A stretch of 64,000 nucleotides of DNA from Pontibacter sp. G13. GTDB taxonomy: Bacteria > Bacteroidota > Bacteroidia > J057. This document shows, one piece after another, positions 1 to 64,000 of the stretch. Where the stretch lies: assembly GCF_031851795.1 (NCBI RefSeq), contig NZ_CP134696.1, positions 4,112,501 through 4,176,500 of the forward strand, given 5' to 3'. Numbering within the stretch: the stretch's first letter is position 1; every line of letters begins with the position of its first letter. Both the position numbers and the translations under genes were made by a program. The notes beneath the pieces were generated by a model, which searched no databases, was not told where the DNA came from, and saw only the letters and a list, made by a program, of their open reading frames with translations.

Positions 1-127
1 GCCATACAAAGATCCCATAGGCATTGCCGAGTAAAAACCCATGCGAAAGGACGCCTACCGCTAACAGTAGAATCAGCCATATCTTACTCCTGATAGAGAG
101 AGATTTGAAGGGAGAGAGGATATCCAT
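1..127 (-). CDS. Partial membrane protein, N-terminus only
   Basis: An open frame on the minus strand starts at ATG 127-125 and runs off the left edge without a stop, giving 42 codons. The N-terminus has a short basic stretch (Lys8, Arg13, Lys15) followed by a hydrophobic segment rich in Leu, Ile and Val at about residues 17-33, as in a signal anchor or first membrane helix. It would be divergent from the UbiA-type gene, whose preferred start (225) leaves about 100 bp between them. No family can be assigned from this fragment. Because it is short, chance openness is possible. Confidence 0.42.
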   Translation of the reverse strand, partial: MDILSPFKSLSIRSKIWLILLLAVGVLSHGFLLGNAYGIFVW

Positions 128-224
128 GGTAATAAATGATCAACAGCCGCCAATAAATCTGGAGGAAAATCCAGTATGTTTGCCGAAACGAAGCATTGCT
201 AAAAGGTGTTTAGGTTTTTTCGAT

Positions 225-1097
225 ATGTGGAAAGATTTAATCCTACTCATTCGACCGCGCCAGTTGATCAAGCAGGGAGTGATCCTCCTTCCAGCATTCT
301 TTGCCGGGAGATTATTTGAGCCGAATGCGTGGTGGCGCCTACTTATAGCATGGGTTTGCTTTGGGATGGTGGCTGGAGCAGTGTACATCCTCAATGACCT
401 GTATGACCAAGAAGCAGACAGATTGCATCCCACCAAGCGTTTCCGTCCGATCGCATCCGGCCGGGTTTCTAGCTGGGTGGCATTGGTGAGCCTTGGACTC
501 TTGATCCTCATCAGTATTCCATGCGCCTGGTTGTTGGACCACGAAGCGAGCTATTGGATGATGGCTTACCTGCTCATCAATGTCGGATACTCAAGATACC
601 TCAAACATGTGCCTATCGTGGATCTGATGGTGATTGGATCTGGATTCTTGATCCGATTGGCGGTTGGGTCGGAAGTGTTGGAGCCCATCGTTCCTCTGTC
701 AAAATGGATCTTGGTACTCGTGTTTCTCGGGGCATTATTTTTGGGGTTGGCCAAGCGTAGGGATGATGTGCTGCTTGGGCAACAGGGAGGGTACACAAGA
801 TCTTCGGTCGAAGGATATACCCTTCCCCTTGTGGATACAGGGCTTGGGATTTTGGCAGCCGTCATATTGGTGGTTTACCTCGGCTACACGCTTTCGCCAG
901 AAGTGGAGGCTCGGATGCAGAGCCAACAGGTCTGGACCACGAGTTTATTTGTCTTATTCGGCTTATTCAGATATCTCCACAGTGCTTTCGTCAGGCAATC
1001 CACAGGAAATCCGGTTCAGGTAATCACCTCTGACATTTGGCTGCAAATGGCCATTTTGGGCTGGATGGCCATGTACGGGTGGTTTTTGTACGGCTGA
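225..1097 (+). CDS. UbiA-family prenyltransferase, decaprenyl-phosphate phosphoribosyltransferase-like
   Basis: Polytopic membrane enzyme of the UbiA superfamily that joins a polyprenyl substrate to an acceptor. The first Asp motif is NDLYDQEAD, followed by HPTKRFRPIASG, the wording typical of the DPPR synthase (Rv3806c-like) branch. A second polar motif, GLAKRRDDVLL, follows in the C-terminal half. About eight to nine hydrophobic helices are visible. I chose ATG 225 because it begins MWKDLILLIRPRQLIK, matching the usual family N-terminus, and gives 290 residues. ATG 126 is in frame and has a purine-rich stretch before it, but it adds a non-conserved tail and would abut the divergent gene. 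In DPPR synthases the product feeds arabinose or ribose donor synthesis; the actual substrate here is unknown. Confidence 0.82.
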   Translation: MWKDLILLIRPRQLIKQGVILLPAFFAGRLFEPNAWWRLLIAWVCFGMVAGAVYILNDLYDQEADRLHPTKRFRPIASGRVSSWVALVSLGLLILISIPCAWLLDHEASYWMMAYLLINVGYSRYLKHVPIVDLMVIGSGFLIRLAVGSEVLEPIVPLSKWILVLVFLGALFLGLAKRRDDVLLGQQGGYTRSSVEGYTLPLVDTGLGILAAVILVVYLGYTLSPEVEARMQSQQVWTTSLFVLFGLFRYLHSAFVRQSTGNPVQVITSDIWLQMAILGWMAMYGWFLYG

Positions 1098-1131
1098 TCG
1101 CTGCGAATCCACTGGGTAGATTCGCAGCGAT
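1097..1131. terminator. Bidirectional terminator hairpin between convergent genes
   Basis: Perfect 13 bp inverted repeat (ATCGCTGCGAATC at 1097-1109, complement at 1119-1131) with a 9 nt loop. It begins on the last base of the UbiA stop codon and lies between the convergent stops at 1097 and 1140. There is no clear T-tract, so strength is uncertain. Confidence 0.6.
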
Positions 1132-1139
1132 AGATATCG

Positions 1140-2003
1140 TTATGACTGAGGATATTCGTAGAATCCTTTGCCTGTTTTTCGACCGAATTGGCCGGCATCC
1201 ACCTTTTTTTGCTGAATGCGGCTTGGACGAAATTTCTCATCAAAAAAGAAAGCTTCATACATGGATTTCGTCACCTCGTGATTGGTCTCTATGCCGATCA
1301 GATCCATCAGCTGGAAGGGCCCCATCCGGAATCCATGATTGCGCATGAGTCGATCGATCGTTTCATGATCAGCGACTTGCTCCTCCAATACTTTCAAGCT
1401 TTCTACATAGAACTGTCTCGCCACACGATTGACGATAAAGCCGGGCTCATCTTTCGCGCTAACGGCCTTTTTGCCCATTTCTACCGCCAGATCATAAATG
1501 AGTTGGGCCACCTTAGGATCTGTCATTTCCCCAGAAATCACTTCCACCAATTTCATGATAGGAGCAGGATTGAAAAAGTGCATCCCTACTACTTGAGCTG
1601 GGCGAGTGAGGCCCGCAGCAATCTTGGTGATAGGAATGGTGGAAGTATTGGAAGCGATAATGGTTTTCGGACCATTTTGGGCTTCGATGGGAGCCAGTAC
1701 TTTGTGCTTGAGGTCCAATCTCTCCGGTACTGCTTCGATGATAACGTCTGCGATGACTTTGGCAGGGTCGGAGATGTACTGGATGCGGGAGATCGCCTGT
1801 GCCTTCTCCTCCTCGGTCATTTTACCACGAGTGACTGATTTGGAGAAAAAAGATTCGGCGTATTGGCGGGAAGTGTCCAGCATCTCGGTATTGATGTCAA
1901 ACAACAGGGTGGAATATCCGCTTCGGGCAGCTACCAAGGCAATTCCACGGCCCATGACTCCAGCGCCTATGACGGCAATGTGTTGAATATCGGAAAGGTT
2001 CAT
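1140..2003 (-). CDS. 3-hydroxybutyryl-CoA dehydrogenase
   Basis: NAD-dependent oxidation of (S)-3-hydroxyacyl-CoA, or the reverse reduction, in short-chain fatty acid or butanoate metabolism; cytosolic. The Rossmann motif VIGAGVMGRGIAL lies at the N-terminus. The family signatures SNTSTIPI and GMHFFNPAP are present, the latter carrying the catalytic His, and FIVNRVARQFYVES begins the C-terminal helical dimerisation domain. ATG 2003 gives 287 residues, the usual length for the single-function Hbd/PaaH type. A start at 2078 would add 25 residues before the Rossmann strand and is less likely. It converges on the UbiA gene across a hairpin and is transcribed away from the sensor kinase at 2164. 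Confidence 0.93.
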   Translation of the reverse strand: MNLSDIQHIAVIGAGVMGRGIALVAARSGYSTLLFDINTEMLDTSRQYAESFFSKSVTRGKMTEEEKAQAISRIQYISDPAKVIADVIIEAVPERLDLKHKVLAPIEAQNGPKTIIASNTSTIPITKIAAGLTRPAQVVGMHFFNPAPIMKLVEVISGEMTDPKVAQLIYDLAVEMGKKAVSAKDEPGFIVNRVARQFYVESLKVLEEQVADHETIDRLMRNHGFRMGPFQLMDLIGIETNHEVTKSMYEAFFFDEKFRPSRIQQKKVDAGQFGRKTGKGFYEYPQS

Positions 2004-2163
2004 GTCGGGGGGACGATTTGAAAGTTCAATGTTCGGAAAATGCCCAAGTGATTCCAAGCGAGATCCCCAGATTCTCATGCGTCAAATGGATGTACATCCG
2101 TGTCGGTCTGATCTGAATCGAATCCTTATCTTTGAGGACTGACCCGATAAATAATCCGATCCC

Positions 2164-5100
2164 ATGCGGCATTTTTGGTTTCTGAGTCTTTGGCTTTGCC
2201 TGATTGGCACTTCATCCTCGTTTGCTCAAGTCTACAATATCACGCGCTTTACTACAGACGATGGTCTGGTTCAGTCGCAAGTCAAAGCCATGTTGCTGGA
2301 TCATCATGGATATCTCTGGATGGGAACGCACCGGGGAGTCAGTAGATATGATGGGCATGCATTTCGCCACTTGGGGGTAGACGACGGGCTGGCGGGTTCA
2401 TTCCTCTCGGATTTGATGGAAGATCAGTCCGGAAATATTTGGATGGCTACGGACAATGGTATTAGTAGACTTACCAAGGGAACCCTAAAAAGCTACTTTT
2501 TCGATTCAGAAAGCCCCAGTCAGAAGGTCAACTGCCTGTTGGAGGATCAAGATGGAACGATCTGGCTCGGGACTCCCACGATGGGTCTTGGCAAGATGGT
2601 GGAAGATCGTCTGGTGCCCAACGCGATTCCATTTGTTTCGGATTCCCTCCCCCCCAATATTCAGGATCTGCTCCTGACAGCCGATGGTACGATATGGATT
2701 GCGACGCTGGATGGATTATTTGTCAAAGGGAAGGGCAACAAAATACAGAGGTATGAGAATTCCGTGATTCCTGCGAAACTGGCGATTTATACCCTCATTC
2801 AGGATAAACGTGGCCGAATCTGGGTCGGAACCGAGAGAGGGATTTTCAGGATCGAAGATCACGGGACTTGGTATGAACCGCTTTCAGAGCCTCAGTTTCC
2901 GAGTGCCAAAGTGTTTTGCATGGTTGAAGGACCGGATGGGCGTATTTGGTTGGGAACAGGCAATGGCATCCTCCATGTCGAAGGCAACGAGGTCAGCAGA
3001 CTCGAAGGGGAAGATCGCAATCTTGACTATGTGATGCATTCTGCTGCGGTAGATGAAGAAGGCGACCTATGGTTTGGGACCAATGGGAGCGGCGCTCGAA
3101 AAATCACCCGAGGGATTTTCTTGGCGTATGACATGAATCGCAATCTGTCCTCCAATATTGCCAAGTCATTTCTCGAAACTAAGTCGGGAGATATCTGGAT
3201 CAGCACCAATGATCGCGGAATCAACGTCATCCGCAATGGTGAGCTACTTCGTCAATACGTGCAGGCCGATGGATTGGGAGGCGATGATATCTGCTATAGC
3301 ATGGAAGATGCACAAGGCAATTTCTGGTTCGCTTCCTATTCAGGAACAGTTACTCGGTATTTCGAAGGCCAATTCACGGTATATGGCGAGGCTGATGGTC
3401 TAGACTGCAACTCTGTCTATTCCCTCGAAATGGGACCTGATGGATCATTATTCATTGGTACCGATAATGGCCTTTTTGTCCTCAAGGAAACCCAGATCTC
3501 TCGGATTATTCCGGATAGCCCAATCAGGAATGTCTATTCCCTGAAATGGGGACACAATGGAAAACTCTGGATAGGTGGTGCTGAAGGGTTGGGATATTGG
3601 CACAATGAAGCATTCGTCTCTATCCCTTCCGATGACGCAATCGGGACCAATGTTGTGACGCTGGAAGAAGACCAAGATGGGAGAATTTGGGTGGGAAGCT
3701 CACTCGGACTTGCCGTCATTCATGCAGAAACCAATGCGCATAGTTGGGTCCGGATTTCTGGCGCAGATGGAGCGCATACGGTGGTCTCGCTTCAAGTCGT
3801 AGACGAATCCCAACTTTGGGTGGGAACGGAAAATGGGGTTTACTGGCTAGAATTGGACGATTTCGTCGAAGGGCAGCGCGCTCGATTTGAGCATTACACC
3901 CGCAAGGATGGGTTGAAAAGCATGGAATGCAATGCCAATGCAATCTTGGAAGATCGAGCCGGCAATGTCTGGATTGGTACGACCGAAGGCGCTATGATGA
4001 GGCCAGAAGGCATCCAAGCTTCCACGGAGGATTTTCAGCCCAATGTCTACATCACCCACATTCGCTCAGGAGGAGAGGATACGTGGAAGAATAAAGGATA
4101 CGAGATCAATGATCAGGGACTTCCAATCGGATTGGAACTGGCCGCGCATCAGAATGAGGTGGAATTCGAATTTATCGGCATCTCGCTCAATAGCCCCAAA
4201 CTGATTGAATACCGTTACAAATTGATCGGGGTAGATGAAGATTGGCACAGACCCACTAGACTGACTTCCAGCTTTTATCCGAACCTCAAACCCGGGGATT
4301 ATACCTTCGTGGTTACCGCCAAGAAGGAAGCCAAACCCTGGAATTATGACCATGTAGCCACGTACGATTTCACCATCCGTCTGCCGTGGTATCAGACTTG
4401 GTGGTTTGTGATGATTGTATTGAGCCTTTTATCCTTCTTGGGATGGTTGACTTATCGATTCTTTGCCAATCGACAAAAACAGCGCAGGGAATCACAGCGT
4501 CTCAGGGACAACGCTGAAAAGCTCAATCTGGAACATCAGGCTTTGTATGCCATGATGAACCCGCATTTTACCTTCAACGCCCTTCAATCCATTCAATACT
4601 TCATTCTTCGTCAAGACAAAAAAACTGCGATCAAGTTCTTGTCGAGCTTTGCGAAGCTAGTCCGGAAGAATTTGGAAAGCACCAAGGTGGATTTCATCAG
4701 TCTCGCGGAGGAAATCGATCGATTGAAGATCTACTTGTCTTTGGAGAAAATGCGTTTTCCGGAGAAGTTCGATTATGTCGTGGAGGTAGATCCGGAGGTG
4801 GACATGTCCGAAACGGTACTTCCGCCGATGCTTCTCCAGCCTTTCGTCGAAAACTCTATCAAGCATGGGGTCATGCCGCTTGAATCAGGTGGACAAATCC
4901 GGATCATGGTTTCCGAAGAAGGGACTGATTATCTGAATATTCGGATTCAAGACAATGGGATCGGTATCGAAGCCAGCAAGAAGCGCAAGGAAAACCGACC
5001 TTCTGACCACGTTTCTAGAGGCATGCAGATCACGAAGGACAGATTGGCGCTATTCGGCAAAATGACCCACAAAAAATACGGTCTCGATATTCATGAAATG

Positions 5101-5169
5101 AAGGATGAAAAGGGAGAAGTATTGGGTACTGAGGTGCTGATTGTGCTTCCGGTGAAAGAGGGATTCTAA
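2164..5169 (+). CDS. Periplasmic two-component propeller sensor histidine kinase (LytS/YehU type)
   Basis: Membrane sensor of 1001 residues. A signal peptide (about residues 1-22, ending SFAQ) is followed by many Reg_prop blades bearing the repeated pattern G-x-I/L-W-x-G-T to about residue 620. A Y_Y_Y domain comes next at about 650-735, then one membrane helix at about 743-764. The cytoplasmic part is the His_kinase (PF06580) type: NPHFTFNALQ places the phosphorylated His at 801, and FVENSIKHG (Asn897) is the N-box of the ATPase domain. Unlike SusR-like hybrid sensors it has no receiver or AraC domain, and no LytTR response regulator lies next to it, so its partner must be elsewhere. It sits 53 bp before a propeller transcription factor and is probably co-transcribed with it. 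The likely ligand is a glycan fragment handled by the downstream locus; this is inferred from position. Confidence 0.92.
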   Translation: MRHFWFLSLWLCLIGTSSSFAQVYNITRFTTDDGLVQSQVKAMLLDHHGYLWMGTHRGVSRYDGHAFRHLGVDDGLAGSFLSDLMEDQSGNIWMATDNGISRLTKGTLKSYFFDSESPSQKVNCLLEDQDGTIWLGTPTMGLGKMVEDRLVPNAIPFVSDSLPPNIQDLLLTADGTIWIATLDGLFVKGKGNKIQRYENSVIPAKLAIYTLIQDKRGRIWVGTERGIFRIEDHGTWYEPLSEPQFPSAKVFCMVEGPDGRIWLGTGNGILHVEGNEVSRLEGEDRNLDYVMHSAAVDEEGDLWFGTNGSGARKITRGIFLAYDMNRNLSSNIAKSFLETKSGDIWISTNDRGINVIRNGELLRQYVQADGLGGDDICYSMEDAQGNFWFASYSGTVTRYFEGQFTVYGEADGLDCNSVYSLEMGPDGSLFIGTDNGLFVLKETQISRIIPDSPIRNVYSLKWGHNGKLWIGGAEGLGYWHNEAFVSIPSDDAIGTNVVTLEEDQDGRIWVGSSLGLAVIHAETNAHSWVRISGADGAHTVVSLQVVDESQLWVGTENGVYWLELDDFVEGQRARFEHYTRKDGLKSMECNANAILEDRAGNVWIGTTEGAMMRPEGIQASTEDFQPNVYITHIRSGGEDTWKNKGYEINDQGLPIGLELAAHQNEVEFEFIGISLNSPKLIEYRYKLIGVDEDWHRPTRLTSSFYPNLKPGDYTFVVTAKKEAKPWNYDHVATYDFTIRLPWYQTWWFVMIVLSLLSFLGWLTYRFFANRQKQRRESQRLRDNAEKLNLEHQALYAMMNPHFTFNALQSIQYFILRQDKKTAIKFLSSFAKLVRKNLESTKVDFISLAEEIDRLKIYLSLEKMRFPEKFDYVVEVDPEVDMSETVLPPMLLQPFVENSIKHGVMPLESGGQIRIMVSEEGTDYLNIRIQDNGIGIEASKKRKENRPSDHVSRGMQITKDRLALFGKMTHKKYGLDIHEMKDEKGEVLGTEVLIVLPVKEGF

Positions 5170-5267
5170 GGAAGAATACACGCATTCAAAGGATTTTCAG
5201 CAATCTTAAAATTTGGCAGAAATTGGGCAAGCCATTATTTTCATGCTTCGCCAACGACTGCTGCTGT

Positions 5268-8189
5268 ATGAGAAACCTAGCTGCTGGATCCCCAATCAGG
5301 AATCAGATCATCTACCTTTTGCTGATCTGTGGTATACTTGGATGGCTAAATATGCCCCTGCTTTACGGTCAAGTGGCGACCGAGGCAATACCGGGTGCAC
5401 CCCTGAGTCGAAATTATCCTCCATCTGAATATGGCGCTGGCGCTCAGAATTCATGCGTCATCGAGGGGCCTAATGGGTTTCTGCTTGTGGGAAACCATTT
5501 TGGGATGCTCGAATTTGATGGCAATAGCTGGGAGCTGCACCGCATGGCACCCAACAGCGGTATCAAAAGCTTGGCGGCTGACGAGTCCGGTAAAATTTAC
5601 GTAGGCGGCCAAGGCATTTTGGGCTATTTCGAACCTAATGCTTTAGGCGAATTGGTGTTCTTCGATTTGAGCCCGCTTATTCCGGAGACCTTCCATTATG
5701 ATGAAATCTGGGATACCTATATCACTCCCGCCGGTATCTATTTCTGCACCCACAAGTATATTTTCTTCTATCACGATGATCTGATTGAGGTGATCACGCC
5801 TCCCGGTGGAATCAGATTTTCCCACTGGACCGATCACCAACTCTTTGTGTCGGGTTGGGATTCAGGGCTCCTGAAGCTTGAGGATGATCAACTTGTCCCG
5901 ATTCCAGGAGGAGAAATATTTCAACAGAAATCCATTCGTGCCATTTTACCGATTGATCATTCCCAGCTGTTGATTGCGACATTCGATGGATTGTTCTACA
6001 CGTATGACGGGAATGAGTTTGCGTTGTGGGATTTCCCCATGGCGAGCGTTTTTCGTTCTGCCTTGGTACTTCGAATCGTAAGATTACGCGATGGGAGATT
6101 GGCTATTGGCACCCAAAATCAAGGACTTTATGTACTCTCCGAACGAGGAGATTTCGAATATCACCTAGATCGGGGTACGGGACTTTTGGGCCATTCTGTG
6201 ACGGATATTCATGAAGATGAGCTTGGTCATATTTGGGTTACCCAAAATCCCGGAATCACCCATGTATTCCTAGGAGCGCCATTTATCGCATTAAATGAAC
6301 AGACAGGTATTCGAGGGGCAGGATATGCAAGTATTGGCTGGCGAGGAAATTTGATTGCTGGAACCTCCGGCGGCGCCTATGAATTGAAAGATGACCGCTT
6401 TCAGGAAATTCCCGGTTCTGCGGGGCAAGTTTATGCATTTGCAGAGGTTCGGGGAAAACTGCTTATGGGGCATCACAATTCTTCCTTTCGGCTGAATGAA
6501 TCCAACGAATTTGTTCCCCTACATGGCCAGATGGGATCTTGGGATTTTCAAATTGATCCAGAAAGGCCATCTGAGATGGTTCAAGGAAACCAACAGGGCA
6601 TCTGGCGATATACATGGAAAGACGGTGGTTGGAAATACAAAGGCTCCATCAAAGGATTTTCTGAATCTTCCAGGCTGTTCCATTTTGATGAAGCTGGGGA
6701 TATTTGGGTTTCGCACGGCTTCAAGGGCGTTTTTCATGTGAAACTGAATGAAACCCGCGATTCGGCAGTCTCTGTGAAATTTTATGGGGAAGCGAATGGA
6801 TTTCCTTCGGATGCGCTTATCAACGTTTTCAAAGTCCAAAATCGACTCGTTTTTGGGACCATCGACGGAGCCTATCGATATGACGCGCCTACAGATACCT
6901 TTTTGCCGGATGAGGAATTGTCCGAATTATTGGGGAATGGTCGCCGATTGATCGAATTGGAAGAAGATGCAGCGGGCAATCTCTACTACATCATGGATAA
7001 TGATATGGGATTGCTGCGAAAGAAAAACTCAGGGAGATATGAGCATGAGCGGACCCCCTTTGAGCTGATCTCTCCGCTATTGAGTGATGACTTGGAAAAC
7101 ATCACCTCGATCGATTATTCCCGGATCATGATCGGAGCCAAGGAGGGATTTCTCCTGTTCAACCCCAATCAACCCATCCGTAAAAGGGATTCCATCTCCC
7201 TGTACTTGCGAGAGATTCGCGGTTTTCGGATGGACTCTTTGCTGTTTGGTGGTCATCTGCCAAGCCTAAAGCCCGGGTTTTTGCCACAGTTTGAATTGCC
7301 GTTTGATCAGCGTGCTTTTGTAATCCGTGTCGCTTCACCGGTGTTGGAATTGACTGATCGAGTGGAATACCGATTCATGGTGGAGGGGCTTGATCCCGAT
7401 TGGACGCCTTGGTCGGGTGTATCAAGTCGTGAAATCAACGGGTTGGAACCCGGAAACCACGTCATTTGGGCGGAGGCCCGAGTCGGTACCCTTTCAGTTC
7501 GGAAGCAACTGGCCGCAGTTTACATTCTTCCTCCTTGGTATCGGAGCTGGTGGGCGTATGTCCTGTACACATGGCTTGCCTTGATCGGATTGGGAATGGC
7601 GGCTATGTGGGTGGTGAGACGTTATCGCAGAGGTCAAGAGGCCTTGCGGGCAGATAAACTTCAGGCACTCCAAGTGAAAGAAGCAGAAATCGAGCAAATC
7701 ACCCAATCTTCTCACGAAACCATTCAACGCATTCAGGAGGAAAAACTTCATTCCGAGATCGCCTTTAAGAACCAAGAATTGACTTCGGCGACCATGCACT
7801 TGCTCGCCAAGAACAAATTCCTCCAACATGTCAAAAACGAGTTAGAGGACATTCGCAAAAAACCCAGTTCAGATAGTCAAACCGAAATTCGTCGACTCGT
7901 CCGCCAGATCAATCAAAATCTCAATGACGAGGATGACTGGGATCGCTTTGCATTCCATTTCTCTCAAGTGCATAGAGGATTCTTTGCACAGCTCAAGGAT
8001 CGGTATCCCGAGCTGACTCCTCAAGACCTAAAATTGTGTGCTTATCTGCGTCTGAACATGTCCACCAAGGAGATCGCGCAGATGCTCAATATCACCGTTC
8101 GAGGGGTGGAGACCAGTAGATATCGTCTTCGAAAACGGTTGGAGTTGGGCAAAGACACCAATCTGACCGAGTTTATCATGGGAATTTGA
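5268..8189 (+). CDS. Propeller/Y_Y_Y membrane transcription factor with LuxR-type HTH
   Basis: A one-component regulator of 973 residues: a signal peptide (about 1-35), a periplasmic propeller region with Reg_prop-like blades, a Y_Y_Y sandwich, one membrane helix (about residues 755-780), a long coiled coil, then a C-terminal helix-turn-helix. The HTH reads LTPQDLKLCAYLRLNMSTKE followed by IAQMLNITVRGVETSRYRLR, the LuxR/GerE pattern used by Bacteroidota triple-tyrosine regulators. It binds DNA from the membrane without a phosphorelay. ATG 5268 is preferred to an upstream in-frame TTG at 5223. It is the last gene before the SusC gene and shares its direction, so it is the best candidate activator of the glycan locus. 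Confidence 0.88.
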   Translation: MRNLAAGSPIRNQIIYLLLICGILGWLNMPLLYGQVATEAIPGAPLSRNYPPSEYGAGAQNSCVIEGPNGFLLVGNHFGMLEFDGNSWELHRMAPNSGIKSLAADESGKIYVGGQGILGYFEPNALGELVFFDLSPLIPETFHYDEIWDTYITPAGIYFCTHKYIFFYHDDLIEVITPPGGIRFSHWTDHQLFVSGWDSGLLKLEDDQLVPIPGGEIFQQKSIRAILPIDHSQLLIATFDGLFYTYDGNEFALWDFPMASVFRSALVLRIVRLRDGRLAIGTQNQGLYVLSERGDFEYHLDRGTGLLGHSVTDIHEDELGHIWVTQNPGITHVFLGAPFIALNEQTGIRGAGYASIGWRGNLIAGTSGGAYELKDDRFQEIPGSAGQVYAFAEVRGKLLMGHHNSSFRLNESNEFVPLHGQMGSWDFQIDPERPSEMVQGNQQGIWRYTWKDGGWKYKGSIKGFSESSRLFHFDEAGDIWVSHGFKGVFHVKLNETRDSAVSVKFYGEANGFPSDALINVFKVQNRLVFGTIDGAYRYDAPTDTFLPDEELSELLGNGRRLIELEEDAAGNLYYIMDNDMGLLRKKNSGRYEHERTPFELISPLLSDDLENITSIDYSRIMIGAKEGFLLFNPNQPIRKRDSISLYLREIRGFRMDSLLFGGHLPSLKPGFLPQFELPFDQRAFVIRVASPVLELTDRVEYRFMVEGLDPDWTPWSGVSSREINGLEPGNHVIWAEARVGTLSVRKQLAAVYILPPWYRSWWAYVLYTWLALIGLGMAAMWVVRRYRRGQEALRADKLQALQVKEAEIEQITQSSHETIQRIQEEKLHSEIAFKNQELTSATMHLLAKNKFLQHVKNELEDIRKKPSSDSQTEIRRLVRQINQNLNDEDDWDRFAFHFSQVHRGFFAQLKDRYPELTPQDLKLCAYLRLNMSTKEIAQMLNITVRGVETSRYRLRKRLELGKDTNLTEFIMGI

Positions 8190-8772
8190 TGATGTGGCGA
8201 AAATGATGACTGAAAAAATATAATGTACTGAAAATCAATGTATTTTATTTTGAGTAAATAGCGATTGACGTAGTAATGAAGGGGCGGAAAAATGACCCCA
8301 GCGAATCCGTGAAGTAGTGGGATTTTGCGAAATATCAGTTCAATAGGTCTATCATGAGATCAGAAATCAACAAAAGGATTATTACTCATGACCAGACTGC
8401 GACCAACATTAGCTAGCCAAGCTTTGGCAGTTGCTTTCCCCACCTATATGCGAGTAAGCCAACCGGCTTAACCCCATTCGATGGACCGAAATCACCATGA
8501 TCCTATCAGGAAGTGCTACCCTGTATGGAGCAAGGGAATGACGGTCTAGGGATGTTCATGTGTAAAAAATCGAGTGCTTGTTCCTGCTGATTCCGATGCT
8601 ACTAGGAGTCGGCCCGGAACCCCTGACTACACATTTATCCAGGAAGGCTTTCCCATTTCGCAAAGCTGTGCACAGCGAGGATGTTCCATTTCGATGGGAT
8701 GATCTGCGAGGAAGAGGAAACCGGCTTTGTGGATGGGGCGAGTCCCATCCCGTACTTCCTAAAGTTTCATTT
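8190..8772 (+). promoter_or_regulatory. Long leader/intergenic region upstream of the SusC gene
   Basis: 583 bp without a convincing gene; open frames here are short or rely on TTG starts. It holds three short inverted repeats: GCCAA/TTGGC at 8416-8428, TAAGCC/GGCTTA at 8455-8470, and GGATGGG/CCCATCC at 8731-8750 with a 6 nt loop. The last ends 22 bases before the SusC ATG. They are candidates for regulator binding sites or mRNA leader structure. I see no clear TTTG / TAnnTTTG promoter. Confidence 0.4.
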
Positions 8773-11700
8773 ATGAACAACCTAAACCTTTGGAAGGGCT
8801 TTCATCCCAAAGTGATTAAAGCCTGCTTGCTGACGGTGCTACTACTCTCAGGATCTTGGACCTTGCTACGGGCCCAATCCAAAAGCATCTCCGGAACCGT
8901 TGTTGATGAAAACAACCTGTCTCTGGTTGGCGTGACCGTTCGAGTCATGGGATCCAATCAGGGTGCGTTGACCGCCGACGATGGTTCTTTCGCTATTCAA
9001 GCTACTGCTGCCGATACGCTGCTTTTTTCCTACATCGGATATGAGCGCCAGTCTATCGCAGTTGGCAGCCAAACGACTATCGATGTACAGATGGTCCCAG
9101 ACATGGCTTTGACTGAGGAAGTTGTCGTATTGGGATACGGCCAGACTCAAAACAAACGAGTCACCTCTATCGCTGCCAACACCATTTCTGCTGGACGGAT
9201 TGCAGATCTTCCTGTATCTCGTCCTGAGCAGTTGCTGCAAGGAAATACACCCGGCGTGGTGGTTTCCCAAAACTCAGGTTCTCCCGGTACTCCTTTGACC
9301 ATCCGCTTGCGTGGTGTCAGTACTGCTGGAGGAGCCCAACCATTGATCTTGGTCGATGGAGTTCAGGTTCCAGACCTCAACTTCCTTAATTCCAATGACA
9401 TCGCCAATATCTCCATCTTGAAGGATGCTGCCGCTGCTGCCATCTATGGTGCTCGTGGTGGTAACGGGGTAGTACTTGTGGAAACTCGCAAGGGAACTCG
9501 CACAGGAGATGGACCTAGCATTTCCTTCAACGGATCTACCGGTTTCCAAAATCTCTTGCGCAAGCCTGAATTGATGGATCGAGATCAGTATGTCGCTTAC
9601 TACAATGATTTCGCTGCTGGTAACCCTGATTTTGAGCCAATTTCTGATGCAGATCGCGCAAAGTTGGCCAATACGGATTGGTACGATGTAGTTTTCGATG
9701 AGAATGCTCCCATGCACAACTACAATGTATCTGTGGCTGATGGAGGGGATCGTTACTCCTACTACCTCTCTGGTGGTTTGTTTGATCAACAAGGATTGGT
9801 TGGAGGAGACATCGACAAGTCTCGTTACCAACGCTACAATGTCAAGTTGAACTTGGAAGTGGATGTCTTGGACAACTTGACTATTCGAGGCGGTGCAGAT
9901 ATCGTACAAGTTGATCGCGATTACCTGTTGGAAAACCAAGCAGGTACCTTCAGCGCGGTAATGAACTACCTTCCAGGTCTTCCTTCCATCTACCCTGTGT
10001 ATGACGATGCTGGAAATATCTACGACATGGGTCAGTTTGGTACTGGTGTTGTAAACGGCGTAAACATGCCATTCTCCGGCGTAGGAGCTGTGACCAATCC
10101 GATGGCTTCCTTGAATCATTCTAGCAATGAGACCATGTCAACCATCTCCATGTACAATTTGGGCGCAAATTGGGAGATCATTGACGGACTGTCTCTGAAT
10201 GCTTCTTACGCTCGTTACGAAGACCGTTCTGATGATCGCCGCTTCACTGAGATGTTTGATTACCGCGAAGCTGGACACGAGTTGTTCAACGAGACGGCTG
10301 ATTACAACGAAACCAATTTCTATAGCCGCTACACGCAGTTTGAGTCTAACCTCCGCTACAAACTCAAGACTTCCGAGGATCACAGCTTGGACTTGATTGG
10401 TGGTATCTCCGTATTGGAGTTCTATGGCTCTCAAGAGGCTCGTGCTGGTTCTGGGTTTTTCGTGAATACCTTCGATCAGGTGAATTTCGCGATGGTTCAG
10501 GATCAAAGCGCTATCACCAACCTGCCCGGTTCTGTGAATGAGACAGGTCTTTTCTCTGTCTACACACGTGCCAACTACAATTACAAGCAGAAGTACTTGT
10601 TCTCTGCCACTTTGCGTGCGGATGCTTCTTCCAAATTCGGGCCTGAGAATCGTTGGGGATACTTCCCATCTGTATCTGCTGGCTGGGTAATGTCCGAAGA
10701 TTTATTCCCTGAATCCGATGTAGTGGACTTGATGAAGCTTCGCGCTAGCTGGGGCATCAACGGTAATGACAACATTGCCAACTACCAGTACAGCCGCTCT
10801 GTCAACCCGAACGCAGGACCTTCATTCGGAGGAAACAACACTACCGGTATCTCCACTGAATTCCTGTCCAACCCATCTGTGAAGTGGGAGGAAGTCATGC
10901 AGACCAACGTAGGGTTGGATGTCAACTTGTTCGGCAACTCTGTAGGAGTAACGGTTGACTACTACAACAAGACCACTTCTGACATGCTCGTACCGATTGG
11001 TACTCCTGCATACATCGGCTTGTCTTCTGCGGCTGCCAACGTGGCTGACGTGAAAAACAGCGGATTGGAGCTCTTGTTGACTTATCGTCAAGTCCAATCC
11101 GACGACCTTTCTTGGAGCGTTTCCGGTAACATCGGCTACAACAAGAATGAGGTGACTGGTTTGGGGGAAAATGGTCAGCCTTTGAATGGCGGTAACATCG
11201 GATTCGTATTCCTCGATCCAATTACTCGCACAGATGTAGGCGGTCCAATCGCTTCTTTCTATGGCTACCAAGTGGAGGAAGTGAATGCTGAAGGCGAGTT
11301 GGTCTTCAAAGATCTGGATGGTATTCCCGGCATTGATCCAACTGACAAGACGGTCATTGGCAACCCATTCCCAGACTTCACTTACGGTTTGACCCTAGAT
11401 GCGAAGTTCAAAGGCTTTGACTTCAATGCATTCTTCTACGGTTCTCAAGGGAATGACATCTACAACGCAACCACTCGTTTGGATGCTCCATTTGCCAACC
11501 GCCCAGTTTCCTATGGTGAAGAAGGTGCTCCCCGCAACTTGTTGGGCGGTGCTACGGGTACCGATCAAACTGATGTATCTGATTTCTACGTCGAGGATGG
11601 ATCTTTCACCAAGCTGAAAACCTTGACCTTGGGATACACCCTGCCTGAGTCTGCTTCCGCCAAAATTGGATTCGACAGACTTCGATTCTACGTGACTGGC

Positions 11701-11847
11701 CAAAACTTGCTGGTATTGACCAACTACACTGGACTTGATCCTGAGATCGGCCAAGCCTTTGCTCAGACGGTATTGGACGTCGGTATCGACCGCGGTTTCT
11801 ACCCACAGCCACGCACCGTATTGTTCGGTTTCCAATTGAATCTTTAA
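8773..11847 (+). CDS. SusC/RagA-family TonB-dependent outer membrane transporter
   Basis: Outer membrane barrel that imports glycan oligomers using TonB energy. The 1024-residue protein has a signal peptide (about residues 1-35, ending LLRAQ), a carboxypeptidase-regulatory-like domain starting SISGTVVDENNLSLVGV, the TonB-box-like EEVVVLGYGQ, a plug domain with VSRPEQLLQGNTPGVVV and LILVDGVQVPD, and a barrel ending in an aromatic-rich strand (RTVLFGFQLNL). ATG 8773 is chosen because the signal peptide follows at once. The frame is open upstream to a TTG at 8578, but that would bury the signal peptide. It is followed 21 bp later by its SusD partner, the canonical order. Confidence 0.96.
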   Translation: MNNLNLWKGFHPKVIKACLLTVLLLSGSWTLLRAQSKSISGTVVDENNLSLVGVTVRVMGSNQGALTADDGSFAIQATAADTLLFSYIGYERQSIAVGSQTTIDVQMVPDMALTEEVVVLGYGQTQNKRVTSIAANTISAGRIADLPVSRPEQLLQGNTPGVVVSQNSGSPGTPLTIRLRGVSTAGGAQPLILVDGVQVPDLNFLNSNDIANISILKDAAAAAIYGARGGNGVVLVETRKGTRTGDGPSISFNGSTGFQNLLRKPELMDRDQYVAYYNDFAAGNPDFEPISDADRAKLANTDWYDVVFDENAPMHNYNVSVADGGDRYSYYLSGGLFDQQGLVGGDIDKSRYQRYNVKLNLEVDVLDNLTIRGGADIVQVDRDYLLENQAGTFSAVMNYLPGLPSIYPVYDDAGNIYDMGQFGTGVVNGVNMPFSGVGAVTNPMASLNHSSNETMSTISMYNLGANWEIIDGLSLNASYARYEDRSDDRRFTEMFDYREAGHELFNETADYNETNFYSRYTQFESNLRYKLKTSEDHSLDLIGGISVLEFYGSQEARAGSGFFVNTFDQVNFAMVQDQSAITNLPGSVNETGLFSVYTRANYNYKQKYLFSATLRADASSKFGPENRWGYFPSVSAGWVMSEDLFPESDVVDLMKLRASWGINGNDNIANYQYSRSVNPNAGPSFGGNNTTGISTEFLSNPSVKWEEVMQTNVGLDVNLFGNSVGVTVDYYNKTTSDMLVPIGTPAYIGLSSAAANVADVKNSGLELLLTYRQVQSDDLSWSVSGNIGYNKNEVTGLGENGQPLNGGNIGFVFLDPITRTDVGGPIASFYGYQVEEVNAEGELVFKDLDGIPGIDPTDKTVIGNPFPDFTYGLTLDAKFKGFDFNAFFYGSQGNDIYNATTRLDAPFANRPVSYGEEGAPRNLLGGATGTDQTDVSDFYVEDGSFTKLKTLTLGYTLPESASAKIGFDRLRFYVTGQNLLVLTNYTGLDPEIGQAFAQTVLDVGIDRGFYPQPRTVLFGFQLNL

Positions 11848-11868
11848 TCCCAAAGAAGCAAACAAGTC

Positions 11869-13434
11869 ATGTTTAAACATACATTCACCAAACTCCGCAG
11901 AGGCATCGTCCTAGGCGTAGCGGCACTCAGCTTTACTGCTTGTTCTGATCTATTGGAGAAAGTTCCTGTAACCGAGCTGGTTGAGGAAAACGGTATCCAG
12001 ACTGAGCAGGACGTTATCGCCTTGACCAATGCTGGATATGATGCGATGCAATGGCAGGTGATCCAAGGAGCGAATACGCACATGTATCCAGTCATGTGGC
12101 AGGATTTCCGTGCGGACAACTGTATTTCACAGTGGGCGACATTTTGGGCGTTTGGCTTGCCACTGGATGATTTATCCGGTATTCAGCCAAACAACCCCAA
12201 CATTGCTGCCATGTGGCGCAAGTGGTTTACGGCAATTGCCCGTGCCAACTCTGCGATCTATCAGATCGAACGTTTCGAAGGATTCGAGACTGCAGGATTG
12301 GAAGAGCGTTTGATCGCCGAGGCACAATTCGTACGTGGATTCGCCTACTTTGAATTGGTCAAGCACTTCGGTGGAGTTCCATTGATCAACGAATTCATCT
12401 CTTCTACGGATGATGAAATCTTCCGCTCTCGTGCATCCGTTCAGGAAATCTATGCGCAGATCGAGTCTGATCTTTTGGCAGCCGCTCAAGTTTTGCCTGC
12501 GAGCTATGGCGACGTAGACAAAGGACGTGCGACTTCCGGTGCTGCATATACGTTGCTGGCCAAAGCTCACTTGTATCAAGGAGAGTACGATGAAGTGCGT
12601 CAGTACACGGAGACTGTCATCAACAGTGGTGAGTACGCGCTGGAAGGAGATTTCGCTTCCAACTGGGACCTCAGCAATGAGTATGGCATCGAGTCCATCT
12701 TCGAGATTGGATACGCGGATGGATTCTCCAACTTCTACTTTGAAGCTCCCGGCGGAAACACCAACCAAGGCTCTTCTTCCTACCAGATGTTCGGGTACAT
12801 CTTCGCCAACAACGGAACCTTCGGTAACGGTGTGCCTCGTCAAGGTTTGATCGAGATGTACGATTCCACAGATACTCGTCTAGATGCGACATTCATCCTT
12901 CCTTCAACTGATTACTATGAGTTGGGCGTGCAGACTTGTTTCTGTGACAATCAGGACAATTACATCGGGACTGACATCTACAATTTCTTCTGGACCAACC
13001 CAGAGGCTCTGGCGACAAAAGCCAGCATGCGTAAGTATGACATTCCTCCAACAGTAGGAGCTTCCCTTTTGAACACAGGTAGCTCTCCATTGAATGAAAA
13101 AGTCCTCCGCTATGCTGATGTACTGTTGATGCACGCTGAGGCTGCAGCAATGGGAGCAGGTGGTGATGGTCAGTCTTCTTTGGATGAAGTTCGTGCTCGT
13201 GCTGGATTGGAGTCCGTTGCTTTGACGATGGACCATGTGAAGATGGAGCGCCGTAAGGAATTGGCTACAGAAGGATGGGACCGCTTCACCGATTTGGTTC
13301 GCTGGGGAGATGCTGCAGATGCATTGGCATTCAAAAACTTCCAAGTAGGCCGCGATGAATTGCTCCCAATTCCTCAAGAAGAAATCGACCTCGTGGGTGC
13401 TGATATCTTGACTCAGAACCCAGGTTACAACTAA
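11869..13434 (+). CDS. SusD/RagB-family surface glycan-binding lipoprotein
   Basis: Lid lipoprotein of the SusCD importer, 521 residues. The signal peptide ends in the lipobox FTAC, so Cys at about residue 25 is lipidated. SusD features include an N-terminal TPR-like helical region, AEAQFVRGFAYFELVKHFGG around residues 147-166, and the C-terminal RRKELATEGWDRFTDLVRWG motif that is highly typical of RagB/SusD. It lies 21 bp after the SusC gene in the same operon. Substrate specificity cannot be read from the sequence; the neighbouring GH26-like and GH43 enzymes point to a xylan. Confidence 0.96.
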   Translation: MFKHTFTKLRRGIVLGVAALSFTACSDLLEKVPVTELVEENGIQTEQDVIALTNAGYDAMQWQVIQGANTHMYPVMWQDFRADNCISQWATFWAFGLPLDDLSGIQPNNPNIAAMWRKWFTAIARANSAIYQIERFEGFETAGLEERLIAEAQFVRGFAYFELVKHFGGVPLINEFISSTDDEIFRSRASVQEIYAQIESDLLAAAQVLPASYGDVDKGRATSGAAYTLLAKAHLYQGEYDEVRQYTETVINSGEYALEGDFASNWDLSNEYGIESIFEIGYADGFSNFYFEAPGGNTNQGSSSYQMFGYIFANNGTFGNGVPRQGLIEMYDSTDTRLDATFILPSTDYYELGVQTCFCDNQDNYIGTDIYNFFWTNPEALATKASMRKYDIPPTVGASLLNTGSSPLNEKVLRYADVLLMHAEAAAMGAGGDGQSSLDEVRARAGLESVALTMDHVKMERRKELATEGWDRFTDLVRWGDAADALAFKNFQVGRDELLPIPQEEIDLVGADILTQNPGYN

Positions 13435-13457
13435 ACCGAGTAGTAGTAGCAGCTGGT

Positions 13458-13507
13458 AAGGGGTGGGCATACTTGCCTGACAAATAGGCGAGTATGCTCC
13501 GCCCCTT
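13458..13507 (+). terminator. Strong hairpin between SusD and the GH26-like gene
   Basis: Long imperfect stem: AAGGGG pairs with CCCCTT on the outside and CATACTTGCCT with AGGCGAGTATG on the inside, with a 7 nt loop at 13479-13485. It lies 24 bp after the SusD stop. It probably acts as a partial terminator or RNA stabiliser that sets high SusCD versus lower enzyme expression. No long T-tract follows. Confidence 0.6.
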
Positions 13508-13574
13508 CCAATTTGTTTCCCTCTATCAGAACCATACTGGCTCTTCCATTCCACCCGAAATTACGCTTAGACTC

Positions 13575-14735
13575 ATGGCATCTTTGAATATTAGGATCAA
13601 ACCGAAATATCTGGGACTCATCGCCGGAACCCTCATGTTGGGACTATCTGGATGTTCTCAGTCCCCGCAAGCACAGCCTTCTTCCCACCATATCCCCACA
13701 CAAACCCGTTCCCTCGCCAAATTTGAGCCAGCAGGAGACCAAGTGTTGGTTTTCATTGGTCAAGACTTGGGTTCTATTGGTGGATTTGAAGAGTATCCGG
13801 ATGGATACCTCGATCATTTCCCTACACCAGCTGGATTCACATTGTATACCAGCATTGCAGGAGGACGAGACTCCTATGGTGAAGTTCCTATCGAAGGACT
13901 TCAAGGAATCTACGAGACGTTTGACAACGGAAACGGTCCCAGCAATATGACGCTGATGACTTCCGACGCGCGCTTCCAAAATTGTGCTTTGGCGATCGGC
14001 CTATCTCTGGTCAATCACGAAGAGGCGGTTGCCAAAGGCGAGCGCGATGAAAATATCGACCGACTCGGTGATTACTTGCTCAGCTTGGGTAGTCGTCCTG
14101 TATTTCTGCGAATCGGCTATGAATTCGATGGACATACTTGGAATCACTATGATCTTGAAGCCTACAAAGGTGCTTACCGGAGAATCAAGAATCGTCTGGA
14201 TGCCAAAGGAATAACGAATACGGCTTATGTCTGGCAGTCAGTAGGTTGGGTGTCCAATCAGGAACAACTGGAAGAATGGTATCCGGGTGACGAGTACGTG
14301 GACTGGTGTGCCTACTCCTTCTTTGACCGATTCAAAGAAGCCGAGATGATCGATTTCGCTCGTGAGAAAGGCAAGCCCATTTTCATTGCTGAAGCTTCTG
14401 CAGCCATCTCCGACCACACCGCCAAATTCGATGGCGACACCAAAGAGACCCGCCTAGGCAATCCCGACCAAGCACAGGAAGCATGGGACAAATGGTTTGA
14501 GCCCTTCTTCGAAACCATCGAAAATAACAATGACGTCATCAAGGCCATCCACTACATCAACTGCGATTGGAGTACCCGCCCCATGTGGTTCGAAAACCCC
14601 ACCTTCCGTGATGTGGATGCCCGAATTCAAAATAGCGAAATGATCTCCACCAAGTGGATGGAGCGCATGAATCAAGGCCGGTATGTCAATGACTCACCAG
14701 AACTCCCTCAAGTCTGGGAAGGTCATGACAACTGA
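13575..14735 (+). CDS. GH26-like lipoprotein, beta-1,3-xylanase-type glycoside hydrolase
   Basis: Predicted surface lipoprotein enzyme of 386 residues. The signal peptide ends in the lipobox LSGC (Cys27). The fold pattern fits clan GH-A family 26: the acid/base Glu is in RPVFLRIGYEFDGHTWNHY (Glu183) and the nucleophile Glu in KPIFIAEAS (Glu273). The strings FIGQDLGSI, EWYPGDEYVDW and YINCDW resemble, as I recall them, marine endo-beta-1,3-xylanases of GH26 rather than mannanases, which carry RPFHE. ATG 13575 is chosen because it directly precedes the lipoprotein signal; an in-frame upstream start at 13494 would fall inside the hairpin. Together with SusCD and a GH43 beta-xylosidase this suggests a xylan-degrading locus. 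Specificity is inference. Confidence 0.72.
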   Translation: MASLNIRIKPKYLGLIAGTLMLGLSGCSQSPQAQPSSHHIPTQTRSLAKFEPAGDQVLVFIGQDLGSIGGFEEYPDGYLDHFPTPAGFTLYTSIAGGRDSYGEVPIEGLQGIYETFDNGNGPSNMTLMTSDARFQNCALAIGLSLVNHEEAVAKGERDENIDRLGDYLLSLGSRPVFLRIGYEFDGHTWNHYDLEAYKGAYRRIKNRLDAKGITNTAYVWQSVGWVSNQEQLEEWYPGDEYVDWCAYSFFDRFKEAEMIDFAREKGKPIFIAEASAAISDHTAKFDGDTKETRLGNPDQAQEAWDKWFEPFFETIENNNDVIKAIHYINCDWSTRPMWFENPTFRDVDARIQNSEMISTKWMERMNQGRYVNDSPELPQVWEGHDN

Positions 14736-14741
14736 ATCCAG

Positions 14742-14768
14742 AAAGGGGCTTAGGCCCCTTTTCCTTTC
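14742..14768 (+). terminator. Rho-independent terminator after the GH26-like gene
   Basis: 8 bp perfect stem (AAAGGGGC 14742-14749, GCCCCTTT 14754-14761) with a TTAG loop, followed by a pyrimidine-rich tail. It lies 6 bp after the stop codon and separates the surface-enzyme part of the locus from the MFS/GH43 pair. Confidence 0.75.
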
Positions 14769-14789
14769 AAGGTATTAATTCCCTACTGC

Positions 14790-16346
14790 ATGAAGACGAA
14801 CAGACAACAATTGCTCATTGCGATGGCGGTATCGCTGGGTGGATTCCTTTTTGGGTTTGATGCTGCCGTCATTTCTGGAGTCACCAACTCGGTGATGGTG
14901 GAGTTTGGATTGAGTGATCTCCAATTGGGTTGGGTAGTGGCTTGCTTGACATTTGCATCTGCTGCGGCCATGCTTACAGCAGGTCCCCTCAGCGACCGAT
15001 TTGGCAGAAAAAACCTCCTATTCCTCGTCGGTATTTTTTATGGCATTTCCGCCCTCTTGTCTGCGGTGGCTGTTTCCTATCCGATGTTGGTGATCGCTAG
15101 GATGATTGGCGGATTGGCTGTTGGGGCTTCATTGGTATTGGCTCCTATGTATATCGCCGAAATTTCCCCTCCGGAGTCCCGCGGGAAGATGGTTTCCATC
15201 CAGCAACTCAATATCGTGCTGGGTTTTTCAGCGGCCTATTTCAGTAACTACTACTTGCTCAAGATTAGTCAGATGCCTGCAGATTGGGTAGCCATGCTGG
15301 GCATGGATACCCAAGTCTGGCGCTGGATGCTGGGGATTGAATTGATTCCCGCTTTGCTCTTCGCGATTGCCATGATCTGGGTACCTGCGAGTCCGAGATG
15401 GCTGATGAGCAAGGGCAAATTGGCAGAAGCGCAAAAGGTGCTCGATAGCCTTTATTCACCCGAGGCTTCCGCATCTGAATTTGCAGCAATCAATGATTAT
15501 TTCAGTCAAGGGCGCAGGCATGTCGATTGGCGCATGGTTTTCTCCAAATCTCTACGGCTGGTGCTGTTTATCGGCTTGATCGTAGGCATTCTCCAGCAGA
15601 TCACCGGGGTAAACGCCATCTATTTCTACGCCACCATGATTTTTGAGCAATCGGGAATCGGCAAAGATGCAGCTTTTGCCCAAGCCATCTGGATTGGGAT
15701 TGTCAATGTGGTGTTCACGCTGTTGGCCATGTCCCTCATCGACAAAATTGGCAGACGTCCACTTTTGCTGGCGGGAGTAATTGGGGTAGTTGTGAGCCTG
15801 AGCATTACGGCGTATGGCTTTTCGGAAGCTACCTATCGCTTGGAACCCGCCGACCTATCCGCGATAGAAGGATTGACCATCACCCCCGAACTGACTGCAC
15901 TGTCAGGAGAAACCTTCTCGGATGATGTAGCATTCAAAAATACGGTGCGTGAAGCCGTCGGAGAGCAGGCTTATGCCGAGCATCAAGGAGCTATCATCGC
16001 GAGTGCGATTGACATGAATCCTGTGCTGGTATTGGTGGGGATCTTAGGGTTTGTGGCTTCGTTTGCGGTTTCGTTGGGGCCTGTGATGTGGGTACTGCTT
16101 TCGGAGCTTTTCCCTAACTGGATCAGAGGAGTGGCCATTTCACTCATTGGATTCGTGAATGCCGTGGTGAGCTTCCTCGTCCAACTGCTATTCCCTTGGG
16201 AGCTATCGCACTTCGGCAATGCTTGGTCCTATTTGATCTTCGCTGGATTTGGACTCATAGGCTTGATCCTCCTCTATCGCTACTTGCCTGAAACCAAGGG
16301 CAAATCTCTCGAAGAAATTGAAGAAACATTGGTATTGAAATCATGA
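14790..16346 (+). CDS. MFS sugar porter (XylE/GLUT-type sugar:proton symporter)
   Basis: Inner-membrane transporter of the sugar porter family, 518 residues with 12 predicted helices. Family signatures seen: GFLFGFDAAVISG in helix 1, GPLSDRFGRKN between helices 2 and 3, RMIGGLAVGASLVLAPMYIA in helix 4, ESRGKMVSIQQLNIVLG in helix 5, QQITGVNAIYFYA in helix 7 and PETKGKSLEEIE at the C-terminus. An extra loop of about 70 residues (roughly 355-425) between helices 9 and 10 is longer than in XylE and is typical of Bacteroidota members. Its stop overlaps the GH43 start by ATGA, so the two are translationally coupled. Xylose or xylo-oligomer uptake is the natural inference. Confidence 0.92.
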   Translation: MKTNRQQLLIAMAVSLGGFLFGFDAAVISGVTNSVMVEFGLSDLQLGWVVACLTFASAAAMLTAGPLSDRFGRKNLLFLVGIFYGISALLSAVAVSYPMLVIARMIGGLAVGASLVLAPMYIAEISPPESRGKMVSIQQLNIVLGFSAAYFSNYYLLKISQMPADWVAMLGMDTQVWRWMLGIELIPALLFAIAMIWVPASPRWLMSKGKLAEAQKVLDSLYSPEASASEFAAINDYFSQGRRHVDWRMVFSKSLRLVLFIGLIVGILQQITGVNAIYFYATMIFEQSGIGKDAAFAQAIWIGIVNVVFTLLAMSLIDKIGRRPLLLAGVIGVVVSLSITAYGFSEATYRLEPADLSAIEGLTITPELTALSGETFSDDVAFKNTVREAVGEQAYAEHQGAIIASAIDMNPVLVLVGILGFVASFAVSLGPVMWVLLSELFPNWIRGVAISLIGFVNAVVSFLVQLLFPWELSHFGNAWSYLIFAGFGLIGLILLYRYLPETKGKSLEEIEETLVLKS

Positions 16347-17980
16347 GTATCCAGAACCCCATACTTCCCGGATTTCATCCAGACCCATCGATCATTCGCG
16401 TGGGGGATGATTTCTATATGGCCACCTCCACGTTTGAGTGGTATCCCGGACTTCAGCTCTTCCATTCTACCGATCTGGCGAATTGGGAACTGATCGGCCA
16501 TCCCTTGACTCGTTTGAGCCAGCTGGATATGCGAGGCATGCCGGATTCCTGTGGTGTTTGGGCGCCTTGCCTGAGCTATGACAAGGGTACATACTACATG
16601 GTGTATTGCAATGTCCGTTCATTTGATGGGCCTTGGAAAGATACACCCAACTTCATGGTGACCGCTCCAGATATCAGCGGTCCATGGTCTGATCCGATCT
16701 TCTTGGGTTCTTCGGGATTTGATGGATCGCTGTTCCATGATGAAGACGGCCGCAAATGGTATGTCACGATGGAGGTAGATCATCGAGGTGGAAAATTTTT
16801 CGGGGGAATTCTCCTACAGGAATATGACCCTCAAGCAGAAGCCCTCGTGGGACCGGTATATCCCATCTTTGAAGGGACAGAATTGGGCAAAACAGAAGGG
16901 CCTCATATCTACCAAAAGGATGGATACTATTATCTGCTTACTGCCGAGGGAGGGACGGAGTACGGACATGCTGTCTCCATCGCTCGCTCCAAATCCATCA
17001 CCGGACCCTATGAAGTTCATCCGGAAGGGCCTTTGATGACTTGCCGAGATGTGCCACACAATCCGCTTCAAAAGTCGGGACATGGAGATCTTGTTCAAGA
17101 TTTGCAAGGCGATTGGTGGTTGGTGAGTTTGGTAGGGCGTCCACTCAGCACTTTGGGGAGATGTCCGCTCGGGCGGGAAACAGCCATCGAGCGTGTGGTT
17201 TGGGAAGCGGGAGCTTGGCCGACCCTGGCTCATGAAGGCGCATTTACCCGCTTGGAGATTCCAGCAGTAGCTTCCAACGCTCCGAGAGGTCAAATCGCAG
17301 AGCATGTGGATTTCGCCGAAGATGAGTTGCCCATGACCTACAATTCACTTCGTCATCCGATTGCTCCAGATTGGTGTAAAGTCGAAGATGGAACCATGAA
17401 GCTCGTAGGTCGCGATAGTCTGAGCTCAACGTTTGAGCAAAGCTTGGTGGCTCGTCGCGTACAGCATACCGGTTTTTCCTATGAAATAGAGCTGGAATTT
17501 TCCCCGGAAAGTTTCCAGCAGATGGCAGGCCTCGTTTGCTATTACAACACCGCCCATTACTACTATCTCCACATCATGGGGGATGAGGATGGGACCAGTC
17601 GTTTTGTGAATCTCATCAGAACCGACAACTATCGATTTGAGGAATGCCTACCAGCTCTGGTGCCACTTCCCGCATCGGGCGTGATAAAGCTCAAGGTGGT
17701 GTGGGATCGAGCTCAATTGTCTTTTTTCTATGCGGTAGCCGGCGGTGAGTGGATTTGTCTGTCTACAGGATGGGATTCGTCCATCTTGTCTGATGACTAT
17801 GTGCGGGACGGAAGCGATCGATATCGGCCTGCCTTTACCGGAGCGTTTGTCGGGATGGCCTGTCAAGATCTGACTGGCAATCGCAAAGCTGCTCATTTCC
17901 AGCGTGCCTCATACGTGGAGGATGGTAGTCTCCATCCAATGGAAGAAGCGCTACAATCATTCAATCAAGCATCCTATTGA
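16343..17980 (+). CDS. GH43 beta-xylosidase (XynB-like, probably subfamily 11)
   Basis: Exo-acting hydrolase releasing xylose from the non-reducing end of xylo-oligosaccharides. The five-blade propeller carries the expected triad: base Asp14 in GFHPDPSI, pKa modulator Asp127 in SSGFDGSLFHD, and acid Glu185 in KTEGPHIY. These positions match the Selenomonas-type beta-xylosidases almost residue for residue. FEWYPGLQLFHSTDL and GVWAPCLSY are further family strings. A C-terminal beta-sandwich (about residues 320-530) completes the active site in this subfamily. There is no signal peptide, so it should act in the cytoplasm after import, matching its 4 bp overlap with the MFS transporter gene. The 545-residue length is normal. 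Confidence 0.93.
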   Translation: MSIQNPILPGFHPDPSIIRVGDDFYMATSTFEWYPGLQLFHSTDLANWELIGHPLTRLSQLDMRGMPDSCGVWAPCLSYDKGTYYMVYCNVRSFDGPWKDTPNFMVTAPDISGPWSDPIFLGSSGFDGSLFHDEDGRKWYVTMEVDHRGGKFFGGILLQEYDPQAEALVGPVYPIFEGTELGKTEGPHIYQKDGYYYLLTAEGGTEYGHAVSIARSKSITGPYEVHPEGPLMTCRDVPHNPLQKSGHGDLVQDLQGDWWLVSLVGRPLSTLGRCPLGRETAIERVVWEAGAWPTLAHEGAFTRLEIPAVASNAPRGQIAEHVDFAEDELPMTYNSLRHPIAPDWCKVEDGTMKLVGRDSLSSTFEQSLVARRVQHTGFSYEIELEFSPESFQQMAGLVCYYNTAHYYYLHIMGDEDGTSRFVNLIRTDNYRFEECLPALVPLPASGVIKLKVVWDRAQLSFFYAVAGGEWICLSTGWDSSILSDDYVRDGSDRYRPAFTGAFVGMACQDLTGNRKAAHFQRASYVEDGSLHPMEEALQSFNQASY

Positions 17981-18042
17981 TTTGTGGTCCTGAGGGCAAT
18001 GTTCCTCGGGGCATAAGATTTACCTGATCTACACCTTTAGAA

Positions 18043-18075
18043 ACGGGCTGACTCACTTTGGTGATGTCAGCCCGT
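18043..18075. terminator. Bidirectional terminator at the end of the glycan locus
   Basis: Perfect 10 bp stem (ACGGGCTGAC 18043-18052, GTCAGCCCGT 18066-18075) continued inward by TCAC/GTGA around a TTTG loop with one bulge. It lies between the GH43 stop at 17980 and the convergent lipoprotein stop at 18110. Confidence 0.8.
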
Positions 18076-18109
18076 GTTTGCTTGGAAATGGACGTATGAA
18101 GAGACTGGA

Positions 18110-18517
18110 TTATTCGATCGGTTCGTAGCGGAAGAAGGCAGTGCCTTGGACTTGATCCAATTCCTCGAAAATCAATACTCCTTCTTCAAGGGTTTGGATC
18201 GGACGCGTCAATTCGCCGAAAGACTCGGTGTCCATGATCAATGCGGTAAAGTCTTGATTGAATTCCCAAGTACCGGATTGGGTGTTGGAGAGGTAGATTT
18301 CAGTGAAAGTCCCGTCTGCGTGGAATGAAATTTCGTGACCACTTAGCAGTTGATCGATGATGTTCATGGATGCCTGATCCCATTCGTCGGAAGAGACTTC
18401 GGAAAATTTCCAAGAGGATTCGATCAAGTAATCATGTTCGGTTTTGATTTCCTCACAGCTTGAGAGGGCTACGACAAGCCCGAGGCAGATCATCCAGAGG
18501 GAGGAGAATGATTTCAT
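18110..18517 (-). CDS. Small lipoprotein, lipocalin-like, paralogue of the gene at 19074
   Basis: A 135-residue predicted lipoprotein. From ATG 18517 it begins MKSFSSLWMICLGLVVALSS and then Cys-Glu-Glu, a clear lipobox. The mature part has the pattern seen in small lipocalin-like Bacteroidota lipoproteins: a W-x-F strand near the start, GHEISFHADGTFTEIY, then SGTWEFNQDFTALIM and a closing beta strand. It is similar in order and spacing to the lipoprotein at 19074-19502, so the two are probably tandem paralogues separated by a repeat element. An in-frame start upstream at 18592 adds 25 non-signal residues and is rejected. Function is unknown. Confidence 0.82.
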   Translation of the reverse strand: MKSFSSLWMICLGLVVALSSCEEIKTEHDYLIESSWKFSEVSSDEWDQASMNIIDQLLSGHEISFHADGTFTEIYLSNTQSGTWEFNQDFTALIMDTESFGELTRPIQTLEEGVLIFEELDQVQGTAFFRYEPIE

Positions 18518-18793
18518 AATCGCAGAATTTTGGGTGCGGTTTTCGTTTTGACTGTTGGTAGAAATTACCTGATATGATCTCAAATACCGCATTTTGGGGA
18601 TGAAAATGATTCTGATGCGTATGATTGGAAAGAATGTATATGCTAATAGTCATTTTCAAACTAATAATGGTTTTTTCCAATATTTTATATTTGGAATAAA
18701 ATTCGCAAAGGGTACAATGGCTTCTTGTTGAGTGGATTATGTTCGGATTTGGTCAATGAATTTTTGGGAGAATTCAGGGCTAAAGGATGAATG

Positions 18794-19018
18794 GTGCGGC
18801 TGTATGAGGCGGTGTGAGCTGCTTGCAGGAGTAGTCGGTGGTATTCATGATCCATCTTTGAGGTGGGGGATTCCCTCGTTGAATCTTCCGTTTTGAAGAT
18901 GAGCCCCGATCCACCGACCGAGCTTTGCGAGTCCGGAAAGGAGCGACCCAGCGACCCAAGAATCTAGGAGAGAAATGACATGCTGTACGCTGGGACACAC
19001 CCAAATCGTCCAAAAAAA
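18794..19018 (-). repeat. Dispersed structured repeat, copy A (~225 bp)
   Basis: Matches copy B at 39236-39462 over its whole length, strongly in CCACCGACCGAGC (18911-18923), GCGAGTC, CGACCCAGCGAC (18944-18955) and ACGCTGGGA-AC-CCCAA (from 18987) to the A-run. Two inverted repeats occur in both copies with near-identical spacing: GTCGGTGG (18834-18841) with CCACCGAC (18911-18918), loop 69; and CCCAGCG (18947-18953) with CGCTGGG (18988-18994), loop 34. Read on the minus strand it begins directly at the T-tract of the upstream gene's terminator. Single-base indels shift any reading frame, so conservation is at the DNA or RNA level. Confidence 0.85.
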
Positions 19019-19052
19019 ATGAGACTCGCCCCCATGAAGGAGACGAGTCTCA
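19012..19052 (-). terminator. Rho-independent terminator of the lipoprotein gene at 19074
   Basis: On the minus strand the stem TGAGACTCG/CGAGTCTCA (19044-19052 with 19020-19028) is followed by eight Ts (A-run 19012-19019). The T-tract is also the boundary of repeat copy A. Confidence 0.9.
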
Positions 19053-19073
19053 ATAACTTAAGCGCTAACGGAA

Positions 19074-19502
19074 TTACTCTCCGTCGTGCGTATAGCGAAG
19101 AACGAAATCTCCGAAGTCAGGATCGTTCTCACCAACTTCCAATACACCTTCTTCCAAAGTGATGATTTCGATGGTGGACTCGTCAGCAGTACCTTCATCA
19201 GAGATGATGGCAGTTTCGTCGTCGTTGAATCTCCAAGTACCCTCGGTAGTGCTAGGTACACCGAAGAAGGAAGCAACTGCAACAGAAGAACCGTCTTCGT
19301 TGAAAGTGATGGTGCTACCAGTCAAAAGCGTTTGCAACAAGGCAAGTTGATCAGCAGTCAAAGCGTCTCCAGAAACTGCGTCATATTCCCAAGTAAACTC
19401 GGTGAGGAGCTCAGTGTTGGTTTTTTCCTTGGTACAGCCAGACAAAACGACTGCAAATACGGCTACGATCGCCAGCATCCAGGTTGTGGAAAATCTTTTC
19501 AT
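19074..19502 (-). CDS. Small lipoprotein, lipocalin-like
   Basis: A 142-residue predicted lipoprotein: MKRFSTTWMLAIVAVFAVVL followed by Ser-Gly-Cys, a standard lipobox. The mature part contains FTWEYDAVSG, GSTITFNEDGSSV, EGTWRFNDDETAIISDEG and a late LEEGVLEVGE, the same order of strands as the gene at 18110-18517 (GTWEFNQD..LIM and LEEGVLIFEE). This supports a shared small beta-barrel fold of the lipocalin-like group in Bacteroidota. It has its own terminator (19012-19052). Ligand and role are unknown; exposure at the outer membrane is likely because no Asp follows the Cys. Confidence 0.85.
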   Translation of the reverse strand: MKRFSTTWMLAIVAVFAVVLSGCTKEKTNTELLTEFTWEYDAVSGDALTADQLALLQTLLTGSTITFNEDGSSVAVASFFGVPSTTEGTWRFNDDETAIISDEGTADESTIEIITLEEGVLEVGENDPDFGDFVLRYTHDGE

Positions 19503-19669
19503 TGTCGTGATCTAAATGGTTGAAAAAATCATTAAGTAAAGGAGGGGTTTGGAAAGTTTAACCGATCCAATTTCCCTGTTTAAGTTTGTACGAAAGAGTG
19601 GTCTATCGACAAACTTCCACACAATTAGCATCCAAATAATTGATGAAACAATAATGTCGCAATTTTCGC

Positions 19670-22600
19670 CTATCGTTTCGTCAATTTCTCAACCACAAAA
19701 TTTCCCGATTCGTCTGTCACCTGCAAAAGGTAGGTCCCTTGTGCAAGGTCAAGATTGCTTAAGTTCAACTCATTGATTCCCAGTTTGTAATCGGACTCGA
19801 AGAGCTGTTGTCCAGCCAAGTTGAGGATGCGAAGGGTTCCCGCTCCCTGCAAAGATTCAGGAATCTCCAGTGAAATGCGGTCCACAAACGGATTTGGGTA
19901 CACGTTCATCTGGGTTGAATGAAGAGAAATCCATGCCTCCACGATATGTGAATGCTCAAATGATCCATCGACATCGACAGATCTCAATCGGTATAGGTTC
20001 TGTCCAGTGCTTGGTTGAGTGTCCCAAAAGGAATAAGTCTGTGTATTGTGTGAATTGCCCGCAGCATCTACCTGTCCGATCGCAGTAAATTTCCCTTGAG
20101 GATTGAGTCTTTCGACCTCGAAGAATTGGGAGTTTTGCTCCGAAGCGGTAGCCCAGTTGATCAGCACCTGTTCTCCGACAGTGGAGGCTTCTAGCTCCAA
20201 CAATTCGACTGGAAGTGGTGCGGACCCGGGGTCACCAGTTCCTACTCCCGAGAATCCAGAATTGAAGGTGGCTCGGATGAAATATCCAGAACCGTAGGAG
20301 CCAATTCCGCTGACTCCCTGCTCGATATTGTTGCCATCAGGATAGGGCGTACCGGGGGTGACGTTGGTGATGGAACCGGGATTCTTGACGATTTTGGCAT
20401 TGGAGGTCCATGATTTGCCCGTAGCAGCTTCCCAGCCAGCTACTTCCGCCGCGGTGTAATACAGGGTGTAAGTGATGGAAGCGGTGGCATTGTTGGTGGT
20501 GGGAGTAATCATCAAGGTCTTGTCCATCAACTCGGAAGCGGGGTCCCCAGCGTACCAAAACTCGGAGGTGGAAGAACCAGCACGGTCGATTTGAATCTCG
20601 GTACAGCCAAAATCGTGAGCGCTATTGTTTTCGATTTCAGCAATCAGGTCGCCCGTAGAGCTGTAGAAATGGATGGTTTCGTTGGGACCTAATTCATGCT
20701 CATCGGAAGCGGAGAGGGTGGATTCGATGTCCTCGCTATAATATCCTGTCACGGTGACATTGTCGAATGCCAAGCCTTTGGAAGTACCTCCTCCATCGCC
20801 ATAGTAAAATCCTACCCGAACTTGGGAGAGTCCTACGAAAGAAGACAGGTTGAGGAAGTAGTTTACCCAGTTGACATTGCCAGGTAGGGAGAATGCATTC
20901 CAACTTGCTCCATTGTCGCCGGAGATGATCAAGTAAGCAACCTCCGAGCCTGATGCTTCGAAATACGCATCAAAGTAAATGTAGGCACTGTCGACCTCGG
21001 TCAAATCCATGGGTTTGGTGAAAATCCAATCCGCAGATTTGTCGCAAGCACAATTGTCGTCATTCGTGGCGGCGATGACAGATCCATTGTTTGGGATGGT
21101 GAAGCCGGCACTGGATAGGGCCGCTGCGGAACCTGCTTGGTACATGTCCGAACCAGAAGAGTTTTGGAGCATGGTCCAATCACTAGATATCGCACCGCCT
21201 TCAAAGTCATCGTAGAAGAGGTTGAATTGAGACCCGTAAAATGCCGTCATCTGATCGTCCTTGATCAGTACCACGATGGAGTCCCGCTCACCAATCGAAT
21301 CTGATCCCACCATCACTGTGCTTAGATCCAATACCAAGGTGTCGATGCCTTCCGCAATGCCGTCATCGAAAATTCGAAGGGTCAGATATTGGCTGGCAGC
21401 TGAATTGAACGTCAGCGAAGTGCCGCTTGGGAAATCGTAGTCATCTGAATCGGCCGTAGAATTTCCATTGACCGTGATGTCCACATCGAAATTGGCGCTC
21501 GGTGTTTGGGTAATGGCTACTTCGATTGACACGTCCACATACCCGAGACAATCTCCCGAAGTGCCGGAAGCGCTACTCTCTGAAATGGTCTGAGAAGCAT
21601 TGGCAAACTCTGCAAGTGCACGGCTGTTCAACTGAGCGGTGAACAATCCCCGACCGTGGGTAGCGGCCAAGAAGGTACTATCGGATGCGCGATATTTGAG
21701 CATGTCCACGCGGACATTGGCTAGGCCGTCATTGGTGGGGTCCCAGTCCGTCGAGCCACCATTCAGGTTGGTCGTACTCCATACCCCCAGCTCGGTAGCA
21801 ATCAGCGCGTGATCGTTGTTTTTAGGATTGAAAATCGCCCAACGAACGGGCATATCTGGAAGGTTGCCATTCACGCTGGTCCAAGAGGTTCCGCCATCGG
21901 TGGTCTCCCAAACGTGATCGTAGCCATAATTGCTGATAGTGACCAAGAGGTGATTGTCATCTCCCTCCTCTACCGCGATACAGGAGATATATCCAGTTGG
22001 CAATGCGCCTGCATCGATGACAGTTTCGGTAGGTGTATTGGTATGGGCATCATCAACGCGTATCAAGATTCCGCCAAATCCTCCCATGAATACTCGATTG
22101 GCGGTATTGGGCGAAACGGTAACCGCACTTATTTGCGCAGACCCAAGATTGGTCAAGGCGATATTGGCACCCGTGAGTGTACCTGATTTGATGTTGGTGA
22201 TCCGAGAATAGGAACCGGCCGAGTAAGCGCCATAAAGGATGCCTTGGTCATCGTCGTAATCCGTTGGATTGATGAATCGGCCACTGTTGCTATAGAAATA
22301 TTGGGTATTGGAAGTCCAGCCATTTCTTGAAACCCAGTAGTAATTGTAGATGTAGGCACTGATCTGGACACGGCTATCGTTTTGGTCGATGTGGCAAAAA
22401 CCGCCGTCACCACCAGTAACTCTTGTTGTAGCGTTTATCCCTGAATTGGTGAACAAATGCGTACCGTTGTCCTGAGTTCCGCCCAACAATGAGTCCACGG
22501 GATTCGCGGTGAAGTCCGCCGCATAGAATTGTGTGACATTGTAGCCTTCGTTTTTCTCGGTGAAAGAAGGCGTTGAGCTGGTACCATTTGCTGATCGAGC

Positions 22601-23905
22601 GATCCCGCCATCATTTCCAAAGTAGATCACATTGGAGTTTCCGGGCTCGAATACAATGGCGTGATGGTCAGCATGGACGTAGGGAAATGAGCCTCCAGTC
22701 CAGTCGGAAATCTGCGTGAAGCTGGTTCCTCCGTTCCCCGACACCATCAGATCGATTCCCCCGATGAACAATCTGTCAGGATCGTTGGGATCTACCGCAG
22801 CAGTGAGGTCGTACCAAGCTTGTCCCCCTGCAAAATTTGAGCCTCCTGAGACATTCGGATTGGAGACAGCGGTCCAAAGGCCACCTGCATTGGAGGTGCT
22901 GTAAATCCCCAGACATCCGTTGGTGGAAGTATCGTGGAACAATGCATAAACTCGGTTTGCATCACTTGGTGCTACCGCCAATTCGATCCGAGCATAGCTT
23001 GAGGTAGGAAGACCAGAAGTCAATTTGGAGAATGACGCACCGCCATTCGTGGATTTATAAATGCCATCCAAGTCGAACAACCCCATTGTCACGTAGATGT
23101 CCCCATTCGCTGCAATCTCGATATCGGCAGCTCGATCGGTCGCAGAGGCAGGGGAAGTAACCATTCCCAATACCTGCGTCCATGAACCGCCATGATCGGA
23201 AGATCTCATGATGCCATCGTCTCTTGTCGCTGCGAATACATCTCCGTTGTCAGCAACCACAATTTTTTGGACGTAGTTGAATGGAAACCCATTGGTGCTT
23301 GGGAGCTGTGCCCAAGTGGCTCCACCATCCAATGTGCGCCAGATCCCCAATCCTCGTACTGCATCTGAGTTGAAGAAACCTTCTCCGGTACCGAAATACA
23401 TCGTGTCAGGCTGATTGGGGTTTTGGGCGATGGTGGTGATCGCCATATTCTCGAAAAATGGATCGATGGAATTCCACGTCGGATTGGCATCAGAAATGTT
23501 GGAACATGTCCACAAACCTCCTGCAACGCTACCCGCCCACAGGGTTTCGTAGGTATTGTCATTGAGGTCCACCAGGATTGCACGAGTACGGCCACCGACG
23601 TTATTGGGGCCGCGTTCATTCCAATTGATGCCGGAGATGGCTGTCCGGGTATGGGCCTGTTGTTTTCGGACCATGTATTCCCGAGCGGCGATGAGTCTTT
23701 CCCGTGGGGCATAGCCAAGGGACGGGTCAGCAGTCATTTCGAGTTCTTGCTCAATTGCAAGATCGATTCGCTCGAATTTGGACAGTTTGGGTGGGGGAGA
23801 TGAGGAAGGGAATTGTGTGGAGAATACAATCAAGCCAATAGCGCATAGACCGATCATCCATCCAAATCCACGGAGATTCAGTGGACTTTTCCGAAGGTTT
23901 CTCAT
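19670..23905 (-). CDS. Giant secreted VPS10/BNR propeller protein with type IX secretion tail
   Basis: A 1411-residue exported protein. From ATG 23905 an N-terminal hydrophobic segment follows MRNLRKSPLNLRG. A two-part propeller (about residues 60-770) carries Asp-box motifs such as RTLDGGATW, RSSDHGGSW, KSTNGGASF and TTDGGTSW, ending at ATHGRGLFTAQL. A Calx-beta-like domain follows (DSDDYDFPSGTSLTF, DGIAEGIDTLVLDLS), then a jelly-roll MAM/choice-of-anchor-like domain (FEGGAISSDW to FDNVTV), further sandwich modules, and a C-terminal VYPNPFVDRISLEI to GTYLLQV domain that marks type A T9SS cargo. The in-frame TTG at 23947 is a less likely start. It is the tandem paralogue of the gene at 24116. 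The propeller suggests binding to protein or glycan; catalysis is not evident. Confidence 0.88.
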   Translation of the reverse strand: MRNLRKSPLNLRGFGWMIGLCAIGLIVFSTQFPSSSPPPKLSKFERIDLAIEQELEMTADPSLGYAPRERLIAAREYMVRKQQAHTRTAISGINWNERGPNNVGGRTRAILVDLNDNTYETLWAGSVAGGLWTCSNISDANPTWNSIDPFFENMAITTIAQNPNQPDTMYFGTGEGFFNSDAVRGLGIWRTLDGGATWAQLPSTNGFPFNYVQKIVVADNGDVFAATRDDGIMRSSDHGGSWTQVLGMVTSPASATDRAADIEIAANGDIYVTMGLFDLDGIYKSTNGGASFSKLTSGLPTSSYARIELAVAPSDANRVYALFHDTSTNGCLGIYSTSNAGGLWTAVSNPNVSGGSNFAGGQAWYDLTAAVDPNDPDRLFIGGIDLMVSGNGGTSFTQISDWTGGSFPYVHADHHAIVFEPGNSNVIYFGNDGGIARSANGTSSTPSFTEKNEGYNVTQFYAADFTANPVDSLLGGTQDNGTHLFTNSGINATTRVTGGDGGFCHIDQNDSRVQISAYIYNYYWVSRNGWTSNTQYFYSNSGRFINPTDYDDDQGILYGAYSAGSYSRITNIKSGTLTGANIALTNLGSAQISAVTVSPNTANRVFMGGFGGILIRVDDAHTNTPTETVIDAGALPTGYISCIAVEEGDDNHLLVTISNYGYDHVWETTDGGTSWTSVNGNLPDMPVRWAIFNPKNNDHALIATELGVWSTTNLNGGSTDWDPTNDGLANVRVDMLKYRASDSTFLAATHGRGLFTAQLNSRALAEFANASQTISESSASGTSGDCLGYVDVSIEVAITQTPSANFDVDITVNGNSTADSDDYDFPSGTSLTFNSAASQYLTLRIFDDGIAEGIDTLVLDLSTVMVGSDSIGERDSIVVLIKDDQMTAFYGSQFNLFYDDFEGGAISSDWTMLQNSSGSDMYQAGSAAALSSAGFTIPNNGSVIAATNDDNCACDKSADWIFTKPMDLTEVDSAYIYFDAYFEASGSEVAYLIISGDNGASWNAFSLPGNVNWVNYFLNLSSFVGLSQVRVGFYYGDGGGTSKGLAFDNVTVTGYYSEDIESTLSASDEHELGPNETIHFYSSTGDLIAEIENNSAHDFGCTEIQIDRAGSSTSEFWYAGDPASELMDKTLMITPTTNNATASITYTLYYTAAEVAGWEAATGKSWTSNAKIVKNPGSITNVTPGTPYPDGNNIEQGVSGIGSYGSGYFIRATFNSGFSGVGTGDPGSAPLPVELLELEASTVGEQVLINWATASEQNSQFFEVERLNPQGKFTAIGQVDAAGNSHNTQTYSFWDTQPSTGQNLYRLRSVDVDGSFEHSHIVEAWISLHSTQMNVYPNPFVDRISLEIPESLQGAGTLRILNLAGQQLFESDYKLGINELNLSNLDLAQGTYLLQVTDESGNFVVEKLTKR

Positions 23906-24050
23906 GAAGAATGGGTGAAGCAAATAGGGAAAAGAGGGGTGTTTCAATGGTAGGCAATCACAAGGTGAGCATTTTTACCTAAAATGTGAAAATAAGGAGA
24001 TTTCGAAGGGAAATGGTATCCTGAGACGTGGCTTTTTTTTCAATTCCCAC

Positions 24051-24095
24051 AAAAAAACAGCCATTGGGAAATTCGGATGAATCCCAATGGCTGTT
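24051..24095 (-). terminator. Rho-independent terminator of the upstream propeller gene
   Basis: On the minus strand a perfect 13 bp stem (ACAGCCATTGGGA 24057-24069, complement 24082-24094) is followed by seven Ts (A-run 24051-24057). It lies 20 bp after the stop at 24116, so the two giant paralogues are separate transcription units. Confidence 0.92.
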
Positions 24096-24115
24096 CATTA
24101 TCTGCCAGATACTTT

Positions 24116-27100
24116 CTATTCCTTCATGATCTTTTGAACGCTGGAACTCCCATCCGGCAATTCCAAGGCAAGCAGATATATCCCCTGTGCCAGACCAAGC
24201 GGTCGAAGGTCGAGTTGGCTCTTGGGAAGTGTGGTATGCCCAGTGGACAATACTTGTCCTTTCAGATCCAGCAAACGGTAGGAAACTTCTCCCTTCCATC
24301 CACCTGCTGACGTCAATTGGATATGAGTCTGACAAGGATTCGGAAAAACAGACACTTCCCATTCGCTTACTTCCCACTGAATGCTGACGATATTCGACAA
24401 GGTACTTGCACCGTCGAGATCGACCATGTTGATCCGGTAATAATTGGTCCCCGCTACGGGGTTGGGGTCCAAAAATTCGTAAGTCAATGAACTCGAAGAA
24501 TGACCAGCAGCCAATAGATCGCCGATTTTTCGGAAGATCTCCCCATTGTGTGAACGCTCGATTTCAAAATGCGAACTACTCTGCTCCCATTCTGTCACCC
24601 ATTCCAATCCGGCTCCTTTGTCTCGATATTCCACTTCCAAATGTGTCAGCGAAATAGGCAGGCTAGATGGATTCGGCCCTGGGTCGCCCGCTCCAAATCC
24701 CGAGAACCCAGTAGTAAAATAGGCTTCTATCAAGTACCCGGTTCCAAAGGTTGAATAGGTTGGCGTTTTGGCCTCGATGGTATTTCCATTGGGAAATGGA
24801 GTCGTGGGAGTGACCTGACTGATGGCCCCTCCATTTTTGACAATTTTGGCGTCTTGCGCCCAAATCAATCCTGTATAGCTTTCCCAGTTATTGACCTCAT
24901 CAGCGGTATAGTAGAATCTCACGGTCAAAGCTCCGGTCGGATTATTCACATCAGGCGTAATCATGAAAGTCTTGCCCGCAAGTTCTGTCTGAGGATTGCT
25001 TTGGTACCAAAAAGGCTGTGGCGATCCTGCACGGTCGATGAGTACGGTAGTACAGCCGTAGTCGTGGCTGCTTTCATTGATCAGGGTCGCCATCAATTCT
25101 CCCGAAGCGGTATAATAACTCACCGTATCGTGCGGCCCCAGTTCATGGGTGTCTTCATCCAAAAAGTCATCGGCAATGTAGTCGGGGCCATTCGCAGTCA
25201 GAAGGATATTGTCAATAGCCATCCCCGTAGCCTGAGCGCCCCCGTCTTGATAGAGGAAGGCGATTTTGAGATTCGCATTTCCAGAATAGGCCGTCAGATC
25301 TATGCTGTAGGGCTGCCATTCTGGGTCGGAAGTCAAAGCGTAATTGGTCCAAGTGCTTCCCCCATTGTCTGATATTCTGGCGTAGGCTTGTCCGCCTCCC
25401 GAAAAGAATCCATCAAATGTCAGATAGGCATTCTCGAAATCTGAGAGATCTATCGTCGGACTGGTCAATTGATCAGCGCCTTTATCACAATTGCAATTGT
25501 CATCATTGGTTGCTGCTACCTGCCCTGCTCGTGGAAATATGGTCCATCCTGCACTACTTTGGGTTGCGGTGCTGCCCACTTGAAATAGATCTGAACCAGT
25601 GGATTGCTGTGTTTGGACCCAATCACTGGGAATACCCCCGCCTTCGAAATCGAGGTCAATAAGAGTCGTGAAGATATCCCGATCCTTGGGCGAATGATCA
25701 TCCAACAGCGTGACTGTACACGTGATCAAGTTCCCCACCGAGTCCGTTCCATTCCCAGGCGAACTCAAGGAGAGATCGAGGGTCTCCGGTCCTTCGTGGA
25801 TTCCATCGGCATATACCTTGATAGGAATGACAATGCTGCTGGCATTGGTGAATGTGTCTAGCAGCCCGTTGGGGAATTCGTAATCATCGGGGCTGGCCGT
25901 AGAAGTCGTTTCAATGGTAATGGCAATTGGAAGATCACTGACAGGGGCTCCCGAGATCGTGATTTCCAAATCGTAGGTGGTATATCCTCGACAGTCGCCA
26001 TCAGTTCCGCTGCTGATTCCTTCAGAAGCGAATTTCGCTGCTTGGGCAAATTGGGCATAGGCAACGGGTTCAAAGCGAGCAGAATAAAGCCCCCGCCCAT
26101 GTGTGGCAGCCAAAAACGTGGTGTCGGATTCTCTAAATTGGATCATATCAATGCGGACATTTCCCAATCCATCATTGGTAGGCGTCCAATCGGTGGAGGA
26201 ACCATTGAGGAATCGAGTGGTCCAAACACCAATCTCTGTGGCCAAGATCGCTTGATCTGAAAGGAATGGATGAAACATCGCCCAGCGGATAGGCATGTCA
26301 GGCAGGTTCCCTTCGACGTTGGTCCAAGTGGTGCCACCATTTTGGGTTTCCCAGACACTCACGATGCCATAATTACTGAAGGTAACCAACATGTGGTCGT
26401 CGTCTCCTTCTTCGATCGCCATGCACGAAATGTATGCATTGGGCAGGCTGTTGCCCGGATCGAGGTCTGTGCCGCTTGGGGTATTGGTATCCGCTTGATC
26501 AATCCGTACAACGGTGCCGTCACCAGTTCCTGCAAAGATCCGGTGGGCTGTGTTGGGCGATACTGTAACTGCTGAGATTTGCTCGCTATTGAGTTCGGCA
26601 ACAGGTCTGCTGATCCCTGAGATCGTCCCCGAACTGATATTCTCAATTCGGGCGTAATAGCCATCCGAGTAGGCAGCATACAGGATATCGGTATCGGAAT
26701 CGTAATCCGTGGGATTGATGAAACGCCCTTGGGCTGAGCTTGCACTATAATTAAAGCTGGTGTAGGAATCCCAGCCATCTCTCGTAATGCGATATTGGTT
26801 GTAGACGTACGAGCTGATCTGTACATCTGCATCGTCTTGGTCTATGTGGCAAAATCCTCCATCTCCGCCTGTCACTTCCTGCGTGGCGTTGATACCGGCG
26901 TTGATGTAGAGCTGAGTCCCGTTGTCCTGAGAGCCCGCGATAAACGAATCCGCAGGATGCGAAGGCATGGCACAGGAATAATATTGGGTGACATTGTATC
27001 CTGCGTTTCGATTGGCAAAGGTCGGCGTAGAGGCAGCTCCATTTGCGGAGCGGTAAATTCCTCCGTCGTTGGCAACATACAGGACATTGGAATTGCCTGG

Positions 27101-28351
27101 CTCGAAGAGGATTACATGTTGATCCGCATGTACATACTGCCAGATGATCCCCGAGGAATTGGAGACTTGATAGAAGCTACTGGCGGCATTGGTACTGATC
27201 ATCAAGTCGATTCCGCCGATCAATACGCGGTTGGCATTGTTGGGGTCTACCGCGATCTCCAGATTGTACCATGCCTGAGTGCTGGTGAAACTCGACAACC
27301 CAAAAGAGGAAGGATTGGAGACATATCCCCAGTTGGTGCCATTGTTGATGGATCGATAGATGCCCAAGCATTCGTTGTTGTTACTGCTGTGAAGCAAGGC
27401 ATAGATCCGGTTGGGATTGGAAGGGGCACTGGCCAATTCCACCCGATAGAATCCAGTGTTCGGAAGTCCCGTGGTCAATTGGGCAAAGGTCGCTCCACCA
27501 TCTACAGACCGGAATATCTGCCCTTGGGTGAATATCCCCATGGAAACGAAAATGTCTCCATCGGAGGCAATCTCTATATCACATGCACGATCTGTGGAGG
27601 AAACCGTGGTGCCTGTTTGTCCTAGCACTTCTGTCCAAGTCGTTCCTTGATCTGTGGATCTTTGAAGCCCTCCATTTCTGGTCAGTGCGAATAGAGAACC
27701 ATTTGCATCCACGGCTACCTTTTGGATAAACTGGAAGTTGGTGGAGGTCGTGGAAGGGAGCTGGGTCCAGGTATTCCCTCCATCAAAGCTTCGCCAAATT
27801 CCCATGCCTTGGATGGCATCTATATTGAAATATCCCTCTCCAGTCCCAAAATACATGGTATCGGGATGGGTGGGATCTTGGGCAATCGAGGTGACTGCCA
27901 AGTTGGCGAAGAAATCATTGATTGGGGTCCAAGTAGGGGTTGGGTCGGAAATATTGGTGCATTTCCAAAGACCACCGCCAACAGATCCTGCCCAGAGAGT
28001 CTCATGGGTACCATCATTGGCATCGACCAAGAGGGCACGTGTACGACCACCGACATTGTTGGGGCCGCGTTCCTGCCATTCGAAGCCGGCAATAGCGCTA
28101 CGGGTATCTTGTTTGGACCGAATGCGATCTGCGATAGCCGCCGATTCGATCAGCTTGCTGCGGGGAACAATTCCGGTCGCAGGGTCTCGGGTCATTTCAT
28201 ACTCCTGTCTGATGGCCAGATCTATCCGGTCATATTTGGAATATTTAACCCATGCCTCTGATTGGGGCCAGAGCATGATTGCGAGGCCCAATAGTGCGAC
28301 ACTGGAAACGAGAGCAAGTAAAATGCGAGAATCACCAAATTTGGGTTTCAT
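24116..28351 (-). CDS. Giant secreted VPS10/BNR propeller protein with type IX secretion tail (paralogue)
   Basis: A 1411-residue protein with the same architecture as the gene at 19670. After an N-terminal hydrophobic anchor or signal come KYDRIDLAIRQEYEMTRDP (parallel to KFERIDLAIEQELEMTADP in its neighbour), a propeller with RSFDGGNTW, RSTDQGTTW, RSVDGGATF and TQNGGTTW Asp boxes, ATHGRGLYSARF, a Calx-beta-like domain, a jelly-roll domain (FEGGGIPSDW to IDNILLT) and a C-terminal sorting domain starting VSVFPNPCQTHIQL. Long stretches are identical or conservatively changed, for example GGDGGFCHIDQ and RFINPTDYD, so the pair arose by tandem duplication followed by marked divergence. Function is unknown; surface attachment or release by T9SS is expected from the tail. 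Confidence 0.88.
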   Translation of the reverse strand: MKPKFGDSRILLALVSSVALLGLAIMLWPQSEAWVKYSKYDRIDLAIRQEYEMTRDPATGIVPRSKLIESAAIADRIRSKQDTRSAIAGFEWQERGPNNVGGRTRALLVDANDGTHETLWAGSVGGGLWKCTNISDPTPTWTPINDFFANLAVTSIAQDPTHPDTMYFGTGEGYFNIDAIQGMGIWRSFDGGNTWTQLPSTTSTNFQFIQKVAVDANGSLFALTRNGGLQRSTDQGTTWTEVLGQTGTTVSSTDRACDIEIASDGDIFVSMGIFTQGQIFRSVDGGATFAQLTTGLPNTGFYRVELASAPSNPNRIYALLHSSNNNECLGIYRSINNGTNWGYVSNPSSFGLSSFTSTQAWYNLEIAVDPNNANRVLIGGIDLMISTNAASSFYQVSNSSGIIWQYVHADQHVILFEPGNSNVLYVANDGGIYRSANGAASTPTFANRNAGYNVTQYYSCAMPSHPADSFIAGSQDNGTQLYINAGINATQEVTGGDGGFCHIDQDDADVQISSYVYNQYRITRDGWDSYTSFNYSASSAQGRFINPTDYDSDTDILYAAYSDGYYARIENISSGTISGISRPVAELNSEQISAVTVSPNTAHRIFAGTGDGTVVRIDQADTNTPSGTDLDPGNSLPNAYISCMAIEEGDDDHMLVTFSNYGIVSVWETQNGGTTWTNVEGNLPDMPIRWAMFHPFLSDQAILATEIGVWTTRFLNGSSTDWTPTNDGLGNVRIDMIQFRESDTTFLAATHGRGLYSARFEPVAYAQFAQAAKFASEGISSGTDGDCRGYTTYDLEITISGAPVSDLPIAITIETTSTASPDDYEFPNGLLDTFTNASSIVIPIKVYADGIHEGPETLDLSLSSPGNGTDSVGNLITCTVTLLDDHSPKDRDIFTTLIDLDFEGGGIPSDWVQTQQSTGSDLFQVGSTATQSSAGWTIFPRAGQVAATNDDNCNCDKGADQLTSPTIDLSDFENAYLTFDGFFSGGGQAYARISDNGGSTWTNYALTSDPEWQPYSIDLTAYSGNANLKIAFLYQDGGAQATGMAIDNILLTANGPDYIADDFLDEDTHELGPHDTVSYYTASGELMATLINESSHDYGCTTVLIDRAGSPQPFWYQSNPQTELAGKTFMITPDVNNPTGALTVRFYYTADEVNNWESYTGLIWAQDAKIVKNGGAISQVTPTTPFPNGNTIEAKTPTYSTFGTGYLIEAYFTTGFSGFGAGDPGPNPSSLPISLTHLEVEYRDKGAGLEWVTEWEQSSSHFEIERSHNGEIFRKIGDLLAAGHSSSSLTYEFLDPNPVAGTNYYRINMVDLDGASTLSNIVSIQWEVSEWEVSVFPNPCQTHIQLTSAGGWKGEVSYRLLDLKGQVLSTGHTTLPKSQLDLRPLGLAQGIYLLALELPDGSSSVQKIMKE

Positions 28352-28658
28352 GTCGGTTGGTATGACATGTCAGAATTACCGGAGAGATGGGTTGGTGGTG
28401 CGATAGCGAGTGAGCGGCCGAATCTCTCGACACGTCTCTCCTCGATCAAAGATCATCATCCTGTAAGAAAAATACCCTGATCGGATATGAAAAGCATCTC
28501 AATATCAGGGAAGTCTGAAGGGCAGGGCGGGTAACCTAGAAGGCGACTAAATTTATCACTTTCTGATAAATGATATCGAAAACATCGAGAAAAAATTGTC
28601 CCGATCCCTGTTAGAATCTACAGGAATCGGGAAGTCTGATATCAAATATTTGTTCCGA
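28352..28658. other. 307 bp intergenic region with two minus-strand hairpins
   Basis: No gene supported. It holds the terminator of the SH3-like lipoprotein gene (28590-28631). A second minus-strand hairpin, CCCTGAT/ATCAGGG (28475-28481 with 28504-28510), is followed on the minus strand by TATTTTTC, so it may be a second terminator. An inverted repeat GAGAGAT/ATCTCTC (28382-28388, 28422-28428) lies in the leader of the propeller gene. Confidence 0.5.
28590..28631 (-). terminator. Rho-independent terminator of the SH3-like lipoprotein gene
   Basis: On the minus strand CCCGATTCCTGT pairs with ACAGGGATCGGG (one internal T/G position) around an 8 nt loop, and is followed by ACAATTTTTTCTC. It lies 28 bp after the stop codon. 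Confidence 0.85.
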
Positions 28659-29693
28659 TTAATCGAGATAAATGACCAGCCGGGAGACATAGGCACCAAT
28701 CTTGGCCACGTCTTCATGATTGGACGAGATCTGTTGGTTTCCCTTGATATTCGAAGTGACAGCCTTGGGGTAGGTGGGGGTAAGGACTGCATAGAAATAT
28801 TTATTGAATCGCTCGAATCGGCCTTTTCTCCAGCCCGCAATGGTCCCGCCGTATGCCCAGTCAAACCCATAGAAATTCACGGGCGCCTGATTCAATTTGG
28901 TCACCTCCATCAGCGGAAGTCCTACGGTCAACCCTTCCTTGGTAAACCAAGCAGAATGGGTCTGGTCCAGATATACTGCTTTGATTCGAGTCCGCTGTTC
29001 GTCTTTCCACACAATGCGAAGCTCATTCGCAGTCCGCGGAAATACCACTGTACAAGGTTCTGTTTTCCCATCGGGAAGGCTGACGGACCCCTCCGCCAAT
29101 TGCCCATATCCATACAATTGGATCAACTGATCGAAAGCTGTAGTCACCTTAATGGCGCCTACTTGCTTGCCCGGTACGATCAGGCGGTCACTGGCCAGAT
29201 TTTGAGCAGGTCCAGTACTGCGCTGATTGGGATTTCCCGATCCATTGAGTACATCCTTGATGAGTTGTTGATATTCGGGCGTGAGATATCGGACGCCGCC
29301 TTCATGAACCCAGCCCATGAGCCCTTGCTGAGTCTTGATCAAGATCCACGATTCGCGATATTTCTGTCCGCGGAGGGTAAACTCAGCTTTTCGGATGGTT
29401 CTTTGGTACAGATATTCAGCAATTTCACCTTCCTTGAGTCTGCCGATTTCAGGCATGTCCTTGCCCGGTTGGACTTTGACGATCAGACCTTCCACCCAAG
29501 ATTGGACCTGATTGGGACGGCTGAGTTCTTGCACTTCGGAGGATAGCTGCTCAAAGCCTTCCAGCAGATTGCCGAGTGGGATGTCGGTATTGGACAAGGG
29601 GTTTTTGCCTCCTGTCTGATTGGGAGCGGGTACTTCACAAGCTACACAGAGGGTAAGTGCCAGTGAGCACAACAGCGCGGAGATACGATTCAT
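28659..29693 (-). CDS. Lipoprotein with SH3-like domain, function unknown
   Basis: A 344-residue predicted lipoprotein. From ATG 29693: MNRISALLCSLALTLCVAC, with a lipobox ending at Cys19. Residues about 50-125 look like a bacterial SH3 (SH3b) domain: LIVKVQPGKDMPEIGRLKEG at the start and ESWILIKTQQGLMGWVHEGG at the end. The C-terminal half (IGAIKVTTAFDQLIQLYGYG onward) resembles the uncharacterised domain often paired with SH3 modules in Bacteroidota lipoproteins and ends with several beta strands. SH3b domains often bind peptidoglycan stems, so a periplasmic envelope role is possible but not shown. In-frame codons above 29693 are ignored because the signal starts there. Confidence 0.78.
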   Translation of the reverse strand: MNRISALLCSLALTLCVACEVPAPNQTGGKNPLSNTDIPLGNLLEGFEQLSSEVQELSRPNQVQSWVEGLIVKVQPGKDMPEIGRLKEGEIAEYLYQRTIRKAEFTLRGQKYRESWILIKTQQGLMGWVHEGGVRYLTPEYQQLIKDVLNGSGNPNQRSTGPAQNLASDRLIVPGKQVGAIKVTTAFDQLIQLYGYGQLAEGSVSLPDGKTEPCTVVFPRTANELRIVWKDEQRTRIKAVYLDQTHSAWFTKEGLTVGLPLMEVTKLNQAPVNFYGFDWAYGGTIAGWRKGRFERFNKYFYAVLTPTYPKAVTSNIKGNQQISSNHEDVAKIGAYVSRLVIYLD

Positions 29694-29786
29694 GGGGTTG
29701 GACTTCCGGATGTTGCAGGCAAGATACACATTTTGCCCACGAAAATTACCCGAAAGACCGGAGCAAGTCAGGACTGTTGGACTTGG

Positions 29787-30422
29787 TTATACGTTGGGGG
29801 GAATGATATTTTTGTAGTGCCCATTCATCTTGGCGCGTGCTTTTAGGCGCTCAGTTTCCATGACAATGGGGATGACTTGCTTGAGGTGATCCTTGATGAA
29901 TAGGAGCCTGTCATGCTCAGAAGGCAAGGTCAACAGGCGATGTTCCTGCTGCAAATTGAACCCCACATGATGGCCTATCTGAAAAGAGAATCCATTGGGA
30001 TCTTCGGTATCAAAGGAACGCTGTACGCCCAAGGCATGATGAAAATCTTTCAGAAGGGCCTTCACTTCAGCCATCAATCGAGGATCGTACCCCATCTGCT
30101 CTTCCAATCGTTCGGTAGCTCCCCCAGGATAGAGACGATTGGGGGCTACCGGGAAATATTGGCTGATTTGGATTCTGCGAATGCCTTGCGTAGTCATGTC
30201 CAACTCGCCATTGCCGTATCGTTTTTCTACAGAGACAATTTTGACCTCTGTGGCCACAGAAGCTACTTCCTGATTAAGCACAGTAGGAATCCCAAAAGTT
30301 GTATCGCCTCTCAAACATTCCTCCGCCAATTGCTTGTATCGTTCTTCGAAGACATGAAGTTTGAGATGCTCGCCGGGATAGACGACCAGATTGAGCGGAA
30401 ACAGGGGGAGAATGCCTTCCAT
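29787..30422 (-). CDS. LON substrate-binding domain protein (peptidase S16-like, no protease)
   Basis: A 211-residue cytosolic protein consisting of the LON N-terminal (PUA-like) domain only. The start reads ILPLFPLNLVVYPGEHLKLH followed by VFEERYKQLAEECL, the standard LON-domain opening. The later strand order (FGIPTVLNQEV, GNGELDMTTQGIRRIQI) also matches. No ATPase or Ser-Lys protease is attached. Such stand-alone LON proteins are common in bacteria and plants; a role in binding unfolded protein is assumed by analogy. It lies 21 bp after the VWA gene stop and reads in the same direction, so it may belong to the MoxR-VWA operon. Confidence 0.88.
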   Translation of the reverse strand: MEGILPLFPLNLVVYPGEHLKLHVFEERYKQLAEECLRGDTTFGIPTVLNQEVASVATEVKIVSVEKRYGNGELDMTTQGIRRIQISQYFPVAPNRLYPGGATERLEEQMGYDPRLMAEVKALLKDFHHALGVQRSFDTEDPNGFSFQIGHHVGFNLQQEHRLLTLPSEHDRLLFIKDHLKQVIPIVMETERLKARAKMNGHYKNIIPPNV

Positions 30423-30443
30423 AACTGTTGGTTTTTTTGAGAC

Positions 30444-31664
30444 TCAAGTATAGGTCTGTGCATCAAGTGGGCCTCCGTGAGAGTGTCGAGCATCTCGCAA
30501 GGCTTTCATTCCAGATTGAATGCCTGACAGGGTCATGGGGTACATCCGGAATTGAGTGGCGTTTCGGATTAATTCTGTAGAGGGGTAATAATTCCAGCCA
30601 TACTCGGCATTCGGATTGATCCAAATGGCATGCGAGAAATATTCCCAGACGCGTTTCAGCCAAATCAATCCCGGCTCCTCGTTCCAATGCTCTACGCTTC
30701 CACCCGCATGGGTCAATTCGTACGGAGACATAGCTGCATCTCCGACCATGATCAATTTGTAATCCCGATTGTAGGTATTCAATAAATCCCAAGTAGAGAG
30801 CCGCTCTGAAAACCTGCGCTTGTTGTCCTTCCACACATAGTCATAGATGCAATTGTGGAAATAGTAGGATTCCATGTGCTTGAACTCGTATCGAGCCGCA
30901 GAAAATAGTTGCGAGCAAATCGCTACGTGATCGTCCATCGAACCCCCAATGTCGAATAGCAGGAGCACCTTCACCCGATTTTTGCGGGTAGGTCGCATGG
31001 AAATGTCCAGCATTCCTGCGTTCTCAGATGTTTTCTTGATGGTTTGATCCAGATCCAGCTCAGAAGGCATTCCCTCTCTCGTCAATAACCTCAGCCGTTT
31101 CAGCACCAGTTTGAGATTCCGGGTGTTGAGTTCCATGTCGCCATTAAGATTGGCGTACTTCCGCTTTTCCCACACCTTGAGTGCGTTTCGGTAGCGGCTT
31201 TTATCCCCCATGTTGAAGCCTTCATGGTTGAACCCACCTGCTCCGTAGGGAGAAGAACCTCCTGTGCCAATGAACCGATTTCCTCCTTCGTGACGTTCGT
31301 CCTGTTCCTCCATCAATTCTTTGAAGCGTTCAATCAGGGCATCGAGACCGCCCATGGCTTCAATTGCTTCTAGGTCTTCAGGACTTATGACCTTCCCCAA
31401 TTCTTCCTTGAGCCATTCCTCGGGAACTTCGGCCCAAAAGTCCTTGGAGGCGGGTGTGCGTTTGTGAAAATATTGGCCAAACACCTGATCGTACAAGTCC
31501 CATTGAGATTCGTGCTTGATGAGCAGAGAACGGCTTAGGTAGTAAAATTCGTCCAAACTGGGGCCTACCACGCCTTCCGAAAGGCCTTGCATGAGGGTGA
31601 GGTACTCTTGCAATGAAGGCTTGAGTCCATGCTTGCGAAGTGTCAGGAAGAAATCGATGAACAT
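30444..31664 (-). CDS. CoxE-like VWA domain protein, partner of MoxR
   Basis: A 406-residue cytosolic protein of the CoxE-like VWA family. The N-terminal half is a helical region starting MFIDFFLTLRKHGLKPSLQE; the C-terminal half holds a VWA-like domain with a degenerate metal site, LLLFDIGGSMDDH, where the usual DxSxS reads D-x-G-x-S. This variant is, as far as I recall, usual in the subgroup. MoxR ATPases and VWA proteins work together as chaperone-like assembly factors, often for metal insertion in oxidoreductases. The MoxR gene lies 59 bp upstream on the same strand. The client is unknown; no dehydrogenase lies nearby. Confidence 0.9.
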   Translation of the reverse strand: MFIDFFLTLRKHGLKPSLQEYLTLMQGLSEGVVGPSLDEFYYLSRSLLIKHESQWDLYDQVFGQYFHKRTPASKDFWAEVPEEWLKEELGKVISPEDLEAIEAMGGLDALIERFKELMEEQDERHEGGNRFIGTGGSSPYGAGGFNHEGFNMGDKSRYRNALKVWEKRKYANLNGDMELNTRNLKLVLKRLRLLTREGMPSELDLDQTIKKTSENAGMLDISMRPTRKNRVKVLLLFDIGGSMDDHVAICSQLFSAARYEFKHMESYYFHNCIYDYVWKDNKRRFSERLSTWDLLNTYNRDYKLIMVGDAAMSPYELTHAGGSVEHWNEEPGLIWLKRVWEYFSHAIWINPNAEYGWNYYPSTELIRNATQFRMYPMTLSGIQSGMKALRDARHSHGGPLDAQTYT

Positions 31665-31723
31665 ATCTTCAAGATATCAATCAGCTAACTGTTGGAAAGG
31701 AGGGATGTTCGGATTCAAAGAAA

Positions 31724-32557
31724 TTAGCGCTCAAATTTTCTCAAGCGTTGGATCAATTCGAAGTCTTGTTCGTTTTTGATCAGCGTACCTTCGAATGGCG
31801 GGAACCCAGATTCCGCATTGATATCCTCCAACTCCTTGAGACTGATACGCTCCAAAATCAGAAGCTTGATCCAGTCAATCAATTCGCTGGTGCTGGGCTT
31901 TTTCTTGATGCCCCTCGTTTCCCGCAAATCGTAGAACATTCGCAATGCGCGATCCAGCAATGCTTGGTCAATCTGCGGCACATGTACATCCACAATTCGC
32001 TTCATCGTAGCTGCATCTGGAAAGCGGATGTAGTGAAATACACAGCGGCGCAAAAACGCATCTGGAAGCTCCTTTTCATTGTTGGAGGTGATGATCACGA
32101 TCGGTCGCTGCTTGGCGAAAACGGTTTCCTGCGTTTCGTAGCAATGGAACTGCATTTTGTCCAATTCCAGCAGCAAGTCATTGGGAAATTCAATGTCGGC
32201 TTTGTCGATCTCGTCAATGAGCACCACCTTTTGGGAATCGCTTTCAAATGCATTCCAAAGTGTCCCCTTTTTGATGTACTGCCGGATATCATGAACCTTT
32301 TGTTCTCCCAGCTGAGAGTCTCTCAATCTAGAAACTGCATCATATTCATAAAGTCCCTGTTGGGCAATGGTGGTGGATTTGATGTACCAGGTCAGGAGCT
32401 CCATATCCAGCGATTGGGCAATCTGTTCGGCTAGCATGGTTTTGCCGGTACCGGGCTCTCCTTTGACGAGGAGCGGTTTTTTGAGGGAAATAGCGGCGTT
32501 GACCGCGATTTGCAAATCAGGGGTCGCAATGTAGGAGGCAGTACCTTCAAACTTCAT
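31724..32557 (-). CDS. MoxR-family AAA+ ATPase
   Basis: A 277-residue AAA+ ATPase. Walker A is GEPGTGKT (residues 33-40), Walker B is VVLIDEIDKAD, sensor 1 is IVIITSNNEKELPDAFLRRC, which also supplies the Arg finger, and the C-terminal lid follows (TSELIDWIKLL). The preference for LIDEIDKA and the short length fit the MoxR/CoxD branch. It is first in a minus-strand unit with the VWA gene and probably the LON-domain gene, in the usual MoxR-VWA order. Its start at 32557 is 182 bp from the strong divergent promoter of the candidate RNA at 32777. Confidence 0.93.
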   Translation of the reverse strand: MKFEGTASYIATPDLQIAVNAAISLKKPLLVKGEPGTGKTMLAEQIAQSLDMELLTWYIKSTTIAQQGLYEYDAVSRLRDSQLGEQKVHDIRQYIKKGTLWNAFESDSQKVVLIDEIDKADIEFPNDLLLELDKMQFHCYETQETVFAKQRPIVIITSNNEKELPDAFLRRCVFHYIRFPDAATMKRIVDVHVPQIDQALLDRALRMFYDLRETRGIKKKPSTSELIDWIKLLILERISLKELEDINAESGFPPFEGTLIKNEQDFELIQRLRKFER

Positions 32558-32738
32558 AAATCAGGGATTGGGTTCGGATTTGGAATAGGTAAAATACACA
32601 GGATTTGGGGGAATGTGGTGGGAGAGGTTGGATAATCGAATGAATCCAAGCCAATCAGGGGGATTTGGGTTGGGGTTGCGCAAAAATCCAAGAGGCTTAA
32701 AATTGGACTTTAAATAAAAGAAACGTGCCTGCAAAGAA

Positions 32739-32770
32739 TTTGACCGTCCGGAAAAACTTCTGTATGTTTG
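32739..32770 (+). promoter_or_regulatory. Bacteroidota promoter, consensus match
   Basis: TTTG at 32739-32742, a 20 bp spacer, then TATGTTTG at 32763-32770. Both boxes match the primary sigma consensus TTTG ... TAnnTTTG of this phylum exactly and the spacing is ideal. Transcription should start near 32776-32778. Confidence 0.78.
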
Positions 32771-32776
32771 ATTAGC

Positions 32777-32904
32777 AGTTGAATGCAGCATATACACATG
32801 CCCGCCTTCAATTGCATCGACCTTCAGTAGTCCTGAAGTTCTTGTACCTAGTTATCGCTAACTGAAACGGAGACACAGATAATGACATCTGTGTCTTATT
32901 TTTT
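32777..32904 (+). ncRNA. Candidate small RNA or attenuator leader, about 128 nt
   Basis: Interval between the promoter and the intrinsic terminator. Hairpins in order: CTTCAG/CTGAAG (32822-32827, 32833-32838), AGTTA/TAACT around a TCGC loop (32850-32863), and the terminator stem AGACACAGAT/ATCTGTGTCT (32871-32896). A weaker pairing, TTGAA/TTCAA, may close the 5' part. It shows no SRP, 6S, tmRNA or tRNA signature that I recognise. It is either a free-standing small RNA or the leader of the DUF1572-VOC gene, whose ATG is 22 bases after the T-tract. Confidence 0.55.
32871..32902 (+). terminator. Rho-independent terminator 24 bp before the DUF1572-VOC gene
   Basis: Perfect 10 bp stem AGACACAGAT (32871-32880) and ATCTGTGTCT (32887-32896) with a 6 nt loop, followed by TATTTTTT. 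It points on the plus strand although no plus-strand protein gene lies upstream before 29 kb. Confidence 0.88.
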
Positions 32905-32925
32905 GCCCAAAATCCTTCCTTCGAA

Positions 32926-33873
32926 ATGCCTTTCGAACACTCCCCAATCCTCCAAAGCATCGCCCAGCAATGCCATCGGTATGAAGCTATGGGCACCGCG
33001 GCCATTCTCGCAGTGAAGTCCTCTGAAGTTGCCTTTCAACCAGATCCTAGCTGCAATAGTCTCGGAACCTTGGTGAAGCACATGCACGGGAATATGCGTT
33101 CGCGATTTGTGAACTTCATGCAGGAAGATGGGGAAAAAGATTGGCGAGAGCGAGATGACGAGTTTGTGAATTCCTTCGAAACTCAAGAGGAGCTACTGAA
33201 GGCCTGGGAAGAAGCTTGGAAGGTGTTTTGGGACGCCGTGGAACCATTTTCTGATACAGATTTGGACCGTGTGGTTTACATTCGTTCAGAGCCGCATTCC
33301 ATCCTCCATGCCCTCCATCGACACATGGCCCACAATGCCTATCACGTCGGGCAGATGATCTATCTCGCCAAAATGCTTCGAAAAGAGGAGTGGAAATCCC
33401 TCTCCATTCCCGTAGGCAAATCCGAGGAATTCACCCAGAAGAAACGCGCGGAAGCCAAACGGGCACTCGCTGAGGGAGATCTTCGTCCGGATCTGGACCT
33501 GAACCAGATCACCTTGCCTTCAAGGGATCTGGCCAAGTCCGTGGAATTCTATGAGCATTTAGGGGCGATTCTGATTGTGGATAGCCTTCCCAGATATGCT
33601 CGATTTTGGGTACCCAACGGAGGTACCACCTTTTCCCTTCATCATGTGGAGGAGCCGCTTCACGATCCGCGAACGGTGATCTACTTCGAATGTAGAGATG
33701 TGGATGCGCAGGTGGAAAGGCTCAAATCACTCGGGATGGAATTCCTGTCTGACCCTACGGACGAGCGATGGCTCTGGAGAGAAGCACGGCTGAAAGATCC
33801 TGACGGACATGAAATCTGCTTGTATCATGCAGGAGTCAATCGGGTCAATCCTCCTTGGAAGGTTCAGCCTTGA
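32926..33873 (+). CDS. DUF1572 (DinB-like) and VOC/glyoxalase fusion protein
   Basis: A 315-residue cytosolic fusion. Residues 1-160 match DUF1572 of the DinB four-helix superfamily: NSLGTLVKHMHGNMRSRFVN, EDGEKDWRERDDEF, HRHMAHNAYHVGQMIYLAK and WKSLSIPVGKSEEF. The His residues in KHMHGN and in AHNAYHVGQ are the presumed metal ligands. Residues about 187-305 form one VOC (glyoxalase/bleomycin resistance) module: LNQITLPSRDLAKSVEFYEH, then FSLHHVEEP and LKDPDGHEICLYHAG. DinB-like enzymes often act as thiol transferases and VOC domains as metal-dependent lyases or binding proteins, so thiol-linked detoxification is a guess. The short junction (about 165-185) is charged, as in a linker. Its end overlaps the convergent cyclase gene by 10 bp. 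Confidence 0.88.
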   Translation: MPFEHSPILQSIAQQCHRYEAMGTAAILAVKSSEVAFQPDPSCNSLGTLVKHMHGNMRSRFVNFMQEDGEKDWRERDDEFVNSFETQEELLKAWEEAWKVFWDAVEPFSDTDLDRVVYIRSEPHSILHALHRHMAHNAYHVGQMIYLAKMLRKEEWKSLSIPVGKSEEFTQKKRAEAKRALAEGDLRPDLDLNQITLPSRDLAKSVEFYEHLGAILIVDSLPRYARFWVPNGGTTFSLHHVEEPLHDPRTVIYFECRDVDAQVERLKSLGMEFLSDPTDERWLWREARLKDPDGHEICLYHAGVNRVNPPWKVQP

Positions 33874-34691
33874 TCTACCCGCTCTGTCAGTCGAAACAAT
33901 CTCGGACGACTTGGAGCTGCATCAGAAACGAATGGTGCGATTTGCAAATCGAGGAGATACCTTCCATCCTCGATATCATCAGCGACATAAATCATCTCGG
34001 TGATGGTGCGATCAATTCCGTCTGACTCTGAGACATTATTGGAGCCTTGTGGTACGCCCCAGAAGATGTGGTGGATAGACAGCTTGCCTTCGTCGAAAAG
34101 CCTGTCTACGGAAGGCATGTCGACCAAAAGATGTGTGACATTCCAGCTTCGGATCAATTTCATGGCTTCCCAGGAGAAGAATGGGGGAGGGGTTTTCATG
34201 TAATCGCGGCTGCGTTTGGAAGGATCATTGGGGGTGGTTCGGATCACCAATGCTTCCAGGAATTCAGGATGGCCATTTGGCAGGGCTTCTTGAAGACTCG
34301 CCACATCGATCACCATGTCCTGTGGTGCCAATGGGGGATCGTAGGAATCTCGGCTTGCTTCGGCTGGTGTGGGATTGACGGTGATTAGGGTCGAGGGAAT
34401 AAAACTTGGACCTAGCGAAGAATGAACGGGAATCCGTGCTTCAGCTATGTGACCAATGCATTCTGTATGGGTGCCGTTGCAATGCGGGGTAAACTGGTAG
34501 GTTTCAAAATTGCAGCTTCCTCCTCTCCTGACATCTCCGACAAATCCTCCGCCTTCGAATGCTTCCGAAACTGCCTGAGGAACGCCATACGTGTTGGGTT
34601 GAGGGCCATTGAAAATGAGCGGAATGCTGATATCCAGTGGATTGAGGGCTACTGAATAAGTGGTGCCATCAAGTCTGAGGTCCAATTCCAT
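33864..34691 (-). CDS. Cyclase-family hydrolase (kynurenine formamidase-like)
   Basis: A 275-residue metal-dependent amidohydrolase-like protein of the cyclase family (PF04199). The metal-binding motif is present as PHCNGTHTECIGHI, a form of HxGTHxDxPxH in which Asp is replaced by Glu. Further family strings are ALVIRTT, NVTHLLVDMPSVDRLFDEGK and LSIHHIFWGVPQ. Members include arylformamidase of the kynurenine pathway and isatin hydrolase; the substrate here is unclear and no kynurenine pathway genes are adjacent. ATG 34691 opens MELDLRLDGTTYSVALNPLD; an in-frame ATG at 34721 is also possible. It overlaps the end of the DUF1572-VOC gene on the other strand. Confidence 0.85.
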   Translation of the reverse strand: MELDLRLDGTTYSVALNPLDISIPLIFNGPQPNTYGVPQAVSEAFEGGGFVGDVRRGGSCNFETYQFTPHCNGTHTECIGHIAEARIPVHSSLGPSFIPSTLITVNPTPAEASRDSYDPPLAPQDMVIDVASLQEALPNGHPEFLEALVIRTTPNDPSKRSRDYMKTPPPFFSWEAMKLIRSWNVTHLLVDMPSVDRLFDEGKLSIHHIFWGVPQGSNNVSESDGIDRTITEMIYVADDIEDGRYLLDLQIAPFVSDAAPSRPRLFRLTERVDQG

Positions 34692-34743
34692 GATCTGCGA
34701 ATAGATAAGGTAAATCTCCAAAATAGGGCTAAATGGCCGACTA

Positions 34744-36393
34744 TCAAGGGATCATGTGAAATTCTACGCGCCGATTTTGCGCCCTTCCTTCCTCTTCCTG
34801 ATTGGACGCCACAGGACGGTTGTTGCCGAATCCCATGTAGGTCAGACGGTTGGGAGAGATTCCTACTGCGATCAAATAAGCTCTCACCATGCGGGCCCGC
34901 TTCTCAGACAATTCTAGATTCTCTCCAGAATTTCCAAGTCGGTCGGTATGGCCATGAATCGCGATTCGCAATTCAGGATTTGATTTCAGAAGCTCTGCCA
35001 ATCGATCGATTTCACGATGGGCTTCCTCGTCGGCTTTGATGCTGCCTGAAGTGTAGTAGATCGTGGTGATGAGCGTTTCTGACTCAGCGGGTTTTTCGTA
35101 TGCCGATCCTGAACCTGGAAGGATCGGTGCATTTTCATCTCCCGGACGAAGTCGTACCTCTAGGGGATAGATCATGCCGTTGGATGCTCGTGTCAGATCG
35201 AGTTCAGCAGATCCCGGTTGGTGCCCTTGAGCTCTCGCGATGAGAAGGTAGGAACCTCCAGCAGGGAGGGAGAATTTGAAAGAGCCATCAGATACACTCG
35301 AAGTATCCCGAACGAGCACCGCCATAGAAGGCAACGATTGGCAGGTCAAACCTGCAAACAAGGGCGTTTCGGTCTCGGAATTGATCACCTTTCCCTCTAC
35401 ATGTACCATGGGCCCTCGGAATCTAGCGGTAGAATTCGCAACAGATTCCTCTGGAGCCTCAAGCGTAATTCTGACCAGATCTGTTTCCCCCATTGATTGG
35501 TATTCAGAAGCAAGGAACGCATATTTCTCATCGGAGGTCATGACGAAGTTGGCTTCGAGTCCAGGGCTATTCACCTTGGAGCCCAGATTCTCTGGAGTAG
35601 ACCAGTAGGCCCAACTTTCATCCAATCTCACAGATCGGTAGATATCTTCCTCGCCTAGCCCGCCGGGTCGGTTGCTGTTAAAATAGAGGGTGCGATTGTC
35701 AGCCGCGATAAATGGACCTGATTCGTTATATGCGGTATTGATGTCGGGTCCAAGTGGTACCGGAGCTGTCCAAGTATCGTTGTCTTCCCGAAAGCTCACA
35801 TAGAGATCGTTGGAATTGTCATTGGGAATTTCGGAGAAATACATCACCAATACCTGCAGATCCGGCGAAAGTGTACCGGCCAAATAGGTGCCTTTGACCA
35901 TCTCCTTGAGCCCTTCGATCTGAAGTTTTTGGGGCGCTCCCCAGCCTTCCTCTGTTCGTTCTCTAATGGAAAAAGCCCGCTGCTCAAAATAGCCGTCTTC
36001 AGAAGCCCCTCGCACGAGCATCCATTGCCCGTCTGGTGAAATCCCGCAAATCAGATTGCTCTGCTCTTGGTTGAATCCTCCAGAGAGGTGCTGTGCCAAT
36101 CCCCATTCATTGGCCTCTGGGTCCCATACGGACATCCACGTATCCTCGGAGCCGTGCTGCCCAAAGGTATTGTCGGGATGATTGATCCGAGAAAAGTAAA
36201 GCCGTTGCCCGTCCGGTGTAGGGATGGGGTAATATTCTTCGGAGGGCGAATTGATGTGGTCACCCAGATGTTGAATCTGTGCAAATGCCTGACAGGAAAT
36301 CAAGCAGAGAACTCCCGTTAGAAGCCTCAAAAGATGGGAAGCAGATCCTAGTTGGGTCGTCCAATGTGAGGATCTGAATGTATTGGAAAGCAT
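34744..36393 (-). CDS. OmpA-family protein with PD40 propeller
   Basis: A 549-residue exported protein. From ATG 36393 a signal peptide ends near ISCQAFAQ. WD40-like (PD40) blades follow with PTPDGQRLYFSR, GISPDGQWMLVRG, GTLSPDLQVLVMYF, TLYFNSNRPGGLGEEDIY and TSDEKYAFLAS, then a carboxypeptidase-regulatory-like domain (VEGKVINSETETPLFAG). The OmpA peptidoglycan-binding domain is at the end: IHGHTDRLGNSGENLELSEK, MGFGNNRPVASN and RAQNRRVEF. It should anchor an outer membrane assembly to peptidoglycan, as similar proteins do in T9SS bacteria. In-frame codons up to 36600 lack signal character and are excluded. Confidence 0.9.
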   Translation of the reverse strand: MLSNTFRSSHWTTQLGSASHLLRLLTGVLCLISCQAFAQIQHLGDHINSPSEEYYPIPTPDGQRLYFSRINHPDNTFGQHGSEDTWMSVWDPEANEWGLAQHLSGGFNQEQSNLICGISPDGQWMLVRGASEDGYFEQRAFSIRERTEEGWGAPQKLQIEGLKEMVKGTYLAGTLSPDLQVLVMYFSEIPNDNSNDLYVSFREDNDTWTAPVPLGPDINTAYNESGPFIAADNRTLYFNSNRPGGLGEEDIYRSVRLDESWAYWSTPENLGSKVNSPGLEANFVMTSDEKYAFLASEYQSMGETDLVRITLEAPEESVANSTARFRGPMVHVEGKVINSETETPLFAGLTCQSLPSMAVLVRDTSSVSDGSFKFSLPAGGSYLLIARAQGHQPGSAELDLTRASNGMIYPLEVRLRPGDENAPILPGSGSAYEKPAESETLITTIYYTSGSIKADEEAHREIDRLAELLKSNPELRIAIHGHTDRLGNSGENLELSEKRARMVRAYLIAVGISPNRLTYMGFGNNRPVASNQEEEGRAQNRRVEFHMIP

Positions 36394-36712
36394 ATCGGTA
36401 GTGCGCTTGCTGCAAACCCCAGAAACCTTAGGCTGAGGGGTAGAGTGAAGAGGTTGATAATGAACCGAAAGGTCCGTCAATTGTGTGATGGATAAATTAA
36501 GATTAATCGAATAAATATAAGAAGCCAATCTAGGGTATTTATTTCGGTCAGTTTTTCTTGGATTTATGGGGGAAGTGGAAATCATAACAAGGGGTTCCAA
36601 TCTAGGTCGAAGTACTCAATATTATGTCAATTACGGCATTGCTCCCTACTCCTTTTCCTGATTTCCGTTAATTTTACGCATCCAGTCAACTTTTTCATAC
36701 TCAAAATCCGAT
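36394..36712. other. 319 bp divergent intergenic region
   Basis: Lies between the OmpA-family start (minus) and the MBL start (plus). AT-rich around 36480-36560. Only imperfect promoter boxes are visible, for example TATATTTA on the minus strand near 36515. No gene or strong hairpin seen. Confidence 0.5.
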
Positions 36713-37369
36713 ATGCTCAACATCAAGCTGTTCACCTTCAATCCCTTCATGGAGAATACCTACATCCTGATCGACGAGACGCAAGAAGCCGTCATCATCG
36801 ACCCGGGGTGCCACAATTCTCAGGAAAAGGCGATGCTCAAGGAATATATCGAATCTCAAGGACTCAAGGTGGTGGCGCTGCTCAATACCCACGGGCATAT
36901 TGACCACATGTTCGGCAATGCTTGGGTCAAGTCAACCTTCGATGTTCCATTTGTCACGCACCAAGGCGTGATTCAGGAGCTCCGCGCTTCCGAGCAATAC
37001 GGACCAGCCATGTGGGGGATCAATCCAGATATCAGCCCTGATCCAGATCGACTGGTTGACGATGGCGATACCTTCACATTTGGCAATACCACGCTCGAAG
37101 TGCTGTTTACGCCAGGCCATAGCCCCGGGCATATCAGTTTCTTCCACCGTGAGTCTGGGCAATTGTTTTCTGGTGATGTGCTATTTGAGCGGAGTATCGG
37201 AAGAGTTGACCTTCCGGGTGGCTCGATGGATATCCTGATGGATTCCATTCTCAACAAGCTTCTTCCGCTCGGGGACGATGTGACGGTTTATCCCGGTCAC
37301 GGTGGCCCTACCACTTTGGGAGAAGAACGCGCCGCGAACCCATTTATCCTTCAATATCTCAATTCATGA
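36713..37369 (+). CDS. MBL-fold metallo-hydrolase, glyoxalase II-like
   Basis: A 218-residue cytosolic zinc hydrolase of the metallo-beta-lactamase fold, of the YcbL/GloB-like type. Metal motif THGHIDHMFGN (HxHxDH) is near residue 63; later ligands lie in FTPGHSPGHISFF, SGDVLFERSIGRVDLPGG and YPGHGGPTTLGEE. Length and the short C-terminus fit single-domain YcbL-like hydrolases rather than full glyoxalase II, which adds a helical domain. Substrates in the family are thioesters such as lactoyl-thiols. The stop overlaps the next start by ATGA, so the lipoprotein gene that follows is translationally coupled. Confidence 0.92.
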   Translation: MLNIKLFTFNPFMENTYILIDETQEAVIIDPGCHNSQEKAMLKEYIESQGLKVVALLNTHGHIDHMFGNAWVKSTFDVPFVTHQGVIQELRASEQYGPAMWGINPDISPDPDRLVDDGDTFTFGNTTLEVLFTPGHSPGHISFFHRESGQLFSGDVLFERSIGRVDLPGGSMDILMDSILNKLLPLGDDVTVYPGHGGPTTLGEERAANPFILQYLNS

Positions 37370-38094
37370 ATGTCTCGAACGTTAGAGCCGCATGGGTGGC
37401 CTGTCTGATGCTAAGCGTGTGGTCCTGCCAGTCCTCCTCCTCGGAGGCTCCTCAGGAATCAGTTCCGATCGTGAGGGAAGCTGCTGATACCAACTGGCAA
37501 CTGGACATCAAAACCACCAAAATGGAAAGCCCTGACCATGTCTGTGTGGTGGAGGAAAGCTACCCGAAGGTGAGTGGAATGGCTGATGCTGCGAAGGAAA
37601 AGGCAATCAATAAACTGCTCAAACCTAGCAATCGCAGATTGAGGATGGAGTTGATGGGTGAATGCCTTGCGCAACTGGACGGCTTGGTCTATGAAGAACC
37701 CGCTCGGGTAGGACGGACTTTTGAGGTGGTCGAATCCCCTGAATCCATCTTGTCGGTTGCATTTACCTACCACGATTTCTATCCCAATCGGAAGGATTCT
37801 GTGCGGATTTTTCGTGCTGTCAATATAGATATGAGTCGTGGGGAAATGATTCGGTTTGCAGATTGCTTTCAGCCGACGCTCCAGCAGGAATGGGACCAGA
37901 TCACCCCAAAAGGAACATCGTCCTTTGATCTGATGCCAAAGGACGATGCGTTTGTGATTGGTCGAGATTCCGTGTATTTCTATGGTGAAGAAACAGAAGC
38001 CGCAGGGCACACTGGAGGAATCTATGTTCAGGCGATTTCGCTTGAAGCTCTAAATCCCTACCTCAAGGAGACTGGGCCCCTTGTCAACCGCTAG
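37366..38094 (+). CDS. DUF3298/RsiV-like lipoprotein
   Basis: A 242-residue predicted lipoprotein: MNVSNVRAAWVACLMLSVWS followed by Cys. The mature part shows the PdaC/RsiV-like arrangement: ESYPKVSGMADAAKEKAINK near the start, then SVAFTYHDFYPNRKDSVRIF and FRAVNIDMSRGEMIRFADCF, and a C-terminal strand (DAFVIGRDSVYFYGEE). It starts inside the stop of the MBL gene (4 bp overlap) and its own stop overlaps the convergent flippase-like gene by 4 bp. The role is unknown; periplasmic face of the outer membrane is likely. Confidence 0.75.
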   Translation: MNVSNVRAAWVACLMLSVWSCQSSSSEAPQESVPIVREAADTNWQLDIKTTKMESPDHVCVVEESYPKVSGMADAAKEKAINKLLKPSNRRLRMELMGECLAQLDGLVYEEPARVGRTFEVVESPESILSVAFTYHDFYPNRKDSVRIFRAVNIDMSRGEMIRFADCFQPTLQQEWDQITPKGTSSFDLMPKDDAFVIGRDSVYFYGEETEAAGHTGGIYVQAISLEALNPYLKETGPLVNR

Positions 38095-39158
38095 GAGGCT
38101 GATTGCTGCGGATTTACGGTTTCATTGGCCTCGGAAGATTTGGGTTCCTTGGCCATCAGGAACATGTACCCAACCAGTCCTGCCAAAAGCAACATCACCA
38201 TCTGCGCAGAGTGCAAGAGCAGGGCAAATGATTGACCCAGCTCTTGACTTGCCTCAACTGTTGGCAAGACCACTAAAGTGGTAAATGTCAGGATGATGGC
38301 CTGATGATAGGATCCTACCCCACCTGGAATCGGCAGCGCCATGCCAATTCCCCCAATGACTGTAGTAATCAAGGCTAAATATGGCCAGTTGTAGGAGGTC
38401 TCTTCGAAGCCCGGCATGCTGAAGAAGGCCACATAGGTCATCAGCCAGTAGCATACCCAAATCGAAATCGTGTACACCACATATAGCCAAGGCTTATCGA
38501 TGTCCTTGATGCTGAGGGTGGATTTCAGCAATTGGGAAATGAATGCCCATATCTCTCTGAAGAAAGGGATAGCTAGGAGCTTGTTGCGAAGTATGTAGAT
38601 GGCACCGAGCCCGAGTAATCCGATCCCAACCAATGAGCCAAGAATAAGCGGAATATTGATGGAATCAGCTGATTTGCCCATGAGTCCCAAGACAGAGCTT
38701 GCCAATACCTCAGTCAAGGTGTCAGCCTCCAGCGAAAATGCCAAGAAGATCAAACCCAACAGGATGATCGCATCAATGGCCCGCTCAATGACGACTGTTC
38801 CCAATGAAGTAGCCACCGGAATACGGTCTGTTTTGTAGACTGCGGTACATCTTGCGACCTCTCCTGCTCTCGGGAGGGCCATATTCACGAGATATGTGAC
38901 CATGGTCGCTGCGAATGTATTGCCATAAGGAATGGAGTGGCCGGCAGCTGTGAGCTGCATATTCCATCTCACAGATCGGAGAAAGTGGCTGAGCAACCCG
39001 ATGGAGATGGAGGCAATCAACCATCCATAATGCGCATTGGCGAGATCTCCCTTGAGTTTTTCGATGGAAGTATCCTGAAACGCAAAGTACATGAGGGCAA
39101 CGCCTAGGCCAATTCCGCCTAAGTACTTCAGGATACTGACAAGCTTCTCTTTGTTCAT
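38091..39158 (-). CDS. Flippase-like integral membrane protein (LPG synthase TM / UPF0104 family)
   Basis: A 355-residue polytopic protein with about eight helices and no soluble catalytic domain. Family features seen: a short basic N-terminus before LGGIGLGVALMYFAFQ, SHFLRSVRWNMQLTAAGH, VTYLVNMALPRAGEVARCTA (the conserved N-x-x-L-P-R-x-G-E motif), VVIERAIDAIILL, and GGIGMALPIPGGVGSYHQAI. In this superfamily (MprF N-terminal domain, AglD2) such proteins move or synthesise amino-acylated or glycosylated lipids. The substrate here is unknown. Repeat copy B lies 78 bp upstream of its start. Confidence 0.88.
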   Translation of the reverse strand: MNKEKLVSILKYLGGIGLGVALMYFAFQDTSIEKLKGDLANAHYGWLIASISIGLLSHFLRSVRWNMQLTAAGHSIPYGNTFAATMVTYLVNMALPRAGEVARCTAVYKTDRIPVATSLGTVVIERAIDAIILLGLIFLAFSLEADTLTEVLASSVLGLMGKSADSINIPLILGSLVGIGLLGLGAIYILRNKLLAIPFFREIWAFISQLLKSTLSIKDIDKPWLYVVYTISIWVCYWLMTYVAFFSMPGFEETSYNWPYLALITTVIGGIGMALPIPGGVGSYHQAIILTFTTLVVLPTVEASQELGQSFALLLHSAQMVMLLLAGLVGYMFLMAKEPKSSEANETVNPQQSAS

Positions 39159-39235
39159 GGATCGGGTTGAGTTCAGTGGCTAAAGATCGTATTTGCGAAT
39201 CAAGTTTTTAGGCTGATCAGGCGCAATGCTTCCAA

Positions 39236-39462
39236 GTGCGGCTGGTTGGTGCGGCGTAAGGTGCCTGGAAGATTCAGTCGGTGGAGGAGGTGTACATGAG
39301 ATTGATGGTACCCTCGATCCAAGACTAGGTTCAAGTTCCATGCAGGCTTTCAGTCCACCGACCGAGCGCCAGCGAGTCAGGAAGGGACCGACCCAGCGAC
39401 AATCGTGTCCAGGAGGCACTTTGAGCCAAGCACGCTGGGATACGCCCAAGTCATCCAAAAAA
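39236..39462 (-). repeat. Dispersed structured repeat, copy B (~227 bp)
   Basis: Second copy of the element at 18794-19018. The conserved stems are GTCGGTGG (39277-39284) with CCACCGAC (39355-39362), loop 70, and CCCAGCG (39392-39398) with CGCTGGG (39433-39439), loop 34. As in copy A, its minus-strand start coincides with the T-tract of an intrinsic terminator (here panD) and it precedes a minus-strand gene (here the flippase-like one). The middle part (39285-39354) is more divergent than the flanks. Confidence 0.85.
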
Positions 39463-39496
39463 TAAGGGGTTGAATCTCAATGTTGAGTCAACCCCT
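39457..39496 (-). terminator. Rho-independent terminator of panD
   Basis: On the minus strand AGGGGTTGA/TCAACCCCT (39465-39473 with 39488-39496), loop 14 nt, then TATTTTTT. It lies 43 bp after the panD stop, and its T-tract is the edge of repeat copy B. Confidence 0.88.
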
Positions 39497-39538
39497 ATGT
39501 GTGAATCTTTCATCAATCCTTGGACCTAGATCCGCGGA

Positions 39539-39892
39539 TTATGCATGAGGCAATTGGTTGTTTTCATCTGGAAAGACGATGGTAGGCTGGTAGTTTTCAG
39601 CCTCCTCGGGGGTCATCTGCGCGTAGCTGATGACGATGATGGTGTCGCCAACCTGCACTTTGCGGGCCGCTGGACCATTGAGACAGATCATGCCACTTCC
39701 CCGCTCTCCCTTGATGGTATAGGTTTCCAGTCTTTCGCCATTGTTGATATTGACGATTTGGACTTTTTCACCCTCGTAAATCCCGGCAGCCTCTAGCAGG
39801 TTTGGGTCGATCGTAATGCTTCCCACGTAGTTCAGCTCAGCTTGAGTGACCTTTACGCGGTGGATTTTGGATTTGAAAATGTTGAGTAGCAT
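39539..39892 (-). CDS. panD: Aspartate 1-decarboxylase proenzyme
   Basis: Pyruvoyl-dependent decarboxylation of L-aspartate to beta-alanine for pantothenate synthesis. The self-cleavage site is YVGSITID, with Ser at residue 25 when translation starts at ATG 39892, exactly the canonical position; this decides the start (117 residues) over an in-frame codon at 39946. Other family strings are [42 protein letters not shown] and ISYAQM. It lies 178 bp downstream of panC on the same strand, so beta-alanine and pantothenate formation are clustered. A TAATTTTG box on the minus strand (39944-39951) may give it its own promoter. Confidence 0.97.
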
Positions 39893-40070
39893 AACACTTA
39901 TGTACAGCCGACAATGGGCACGCGTTTCGTTAAAACTCAGATGCAAAATTAAGAAAATCCCTGCAATATCATCTGTGTGGTGACAATGTATAGGGATATC
40001 CCGTTTTTCGACAATATGGAAGGTATTCCAGAAGGATTCATTGACCTATGGTAAGAAATCCCTACCTCCA

Positions 40071-40913
40071 TTAGAGGGCTAAGTTGTCGATCAAACGAGT
40101 CTTACCCAAAAAAGCTGCGATAAATGCATGGGGATCTGTAGCGTCGGGGAGGTTCTGGATCTCGGTGAGGTCTTCGCCGTGGAGGACTTCGAAATAATCG
40201 AGTTTCACGTCGGGGAATTTCTCGAGGTACTTGTGCACAAATGACAGGATCTCGGCGGTAGATTGGAAGGAACCAAGTTGGGATTTGACTTCCTGAAGGC
40301 ACTGGATCAAGGATAGAGCAGACAATCTTTCTGCGGGAGAAAGGTATACATTTCGCGAGCTCATGGCGAGTCCATCGGGTTCGCGGACAATAGGACAGGG
40401 CACAATCTGAAGCGGGAAATGCAGTTCTTTGACCATGGTCTCGATGATCTTGCACTGCTGGTAATCCTTGAGTCCAAAATATGCGTGGCTTGGCTGCACC
40501 AGATGAAAGAGAATGCTCACTATTTGCACCACTCCGTTCATGTGTCCGGGACGACTAGCGCCACAGAGTTTCTTGTCAAGGTCTCTGATGGAGAAGAGGA
40601 TTTGGGCAGGAGGTTTGGGGTAAATATCCTGCATTTTGGGCGCGAAGACGACATCTGCCCCCATTTCTCGAACGATCGCCACATCATCATCCAGGGTGCG
40701 TGGATATGCGTCAAAGTCCTCGTTTGGGCCAAACTGTGTTGGATTGACAAAAATCGATACAACCGTAAGGTCGTTTTGTTCGACTGAAGAACGGATAAGG
40801 CTGGCATGTCCTTGGTGGAGGGCTCCCATGGTGGGAACGAGGCCAATCGAGGAGTGGATTGGAAGACCGGATCGCCATTTCCGGAGTTCGGCTATATCTG
40901 TAAATACCTGCAT
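40071..40913 (-). CDS. panC: Pantothenate synthetase
   Basis: ATP-dependent condensation of pantoate with beta-alanine. From ATG 40913 the protein has 280 residues, the normal length. The nucleotidyl-transferase motif PTMGALHQGHASLIR (HxGH) is near residue 30, with FVNPTQFGPNEDFDAYPRTL, FGLKDYQQ and the KMSKS-like DGLAMSSRNVYL following. It is divergent from the starch-synthase-like gene at 41074; the 160 bp between them should hold both promoters. Gene order panC next to this truncated glycosyltransferase and DUF4270 recurs in Bacteroidota as far as I recall. Confidence 0.97.
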   Translation of the reverse strand: MQVFTDIAELRKWRSGLPIHSSIGLVPTMGALHQGHASLIRSSVEQNDLTVVSIFVNPTQFGPNEDFDAYPRTLDDDVAIVREMGADVVFAPKMQDIYPKPPAQILFSIRDLDKKLCGASRPGHMNGVVQIVSILFHLVQPSHAYFGLKDYQQCKIIETMVKELHFPLQIVPCPIVREPDGLAMSSRNVYLSPAERLSALSLIQCLQEVKSQLGSFQSTAEILSFVHKYLEKFPDVKLDYFEVLHGEDLTEIQNLPDATDPHAFIAAFLGKTRLIDNLAL

Positions 40914-40972
40914 CTCAGGCAAAATATCTAGGACCAATACGTAAGGCTAAACGGGCGAATATAAATACGCAG

Positions 40973-41004
40973 ATTGTTAATGCAAATATTTTTAACTATT
41001 TTTG
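40973..41004 (+). promoter_or_regulatory. Candidate promoter of the starch-synthase-like gene
   Basis: ATTG at 40973-40976, a 20 bp spacer and TATTTTTG at 40997-41004, a full match to the TAnnTTTG box and a 3/4 match to the upstream box. Start expected near 41010, leaving a leader of about 64 nt to ATG 41074. Confidence 0.6.
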
Positions 41005-41073
41005 TGCCTGCATTCAGAACAATTCCTAGGTATTTAGCCAAAGGACTTGTGAATTCCATAACAAGAACCGAAC

Positions 41074-41889
41074 ATGGATAAGAAACTGAGAATTCTGTAT
41101 GTAACTTCGGAAATCGACCCATTTCTTAAGCTGAGCTCGGCTGCGGACTTGATCCGACTATTGCCACAGAAGCTTCAGGAGAAGGGGCACGAGATCCGGA
41201 TCTTCATGCCGAAGTTTGGAGTTATCAATGAGCGTAGAAATCGCTTGCACGAAGTGGTGCGGTTGTCGGGGATCAATATCCGTGTTGCGGGTGAAGAGAA
41301 GCCATTGACCATCAAGGTCGCTTCCATACCGAATGCCAAGCTCCAGGTATATTTCTTGGACAATGAAGATTACTTCAAGCGCAAGTCCGTCCTGAAGGAT
41401 ACCAATGATAAATTTCATGTGGACAACGATGAGCGGTCAATCTTCTTCTGTAAGGGGGTGATTGAAACCGTGAAGAAATTGGGTTGGCCACCGGACATTA
41501 TTCATTGTCACGACTGGATGACTTCGTTTATTCCTTTATATTTGCGTACTCACTACCAAGACGATCCCATGTTCAAGGGGACCAAGACTGTCTATACAGT
41601 CTACAACAATGGGTTTGAGTCTGAGCTCGCAAATGATTACCTCGATAAGATGCGTGTAGATGGAATCGCCGATGACAAATTGGACTCCTTCTCAGGCAAC
41701 AACTATGTAGGGGTAGTCAAAGGAGGGATTGCCCTCTCTGACGTAGTGACCAAGGGACATCCGAATATTGATGCCAAACTTGAAGAGTACATCGAGCAGA
41801 CACACAGCGAAAAAATCTATTTCGACACGGATGACAAAGAATCCTATGTCGAAGGATACAATCGCCTTTATGCTCAAATTTCAAGCTGA
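41074..41889 (+). CDS. Glycogen/starch synthase N-terminal domain protein (GT5-like, truncated)
   Basis: A 271-residue protein that matches only the N-terminal Rossmann half of GT5 glycogen synthases: LRILYVTSEIDPFLKLSSAA, LPQKLQEKGHEIRIFMPKFG, a strand corresponding to VYFLDNEDYF, and DIIHCHDWMTSFIPLYLR. The usual K-x-G-G-L motif near the N-terminus is replaced (here KLSSAADL), and the whole C-terminal GT-B half with the catalytic Glu is absent, so glucan synthesis is unlikely. The coding frame is clean, and such short versions beside panC and DUF4270 appear to be a conserved Bacteroidota protein, not a fresh truncation. Role unknown; a non-catalytic function is inferred. Its end overlaps the DUF4270 start by 20 bp. 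Confidence 0.82.
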   Translation: MDKKLRILYVTSEIDPFLKLSSAADLIRLLPQKLQEKGHEIRIFMPKFGVINERRNRLHEVVRLSGINIRVAGEEKPLTIKVASIPNAKLQVYFLDNEDYFKRKSVLKDTNDKFHVDNDERSIFFCKGVIETVKKLGWPPDIIHCHDWMTSFIPLYLRTHYQDDPMFKGTKTVYTVYNNGFESELANDYLDKMRVDGIADDKLDSFSGNNYVGVVKGGIALSDVVTKGHPNIDAKLEEYIEQTHSEKIYFDTDDKESYVEGYNRLYAQISS

Positions 41890-43219
41890 CAAGACATTGG
41901 ATTTATTTAAGAATTCTTGGCTGTCTGCCGCGTTGGCGGCAGCAGCCATTTTTTATTCCGGGTGCGCGGAAAGCATCCAAGGGCTGGATCCGGATGTGCT
42001 CCCTGAGTCAGAATTGATCCAGATGGTCCAATCCGACACTTTCTCTGTCGAGCTGGAAACCATCGTAGTGGACACCACTTCTACTTACCGGACCGTGCGC
42101 CAGAATATCGGGAACTACCTAGATCCCTCTTTTGGCCGAATTTCCGCTGCCACCTACACGGAATTCCTCCCACGGGAAGATCTCTCTTTCGGGTCACCAT
42201 CCGATTTGATCTTTGATTCTCTTGTGCTGAATCTCGTGGTGGAAGATGCTTATGGTCGTGCCAATACCCCTCAAACCTTGAGAGTGTATGAATTGACTGA
42301 GCGCCTCCCCGATTCCGATGCAGAAGAATTGCCCAATTCTACCTCCTCCTTTTCCTTCGATGATAGTCGTGATTATGGCGATGGTTTCGAGATTTCCCTC
42401 GACAACGATGCGCCTGGCAGGATTCTTCGAGTGAGGTTGGATGATGAGCTGGGACGCCGATTGCTTTTTGCAGGAGACGAAATCTTGTCCGATCCGGATT
42501 CCTTCGTCAACTTCTTCAACGGCTTGTACCTAGGCACAGATCCTGTGACCTACACCACACGTGAGCCTGGCGCCATCATGCTCTTGTTCTTGGAGAGTAC
42601 TTCTCAATTGGAATTGTACTACCGTCAGCGTGACTCCAACAATGTGTTTTTCAACCGAGTAGAGCCTTTTATCATTATCAGTTCTACTCCTCGATTTACA
42701 CAGTTCACTCGTTCCGAGGATCAAGGAAGCCTGTTCCAGATTGAATCTGCCCTTCCGCAAGAGGAGCGAACCTATGAGTTCTCCCAAGGTGGGGTGTTGG
42801 TCAAGAATTTCGTCAAATTCCCAACTGTAGAGAGTTTGGGTAAAGTGGGCGTCAGTTCTGCTCAATTGACCTTGCCAGTCGATACCTTGTTGAATGGTAG
42901 CAATGGCCGATATGCACCTCCGGCACAATTGATCGCGATTCTCGCCGATGATGAAGGAGTCGAGCTGATTGAGAATGACGCCTTTATTCCCATCGACCCG
43001 ATTGTAACGGGCGCCACCTATGATTCTGATGAGGGTGCCTACGTGCTGGATGTCACGGACTATGTGCAGCGAGTGACAGCGGGTCAGCAGGAAAATAATG
43101 GATTCTTCCTCCGTCCTCAGAATGCGGCATTCTTTATGAATCGAGCCATTATGGGCGCAGTCGGGAATCCCGCTCTCGCACCAAAATTGACCATTACCTA
43201 TTCGACTTTGCCCAATTGA
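41870..43219 (+). CDS. DUF4270 lipoprotein
   Basis: A 449-residue predicted lipoprotein of a family confined mainly to Bacteroidota. From ATG 41870 a signal peptide ends AIFYSGC, a good lipobox. The mature protein opens GLDPDVLPESE, and VDTTSTYRTVRQNIGNYLDP followed by FGRISAATYTEF is the characteristic early block (a signature of cleanly spaced short beta strands). FDSLVLNLVVEDAYG and the C-terminal YVLDVTDYVQRVTAGQQENN follow. The function is not established. It begins inside the end of the truncated glycosyltransferase gene, suggesting translational coupling, and is followed by a terminator. In-frame ATGs upstream (from 41768) lie within the previous gene and lack a signal peptide. Confidence 0.87.
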   Translation: MLKFQADKTLDLFKNSWLSAALAAAAIFYSGCAESIQGLDPDVLPESELIQMVQSDTFSVELETIVVDTTSTYRTVRQNIGNYLDPSFGRISAATYTEFLPREDLSFGSPSDLIFDSLVLNLVVEDAYGRANTPQTLRVYELTERLPDSDAEELPNSTSSFSFDDSRDYGDGFEISLDNDAPGRILRVRLDDELGRRLLFAGDEILSDPDSFVNFFNGLYLGTDPVTYTTREPGAIMLLFLESTSQLELYYRQRDSNNVFFNRVEPFIIISSTPRFTQFTRSEDQGSLFQIESALPQEERTYEFSQGGVLVKNFVKFPTVESLGKVGVSSAQLTLPVDTLLNGSNGRYAPPAQLIAILADDEGVELIENDAFIPIDPIVTGATYDSDEGAYVLDVTDYVQRVTAGQQENNGFFLRPQNAAFFMNRAIMGAVGNPALAPKLTITYSTLPN

Positions 43220-43264
43220 CATCAGATTTTGACACTGATAGAAGATTGGGAGTTTGAATGATCT

Positions 43265-43301
43265 GAAATCCAGCGTGAGTTTGTATCTTACGCTGGATTT
43301 C
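43265..43301 (+). terminator. Terminator after the DUF4270 gene
   Basis: Perfect 12 bp stem GAAATCCAGCGT (43265-43276) and ACGCTGGATTTC (43290-43301), 13 nt loop, followed by TACTTTTAC. The remaining 200 bp to glmS show no clear promoter; TACCATTTG at 43339-43347 is a near miss. Confidence 0.78.
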
Positions 43302-43503
43302 TACTTTTACCGCGCTGATCTCCCGATATCCGAAGCCTACCATTTGGCGGTGCTCCTGTCTATTTCCAAAACCTTGATTGTCTGACTCCTGCTGCACTCC
43401 AATGAATGGAAGCCAGTCGGCCGGTCGAGCTATTGATAGATGGATACACCTTGGATAATGTGATCTGGGAAGTACTTTCAACTACATTAAATTTCTCTTC
43501 GTC

Positions 43504-45336
43504 ATGTGTGGAATTGTTGGATACATTGGATACCGTGATGCCTATCCGATCCTGATTGATGGCCTGAAAAGGCTCGAATACCGTGGCTATGACTCTGCCG
43601 GGGTAGCTCTGATGAATGGTTCTATCAACTTGTACAAAAAGCAAGGAAAGGTAGCGGACCTCGAGTCTCACGTAGGTGCCCAAAGCACTGATGGCCACGT
43701 TGGAATGGGGCATACCCGATGGGCGACTCACGGTGAACCCAATGACATCAACGCCCACCCGCATTGCTCTGCCTCCGGAAATTTTGCCTTGATCCACAAT
43801 GGGATCATTGAAAACTATTCCTCCCTCAAAGCCAAGCTCACCTCCAAAGGATACACTTTTCAGAGTGGAACCGATACTGAGGTATTGGTCCAGCTTATCG
43901 AGATGATCTATTCCGAAAGTGAGGTCACTCCTGAAGAAGCTGTTCGTCTCGCGCTTAATGAAGTCGTAGGTGCCTACGGAATCATTGTCATGTGCCAAGA
44001 TGAGCCGGGGAAATTGATCGTAGCACGTAAAAGTAGCCCAATCGTCATTGGGATTGCTGAAAACGAGTATGTGATCGCTTCTGACGCGACACCGATCATC
44101 GCCTACACCAAAGATGTCATTTACCTCAATGATGACGAAATGGCCATCCTTACCAAGGACAGCCACACCATCAAGACCATCGGCAATGAAATCCGGACTC
44201 CTTTCCTCCAACGTGTCGAAATGGAGCTAGAAGAGTTGGAAAAAGGCGGCTATGACTACTTCATGTTGAAGGAAATCTTTGAGCAGCCTAAATCCATCGC
44301 CGATAGTATCCGTGGTCGAATCAATCCCAATGACAACTCTGTTTGGTTGGGAGGCTTGGTAGACGTTCATGAGCGTCTGAAAAATGCCAAGAGATTCATC
44401 TTCGTGGCTTGCGGTACCAGCTGGCATGCAGGACTCGTGGGAGAATACCTCTTTGAGGAATATGCCCGTGTTCCTGTCGAAGTGGAGTACGCCTCCGAAT
44501 TCCGCTACCGTAATCCGATCATCACTGAAGATGATGTTGTAATTGCCATCTCTCAAAGTGGAGAAACTGCTGATACCTTGGCTGCCGTTCAGATTGCCAA
44601 GACCGCAGGGGCATTGGTATTGGGGGTAGTCAACGCGGTTGGTTCTACCATCTCCCGTGAAACTCACGCTGGTGTATATATCCATGCAGGACCTGAAATC
44701 GGGGTAGCTTCCACGAAGGCGTTTACCTCTCAGGTAACGGTCCTTTCCTTGATGGCTGCATTCATCGCCCAACTGAAGGGAATCTCTTCCTTCAAGTCCC
44801 AAGAAGTGGTGAATGAATTGCTTCAAATTCCAGAAAAAGTGAGAACCATTCTGGAGACCAATGAAGATATCATCCGAATCTCCGATCTCTTCAAGGATTC
44901 TTCCAACTTCCTTTACTTGGGTCGTGGTTACAACTTCCCTGTAGCATTGGAGGGCGCATTGAAGTTGAAAGAGATTTCCTATATCCATGCCGAAGGTTAT
45001 CCTGCCGCAGAAATGAAGCACGGACCGATTGCCTTGATCGATGAAAACATGCCGGTGGTATTCATTGCTACACATGATGAGTCCTATGACAAAATCGTCA
45101 GCAATGTCGATCAGGTGGTATCTCGGAAAGGTCGTGTAATCGCAGTTGTAACTGAAGGCGATGAAACGATCCGCAATTTGGCTGAATTTGTGATTGAGAT
45201 TCCTAAGTCTCATCCTTCTTTGATGCCGCTTCTTTCTGTGATTCCGCTTCAGCTGCTCTCCTACCACGTTGCGGTCATGAGAGGATGTAATGTGGATCAG
45301 CCGCGTAACTTGGCCAAATCGGTTACGGTTGAATAG
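43504..45336 (+). CDS. glmS: Glutamine-fructose-6-phosphate aminotransferase (isomerising)
   Basis: Forms glucosamine-6-phosphate from fructose-6-phosphate and glutamine, the first step to UDP-GlcNAc for peptidoglycan and lipid A. 610 residues, full length. Cys2 is the glutaminase nucleophile in MCGIVGYIGYRDAYPILIDG; RLEYRGYDSAGVAL and HTRWATHGEPNDINAHPH complete the glutaminase domain (about 1-240). Two SIS domains follow, with CGTSWHAGLVGEYLFEEYAR and ISQSGETADTLAAVQIAK, then YPAAEMKHGPIALI and the C-terminal LAKSVTVE. No glmS ribozyme-like leader is apparent in the 284 bp upstream. Confidence 0.98.
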   Translation: MCGIVGYIGYRDAYPILIDGLKRLEYRGYDSAGVALMNGSINLYKKQGKVADLESHVGAQSTDGHVGMGHTRWATHGEPNDINAHPHCSASGNFALIHNGIIENYSSLKAKLTSKGYTFQSGTDTEVLVQLIEMIYSESEVTPEEAVRLALNEVVGAYGIIVMCQDEPGKLIVARKSSPIVIGIAENEYVIASDATPIIAYTKDVIYLNDDEMAILTKDSHTIKTIGNEIRTPFLQRVEMELEELEKGGYDYFMLKEIFEQPKSIADSIRGRINPNDNSVWLGGLVDVHERLKNAKRFIFVACGTSWHAGLVGEYLFEEYARVPVEVEYASEFRYRNPIITEDDVVIAISQSGETADTLAAVQIAKTAGALVLGVVNAVGSTISRETHAGVYIHAGPEIGVASTKAFTSQVTVLSLMAAFIAQLKGISSFKSQEVVNELLQIPEKVRTILETNEDIIRISDLFKDSSNFLYLGRGYNFPVALEGALKLKEISYIHAEGYPAAEMKHGPIALIDENMPVVFIATHDESYDKIVSNVDQVVSRKGRVIAVVTEGDETIRNLAEFVIEIPKSHPSLMPLLSVIPLQLLSYHVAVMRGCNVDQPRNLAKSVTVE

Positions 45337-45433
45337 CCGTGTTGAAAAAAAGTTATTAGCATCTTGATGGCAAACATCAAGAATTCTTGACGGGTTCGCA
45401 TCATATTGCAACCCAGATTGATAAACCCGTAAG

Positions 45434-45476
45434 CCTGCATCTGAATCCCACAAATGGGCATTCAAATGCAGGTTTT
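45434..45476 (+). terminator. Terminator between glmS and the threonine dehydrogenase gene
   Basis: CCTGCAT (45434-45440) pairs with ATGCAGG (45466-45472), extended inward by AAT/ATT and CCC/GGG, then TTTTG. It lies about 100 bp after the glmS stop. Confidence 0.7.
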
Positions 45477-45543
45477 GTCATTTGACTTTTCGGGATTTTT
45501 AGAGTTTTATTGTCTGGTTATCATAACTGTAAACCCCTGCAGA

Positions 45544-46518
45544 ATGAGCCAAGTGGAAAAGTTGACTGGCCAAATTCTCGTGATCGGCGCAGGAGGTCAA
45601 ATCGGAAGCGATCTGACTGATAAGCTTAGGTCACAGTATGGAGCTGAACGCGTGATTGCTGCGGATATTCGGCCATTGCCCAATACAGATGGGCCTACCA
45701 TTGTTCTGGATGTATTGGATCGTGAGGCTCTTCGCCAAGCGGTCTCTGAGTATAAGATAGAAGTTGTATACAACCTAGCCGCGATCCTGTCCGCCAAAGG
45801 CGAGCAAAATCCTGAATTGGCATGGAAAATCAATATGGATGGGTTGCTGAATACGTTGGAGGTCGCCCGGGAGGGAGGCTTCTCTAAGTTGTTTTGGCCA
45901 AGTTCTATCGCTGTTTTTGGTCCCAATTCACCTCGCCAAGATACCCCCCAATATTGTGTGATGGACCCAACCACCGTATATGGAATCTCCAAACTTGCCG
46001 GTGAGCGTTGGTGTGAATATTATTTCAACCGATATGGAGTGGACGTACGGAGCCTTCGTTATCCGGGGCTTATCAGCTATAGCGCAATGCCTGGAGGAGG
46101 TACCACTGACTACGCAGTGGATATATTCCACCAAGCCTTGAAAACGGGAAGCTATACCAGCTTTTTGAAGGAAGGCACAGCATTGCCAATGATGTATATG
46201 CCGGATGCGATTGATGCAACCATCCAATTGATGGAGGCAGATGCGGAAAGAATCTCTATAAGGAGCGCCTACAATTTGGGAGGAATGAGTTTTACGCCTG
46301 AAGTTCTCGCTGCAGAGGTCAAGAAGTCTATCCCTGGATTTCAGATGAGTTATGCGCCAGACTTCAGACAGGATATCGCAGATTCTTGGCCACAAAAAAT
46401 AGACGACTCTCAAGCACAGACAGATTGGGATTGGGAAATGTCCTACGACCTAGCTACGATGACTAAGGATATGATACATCATGTCCAACAACGATATCAC
46501 CCTGAACTGCAGAAGTAG
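45544..46518 (+). CDS. tdh: L-threonine 3-dehydrogenase, short-chain (SDR) type
   Basis: NAD-dependent oxidation of L-threonine to 2-amino-3-ketobutyrate. 324 residues. The extended-SDR Rossmann motif is GAGGQIG at residues 15-21; YNLAAILSAKGEQNPELAWK, FWPSSIAVFGPNSPRQDTPQ and TTVYGISKLAGERWCEYY (with the catalytic Tyr-x3-Lys) follow, then RYPGLISYSAMPGGGTTDYA and LPMMYMPDAIDATI. These strings are specific to the SDR-type threonine dehydrogenase, distinct from the zinc MDR enzyme. ATG 45544 places the Rossmann strand normally; an in-frame start at 45454 lies in the terminator loop region. Confidence 0.93.
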   Translation: MSQVEKLTGQILVIGAGGQIGSDLTDKLRSQYGAERVIAADIRPLPNTDGPTIVLDVLDREALRQAVSEYKIEVVYNLAAILSAKGEQNPELAWKINMDGLLNTLEVAREGGFSKLFWPSSIAVFGPNSPRQDTPQYCVMDPTTVYGISKLAGERWCEYYFNRYGVDVRSLRYPGLISYSAMPGGGTTDYAVDIFHQALKTGSYTSFLKEGTALPMMYMPDAIDATIQLMEADAERISIRSAYNLGGMSFTPEVLAAEVKKSIPGFQMSYAPDFRQDIADSWPQKIDDSQAQTDWDWEMSYDLATMTKDMIHHVQQRYHPELQK

Positions 46519-46580
46519 TTTCCGGTATTTTTGACCAGTTTTGGTTTTTGGTGAATAAACCAAAGGCAGAATAACAAACA

Positions 46581-46612
46581 AGCCCTGAATGTGTGAGCAT
46601 TCGGGGCTTTTT
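46581..46612 (+). terminator. Rho-independent terminator after the threonine dehydrogenase gene
   Basis: AGCCCTGAATG (46581-46591) pairs with CATTCGGGGCT (46598-46608, one G-U), 6 nt loop, followed by TTTTTGG. It lies 62 bp after the stop. Confidence 0.92.
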
Positions 46613-46926
46613 GGTTGACCTCTGTAGGGTAAAGCGTTTTAGGGCGTATTGTGTCAGACGTGCTCAAGATGGTCATTTATAGGGATAAAGCACAACCGTA
46701 TTTCCACTCGTTATGGTTGGGGTCTAATAAGTATTTATACCTATTTGATGGTGAAAATACCCCTGATTAACTCTGCGTCCATGCTGAATAGTGGGATTAG
46801 GATTACTTTTATTGCATAAACTATTCGGATTGTCCAGTAGACTTCCCTTGCATATTGATCCTCGTATTTCATTGACAAGAAGCGATTTCGGGTTGCATTT
46901 GTGCTCGGAAGGTTGGGAAAATAAGC
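46613..46926. other. 314 bp intergenic region before the sensor operon
   Basis: No supported gene or clear promoter. A 77-codon minus-strand frame at 46741-46974 overlaps the start of the membrane protein gene and has no recognisable signal or domain. Confidence 0.5.
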
Positions 46927-47649
46927 ATGATTAACACTGAACCTACATCCATTCATTGGCTGGCTTTGCTTCATATCTTGGTGCTTTGGTCCCCTGTAAT
47001 AATTGGGGGATGGAGATTAAGGCGACTAGATTGGACTTGGAGAAGTCTGTGGGGCTGGTGTGTATTAATCGCATGGATGGCCACTATGTCTTTTGTGTTT
47101 GGTCGTGGATTGGAGCTCGAGTGGATGTGGATAGGTGAGGCACTTGGATTAGATGTCACCATTTCTGCGGGGATTCTAGGGCTCGTGGTGTGTTCCCTTA
47201 CAGAAAAAGCGCATAATCCAATTGGTAGATGGTGGATGATAGCCATACTGGTGATAGGATTGTTAGGGCTGATTGCGGCTACAGGCTGGTTGCCAGAATA
47301 TTGGGATCTGTATCTCTTCGGCCAGATTTTGAGATTTTTGGCCGGGAGTCTGATGGTGATAGTAGCCATTATGTGGGGGGTCAGTGCCTATCGAGCAATG
47401 AAAATCTCTCGAGTTGAAAATCACCCTGCCTTTTATCTCAACGTGGGAGTTTGGCTGATTGGAACGGCTGTAATCTGTTTCCCTTTGCTAGAATTTTGGC
47501 TTCAGCACCTATCTCAAACACAAGTAGATTTCTGGAATCCATTGATGAATGTCGGCTCCCCGATCGCCTTCGCTTTGGGGTTCTGGATGTACCTCTTTGT
47601 ACCTAAGAAGACGAATGATCAAGATTTATCTAAAACTAAAGAATCATAA
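46927..47649 (+). CDS. Seven-helix membrane protein, unknown; first gene of a sensor operon
   Basis: A 240-residue integral membrane protein that I do not recognise as a named family. Seven hydrophobic helices are visible at about residues 12-32, 43-63, 72-92, 102-122, 130-155, 168-190 and 206-226, with short Trp-rich loops and a hydrophilic C-terminus. It lies 2 bp before a histidine kinase gene that has one helix and no sensor domain, and that kinase abuts a NarL-type regulator. The tight spacing suggests that this protein supplies the sensing function for the kinase; this is inference from position. No cofactor motif is evident. Confidence 0.72.
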   Translation: MINTEPTSIHWLALLHILVLWSPVIIGGWRLRRLDWTWRSLWGWCVLIAWMATMSFVFGRGLELEWMWIGEALGLDVTISAGILGLVVCSLTEKAHNPIGRWWMIAILVIGLLGLIAATGWLPEYWDLYLFGQILRFLAGSLMVIVAIMWGVSAYRAMKISRVENHPAFYLNVGVWLIGTAVICFPLLEFWLQHLSQTQVDFWNPLMNVGSPIAFALGFWMYLFVPKKTNDQDLSKTKES

Positions 47650-47651
47650 AA

Positions 47652-48467
47652 ATGCCACATCCTTCTTCCTTTGATTTATTTGGGTTGGCGTTTCTGTTGG
47701 AAATCCTCTTTCTATTGGTCATCTCCAGTGGAGTTGCCTTAATGGCAGTCCGTTACCAGCGGAAATATCTGGAAAGAGAACTCGTCCTACAAAAACGCGA
47801 ACTGGCAGCGCAAAAGGAATTATTGGCAGCGACCGTACAAGTTCAGGAAAAGGAACGTCGCAGAATCGGAAAGGACTTGCATGATGAGATTGGAGCTTTG
47901 CTCTCCACGATGCGATTGAGTGTCCATCAAGGGACCATCGAAGAGGGCGAGCAGCAGGATGAGTTGGCGGTGAAGGGCTTGATCGATCGAATGTTGGCCA
48001 ATGTCCGAAGGATTTCCAAGGAATTGCTGCCCTCTACGTTGGAGCGATTTGGGTTAGAGAAGGCCATCGAAGAATTATGTGTCCAAGAGGATTCCTCCCA
48101 AATTCCTGAACGATTCTTCAAACTGACAGGAAAGCCATTCCCGATTCCTAAGCAAATGGAACTTTCTCTGTTTAGGGTGACTCAAGAACTGATGGCCAAC
48201 TCCCTTGCACATGCCTGTGCCAATAACCTGTGGGTAAGCCTTCACTATGGGGAACATGCTGTGGAATTGACTGTGTTGGACGATGGAAACGGCTTCGAAT
48301 TGCCTGAAGTATTGGGAATCGATGCAGGAAGTCAGGCAATGGGTTTGAAAAATCTAAAAAGCCGTATTTCTTTGCTAAATGGAACGATCGACTTCCAATC
48401 GCAATCAGGCGAGGGAGTTCGAACACAAATTCGTGTTCCAGTACCAAATCACTCTCAACAATCTTAA
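47652..48467 (+). CDS. NarX-type sensor histidine kinase (HisKA_3)
   Basis: A 271-residue membrane kinase with one helix (about residues 9-32), then a coiled coil to about residue 70. The HisKA_3 box RRRIGKDLHDEIGALLSTMR puts the phosphorylated His at 77. The HATPase domain has VTQELMANSLAHACANNLWV (N-box), VLDDGNGFELPE (G1) and MGLKNLKSRISLLNGTIDFQ (G2). There is no periplasmic sensor domain, so input probably comes from the 7-helix protein encoded 2 bp upstream. The stop is 1 bp before the response regulator ATG, so the pair is a cognate two-component system. Confidence 0.93.
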   Translation: MPHPSSFDLFGLAFLLEILFLLVISSGVALMAVRYQRKYLERELVLQKRELAAQKELLAATVQVQEKERRRIGKDLHDEIGALLSTMRLSVHQGTIEEGEQQDELAVKGLIDRMLANVRRISKELLPSTLERFGLEKAIEELCVQEDSSQIPERFFKLTGKPFPIPKQMELSLFRVTQELMANSLAHACANNLWVSLHYGEHAVELTVLDDGNGFELPEVLGIDAGSQAMGLKNLKSRISLLNGTIDFQSQSGEGVRTQIRVPVPNHSQQS

Positions 48468-48468
48468 T

Positions 48469-49116
48469 ATGAGTATCAGCGTAGGCATCGTCGACGATCA
48501 AAAACTGTTTCGCCGGGGGATGGCATCTTTGATTCAAGAGTTTGAGGGGATTGAGGTGGTCCTTGAAGCCAGCAACGGTAAGGAACTATTGGACAAGGTA
48601 CGGGTGAATCAACCTGATGTGGTGCTACTCGATCTTGAAATGCCGGTAATGGACGGAATTGAGGCTACCCAAATCCTGACAGAGCAATACCCAGATATCA
48701 AAATCATCATCATCTCCATGCATGATGGAGAATCCTTCATCTCCCACTCCATGAAAGAAGGGGCCAATGGGTATCTTTTTAAGGAAGCCGAACCCAGAGA
48801 GGTGGAACTCGCTATCAACTGCGTCATTGAAAACAACTTCTACTTCAATGATCAGGTCTCGGCAGCCTTGCTCAAGAGTATGACCAATCACAATAGCCCG
48901 ATCAATCCCATCTTCAGATCTGGTTTTGAGCTTACCGATCGCGAACTAGATGTCCTGAAACTGATTTGCGAAGAGCTGACAAGCGCAGAAATTGCAGATA
49001 AGCTCTTCCTGTCCAAAAGGACGGTAGAGGGGCACAGAACTAGCCTGTTGAACAAAACAGGAGCTCGAAATACAGTAGGGCTGGTAATCTATGCACTCAA
49101 GGCTGGAATTGTCTAG
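48469..49116 (+). CDS. NarL/FixJ-family response regulator
   Basis: A 215-residue cytosolic regulator. The receiver domain begins SISVGIVDDQKLFRRGMASL and has acidic Asp9-Asp10 and the phosphoacceptor Asp55 in VVLLDLEMPVMDG. The C-terminal LuxR-type HTH (about 147-210) reads LTDRELDVLKLICEELTSAE followed by IADKLFLSKRTVEGHRTSLL. ATG 48469 directly follows the kinase stop, and the receiver strand begins at residue 2. An in-frame start at 48379 would overlap the kinase gene by 89 bp and is rejected. Its 3' end overlaps the convergent HAD gene by 4 bp. Targets are unknown. Confidence 0.94.
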   Translation: MSISVGIVDDQKLFRRGMASLIQEFEGIEVVLEASNGKELLDKVRVNQPDVVLLDLEMPVMDGIEATQILTEQYPDIKIIIISMHDGESFISHSMKEGANGYLFKEAEPREVELAINCVIENNFYFNDQVSAALLKSMTNHNSPINPIFRSGFELTDRELDVLKLICEELTSAEIADKLFLSKRTVEGHRTSLLNKTGARNTVGLVIYALKAGIV

Positions 49117-49739
49117 CCTAATAATTTCAGCAAATCAGAGGGGCTACTCACAAGATGGTTGGGCTTGGCTTCTTGAAGGAGCGGAATTGCATTGAATCCC
49201 CAGCTTACGGCTATCGAATCAATTCCCGCTTTTTGCGCAGCTTCGATGTCGCGCATTTCGTCTCCAATCATAACTACATCCTCAGGGGCCAATTGGTGAT
49301 GCTTGAGGATTTTTTTGATGGTACTGGCCTTGCCAAAGAGAGAATCGGGTGTGTGGATGAACTCAAATAGGTTGAGGTCATTTCGATCTAGGAATCCTCT
49401 TACTCCCTCTTGGGTATTGGAACTCAAGATTCCCATCCGAAATCCGCGTGCATGAAAAGAGGCCAGTATCTCGGGCATGCCGGCAACTGGGGGTACTTTG
49501 GGGAGATGTTGCTTGAATTGATCCCTCGCTTGAGAAACAAAGCTAGGAAGTTGGAGCCAACTAAGGCCCGACATCTTCATGAGCTCAGAGATCTTTTTGG
49601 TTTTTAACTCCAAGGCTTGTTCATGATCCACATGCGGAAGTCCAAACTTGCTCCCTACTTCATTGAGGATTGAAACCGCAACCACTACCGTATCTGCGAT
49701 GGTTCCGTCGAAATCGAATATCAACAAACTCTTTTTCAT
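49113..49739 (-). CDS. HAD-superfamily phosphatase (phosphoglycolate phosphatase-like)
   Basis: A 208-residue cytosolic phosphatase of HAD subfamily IA. Motif I DFDGTIADT (nucleophile and acid Asp) is at residues about 8-16, motif II ILSSN follows GFRMGIL, the Lys motif is in GKASTIKKILKHH, and motif IV is MIGDEMRDIEAAQKAG. The four-helix cap between motifs I and II fits the Gph/PGPase group. ATG 49739 is preferred to a codon at 49784, which adds an irrelevant tail. The substrate is not predictable from sequence. It converges on and overlaps the response regulator by 4 bp. Confidence 0.9.
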   Translation of the reverse strand: MKKSLLIFDFDGTIADTVVVAVSILNEVGSKFGLPHVDHEQALELKTKKISELMKMSGLSWLQLPSFVSQARDQFKQHLPKVPPVAGMPEILASFHARGFRMGILSSNTQEGVRGFLDRNDLNLFEFIHTPDSLFGKASTIKKILKHHQLAPEDVVMIGDEMRDIEAAQKAGIDSIAVSWGFNAIPLLQEAKPNHLVSSPSDLLKLLG

Positions 49740-49904
49740 GCTTTCCTTCCGAGGGTTGTTGGGCAAAAATCCTAAGTTTGACATAGGGAAACAATAGGTG
49801 AAATTTCCCCAATATTTTACCTTTTTGATAATGCTATGTTAATTCAGAGATAAATTTCTTCGAGTTTTCCGCAATTCCTGTTTTTCCAAATCTTTTTACT
49901 GGGT

Positions 49905-52283
49905 ATGAAAGTTAGGCTTTTTGTCTTGATTTGTTTGGTTGGCAGTTCGTTAACTCCCCAGATTGGACGCGCTCAATCCGATTCGATTCCTCTCCTGACA
50001 GTCAAGAAAATTATGCAGGACCCAAAATGGATTGGGGCTATTCCCAATGATCCTATGTGGTCCCTCGATGGTCAGACTGTTTATTTCGATTGGAATCCAG
50101 ATCGGGTAGCTGCTGACTCCATGTTTGGATATAATCTGAAACGTCAAGATGTCGGGAAAATTTCGCCGCTACAGCGTGTAGCAATTCCTGCCCGAAATGG
50201 CGCGTATTCTAAAAACCGCCAATGGTATCTCTATGAAAAGTATGGAGATATCTTTTTGTATGATTTGAAAAAATCTGAACTCTCTCAGATTACAGCTACC
50301 ATCGCTCGTGAAACCTCTCCAAAATTCTCCAAAAGCGAGCAATTTGTATTCTATCGCCAAGCGGAAAACCTGTTTCGTTGGGATAGAACTACCGGAGAAA
50401 CACGCCAGTTGTCAAACATTCGAACAGGACGTGACCCTAAGAAATCCTCATCCCATACTCCTGATCAGAGAGCTTGGTTGACTCAAGAGGAGCTTGCCTT
50501 AATGGAAGTGCTCAATCAAAGAAAACAAGCCGCTGAAGCTCGTCAAGAACAAAGGCAGTTGACCGAGCCTTATCAACCCAAACCATTTTATTTGGGTAAT
50601 CAGAACCTAGTAGACATTTCTTCAGATCCCACAGGTGGCATTTTGATGTGGACCGTGGAGCAAGAGCCCAAGGGAAAACACCAGACCATGGTCCCCGATT
50701 TTGTTCGGGAATCTGGCTACACAGAGCCTAGAAATGCCAGACCCAAGGTGGGCAGCCCTGAAAGTGTTTATGAAACATGGTTGTATTCGGTAGCTTCCGA
50801 TACAATTCTTCAGCTCGATCCTTCGGGATTGCCGGGCATCTATACGAGACCCCAGTTTCAAGCAGATTATGGTTTGCAAGGAAAATTGGATTCCCCCAAA
50901 CCTGTATGGATTCTACGACCTCAATGGTCACCAGATGGCGCCCATGCAGTAGTGGTTGTTCGATCTTTAGACTTCAAGGATCGTTGGATTGCCTCGGTTG
51001 ACCTAGAATCAGGTAAGCTTAAAAGTCTTGATCATCAACACGATGAGGCATGGATTGGAGGGCCGGGGATTTCACGATGGATGGGAAGTTCTGGATCTGT
51101 TGGCTGGATGCCTGATGGGAGGCGTTTTTGGTTCCTCTCTGAGGAATCAGGATATGCCCATCTCTATGCGGTCAATGTAGAAACTGGCGGTACCCAAGCT
51201 TTTACCACTGGTGAATTCGAGGTGTTCGATCCTCAGATATCCAAAGACGGCAAATATTGGTACTATTCTTCTTCTGCGGTTCATCCAGGGGAGCGTCATT
51301 TTTACAAAATGCCCATCGAGGGAGGAGTACCCACGCAGCTGACTTCGATGTCAGGAAACAATGAGGTTTTGCTTTCCCCAGATGAGAAACAATTGCTGAT
51401 TCGATTTTCCACCGGCAACCGTCCTTGGGAATTGTTTCTTCAGCCTAATAAGCCTCAGGCGGAAGCAGAGCAAATCACGCATTCGCTCACGGATGAATGG
51501 AAGCAATACCCGTGGAGAGAACCCGAATATGTAGAAGTGCCAGCCGCGGACGGTGCGAAGATTTACGGTAGACTCTATCGCAGTGAGAAATCCCAAGGAG
51601 GGCCTGCTGTGATCTTTGTACATGGTGCGGGATACCTCCAAAATGCCCATAAATGGTGGAGCGTCTATTTCAGAGAATACATGTTTCATAACTTGCTCGT
51701 AGATCGAGGCTATACGGTTCTAGACTTAGATTTCCGAGGAAGCGCAGGTTACGGACGTGAATGGAGAGCTGGCGTATATCGATCTATGGGGGGAAAAGAT
51801 CTCGATGATCAAGTCGATGGGTATCGCTATTTGGTGCAAGAAATTGGGGTTGATCCTAATAGGGTGGGAATTTATGGTGGTTCTTATGGAGGATTTATCA
51901 CGTTGATGGCGATGTTCACCAAACCAGGAACCTTTCAGGCCGGAGCAGCACTAAGGTCTGTGACGGATTGGGCACATTACAACCACCCCTACACGGCTAG
52001 TATGTTGAACCGCCCTCAAGACGATAGTTTGGCTTATGTCAAGAGTTCTCCCATTTATTTTGCGGAAGGACTTGAAGGCGCTTTGTTGATGTGTCATGGC
52101 ATGGTAGATACCAATGTGCAATTCCAGGACATTGTTCGGTTGTCTCAGCGTCTCATCGAGCTCGGCAAAGAAAACTGGGAATTGGCAGTCTATCCGATGG
52201 AAGGCCATGGATTTGTGGAACCTAGTAGTTGGACAGACGAATACCGGAGAATTCTCAAGCTATTTGAGGACCATCTCAAGTAA
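49905..52283 (+). CDS. Exported S9 prolyl oligopeptidase/DPP IV-like peptidase
   Basis: A 792-residue periplasmic or secreted serine peptidase. The signal peptide (about 1-23) ends QIGRAQ. The middle is a DPPIV_N/PD40-type propeller. The C-terminal alpha/beta hydrolase domain has VDPNRVGIYGGSYGGFITLM (Ser660), CHGMVDTNVQF (Asp735) and MEGHGF (His768), a complete triad. DLDFRGSAGYGREW provides the oxyanion region. The usual paired Glu motif of true DPP IV is not evident to me, so dipeptidyl activity is uncertain; acyl-peptide or other S9C-like activity is possible. It stands alone between the HAD gene and a terminator. Confidence 0.91.
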   Translation: MKVRLFVLICLVGSSLTPQIGRAQSDSIPLLTVKKIMQDPKWIGAIPNDPMWSLDGQTVYFDWNPDRVAADSMFGYNLKRQDVGKISPLQRVAIPARNGAYSKNRQWYLYEKYGDIFLYDLKKSELSQITATIARETSPKFSKSEQFVFYRQAENLFRWDRTTGETRQLSNIRTGRDPKKSSSHTPDQRAWLTQEELALMEVLNQRKQAAEARQEQRQLTEPYQPKPFYLGNQNLVDISSDPTGGILMWTVEQEPKGKHQTMVPDFVRESGYTEPRNARPKVGSPESVYETWLYSVASDTILQLDPSGLPGIYTRPQFQADYGLQGKLDSPKPVWILRPQWSPDGAHAVVVVRSLDFKDRWIASVDLESGKLKSLDHQHDEAWIGGPGISRWMGSSGSVGWMPDGRRFWFLSEESGYAHLYAVNVETGGTQAFTTGEFEVFDPQISKDGKYWYYSSSAVHPGERHFYKMPIEGGVPTQLTSMSGNNEVLLSPDEKQLLIRFSTGNRPWELFLQPNKPQAEAEQITHSLTDEWKQYPWREPEYVEVPAADGAKIYGRLYRSEKSQGGPAVIFVHGAGYLQNAHKWWSVYFREYMFHNLLVDRGYTVLDLDFRGSAGYGREWRAGVYRSMGGKDLDDQVDGYRYLVQEIGVDPNRVGIYGGSYGGFITLMAMFTKPGTFQAGAALRSVTDWAHYNHPYTASMLNRPQDDSLAYVKSSPIYFAEGLEGALLMCHGMVDTNVQFQDIVRLSQRLIELGKENWELAVYPMEGHGFVEPSSWTDEYRRILKLFEDHLK

Positions 52284-52308
52284 ATCGCCAGCGTGAAAAT
52301 GATACACA

Positions 52309-52340
52309 AAGCGGGCCTGCTCAGATGAGCAGGCCCGCTT
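52309..52340. terminator. Bidirectional terminator between the S9 peptidase and DUF2147 genes
   Basis: Perfect 14 bp stem AAGCGGGCCTGCTC (52309-52322) and GAGCAGGCCCGCTT (52327-52340) with an AGAT loop, between the convergent stops at 52283 and 52362. Confidence 0.85.
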
Positions 52341-52361
52341 CGCTTGAAGGTGCCTCCTAGA

Positions 52362-52814
52362 TCAGGATTTCTTTCGGTTCCAATACTGGGTGCGACCCAA
52401 TAGAGAGAAACCGATGTAGCCTCGCAGCTTCAGGCGATCCTCACTCTCCAAGGTGATATAGCATTTGTACTCCTCTCCATTGGCAGGATCGAGGATTTTA
52501 CCTCCATTCCACTCATCCCCATCTTGCTTGAGATCTCGGATGATTTGCATGCCTTCCACAGGTTGCATATATCTGGGATCGTCCTCATCACATTTTTCAC
52601 AGATGTTTTCAGCATTGTCATCTGGACGTGGAAAAATCTTCAAAACTCTTCCATAAAGTTTTCCATCCTCCTCATAGATCTCTACTTCGGATCGCGGTTT
52701 TTGGTCATTGTCATCTATGGTGATCCAAATCCCGATGGGACTTTGGGCGAATCCTGTTGCAGCCACGAAAAGACAAACAAAGGTCGCTAGAAGGGTTTTT
52801 AGGGTCTTTTTCAT
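52362..52814 (-). CDS. DUF2147 exported protein
   Basis: A 150-residue exported protein. Signal peptide MKKTLKTLLATFVCLFVAAT then GFAQ (about residues 1-24). The mature part matches DUF2147: GIWITIDDNDQKPRSEVEIY near the start, YGRVLKIFPRPDD, then IRDLKQDGDEWNGGKILDPA followed by NGEEYKCYI, and LKLRGYIGFSLLGRTQYWNR at the end. Two Cys in ICEKCDED could form a disulphide or bind metal. The family is small periplasmic beta-barrel-like proteins of unknown function. It converges on the S9 peptidase gene across a strong hairpin. Confidence 0.92.
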   Translation of the reverse strand: MKKTLKTLLATFVCLFVAATGFAQSPIGIWITIDDNDQKPRSEVEIYEEDGKLYGRVLKIFPRPDDNAENICEKCDEDDPRYMQPVEGMQIIRDLKQDGDEWNGGKILDPANGEEYKCYITLESEDRLKLRGYIGFSLLGRTQYWNRKKS

Positions 52815-53390
52815 TGTTTAGAAGTGAAATGGTTGATTCCCTAGGAGGGCTATTTAAAATTATAAAAAATCCAAACAATATATAGACTGCATGCAGATCA
52901 GTTTGGGTTGTATGGCTTCGTGGGATCATCAACGAAAAGGTGTAGGTGAAAGTGAATGTTTCGTTGGAATCTCTGGATTGCTTTGCTACATTTGAGTTCT
53001 CCTTCCGAGGAGCAAGACAAAGAAATTCGATCTTTACATCGTATATACTGCATACCTGCACGGATACCTTATCTGTTATTGAACCTAACAGATTTATATT
53101 TGGTGACGCGCTCGGTGTGAATAGGGCGGGCCCCAGCCGTTGACTTGTCCGGACTCTCCTTCGGGAGACACAGGGGATTACCGAAGCATACTGGCATCAT
53201 CATTCATGTCTTTTGGGGGGTTTCAATTAACTCCTTGGTGTTTGTGCAGGTTTTTTTGTTGTCTGCTCCATTCCTCATTTTATCTCCCTCATTCTACATG
53301 TCGTCGATTCTAGCGCACAAATTCCCTTTTGCATTTGGATTTGTACGCAACGCTTGGTTGCTTTGCAAATAGTTGCAAATGTAACCAATT
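52815..53390. promoter_or_regulatory. 576 bp divergent region upstream of the efflux regulator
   Basis: Lies between the DUF2147 start (minus) and the MarR start (plus). A plus-strand box TATATTTG at 53095-53102 fits TAnnTTTG, with a partial upstream box TCTG 19 bp before it. A TCTCC-TTCG-GGAGA hairpin with the stable UUCG loop lies at 53155-53168. If this promoter is used, the MarR mRNA has a leader of about 280 nt. Direct repeats at 53363-53380 are listed separately. No gene is supported; open frames here are short and domain-free. Confidence 0.5.
53363..53380 (+). promoter_or_regulatory. Direct repeat TTGCAAAT x2, candidate MarR operator
   Basis: TTGCAAAT at 53363-53370 and again at 53373-53380, a period of 10 bp (one helical turn), ending 10 bp before the MarR ATG. 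The first copy lies in the palindrome TTTGCAAA (53362-53369). The position suits autoregulation by MarR; no binding evidence exists. Confidence 0.45.
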
Positions 53391-53843
53391 ATGGAAAAGC
53401 ACCCCTTAGCTACCATGGAGGGATCGATGGGCCATAGGATTGGCATGGCTGGGAAGCTATTGCAGAAAACCTTGGAATCCCGCTTTAAGGAAGCTGGCTA
53501 CGAAATCGAAATGCCACAATGGTTGGTGTTGCTGCATCTGTGGGGACAAGATGGATGGAATCAAGCATCCTTGTCCCAGCATCTCAAACACCATAAAACA
53601 GCCATTACTAGGGCGATAGACAAATTAGAGAAACAAAATTATGTCTTGCGCGTAGCCGACCGCAACGATCGTCGAAACAAGCTGATTTACCTCACCAATC
53701 TCGGCAAATCCCTGAAACTTGAGTTGATACCTATCGCCAAATCCGTACTGGAGTCGGCTACTTCAGGTATTGACACCGCCGAAGTGGATGTGTGTAAATC
53801 CGTTTTGAAAAGAATCGCAGAGAACCTAGCCGACTTATCTTGA
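53391..53843 (+). CDS. MarR-family transcriptional regulator
   Basis: A 150-residue dimeric winged-helix regulator. Features: the N-terminal dimerisation helix with MEKHPLATMEGSMGHRIG, WLVLLHLWGQDGWNQASLSQ and HLKHHKTAITRAIDKLEKQN as HTH and recognition helix, and VLRVADRNDRRNKLIYLTNL as the wing, including the D-x-R-x-x-R-K consensus. It is 74 bp upstream of a periplasmic adaptor gene of an RND pump on the same strand, the usual arrangement for a local repressor of efflux that responds to a small ligand. An inverted repeat GTTTC-ACTT-GAAAC (53857-53870) lies between it and the adaptor gene and may be an additional operator. Confidence 0.93.
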   Translation: MEKHPLATMEGSMGHRIGMAGKLLQKTLESRFKEAGYEIEMPQWLVLLHLWGQDGWNQASLSQHLKHHKTAITRAIDKLEKQNYVLRVADRNDRRNKLIYLTNLGKSLKLELIPIAKSVLESATSGIDTAEVDVCKSVLKRIAENLADLS

Positions 53844-53917
53844 TGTCTGGACATTGGTTTCACTTGAAACGTTTGTTTTTTGAATTTTCCGTTGGTACTA
53901 CCTCAATCTAACATATC

Positions 53918-55060
53918 ATGAACCAGAGAAAGCTCGCGTTGAGTGGACTTGCAGTATTGATCCTGATCGTAGCTGCCGTTGGCGCTTCGATGCTTGTCGC
54001 AAGTAAAGAAGAGCCAGAGAAGGCAGAGATTGCTACCGTTTTGAAGCCGCTCAAGGTCCGATCTGTGGCCAATGAATCAGTGCCTACTCGTATCGAAATC
54101 ACCGGAAGGCTCGTGCCACGCCAACGAATTGAGTTGTACGCCGAGGTCGGAGGCGTCCTAAAGCCAGAAAGTAAAAGGTTCCGAGAAGGGAATTACTTCA
54201 AAAAAGGAGCGCCACTGATCGAGATCGACAATGAAGAACATGACCTCAACTTGGTGGCCACAAAGAGTAGTCTACTGAATCAGATCACCCTGATGCTGCC
54301 AGACCTCAAGGCCGACTATACCGAGGGATTCCCCGATTGGAAAGCTTACGTCGATCAATTTGATCCGACAGTAAGCATCAAGGATCTTCCAGAACCTAAA
54401 ACCGATAGCGAGAAGTACTTCGTCTCGGCAAGAAACATCTACAATCTGTTCTACCAGATTAAGTCTCAGGAGGCGAGAAGTGCCAAATACACCATCCTTG
54501 CTCCATTTAGCGGGATTGTCTCCCAATCCAATATCACTGAAGGGACATTGGTACGTGTCGGTCAGAAAATGGGCGAATTCACCAATACCTTTACCTATGA
54601 GCTTGAAGCCGCGGTGAATCTCAAAGACTTGGATTTCATCAAAGTAGGCAACAAAGTTCGCCTGACCTCCAATGACATTGCAGGTGATTGGCAGGGAACC
54701 ATCCAGCGAATCTCTGACCGTATCGATGCTACCACCCAGACTGCCAAGGTATTCGTGAGCGCTTCGGGTAAAAACCTGAGAGAGGGAATGTACTTGACGG
54801 GAACGATTGCCGGTAGAAACCTGGATGAGGTCGTAGAGGTGAAGCGTAGCCTTCTCCGCAATGAAATCAATCTTTTTGTGGTGCAGGATTCTATTCTCAA
54901 AGAATTCAAGGTAACGCCGGTTCAGTACACCACTGAAACTGTGTTGGTACGTGGCTTGGAAAACGGCACTGTCATTCTCGACGAGGATGCGATTGGGATT
55001 TATGATGGCTTGAAGATAGCGCCTTACTCTGAGGCCGATGTGAAAACGGCGGTGGAATAA
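53918..55060 (+). CDS. RND efflux periplasmic adaptor (HlyD/AcrA-like)
   Basis: Membrane fusion protein of 380 residues linking the RND pump to the outer membrane channel. An N-terminal membrane helix or signal at about residues 7-27 lacks a lipobox. The barrel-sandwich begins TRIEITGRLVPRQRIELYAE; a short alpha-hairpin follows, then YTILAPFSGIVSQSNITEGT, beta-barrel strands (LKDLDFIKVGNKVRLTS) and a membrane-proximal domain. The hairpin region (about 110-180) is short and rich in acidic residues and Pro rather than a long coiled coil, suggesting adaptor-channel contact differs from AcrA. It is the first of three structural genes in the operon. Confidence 0.92.
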   Translation: MNQRKLALSGLAVLILIVAAVGASMLVASKEEPEKAEIATVLKPLKVRSVANESVPTRIEITGRLVPRQRIELYAEVGGVLKPESKRFREGNYFKKGAPLIEIDNEEHDLNLVATKSSLLNQITLMLPDLKADYTEGFPDWKAYVDQFDPTVSIKDLPEPKTDSEKYFVSARNIYNLFYQIKSQEARSAKYTILAPFSGIVSQSNITEGTLVRVGQKMGEFTNTFTYELEAAVNLKDLDFIKVGNKVRLTSNDIAGDWQGTIQRISDRIDATTQTAKVFVSASGKNLREGMYLTGTIAGRNLDEVVEVKRSLLRNEINLFVVQDSILKEFKVTPVQYTTETVLVRGLENGTVILDEDAIGIYDGLKIAPYSEADVKTAVE

Positions 55061-55083
55061 TCCCATCGAGAAATCAACAAGAC

Positions 55084-58000
55084 ATGAAGAATATCATTTC
55101 ATATTTTATCAAGTATTCCTTCTCGGGAGACCTGATGGTATTGCTGATCCTGATATTTGGATTTTTTGGACTCAATGGGATGCGATCCACGTTTTTCCCG
55201 GAGACTGAATCCAAGCTCATTCAGGTGCAGATCGTCTATCCCGGTGCTTCTCCAGAAGAGATCGAAGAAGGAATCGTTGCCAAGATTGAGGACAATCTCA
55301 AAGGCTTGACAGGCGTCGATCGGGTCACCTCAGTTTCTAGTGAAAATGCTGGATCGGTGACTGTCGAAATCACCAAAGGAAATGACATCGATGTGATTCT
55401 GGCCGATGTCAAGAATGCTGTCGACCAGATTCCTTCCTTTCCAGTAGGAATGGAACCGCCCGTAGTTTTCAAGCAAGAACCTATGACGGTCGCATTGAAT
55501 TTTGCGATCTATGGAGATTTGGACCTGAGGACCCTCAAGCAATATGCACGGGAAATCGAGAATGATCTCTTGGCGATGGATGGACTCTCTAAAGTAGAGT
55601 TGACGGGTTTCCCGGAAGAAGAGATTGAGATTGCCGTCCATGAAAATGACCTGAGAAAGTACGGGTTTACTTTCGACCAAATCGTCAATGCTGTCAAAGG
55701 TTTCAACATTGAGGTGACAGGAGGTACGATCAAGACCCCTACCGAAGAACTCCTGATTCGATCTAAAAACAAAGGGTACTACGCCGATGATCTGTTGGAT
55801 ATCGTTGTAGCCACAGCTCCTGATGGGCGTGAAGTACTGCTGCGTGAAGTAGCCACGGTGCGCGACCGCTGGGAAGACACCCCCAATAGAACCTTTGTCA
55901 ATGGACGTCCCGCAGTAGGAATCAACGTCTCGAATACCATTGATGAAAACTTGCTGGATATCTCCACCATGACTCGGGAGTATATCGAGGAGTTCAATGA
56001 GGATCACGACGCTGTTCAGGCGGTCATCATCAATGATGGCTCGGTCGTGCTGAATGAGCGTATCGATTTGTTGACAGAGAATGGGATCATCGGATTTGTA
56101 CTGGTATTGATCCTCTTGGCAATGTTCCTCCAAGTCCGCTTGGCATTTTGGGTGGCAATCGCCATTCCTGTCTCCTTGATGGGAATGTTCATCCTTGCGC
56201 CGATGATTGGGGTTTCCATCAACGTCATCACACTATTCGGGATGATCTTGGTGATCGGGATTTTGGTGGATGACGGGATTGTCATCTCGGAAAATATTTA
56301 CCAGCATTTTGAGATGGGCAAAGAGCCCCTTCAGGCTGCCATTGATGGTACGATGGAGGTCTTGCCAGCGGTATTGTCCGCGATCTTGACCACAATGGTT
56401 GCGTTTGGTTCCTTCCTATTCCTCGATGGGATTTCCGGGGACTTTTTTGCCGAGATGTCGATTGTGGTGATTCTCACATTGTTCTTCTCGCTCGTAGAAG
56501 GCGCTTTCATCTTGCCCGGACACGTGGCCCACTCTAAGGCGCTGAGTCGTGATAAAAAGGAAGAAGGAGCTGTGAAGAAATTCTTCGAGCCTCTCCAAAA
56601 CGCCCTGTGGAATTTCATGGATTGGATGAAGGAAAAACTCTACGCACCTGTGTTGAGATTCTTCATTGACAATGTTGCGCTGGGCTTGGCCATCCCCATC
56701 GGAATCTTGATCTTGTCTTTTGCCATGATTGGCAGCGGAAATGTGAAAACGACCTTCTTCCCATACGTGGAGAATGATTTCATTACCGCTACCCTCAAGA
56801 TGCCAGCAGGTACCTCGGAAGACATCACCCAGAAATGGCTCGACCATATCGAAAAAGCCGTCTGGGAGATTAATGAAGAATATAAGGCAGACCGTACTGA
56901 TGGCAAGGATATCGTCCTCATCGTGAGCAAAAACCTAGGGCCCACTACTTATCAGGGCACGGTTCTCGTCAACCTTCTGAGAGGTGAAGAACGAGGGGTT
57001 TCTTCTGCGTTGATCACGGATAAGATCCGGGAAGCGGCAGGTACGATCTATGGATCGGAGTCCGTCATCTATGGGGTAGCATCTCCATTTGGAAAGCCTG
57101 TTTCCGTCGCGCTTCGAGGTTCCAATTTGGTCGATCTTGGCAAAGCCGCTGAAGAGCTGAAAGGGGAGATGATAGCTGTTACGGAGCTCAAAGATATCAC
57201 TGACAATAACCAAGAAGGACTTCGTGAAATCGATGTCAAGTTGAAGCCCAAGGCCTATTTGCTTGGATTGACGCCTCAATTCGTAGTTGCGCAGGTACGT
57301 TCAGGCTTCTTCGGAGCGGAGGTACAACGCTTGCAGCGAGGCAAAGATGAGGTACGTGTCTGGGTACGATTTGACGAAATCGATCGAAACTCAATCGGCA
57401 AGCTGGAACAAATGCGGATTCGCACTGCGACCGGGGAATCATTCCCGCTCAAGGAAGTGGCTGAATTGTCTGTAGAACGTGGAATTATCGCCATTAATCG
57501 CCTCGAAGGTGAGCGCGAAATTCGTGTACAAGCAGACTTGGCTTCTCCGAGTACTTCGGGAACAGATATGATTGCGCTGATCGAAAGCGATCTCCTTCCA
57601 CCGATCTTGGCCAAGTATCCATCTGTTCGCTATTCCTTTGAAGGACAGGTCCGAGAAAATACCAAAACGCAGAAATCTAGTGGCACAGTCATGCCGATTG
57701 CCTTGCTGCTAATGGTTTCCATCATTGCTCTGACCTTCCGCTCAGTGGCACAAACCCTTTCAGTTCTGATCATTATTCCATTTGGAATGATCGGGGTCAT
57801 CTGGGGACACTTTGCTTTCGGGAAGGCGATCTCTATCCTATCTGGCTTGGGAATATTTGCCTTGATCGGGATCATGGTAAATGACGCATTGGTACTGGTC
57901 AGTGCACACAATACCCTTATCAAGCGTGGCATGAAGTTCAAGGAAGCATTGTATGAGGCTTCTGTCTCTCGTTTCCGCCCGATTTTCCTGACCTCTATCA

Positions 58001-58323
58001 CGACGATTGCTGGTTTGGCACCACTGGTATTCGAGAAGAGCTTCCAAGCTCAGTTCTTGATTCCGATGGCCATTTCTGTAGCATGTGGTTTGGCCGCTGC
58101 AACGTTGATCATCTTGCTGATGCTCCCTTCGTTGCTGGTCTTCTTTAATAGCCTCAAGTTGTTCATCATCGGAGGATGGGAAGGGGAACGTCCGACCCCC
58201 ACAGAAATTGAGCCTGCCTTTGAAGGCCGGAAAAACTACATCGGCTTGTATATCGTGTTCTTTGTGATCGTAGGAGCTTTGGTAGCCAGCTTCTTTATCT
58301 ATAAAGATTTGTTGGGCTTTTAA
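55084..58323 (+). CDS. RND-family multidrug efflux pump (AcrB/MdtC-like inner membrane transporter)
   Basis: A 1079-residue proton-driven transporter with twelve helices and two large periplasmic loops in the standard internal repeat. Features: YPGASPEEIEEGIVAKIEDN (porter domain start), GMILVIGILVDDGIVISENI in helix 4 with paired Asp residues for proton relay, and GIFALIGIMVNDALVLVSAH in helix 10. A region of about 500-560 is strongly basic and acidic, corresponding to the mid-protein linker. The helix 4 Asp pair and the length place it in the HAE1-like group; substrates are unknown. It lies 23 bp after the adaptor gene and 22 bp before the channel gene. Confidence 0.95.
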   Translation: MKNIISYFIKYSFSGDLMVLLILIFGFFGLNGMRSTFFPETESKLIQVQIVYPGASPEEIEEGIVAKIEDNLKGLTGVDRVTSVSSENAGSVTVEITKGNDIDVILADVKNAVDQIPSFPVGMEPPVVFKQEPMTVALNFAIYGDLDLRTLKQYAREIENDLLAMDGLSKVELTGFPEEEIEIAVHENDLRKYGFTFDQIVNAVKGFNIEVTGGTIKTPTEELLIRSKNKGYYADDLLDIVVATAPDGREVLLREVATVRDRWEDTPNRTFVNGRPAVGINVSNTIDENLLDISTMTREYIEEFNEDHDAVQAVIINDGSVVLNERIDLLTENGIIGFVLVLILLAMFLQVRLAFWVAIAIPVSLMGMFILAPMIGVSINVITLFGMILVIGILVDDGIVISENIYQHFEMGKEPLQAAIDGTMEVLPAVLSAILTTMVAFGSFLFLDGISGDFFAEMSIVVILTLFFSLVEGAFILPGHVAHSKALSRDKKEEGAVKKFFEPLQNALWNFMDWMKEKLYAPVLRFFIDNVALGLAIPIGILILSFAMIGSGNVKTTFFPYVENDFITATLKMPAGTSEDITQKWLDHIEKAVWEINEEYKADRTDGKDIVLIVSKNLGPTTYQGTVLVNLLRGEERGVSSALITDKIREAAGTIYGSESVIYGVASPFGKPVSVALRGSNLVDLGKAAEELKGEMIAVTELKDITDNNQEGLREIDVKLKPKAYLLGLTPQFVVAQVRSGFFGAEVQRLQRGKDEVRVWVRFDEIDRNSIGKLEQMRIRTATGESFPLKEVAELSVERGIIAINRLEGEREIRVQADLASPSTSGTDMIALIESDLLPPILAKYPSVRYSFEGQVRENTKTQKSSGTVMPIALLLMVSIIALTFRSVAQTLSVLIIIPFGMIGVIWGHFAFGKAISILSGLGIFALIGIMVNDALVLVSAHNTLIKRGMKFKEALYEASVSRFRPIFLTSITTIAGLAPLVFEKSFQAQFLIPMAISVACGLAAATLIILLMLPSLLVFFNSLKLFIIGGWEGERPTPTEIEPAFEGRKNYIGLYIVFFVIVGALVASFFIYKDLLGF

Positions 58324-58345
58324 ACGCTCCTAAACCCGGAATACT

Positions 58346-59686
58346 ATGAATTTCAATTTGAATACATTCGGAATACTGCTTGTGATGTTCATCGGGATTG
58401 GGAGTCTTCAGGCGCAAGACAAACTCTCTTTGGAACAAGCTGTAACAGATGCATTGACCCAAAACTACGGCATTCGCATCGCCAGAATGAATACCGAGGC
58501 AACCACGATTGATGCCTACAAAGGCAATGCAGGGTTGTTGCCGACCGTGACACTTGATGGGAATGGTTCCTACAACCGGACAGATGGTTCGATTGTGTTT
58601 CAGCAATTTGGACCAGATGGGGCGCCCGTTCAGGAAACCTTCGACATTAATGGGAACGAGAGCCAACAGTACACCATTGGTGCTACGGTCAATTATACCC
58701 TGTTCAATGGCTTTGCCAATCAGACCAATTACCAGATACTGCTTCGGAATGTGGATTTGAGTGAAGCCCAGACCAGAGCAACTGTAGAGGCCAATATTGC
58801 TCAGGTGGTGAATGCCTATTACTTATTGGCACGAAATACCAATACGCTCCGAATCAGAAAAGAGACATTGGACCGTTCGAAAGCTCGGCTTGAGTATGCG
58901 CAAAATCAGGCTGAATTTGGAGCAACCTCCAAGCTCAATGTGTTGAATGCCGAGGTGGATTTCAATACAGATTCGATCAACGTCGTCAATGCGGAATTGG
59001 ATATTGTCAATGCGCGTAAGGACCTGAATCTACTGTTGGGGCGTGATATCGAGGATTTTTATGCCGTAGATACAACGGTAACGATCAATTCTGATTATCA
59101 GCTTGGGCAATTGCAAGATGCAGCACTGTCTGAGAACCCGCAGCTTCAGACTGCACGGATGAGTCAAAATATCTCCGAATTGCAGATCAAGCTGGCCAAA
59201 TCAGGATACTATCCTAGAGTAAACCTCAATGCTGGGTATTCTTATACGTACAGCGCCAACCCTGCGAGTCAGACACCTGAAATTCAGACTTATGGACCTA
59301 CTGCCGGTGGCGGAATTTCATTCAATCTGTGGAATGCCAATCGCACCAATCGGAGTGTCCAAAAGGCGCAAGTCAGCCTCGCAGCGAGTCGGATGCAGGT
59401 CAAGGAGCAGGAGCAAATGCTTCTGCGAGATCTCTCTAAGGCGTATGCGACGTATCGCAACAACATGAATGTACTGGAGCTGAGCTACAAAAGCCAAGAG
59501 GCGGCTACGGCCAACTTTGAGCGTACAGCGGAGGCTTTCAAGCTTGGACAAGCTACGAATCTCCAGTTCCGTGAGGCGCAGCTGAATCTTCTAAGCATCG
59601 AAAACCAGCTCAATGACCTTCAATACATCGTGAAGGCCAGTGAAGCCGAGATGCTGCGACTGAGTGGCCTGTTGGTGCAAGATTGA
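58346..59686 (+). CDS. TolC-family outer membrane efflux channel
   Basis: A 446-residue outer membrane factor that closes the tripartite pump. Signal peptide about 1-24 (ending SLQAQ). Two OEP repeats are visible: LSLEQAVTDALTQNYGIRIA and then, in the second half, LGQLQDAALSENPQLQTARM, each followed by a long helical stretch with heptads such as NTLRIRKETLDRSKARLEYA and ATANFERTAEAFKLGQATNL. Barrel strands are rich in Asn, Tyr and Gly (VTLDGNGSYNR, LNAGYSYTYS). There is no lipobox. It ends 46 bp before a strong terminator, closing the operon with MarR, adaptor and RND pump. Confidence 0.95.
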   Translation: MNFNLNTFGILLVMFIGIGSLQAQDKLSLEQAVTDALTQNYGIRIARMNTEATTIDAYKGNAGLLPTVTLDGNGSYNRTDGSIVFQQFGPDGAPVQETFDINGNESQQYTIGATVNYTLFNGFANQTNYQILLRNVDLSEAQTRATVEANIAQVVNAYYLLARNTNTLRIRKETLDRSKARLEYAQNQAEFGATSKLNVLNAEVDFNTDSINVVNAELDIVNARKDLNLLLGRDIEDFYAVDTTVTINSDYQLGQLQDAALSENPQLQTARMSQNISELQIKLAKSGYYPRVNLNAGYSYTYSANPASQTPEIQTYGPTAGGGISFNLWNANRTNRSVQKAQVSLAASRMQVKEQEQMLLRDLSKAYATYRNNMNVLELSYKSQEAATANFERTAEAFKLGQATNLQFREAQLNLLSIENQLNDLQYIVKASEAEMLRLSGLLVQD

Positions 59687-59732
59687 TTTAGGGCCCTTGT
59701 CTCCCCAAAAGTAGGGTAGGGCCTATAATTGG

Positions 59733-59765
59733 AAAACCTCCAAAAGCTTTGCTTTTGGAGGTTTT
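59733..59765. terminator. Strong bidirectional terminator after the efflux operon
   Basis: Perfect 15 bp stem AAAACCTCCAAAAGC (59733-59747) and GCTTTTGGAGGTTTT (59751-59765) with a TTT loop, T-rich on both strands, between the convergent stops at 59686 and 59802. Confidence 0.95.
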
Positions 59766-59801
59766 CTCGTTTTCAGAGAAGACTCTGAAAGTGAGTATGA
59801 A

Positions 59802-60230
59802 TCAGCCTTCAAGGGTTTGTTTCAAGTTCGAAAGAGAACTGTTGACCACCTCACCTAATCTGGGTTTGAGAAACATCTCAGGCAAGTTGAAGTACCTACC
59901 TGGAGTCAATTCATAAACCATGGTGACCTCAGTACCTTCACCTTTGGATTCCAAAGAGTAAGAGATCTCGGAAGGAAAAGGAGCATCCACAGATGTGAAT
60001 ACGATCCGTTTTTCCGGGACGTATGAGGTTACCTTGTTGTTGGACTCGATCTTTCTACCCAGGAAAAATGAGCGGACAAACACCTCACTACCTTCCTGCA
60101 AGCTCCCGTCCGAAATCAGTTTGGTCTCCTTGATAGTGGGAGAGAACTTCTTGTGACTCCGAACGTTGCTCAGGAACTTGAACACCCGCGTTACCGGCTT
60201 GTCAATCAGAATGCGTTCCTGGAATTTCAT
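59802..60230 (-). CDS. SRPBCC-family (START-like) protein
   Basis: A 142-residue protein with the polyketide-cyclase/SRPBCC pattern: a first strand FQERILIDKPVTRVFKFLSN, then RSHKKFSPTIKETKLISDGS, a central sheet including VFVRSFFLGRKIESNNKVTS and RIVFTSVDAPFPSEISYSLE, and a long C-terminal helix (PRLGEVVNSSLSNLKQTLEG). Such proteins bind hydrophobic ligands in a helix-grip cavity. It has no signal peptide. It converges on the TolC gene across a terminator; the pseudogene follows 177 bp upstream. No function can be given beyond ligand binding. Confidence 0.82.
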   Translation of the reverse strand: MKFQERILIDKPVTRVFKFLSNVRSHKKFSPTIKETKLISDGSLQEGSEVFVRSFFLGRKIESNNKVTSYVPEKRIVFTSVDAPFPSEISYSLESKGEGTEVTMVYELTPGRYFNLPEMFLKPRLGEVVNSSLSNLKQTLEG

Positions 60231-60407
60231 GTGAAAGTCAAATTTACTCGCGTCAACACGGGAAATCCGTGCAAATTGATATACTGATTTTGATGTTATT
60301 TGTTTTTCATGTCAATTATCCAAGCATTTAAGTGATGCAAAAAGGATAATCTTCACTACAACAAACCATGACTGGTTCCCCTCTCAGCCCAAAAATCACG
60401 CCAAGCG

Positions 60408-61305
60408 TCAATCGCCCATTGTGATGCGAGCTAGGTATTCGTAGTGCCCCCCTTCTGAGATAAGCTCACACTTCATCCCGAAAAATTCACACTGCTTGAT
60501 CAGCCTTGGATAGTCGATGTAGAGCCATTCAAAAGGATCTCCGACCACTGTACCAAAGCTCATCTGATACCCGATGATGCCGTAGTATCTACCCTGAGGC
60601 TTTTCCACCCCAGAATCTTCATCATAGAGATAAGACACATCTGATGAATCCATTAGAATTTGGCCACCTTCCGCCAGCAACGTCCTCGCCTTCTCAAAAA
60701 AGCGATTCAGCCCCTGAAAGTCTCCAACCAAACCAATTCCATTCATCATCAGCAACAAGGTGTCGTATGGTCCTCCCTGATAGTCCCAGAGACTGCCATG
60801 CTCGACATGTCGGTCCGCTTTGGATTCCGTCATGATGTCAACTGCGCCAGTTGAAATTTCCAGTGCAACGACGTCCTCGCCTTCTCCTCAGCCCCTGAAA
60901 GTCTCCAACCAAACCAATTCCATTCATCATCAGCAACAAGGTGTCGTATGGTCCTCCCTGATAGTCCCAGAGACTGCCATGCTCGACATGTCGGATTCCG
61001 CTTTGGGTCATGATGTCAACTGCGCCAGTTGAAATTTCCAGTGCAACGACCTCATGTCCCCTGTTTTGAAGCGCCAGCGAATGACAGCCAGCTCCAGCGC
61101 CGATATCGAGAACCTTTCCTCGACATAGGTCCAATGCTGTGAGTTCCCACTTGGGCATGTCCTGCTCAGTACGAAACAGATACTCAACGGGGATCACGTC
61201 GTCAATCGCTATATCCGATACCACTTGGATTTCTGCGGTCGAAAGCCCCGCTTGGTAGGCCTTCAATGCTTGACCCAAGGGATCCTTGTTAGGGGTGTCA
61301 ATCAT
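60408..61305 (-). pseudogene. Class I SAM methyltransferase gene split by an internal tandem duplication
   Basis: The first open part (ATG 61305 to a stop at 60838) carries KVLDIGAGAGCHSLALQNRG (SAM motif I), HEVVALEISTGAVDIMTQSG and YDTLLLMMNGIGLVGDFQGL, then runs into an unrelated frame (RRRRGRRCTGNFNWRS) and stops. The second part (60833-60408) restarts at a duplicated HVEHGSLWDYQGGPYDTLLL and continues NRFFEKARTLLAEGGQILMD to the C-terminus. Removing the 178 bp of the right-hand repeat unit (60871-61048) rejoins them in frame as one 239-residue methyltransferase, so the ancestral gene was intact. As sequenced no full enzyme is made. Deletion by recombination between the repeats could restore it. 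An assembly error is possible. Confidence 0.88.
60680..61048. repeat. ~180 bp tandem direct repeat inside the methyltransferase
   Basis: Left unit 60680-60870 (191 bp), right unit 60871-61048 (178 bp). The units are identical apart from an 11-versus-1 bp difference (left AAAAAAGCGAT at 60696-60706, right C) and a scrambled patch: left CGGTCCGCTTTGGATTCCGTC (60811-60831), right CGGATTCCGCTTTGGGTC (60992-61009). The identity indicates a very recent event. The junction sits at shared GACGT/CGTTGC microhomology. Confidence 0.93.
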
Positions 61306-61444
61306 CAAGGGGCAAATGTGTGCAGGAGCTTTCAATTTTTCAAGAAAAATCTTGTTCTTTTCAAGGCTTTTTTATAAGAATTTTCAATTTCGAGTTATGA
61401 TGAGTGTTTAAAGGCCATTTCATTGGGATTACGTACCTTCGCCC

Positions 61445-62035
61445 ATGGATTCGAAAAAAGCTTCGGTTTTGATCATAGCGGCTCCCAGCGGCGCCGGAAA
61501 AACGACGCTCGTAGGCAGAGCATTATCTACTTTCCCCTTTTTCCAATTCTCCATTTCCTGCACCACCAGAGCCCCTCGTGGCCAAGAAGTGGATGGGAAA
61601 GACTACTATTTTCTGTCGGTAGAGGAGTTTCGGGAAAAAATCGAAGCGGGCGCATTCTTGGAATCTGAAGAGGTCTACCCCGGTAGATACTATGGAACCT
61701 TGAAGTCCGAAATCACGAGAATTCAGCAAGCAGGCCAAATCCCCATTTTCGATGTGGATGTGGTGGGAGCCCTCAACCTCAAACAATATTTTCAGGAGGA
61801 GGCTTTGGCCATTTTCATCAAACCACCCTCACTGGAGGAACTCCGAAAGCGCCTTGTCAACCGTGGCACAGATGCTCAAGCGGAAATCGAAAAGCGGCTT
61901 GCCAAGTCCGAACATGAAATCTCCTTTGCGCCTCAATTCGATCAGATCATCGTGAATGATGACCTTGAACATGCTTCTCAGGAGCTGCATGATCTCATCC
62001 AATTCCGTCTCCAACCGCAAAACGATTCTGTATGA
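61445..62035 (+). CDS. gmk: Guanylate kinase
   Basis: ATP-dependent phosphorylation of GMP to GDP. 196 residues, normal length. P-loop IAAPSGAGKTTLVGRALS at about residues 11-28; the GMP-binding stretch is ISCTTRAPRGQEVDGKDYYF followed by LSVEEFREKIEAGAFLESEE and YPGRYYGT. VDVVGALNLKQYF and RLVNRGTDAQAEIEKRLAKS (lid Arg residues) complete the family pattern. It opens a plus-strand unit with nadD, overlapping it by the ATGA arrangement at 62032-62035. Confidence 0.97.
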   Translation: MDSKKASVLIIAAPSGAGKTTLVGRALSTFPFFQFSISCTTRAPRGQEVDGKDYYFLSVEEFREKIEAGAFLESEEVYPGRYYGTLKSEITRIQQAGQIPIFDVDVVGALNLKQYFQEEALAIFIKPPSLEELRKRLVNRGTDAQAEIEKRLAKSEHEISFAPQFDQIIVNDDLEHASQELHDLIQFRLQPQNDSV

Positions 62036-62604
62036 ACGTAGGATTGTACTTTGGCTCATTCAACCCCATTCACACTGGGCACTTAATCCTTGCTCAAAGC
62101 GCCATCAATTCCACAGAACTGGATCAGGTCTGGTTTGTGGTTTCTCCGCAAAATCCGCTCAAGCAAAAAAAGAACCTGATTCCGGAGTACGATCGTCTCA
62201 GAATGGTCGAAATGGCTATCGAGGGTAATGATCGGCTACTGGCATCCAATGTGGAGTTTTCCCTGCCGAAGCCTTCGTACACAATCGATACCCTCACGCA
62301 CCTGCGCGATAAGTATAGATCCTATCAGTTTTCCATCATCATGGGGCAGGACAATCTCCAGTACCTCCACAAATGGAAAAACTATGAAGCGCTTCTCAAG
62401 CACTATTTGCTGTTCGTCTATCCTCGGGTAGAATGCCCTCCAACTGAGTTTGACGATCATCCACATGTGAAGATGTTCGAGGCACCGCTCCTCAATATCT
62501 CGGCCACCTACATTCGTGAACAGGTAAAATCCGGCAAATCCATCCGGTATATGGTCCCGCAAGATGTGGAAGACTATATTTTCAAAGAGCACCTGTTCCG
62601 CTAA
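62032..62604 (+). CDS. nadD: Nicotinate-nucleotide adenylyltransferase
   Basis: Joins nicotinate mononucleotide and ATP to give deamido-NAD in NAD synthesis. 190 residues. The nucleotidyl-transferase HxGH motif is in LYFGSFNPIHTGHLILAQSA; VWFVVSPQNPLKQKKNLIPE and FIMGQDN-like SIIMGQDNLQYLHKWKNYEA follow, and ISATYIREQVKSGKSIRYMV is the conserved ISxTxIR end motif. Its ATG overlaps the gmk stop, so it is translationally coupled to gmk, and it is followed closely by pssA. Confidence 0.96.
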   Translation: MNVGLYFGSFNPIHTGHLILAQSAINSTELDQVWFVVSPQNPLKQKKNLIPEYDRLRMVEMAIEGNDRLLASNVEFSLPKPSYTIDTLTHLRDKYRSYQFSIIMGQDNLQYLHKWKNYEALLKHYLLFVYPRVECPPTEFDDHPHVKMFEAPLLNISATYIREQVKSGKSIRYMVPQDVEDYIFKEHLFR

Positions 62605-62623
62605 TCCTCTGAATCGCTTTTCA

Positions 62624-63367
62624 ATGAAGAAACACATCCCTAATTCCCTGACCGCCACCAATCTATTTCTCGGGTGTGTCGCTGTGCTGTTTATCGTACA
62701 AGGCCATATTTGGCCGGCTGCAATCTGTGTGGGTGGCTCGTTGATTGCCGATTTTTTCGATGGGTTCGCTGCACGCATTCTGAAGGTGTCTTCTCCCATC
62801 GGAAAGGAGCTGGACTCGCTGGCGGATATGGTGACCTTCGGATTTGTACCCGGTTTGATTCTCGCTCGGTTGATTCGGGTGTCTGGTGGATATGAGTTTC
62901 TCCCGACCAATTGGGAGGCAAGCTGGGAAGTTTGGAGTATGGGGATTGGTTTCCTTGTGACCGTATTTTCTGCCCTCCGATTGGCCAAGTTTAATCTAGA
63001 TGAGCGGCAATCCGATGCATTTTACGGAGTTCCTACTCCTGCCAATACCATGCTGATATTTTCGCTTTGGATCATCGTCTCCCTTCAGCCGGATCATTGG
63101 ATCTCGGCGACCCTGAACCGCCCCTGGGTTTGGATGATGATATCGCTTTTGAGCGCATATTGGCTGATCATGGATGTCAAGCTTCTGGCGTTGAAGTTCA
63201 AGTCATTTGCCTTTCGACCCAATCTGTTCCGCTACGTATTGATTGGATTATCTATCATTTTGATCATCAGTTTTCAATATGTCGCGGTCCCCTTTATATT
63301 TTTGCTGTATCTTGCGCTTTCATTGATCGCCAACCAAGTAGAATCCTCAGACAAGGGGAATGCCTGA
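62624..63367 (+). CDS. pssA: CDP-diacylglycerol-serine O-phosphatidyltransferase
   Basis: Integral membrane CDP-alcohol phosphatidyltransferase that makes phosphatidylserine, the precursor of phosphatidylethanolamine. 247 residues with about seven helices. The catalytic motif is exact: ADFFDGFAARILKVSSPIGK followed by ELDSLADMVTFG, i.e. DxxDGxxARx8Gx3Dx3D. FNLDERQSDAFYGVPTPANT is also typical of bacterial PssA type II. ATG 62624 is chosen because the first helix (SLTATNLFLGCVAVLF) follows at the usual distance; an in-frame start at 62564 lies within nadD. No Psd gene is present in the window. Confidence 0.95.
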   Translation: MKKHIPNSLTATNLFLGCVAVLFIVQGHIWPAAICVGGSLIADFFDGFAARILKVSSPIGKELDSLADMVTFGFVPGLILARLIRVSGGYEFLPTNWEASWEVWSMGIGFLVTVFSALRLAKFNLDERQSDAFYGVPTPANTMLIFSLWIIVSLQPDHWISATLNRPWVWMMISLLSAYWLIMDVKLLALKFKSFAFRPNLFRYVLIGLSIILIISFQYVAVPFIFLLYLALSLIANQVESSDKGNA

Positions 63368-63412
63368 GTTGGACTTCTTTTAGCATCAAACACACTTAAC
63401 CATTACAGGATC

Positions 63413-63664
63413 GTGAAATTCAAAGCAACAATTCAAATCATGCCCCGCGAGGAAATCTTGGACCCTCAGGGAAAGGCTACTCAGTTGGGCTTGCACAACT
63501 TGGGTTTTGATGGCATGGATGCTGTACGGATTGGACGCCGGGTAGAATTGGTAGTTGACGCCGATTCTGAGGAAGCTGCCTCTGCCACTGTGCAGGAAGC
63601 TTGCAAAAAGTTGCTCGCCAATACCGTCATCGAACAATTCGAATTCGAAGTGTCTGCGGTCTAG
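63413..63664 (+). CDS. purS: Phosphoribosylformylglycinamidine synthase, PurS subunit
   Basis: Small subunit of the three-part FGAM synthase (PurS-PurQ-PurL) in purine synthesis, bridging glutaminase and synthase. 83 residues, full length. Family pattern: KFKATIQIMPREEILDPQGK, LHNLGFDGMDAVRIGRRVEL, and the terminal NTVIEQFEFEV, a ferredoxin-like dimer. The start is GTG at 63413; the first residues VKFKA fit the family with no better ATG nearby. It lies 45 bp after pssA and is followed by a terminator, so PurL and PurQ are elsewhere. Confidence 0.95.
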   Translation: MKFKATIQIMPREEILDPQGKATQLGLHNLGFDGMDAVRIGRRVELVVDADSEEAASATVQEACKKLLANTVIEQFEFEVSAV

Positions 63665-63685
63665 CCTGTATGACTACCATATATC

Positions 63686-63719
63686 AAAAAAGCCGTCCCG
63701 ATCTTGGGATGGCTTTTTT
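63686..63719 (+). terminator. Rho-independent terminator after purS
   Basis: AAAAAAGCC (63686-63694) pairs with GGCTTTTTT (63711-63719), extended by one G-U and TCCC/GGGA, with a 6 nt loop; T-tract 63714-63719. It lies 22 bp after the purS stop. Confidence 0.95.
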
Positions 63720-63970
63720 GTTGGAAAAGCATTTACCCCAAGCCATAGGATGCTCCCAAAGATTGTCATTACAGGCAGTTCCCGCTGTGCAATACCTATC
63801 GCCTATGGAGAACAGGTACTGAATACCCGAATTGAGTATTTGGAGGAGGAATTATACTGTTTTGGGTAATAAATTTATATTTGCATTAGTTCATTTTGAA
63901 TATTGGTATTAAGTGATTCGCAGCAATCACAGATGGAATTATATCATTCGCTCAACTGATTAAAAGTTAT
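63720..63970 (+). promoter_or_regulatory. Upstream region of the edge gene with a TATATTTG box
   Basis: With the purS terminator this makes about 306 bp without a gene. TATATTTG at 63876-63883 matches the TAnnTTTG promoter box; the nearest TTTG (63861-63864) is only 11 bp upstream, shorter than usual, so the upstream box is unresolved. No other feature seen. Confidence 0.4.
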
Positions 63971-64000
63971 ATGTCTCAACTTCAATTGTTTGAAGGCGAA
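63971..64000 (+). CDS. Partial gene start at the right edge
   Basis: ATG at 63971 opens a frame reading MSQLQLFEGE to the window edge. The short polar-aromatic start is reminiscent of Bro-N/antirepressor-type or similar proteins, but ten residues are far too few to assign a family. Support is limited to the upstream TATATTTG box about 90 bp away and the absence of other genes. Confidence 0.35.
   Translation, partial: MSQLQLFEGE

Follow-up and report, generated by a model that had tools for sequence, protein, structure and literature searches.

Copies of a folded, apparently non-coding DNA element in Pontibacter sp. G13 belong to a high-copy family with covarying stems

The 64,000-nucleotide stretch of the Pontibacter sp. 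G13 genome analyzed here (the window) contains two similar minus-strand sequences, A (18794-19018) and B (39236-39462), each of which the original prediction placed directly behind a terminator and read as a mobile unit, a REP-like repeat or a structured RNA. We asked what these sequences are. Their homology was borne out by blastn, with 73% identity over 112 positions (E 7e-12) and a second segment of 75.5% identity over 49 positions (E 0.003). Both inverted repeats described for them are present in A and B, with loop lengths of 69/70 and 34/34 as claimed, and so is a frame beginning MDDLGVSQR; within the window, GTCGCTGGG and GGTCGGTGG each occur at A and B only. A closing stem, P0, with arms about 180 nt apart, had been overlooked in both copies. 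The resulting features are as follows:

18794..19007, minus strand: element copy A, 5' GATTTGGGTG ... 3' CAGCCGCAC, with ends set by duplicate pairs elsewhere in the genome and by logos
18996..19001, minus strand: copy A closing stem P0, 5' arm GGTGTG, supported by covariation
18988..18994, minus strand: copy A stem P1, 5' arm CCCAGCG, supported by covariation
18954..18987, minus strand: copy A P1 loop, a fast-changing region across the family
18947..18953, minus strand: copy A stem P1, 3' arm CGCTGGG, supported by covariation
18911..18918, minus strand: copy A hairpin P3, 5' arm GTCGGTGG
18834..18841, minus strand: copy A hairpin P3, 3' arm CCACCGAC
18811..18816, minus strand: copy A closing stem P0, 3' arm CACACC, supported by covariation
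39236..39452, minus strand: element copy B, 5' GACTTGGGCG ... 3' CAGCCGCAC
39441..39446, minus strand: copy B closing stem P0, 5' arm GGCGTA, supported by covariation
39433..39439, minus strand: copy B stem P1, 5' arm CCCAGCG
39392..39398, minus strand: copy B stem P1, 3' arm CGCTGGG
39355..39362, minus strand: copy B hairpin P3, 5' arm GTCGGTGG
39277..39284, minus strand: copy B hairpin P3, 3' arm CCACCGAC
39253..39258, minus strand: copy B closing stem P0, 3' arm TACGCC, supported by covariation

A and B are members of a DNA element family with several hundred copies that are folded and apparently non-coding. The search for further copies in the 7.67 Mb genome returned 247 exact matches to the family core, against 0 for the control; with the exact core carried by 124 of 178 inspected copies, these matches scale to an estimate of roughly 350 copies (355) which, at a mean length of 203 bp, would make up about 0.9% of the genome. 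Lengths range from 158 to 253 bp across copies. All 150 candidates scored with a covariance model were significant, among 1,717 candidates listed, the fetched copies being biased towards good matches.

Throughout the family, the two ends are complementary (P0); between them lie hairpin P1, a short stretch that is conserved and hairpin P3, which varies. The P0 consensus pairs 5' GGCGTR with 3' YACGCC, and the end logos read GGAKGATTTGGG and CCGCAC. Covariation of the stems, named in the original prediction as a check, was found for P0 and P1, and almost exclusively as Watson-Crick pairs: the two stems together contain 2,270 Watson-Crick, 2 G.T and 16 mismatched cells (2,288 in all), comprising 1,042 Watson-Crick, 1 G.T, 4 mismatches and 9 gaps in P0, and 1,228 Watson-Crick, 1 G.T, 12 mismatches and 5 gaps in P1. 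In 67 copies, P1 covaried more strongly than any of 500 shuffles by four of the five measures, with 4 of 500 reaching the fifth, and more strongly than every slid control. By type, the non-Watson-Crick cells are ten A.C, two G.T and six others; the fold may be that of the opposite strand, where the ten A.C mismatches would read G.T. Such nearly pure Watson-Crick covariation makes the element a clear candidate for a structure maintained at the DNA level. The P1 loop, in contrast to the remainder of the element, changes rapidly, as analyzed in 160 copies with exact P1 arms. Separately, seven pairs of recent duplicates (one redundant pair excluded) differ at 55 of 246 P1 loop positions versus 38 of 963 positions elsewhere, although one of the seven (6232893/4754370) shows no fast P1 loop.

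The placement of the copies follows a different rule from the one suggested by A and B. The T-tracts preceding these two copies are real, but atypical of the family, given that a run of five T within 28 nt upstream was found for 27 of 176 copies (15%), compared with about 3% of 26-mers in the window. Targeting of terminators thus does not hold as a rule: T-tracts are somewhat enriched, whereas strict intrinsic terminators precede 6 of 176 copies versus 3 of 176 when shuffled. The element shows a clear preference for spaces between convergent genes, which account for 62 of 112 spaces with the element and 3 of 44 without it (p 6e-9); conversely, divergent spaces account for 6 of 112 and 16 of 44, respectively (p 3e-6). 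In assigning copies to flanking genes, 45 of 176 were dropped for want of a called gene on one side. Neighboring copies are themselves arranged tail-to-tail, with 3' ends facing, in 21 of 24 cases within 1.5 kb (p 2e-10) and, counting copies without a 3' end, in 20 of 24 cases within 1.2 kb.

Stems that covary, copies sitting downstream of genes and, for some copies, preceding T-tracts would also fit a structured RNA within mRNAs, for example, a 3' end stabilizer, processing site or terminator, and Correia and ERIC repeats are described as affecting transcripts in other bacteria (PMC10969869). However, the two G.T pairs are outnumbered by the 16 mismatches, and copies lie equally often sense (27) and antisense (26) to genes. 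Rfam searches gave no match in the window at the gathering score, nor did 8 loci match any model at E values up to 5. In agreement with the original prediction, neither these searches nor the literature turned up a known family. The near-absence of G.T, the equality of sense and antisense, and the lack of replication-strand bias (92 copies with and 84 against the leading strand, with the origin placed by the skew of sampled loci only) favor a DNA-level element over an RNA, and we consider the RNA reading, one of those offered originally, distinctly improbable.

A short protein encoded by the element is unlikely as well, since even the most open frame lacks stops in only 74 of 176 copies, but is kept in view because each frame exceeds its shuffled expectation: the six frames are stop-free in 49, 45, 74, 23, 38 and 32 copies versus 32, 30, 32, 20, 21 and 21 when shuffled (31.6 for the most open frame). 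Five of 176 copies overlap a called ORF by more than 100 bp. With at least one stop-free frame in 146 of 176 copies and stems that covary, such elements can mislead both gene calling and RNA searches.

Beyond this genome, the same architecture is found in Flavobacterium, Segetibacter, Saprospiraceae, Bacteroidales and others. A pattern search, used in place of the covariance model, detected the pattern in 20 of 392 genomes of the phylum, including the source genome, with 0 for the reversed-pattern control among the matches listed; the two matches in one of these genomes (G127) resemble chance matches in coding DNA. The covariance model (R1), with 10 candidates scored per genome, detected one other genome among the 392. 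In a scan of genome contigs that gave at least 120 loci, many of them chance matches outside Bacteroidota, 27 of 120 had a matching 3' end; of these 27, 17 are among 80 named loci, 16 being Bacteroidota by name and one a Spirochaetes assembly. The corresponding figure for viral contigs was 3 of 120 among the loci listed, at least one probably by chance, and 15 of 240 loci from genomes and viruses together passed stricter criteria.

The closing stem shows compensatory pair changes at two orthologous Flavobacterium-like loci. At the first, crtZ-like locus, for which 19 of 30 loci were chosen by eye and 18 retained by script, one with mismatches (L188) being dropped, 93.5% of 108 cells are paired, and at the second, permease locus, 10 of 30 loci give 50 cells, of which 49 are Watson-Crick and one is G.T, with four fully paired variants; the end patterns at both loci admit only some letters at variable places and would therefore miss some mismatches. 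None of 500 shuffles reached three of the five covariation measures at the first locus; 27 and 492 of 500 reached the other two.

Compensatory changes at orthologous sites, along with the enrichment between convergent genes and the concentration of differences between recent duplicates within the P1 loop, are what one would expect of a functional DNA site acting in place, such as a cruciform or putative protein-binding site managing supercoiling between convergent genes, which spread long ago and is kept by selection at each site; gyrase binding has been reported for REPs (PMC6006769). However, two of the five measures at the first locus are unremarkable, the convergent enrichment is also expected if selection removes insertions elsewhere, and no single site is essential, since some other species have lost the element at these orthologous positions or carry it in decayed form, or have an empty site there. 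We regard this alternative as unlikely. Some orthologous copies do persist across many species, a persistence that neutral mobile DNA would not require.

We favor, at a probability of about 60%, the reading of A and B as a non-autonomous mobile DNA family of about 160 to 250 bp, with some 350 copies, found in many Bacteroidota and moved in trans. Near-identical copies with the same ends occur in unrelated flanks: one duplicate pair has the element in common and nothing beyond its ends, and a second shares the 5' end while its 3' end continues into another repeat. Together with the several hundred copies, covarying stems and inverted dimers, these observations sustain the original proposal of a structured, REP-like, non-autonomous unit. 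We infer that the element moves and, as to the mode, that it would be copied to new places by an enzyme supplied in trans, which may recognize folded or cruciform element DNA; insertions would be tolerated where neither a promoter nor a gene is hit, and the stems might stay complementary because mobility or function is selected for, or because one arm serves as the template for correcting the other.

Neither target-site duplication (longest flank match 4.20 versus 4.16 permuted, p 0.25, 161 copies) nor inverted flank repeats (p 0.44) gave a signal, and the comparison with empty sites, proposed originally as a way to define the ends, yielded no clean empty site; the 60 relatives searched all belong to other genera. 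Annotated plasmids contain no match to copy B or to a Flavobacterium-like copy, and phages none to the latter. A role of the P1 loop as a guide that matches the insertion flank found no support: in 66 copies, p was 0.06, 0.99, 0.74 and 0.87 for the four ways of combining flank and strand, and with a fixed register, loop and flank gave no strong signal.

Comparison with known systems yields partial likenesses. Integron attC sites have 5' RYYYAAC and 3' GTTRRRY boxes; the element's 5' end instead reads GGGCGTR and its 3' end YACGCC, as judged by eye, and this candidate was rejected. BOX elements are modular structured repeats with a variable inner part, and the element, likened to them by description, is also modular, structured and variable inside. 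MITEs usually carry target duplications. The element shares with Correia/NEMIS and other MITEs short length, high copy number and complementary ends, but differs in the lack of target duplication and in the position of the P0 3' arm, 17 nt inward of the 3' end of copy B. MITEs are described as derivatives of parental IS (PMC10969869, PMC9769881). ERIC, which is likewise structured, intergenic and present in widely differing numbers of copies (PMC10969869, PMC2267715), is set apart by its description as a 127 bp sequence of enterobacteria and vibrios with a predicted single long stem-loop, whereas the element has inner hairpins within a closing stem.

The closest resemblance is to REPs, BIMEs and REPINs, which, as described, share high copy number, extragenic and palindromic character, close inverted neighbors and location downstream of or between convergent genes (PMC3733652, PMC3116915). 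Accordingly, the element might itself be a REP or REPIN that a RAYT (Y1) transposase mobilizes, or derive from an IS200/IS605-type single-stranded DNA transposon; in Bacteroidetes, genes of subclass 2.6 are described as flanked by atypical secondary structures (PMC6006769). A REP, however, is described as a 20-40 bp palindrome with an unpaired GTAG or CGTC foot (PMC3733652), whereas the element, with its closing stem and inner hairpins, is far longer and its end logos lack either foot. In a transposase search that covered the Y1 family, neither of the two Y1 genes in the source genome has the element within 1.5 kb on each side, and inspection by eye showed another palindrome on the flanks of the weaker of them. 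In 10 other genomes, 41 Y1 matches led to 30 fetched loci, one of which (L219/L156) has the element nearby, the Y1 gene there being surrounded by other repeats; two further loci show a weak match to the 5' pattern only. The lack of replication-strand bias argues against the IS200/IS605 derivation. RAYT/Y1 as the mover is thus disfavored for the Y1 genes seen, and this whole explanation is very improbable, but a Y1 gene elsewhere may act in trans. The element most likely works like REPINs, yet it does not qualify as a REP: inverted extragenic dimers are present, whereas the size, foot and flanking of a RAYT gene characteristic of REPs are not.

More broadly, and tentatively, since we consider the full proposal rather doubtful, these repeats could form a phylum-wide class of DNA elements, recognized as a folded DNA junction without an RNA stage and moved by a kind of enzyme not yet linked to interspersed repeats, that serve also as host structural sites between convergent genes, with stems whose exact complementarity has been maintained in the DNA itself throughout Bacteroidota history. 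If the favored reading is right, Bacteroidota would have a folded repeat family of their own, similar to REP and ERIC in other bacteria but without the transposase known for REPs, and the spread of repeats without a dedicated transposase would become testable.

The two repeats of the original prediction, copy A (18794-19018, minus strand) and copy B (39236-39462, minus strand), were borne out on the sequence in their placement, shared stems and loop lengths, and no Rfam family matched the window at gathering score. Copy B is flanked by one gene for an aspartate decarboxylase and another whose product has an LPG-synthase membrane domain (Pfam); Pfam returned no match for either ORF flanking copy A. 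Two adjacent large proteins, each matching Sortilin-Vps10 and carrying a sorting domain at its C-terminus, are encoded at 19670-23947 and 24116-28351 of the window, the sorting-domain match of the second being under the Pfam cut-off.

Both copies belong to a family of folded interspersed repeats, in which the following parts recur:

P0: joins the element ends, GGCGTR pairing with YACGCC
P1: hairpin directly after P0, CCCNGCG pairing with CGCNGGG, loop ~34 nt
P3: hairpin of variable form, with the GTCGGTGG type (copies A and B) and long palindromes among its forms

As the original prediction had anticipated for a structured family, blastn and covariance-model searches of the genome (7.67 Mb, three contigs) revealed many further copies, with covariation in P0 and P1. 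Copy B as blastn query gave 65 matches, and a covariance model covering the 5' 99 nt of the element, trained on 67 copies, found all 150 scored candidates of 1,717 significant (worst E 8.7e-13). The conserved core GGGCGTNNCCCNGCG has 247 exact matches, compared with 0 for a backwards-read control; since it occurs in 124 of 178 inspectable copies, scaling up gives an estimate of ~355 copies, or 0.9% of the genome. Two copies (G000:C3:7062-7162 and G000:C3:81591-81690) reside on another contig of 92.9 kb, which may be a plasmid.

Among the fetched loci, the 3' end was recognisable in 176 of 178 distinct copies, and the elements measured 158-253 bp, with a median of 198 and length peaks at about 170, 190 and 220. 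The element begins with GGAKGATTTGGG and finishes with GCCAKCCGCAC, and outside both ends conservation drops, except for a weak upstream G/T bias (161 copies). In the pair at 5758597/5765708, the match starts at TTGGGCG and stops at CCGCAC between unrelated flanks; in the pair at 6086637/6107004, it starts at TTTGGGCG and on the 3' side runs on into another repeat. One copy (L116, G000:C1 near 4996031) carries an insertion of ~22 bp between P1 and P3.

With the two ends of the element aligned separately, P0 comprised 1,042 Watson-Crick pairs, 1 G.T pair, 4 mismatches and 9 gaps, and P1 comprised 1,228, 1, 12 and 5, respectively. The middle pair of P1 was G-C in 92 copies, A-T in 42, C-G in 34 and T-A in 6, with 4 mismatches. 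In the 67-copy alignment, none of 500 shuffles equalled P1 on four of the five measures and 4 of 500 did so on the fifth; no slid control came near it. P3, placed by best pairing, was looser (806 Watson-Crick, 23 G.T, 59 A.C and 112 other; 125 of 174 copies tried). Selection would keep the stems paired; pairing just as exact would follow if one arm served as template for correcting the other. G.T pairs were fewer than mismatches in P0 and P1, which is not expected for RNA. The non-Watson-Crick cells of these stems (A.C 10, G.T 2, other 6) hint weakly (p 0.04) at folding of the opposite strand.

In seven recent pairs of duplicates, the P1 loop had changed at 55 of 246 positions, versus 38 of 963 elsewhere (odds ratio 7), so that either the rest of the element is constrained or the P1 loop mutates faster; the data fit both. 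The P1 loop as a guide to the insertion site was tested and found unsupported.

With genes called by codon usage (own script), the 112 intergenic spaces bearing the element were convergent in 62 cases, co-directional in 44 and divergent in 6, whereas the 44 element-free spaces of at least 150 bp at the same loci divided into 3, 25 and 16, an enrichment between convergent genes (p 6e-9) and a depletion between divergent ones (p 3e-6). Single copies between convergent genes (n=49) lie at a median of 76 bp from either gene end, and copies between co-directional genes are sense in 27 cases and antisense in 26. Replication-strand bias was absent (92:84, p 0.60), with the origin put near 3.7 Mb from the skew of sampled loci only. 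Neighbouring copies at most 1.5 kb apart form inverted dimers, 21 of 24 tail-to-tail and 3 head-to-head; one tandem pair emerges once copies lacking the 3' end are included.

The 60 relatives searched included no same-genus genome. A generic element pattern occurred in 20 of 392 Bacteroidota-level genomes, our own included, and in 11 of 179 genera, and the reversed-pattern control gave no match among the matches listed. Those matches printed in element orientation have the same order of parts, and most end in CCCTMACGC. The matching 3' end is also present in, for example, Flavobacterium, Hyunsoonleella, Segetibacter, Lacihabitans, Saprospiraceae and Bacteroidales. A further generic copy (L283) is in an assembly labelled Spirochaetes, through transfer or binning error.

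Orthologous sites were compared in the genus of genome G273, which looks like Flavobacterium. The first locus lies between a 146-aa and a 153-aa gene, read by eye as crtZ and SRPBCC, neither reading being confirmed by Pfam. The 146-aa gene is present in 110 of 121 genomes; of 30 loci fetched, 19 by eye hold the element, 4 a decayed element, 4 a gap of 4-10 bp and 3 a long insert reading as another gene. In the 18 elements retained by the script (L188 was left out), P0 was paired in 93.5% of 108 cells, with both-sided change in 7; three of five measures were reached by 0 of 500 shuffles and the other two by 27 and 492. By eye, the distal arms of P3 in L185-L214 are wholly different among related species, often still palindromic. 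The second locus is upstream of an amino acid permease gene (Pfam AA_permease_2; 37 of 61 genomes, 30 loci fetched), where P0 was readable in 10 of 30, with 49 Watson-Crick pairs and 1 G.T in 50 cells and four variants, each fully paired; five further loci resemble element remnants by eye. Paired variants thus occur at one site across species, but loss of sites occurs as well. Such variants may stem from repeated, independent insertion there.

Among known systems, the behaviour of the element is closest to that of REPs and REPINs, which, in the available text of PMC3733652 and PMC3116915, are likewise extragenic, between convergent genes and in inverted dimers, but the element falls outside their definition by size, foot and transposase. 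The same genome has a RAYT-like Y1 gene (L122, G000:C1:5488564-5488794; 29.4 bits for Pfam Y1_Tnp) with a palindrome of its own, CGCGGACTTCCGGACCG ... AGTCCGCG, present in several flanking copies; this looks like a distinct, REP-like family. No description of the element was found in the available text of the open-licence literature searched (PMC6006769, PMC2267715, PMC3733652, PMC9769881, PMC12306157, PMC3116915, PMC10969869), and it may be described elsewhere; it is classed here as a new family of folded, interspersed DNA. This family is most likely non-autonomous mobile DNA, which would be moved in trans and recognised as folded DNA.
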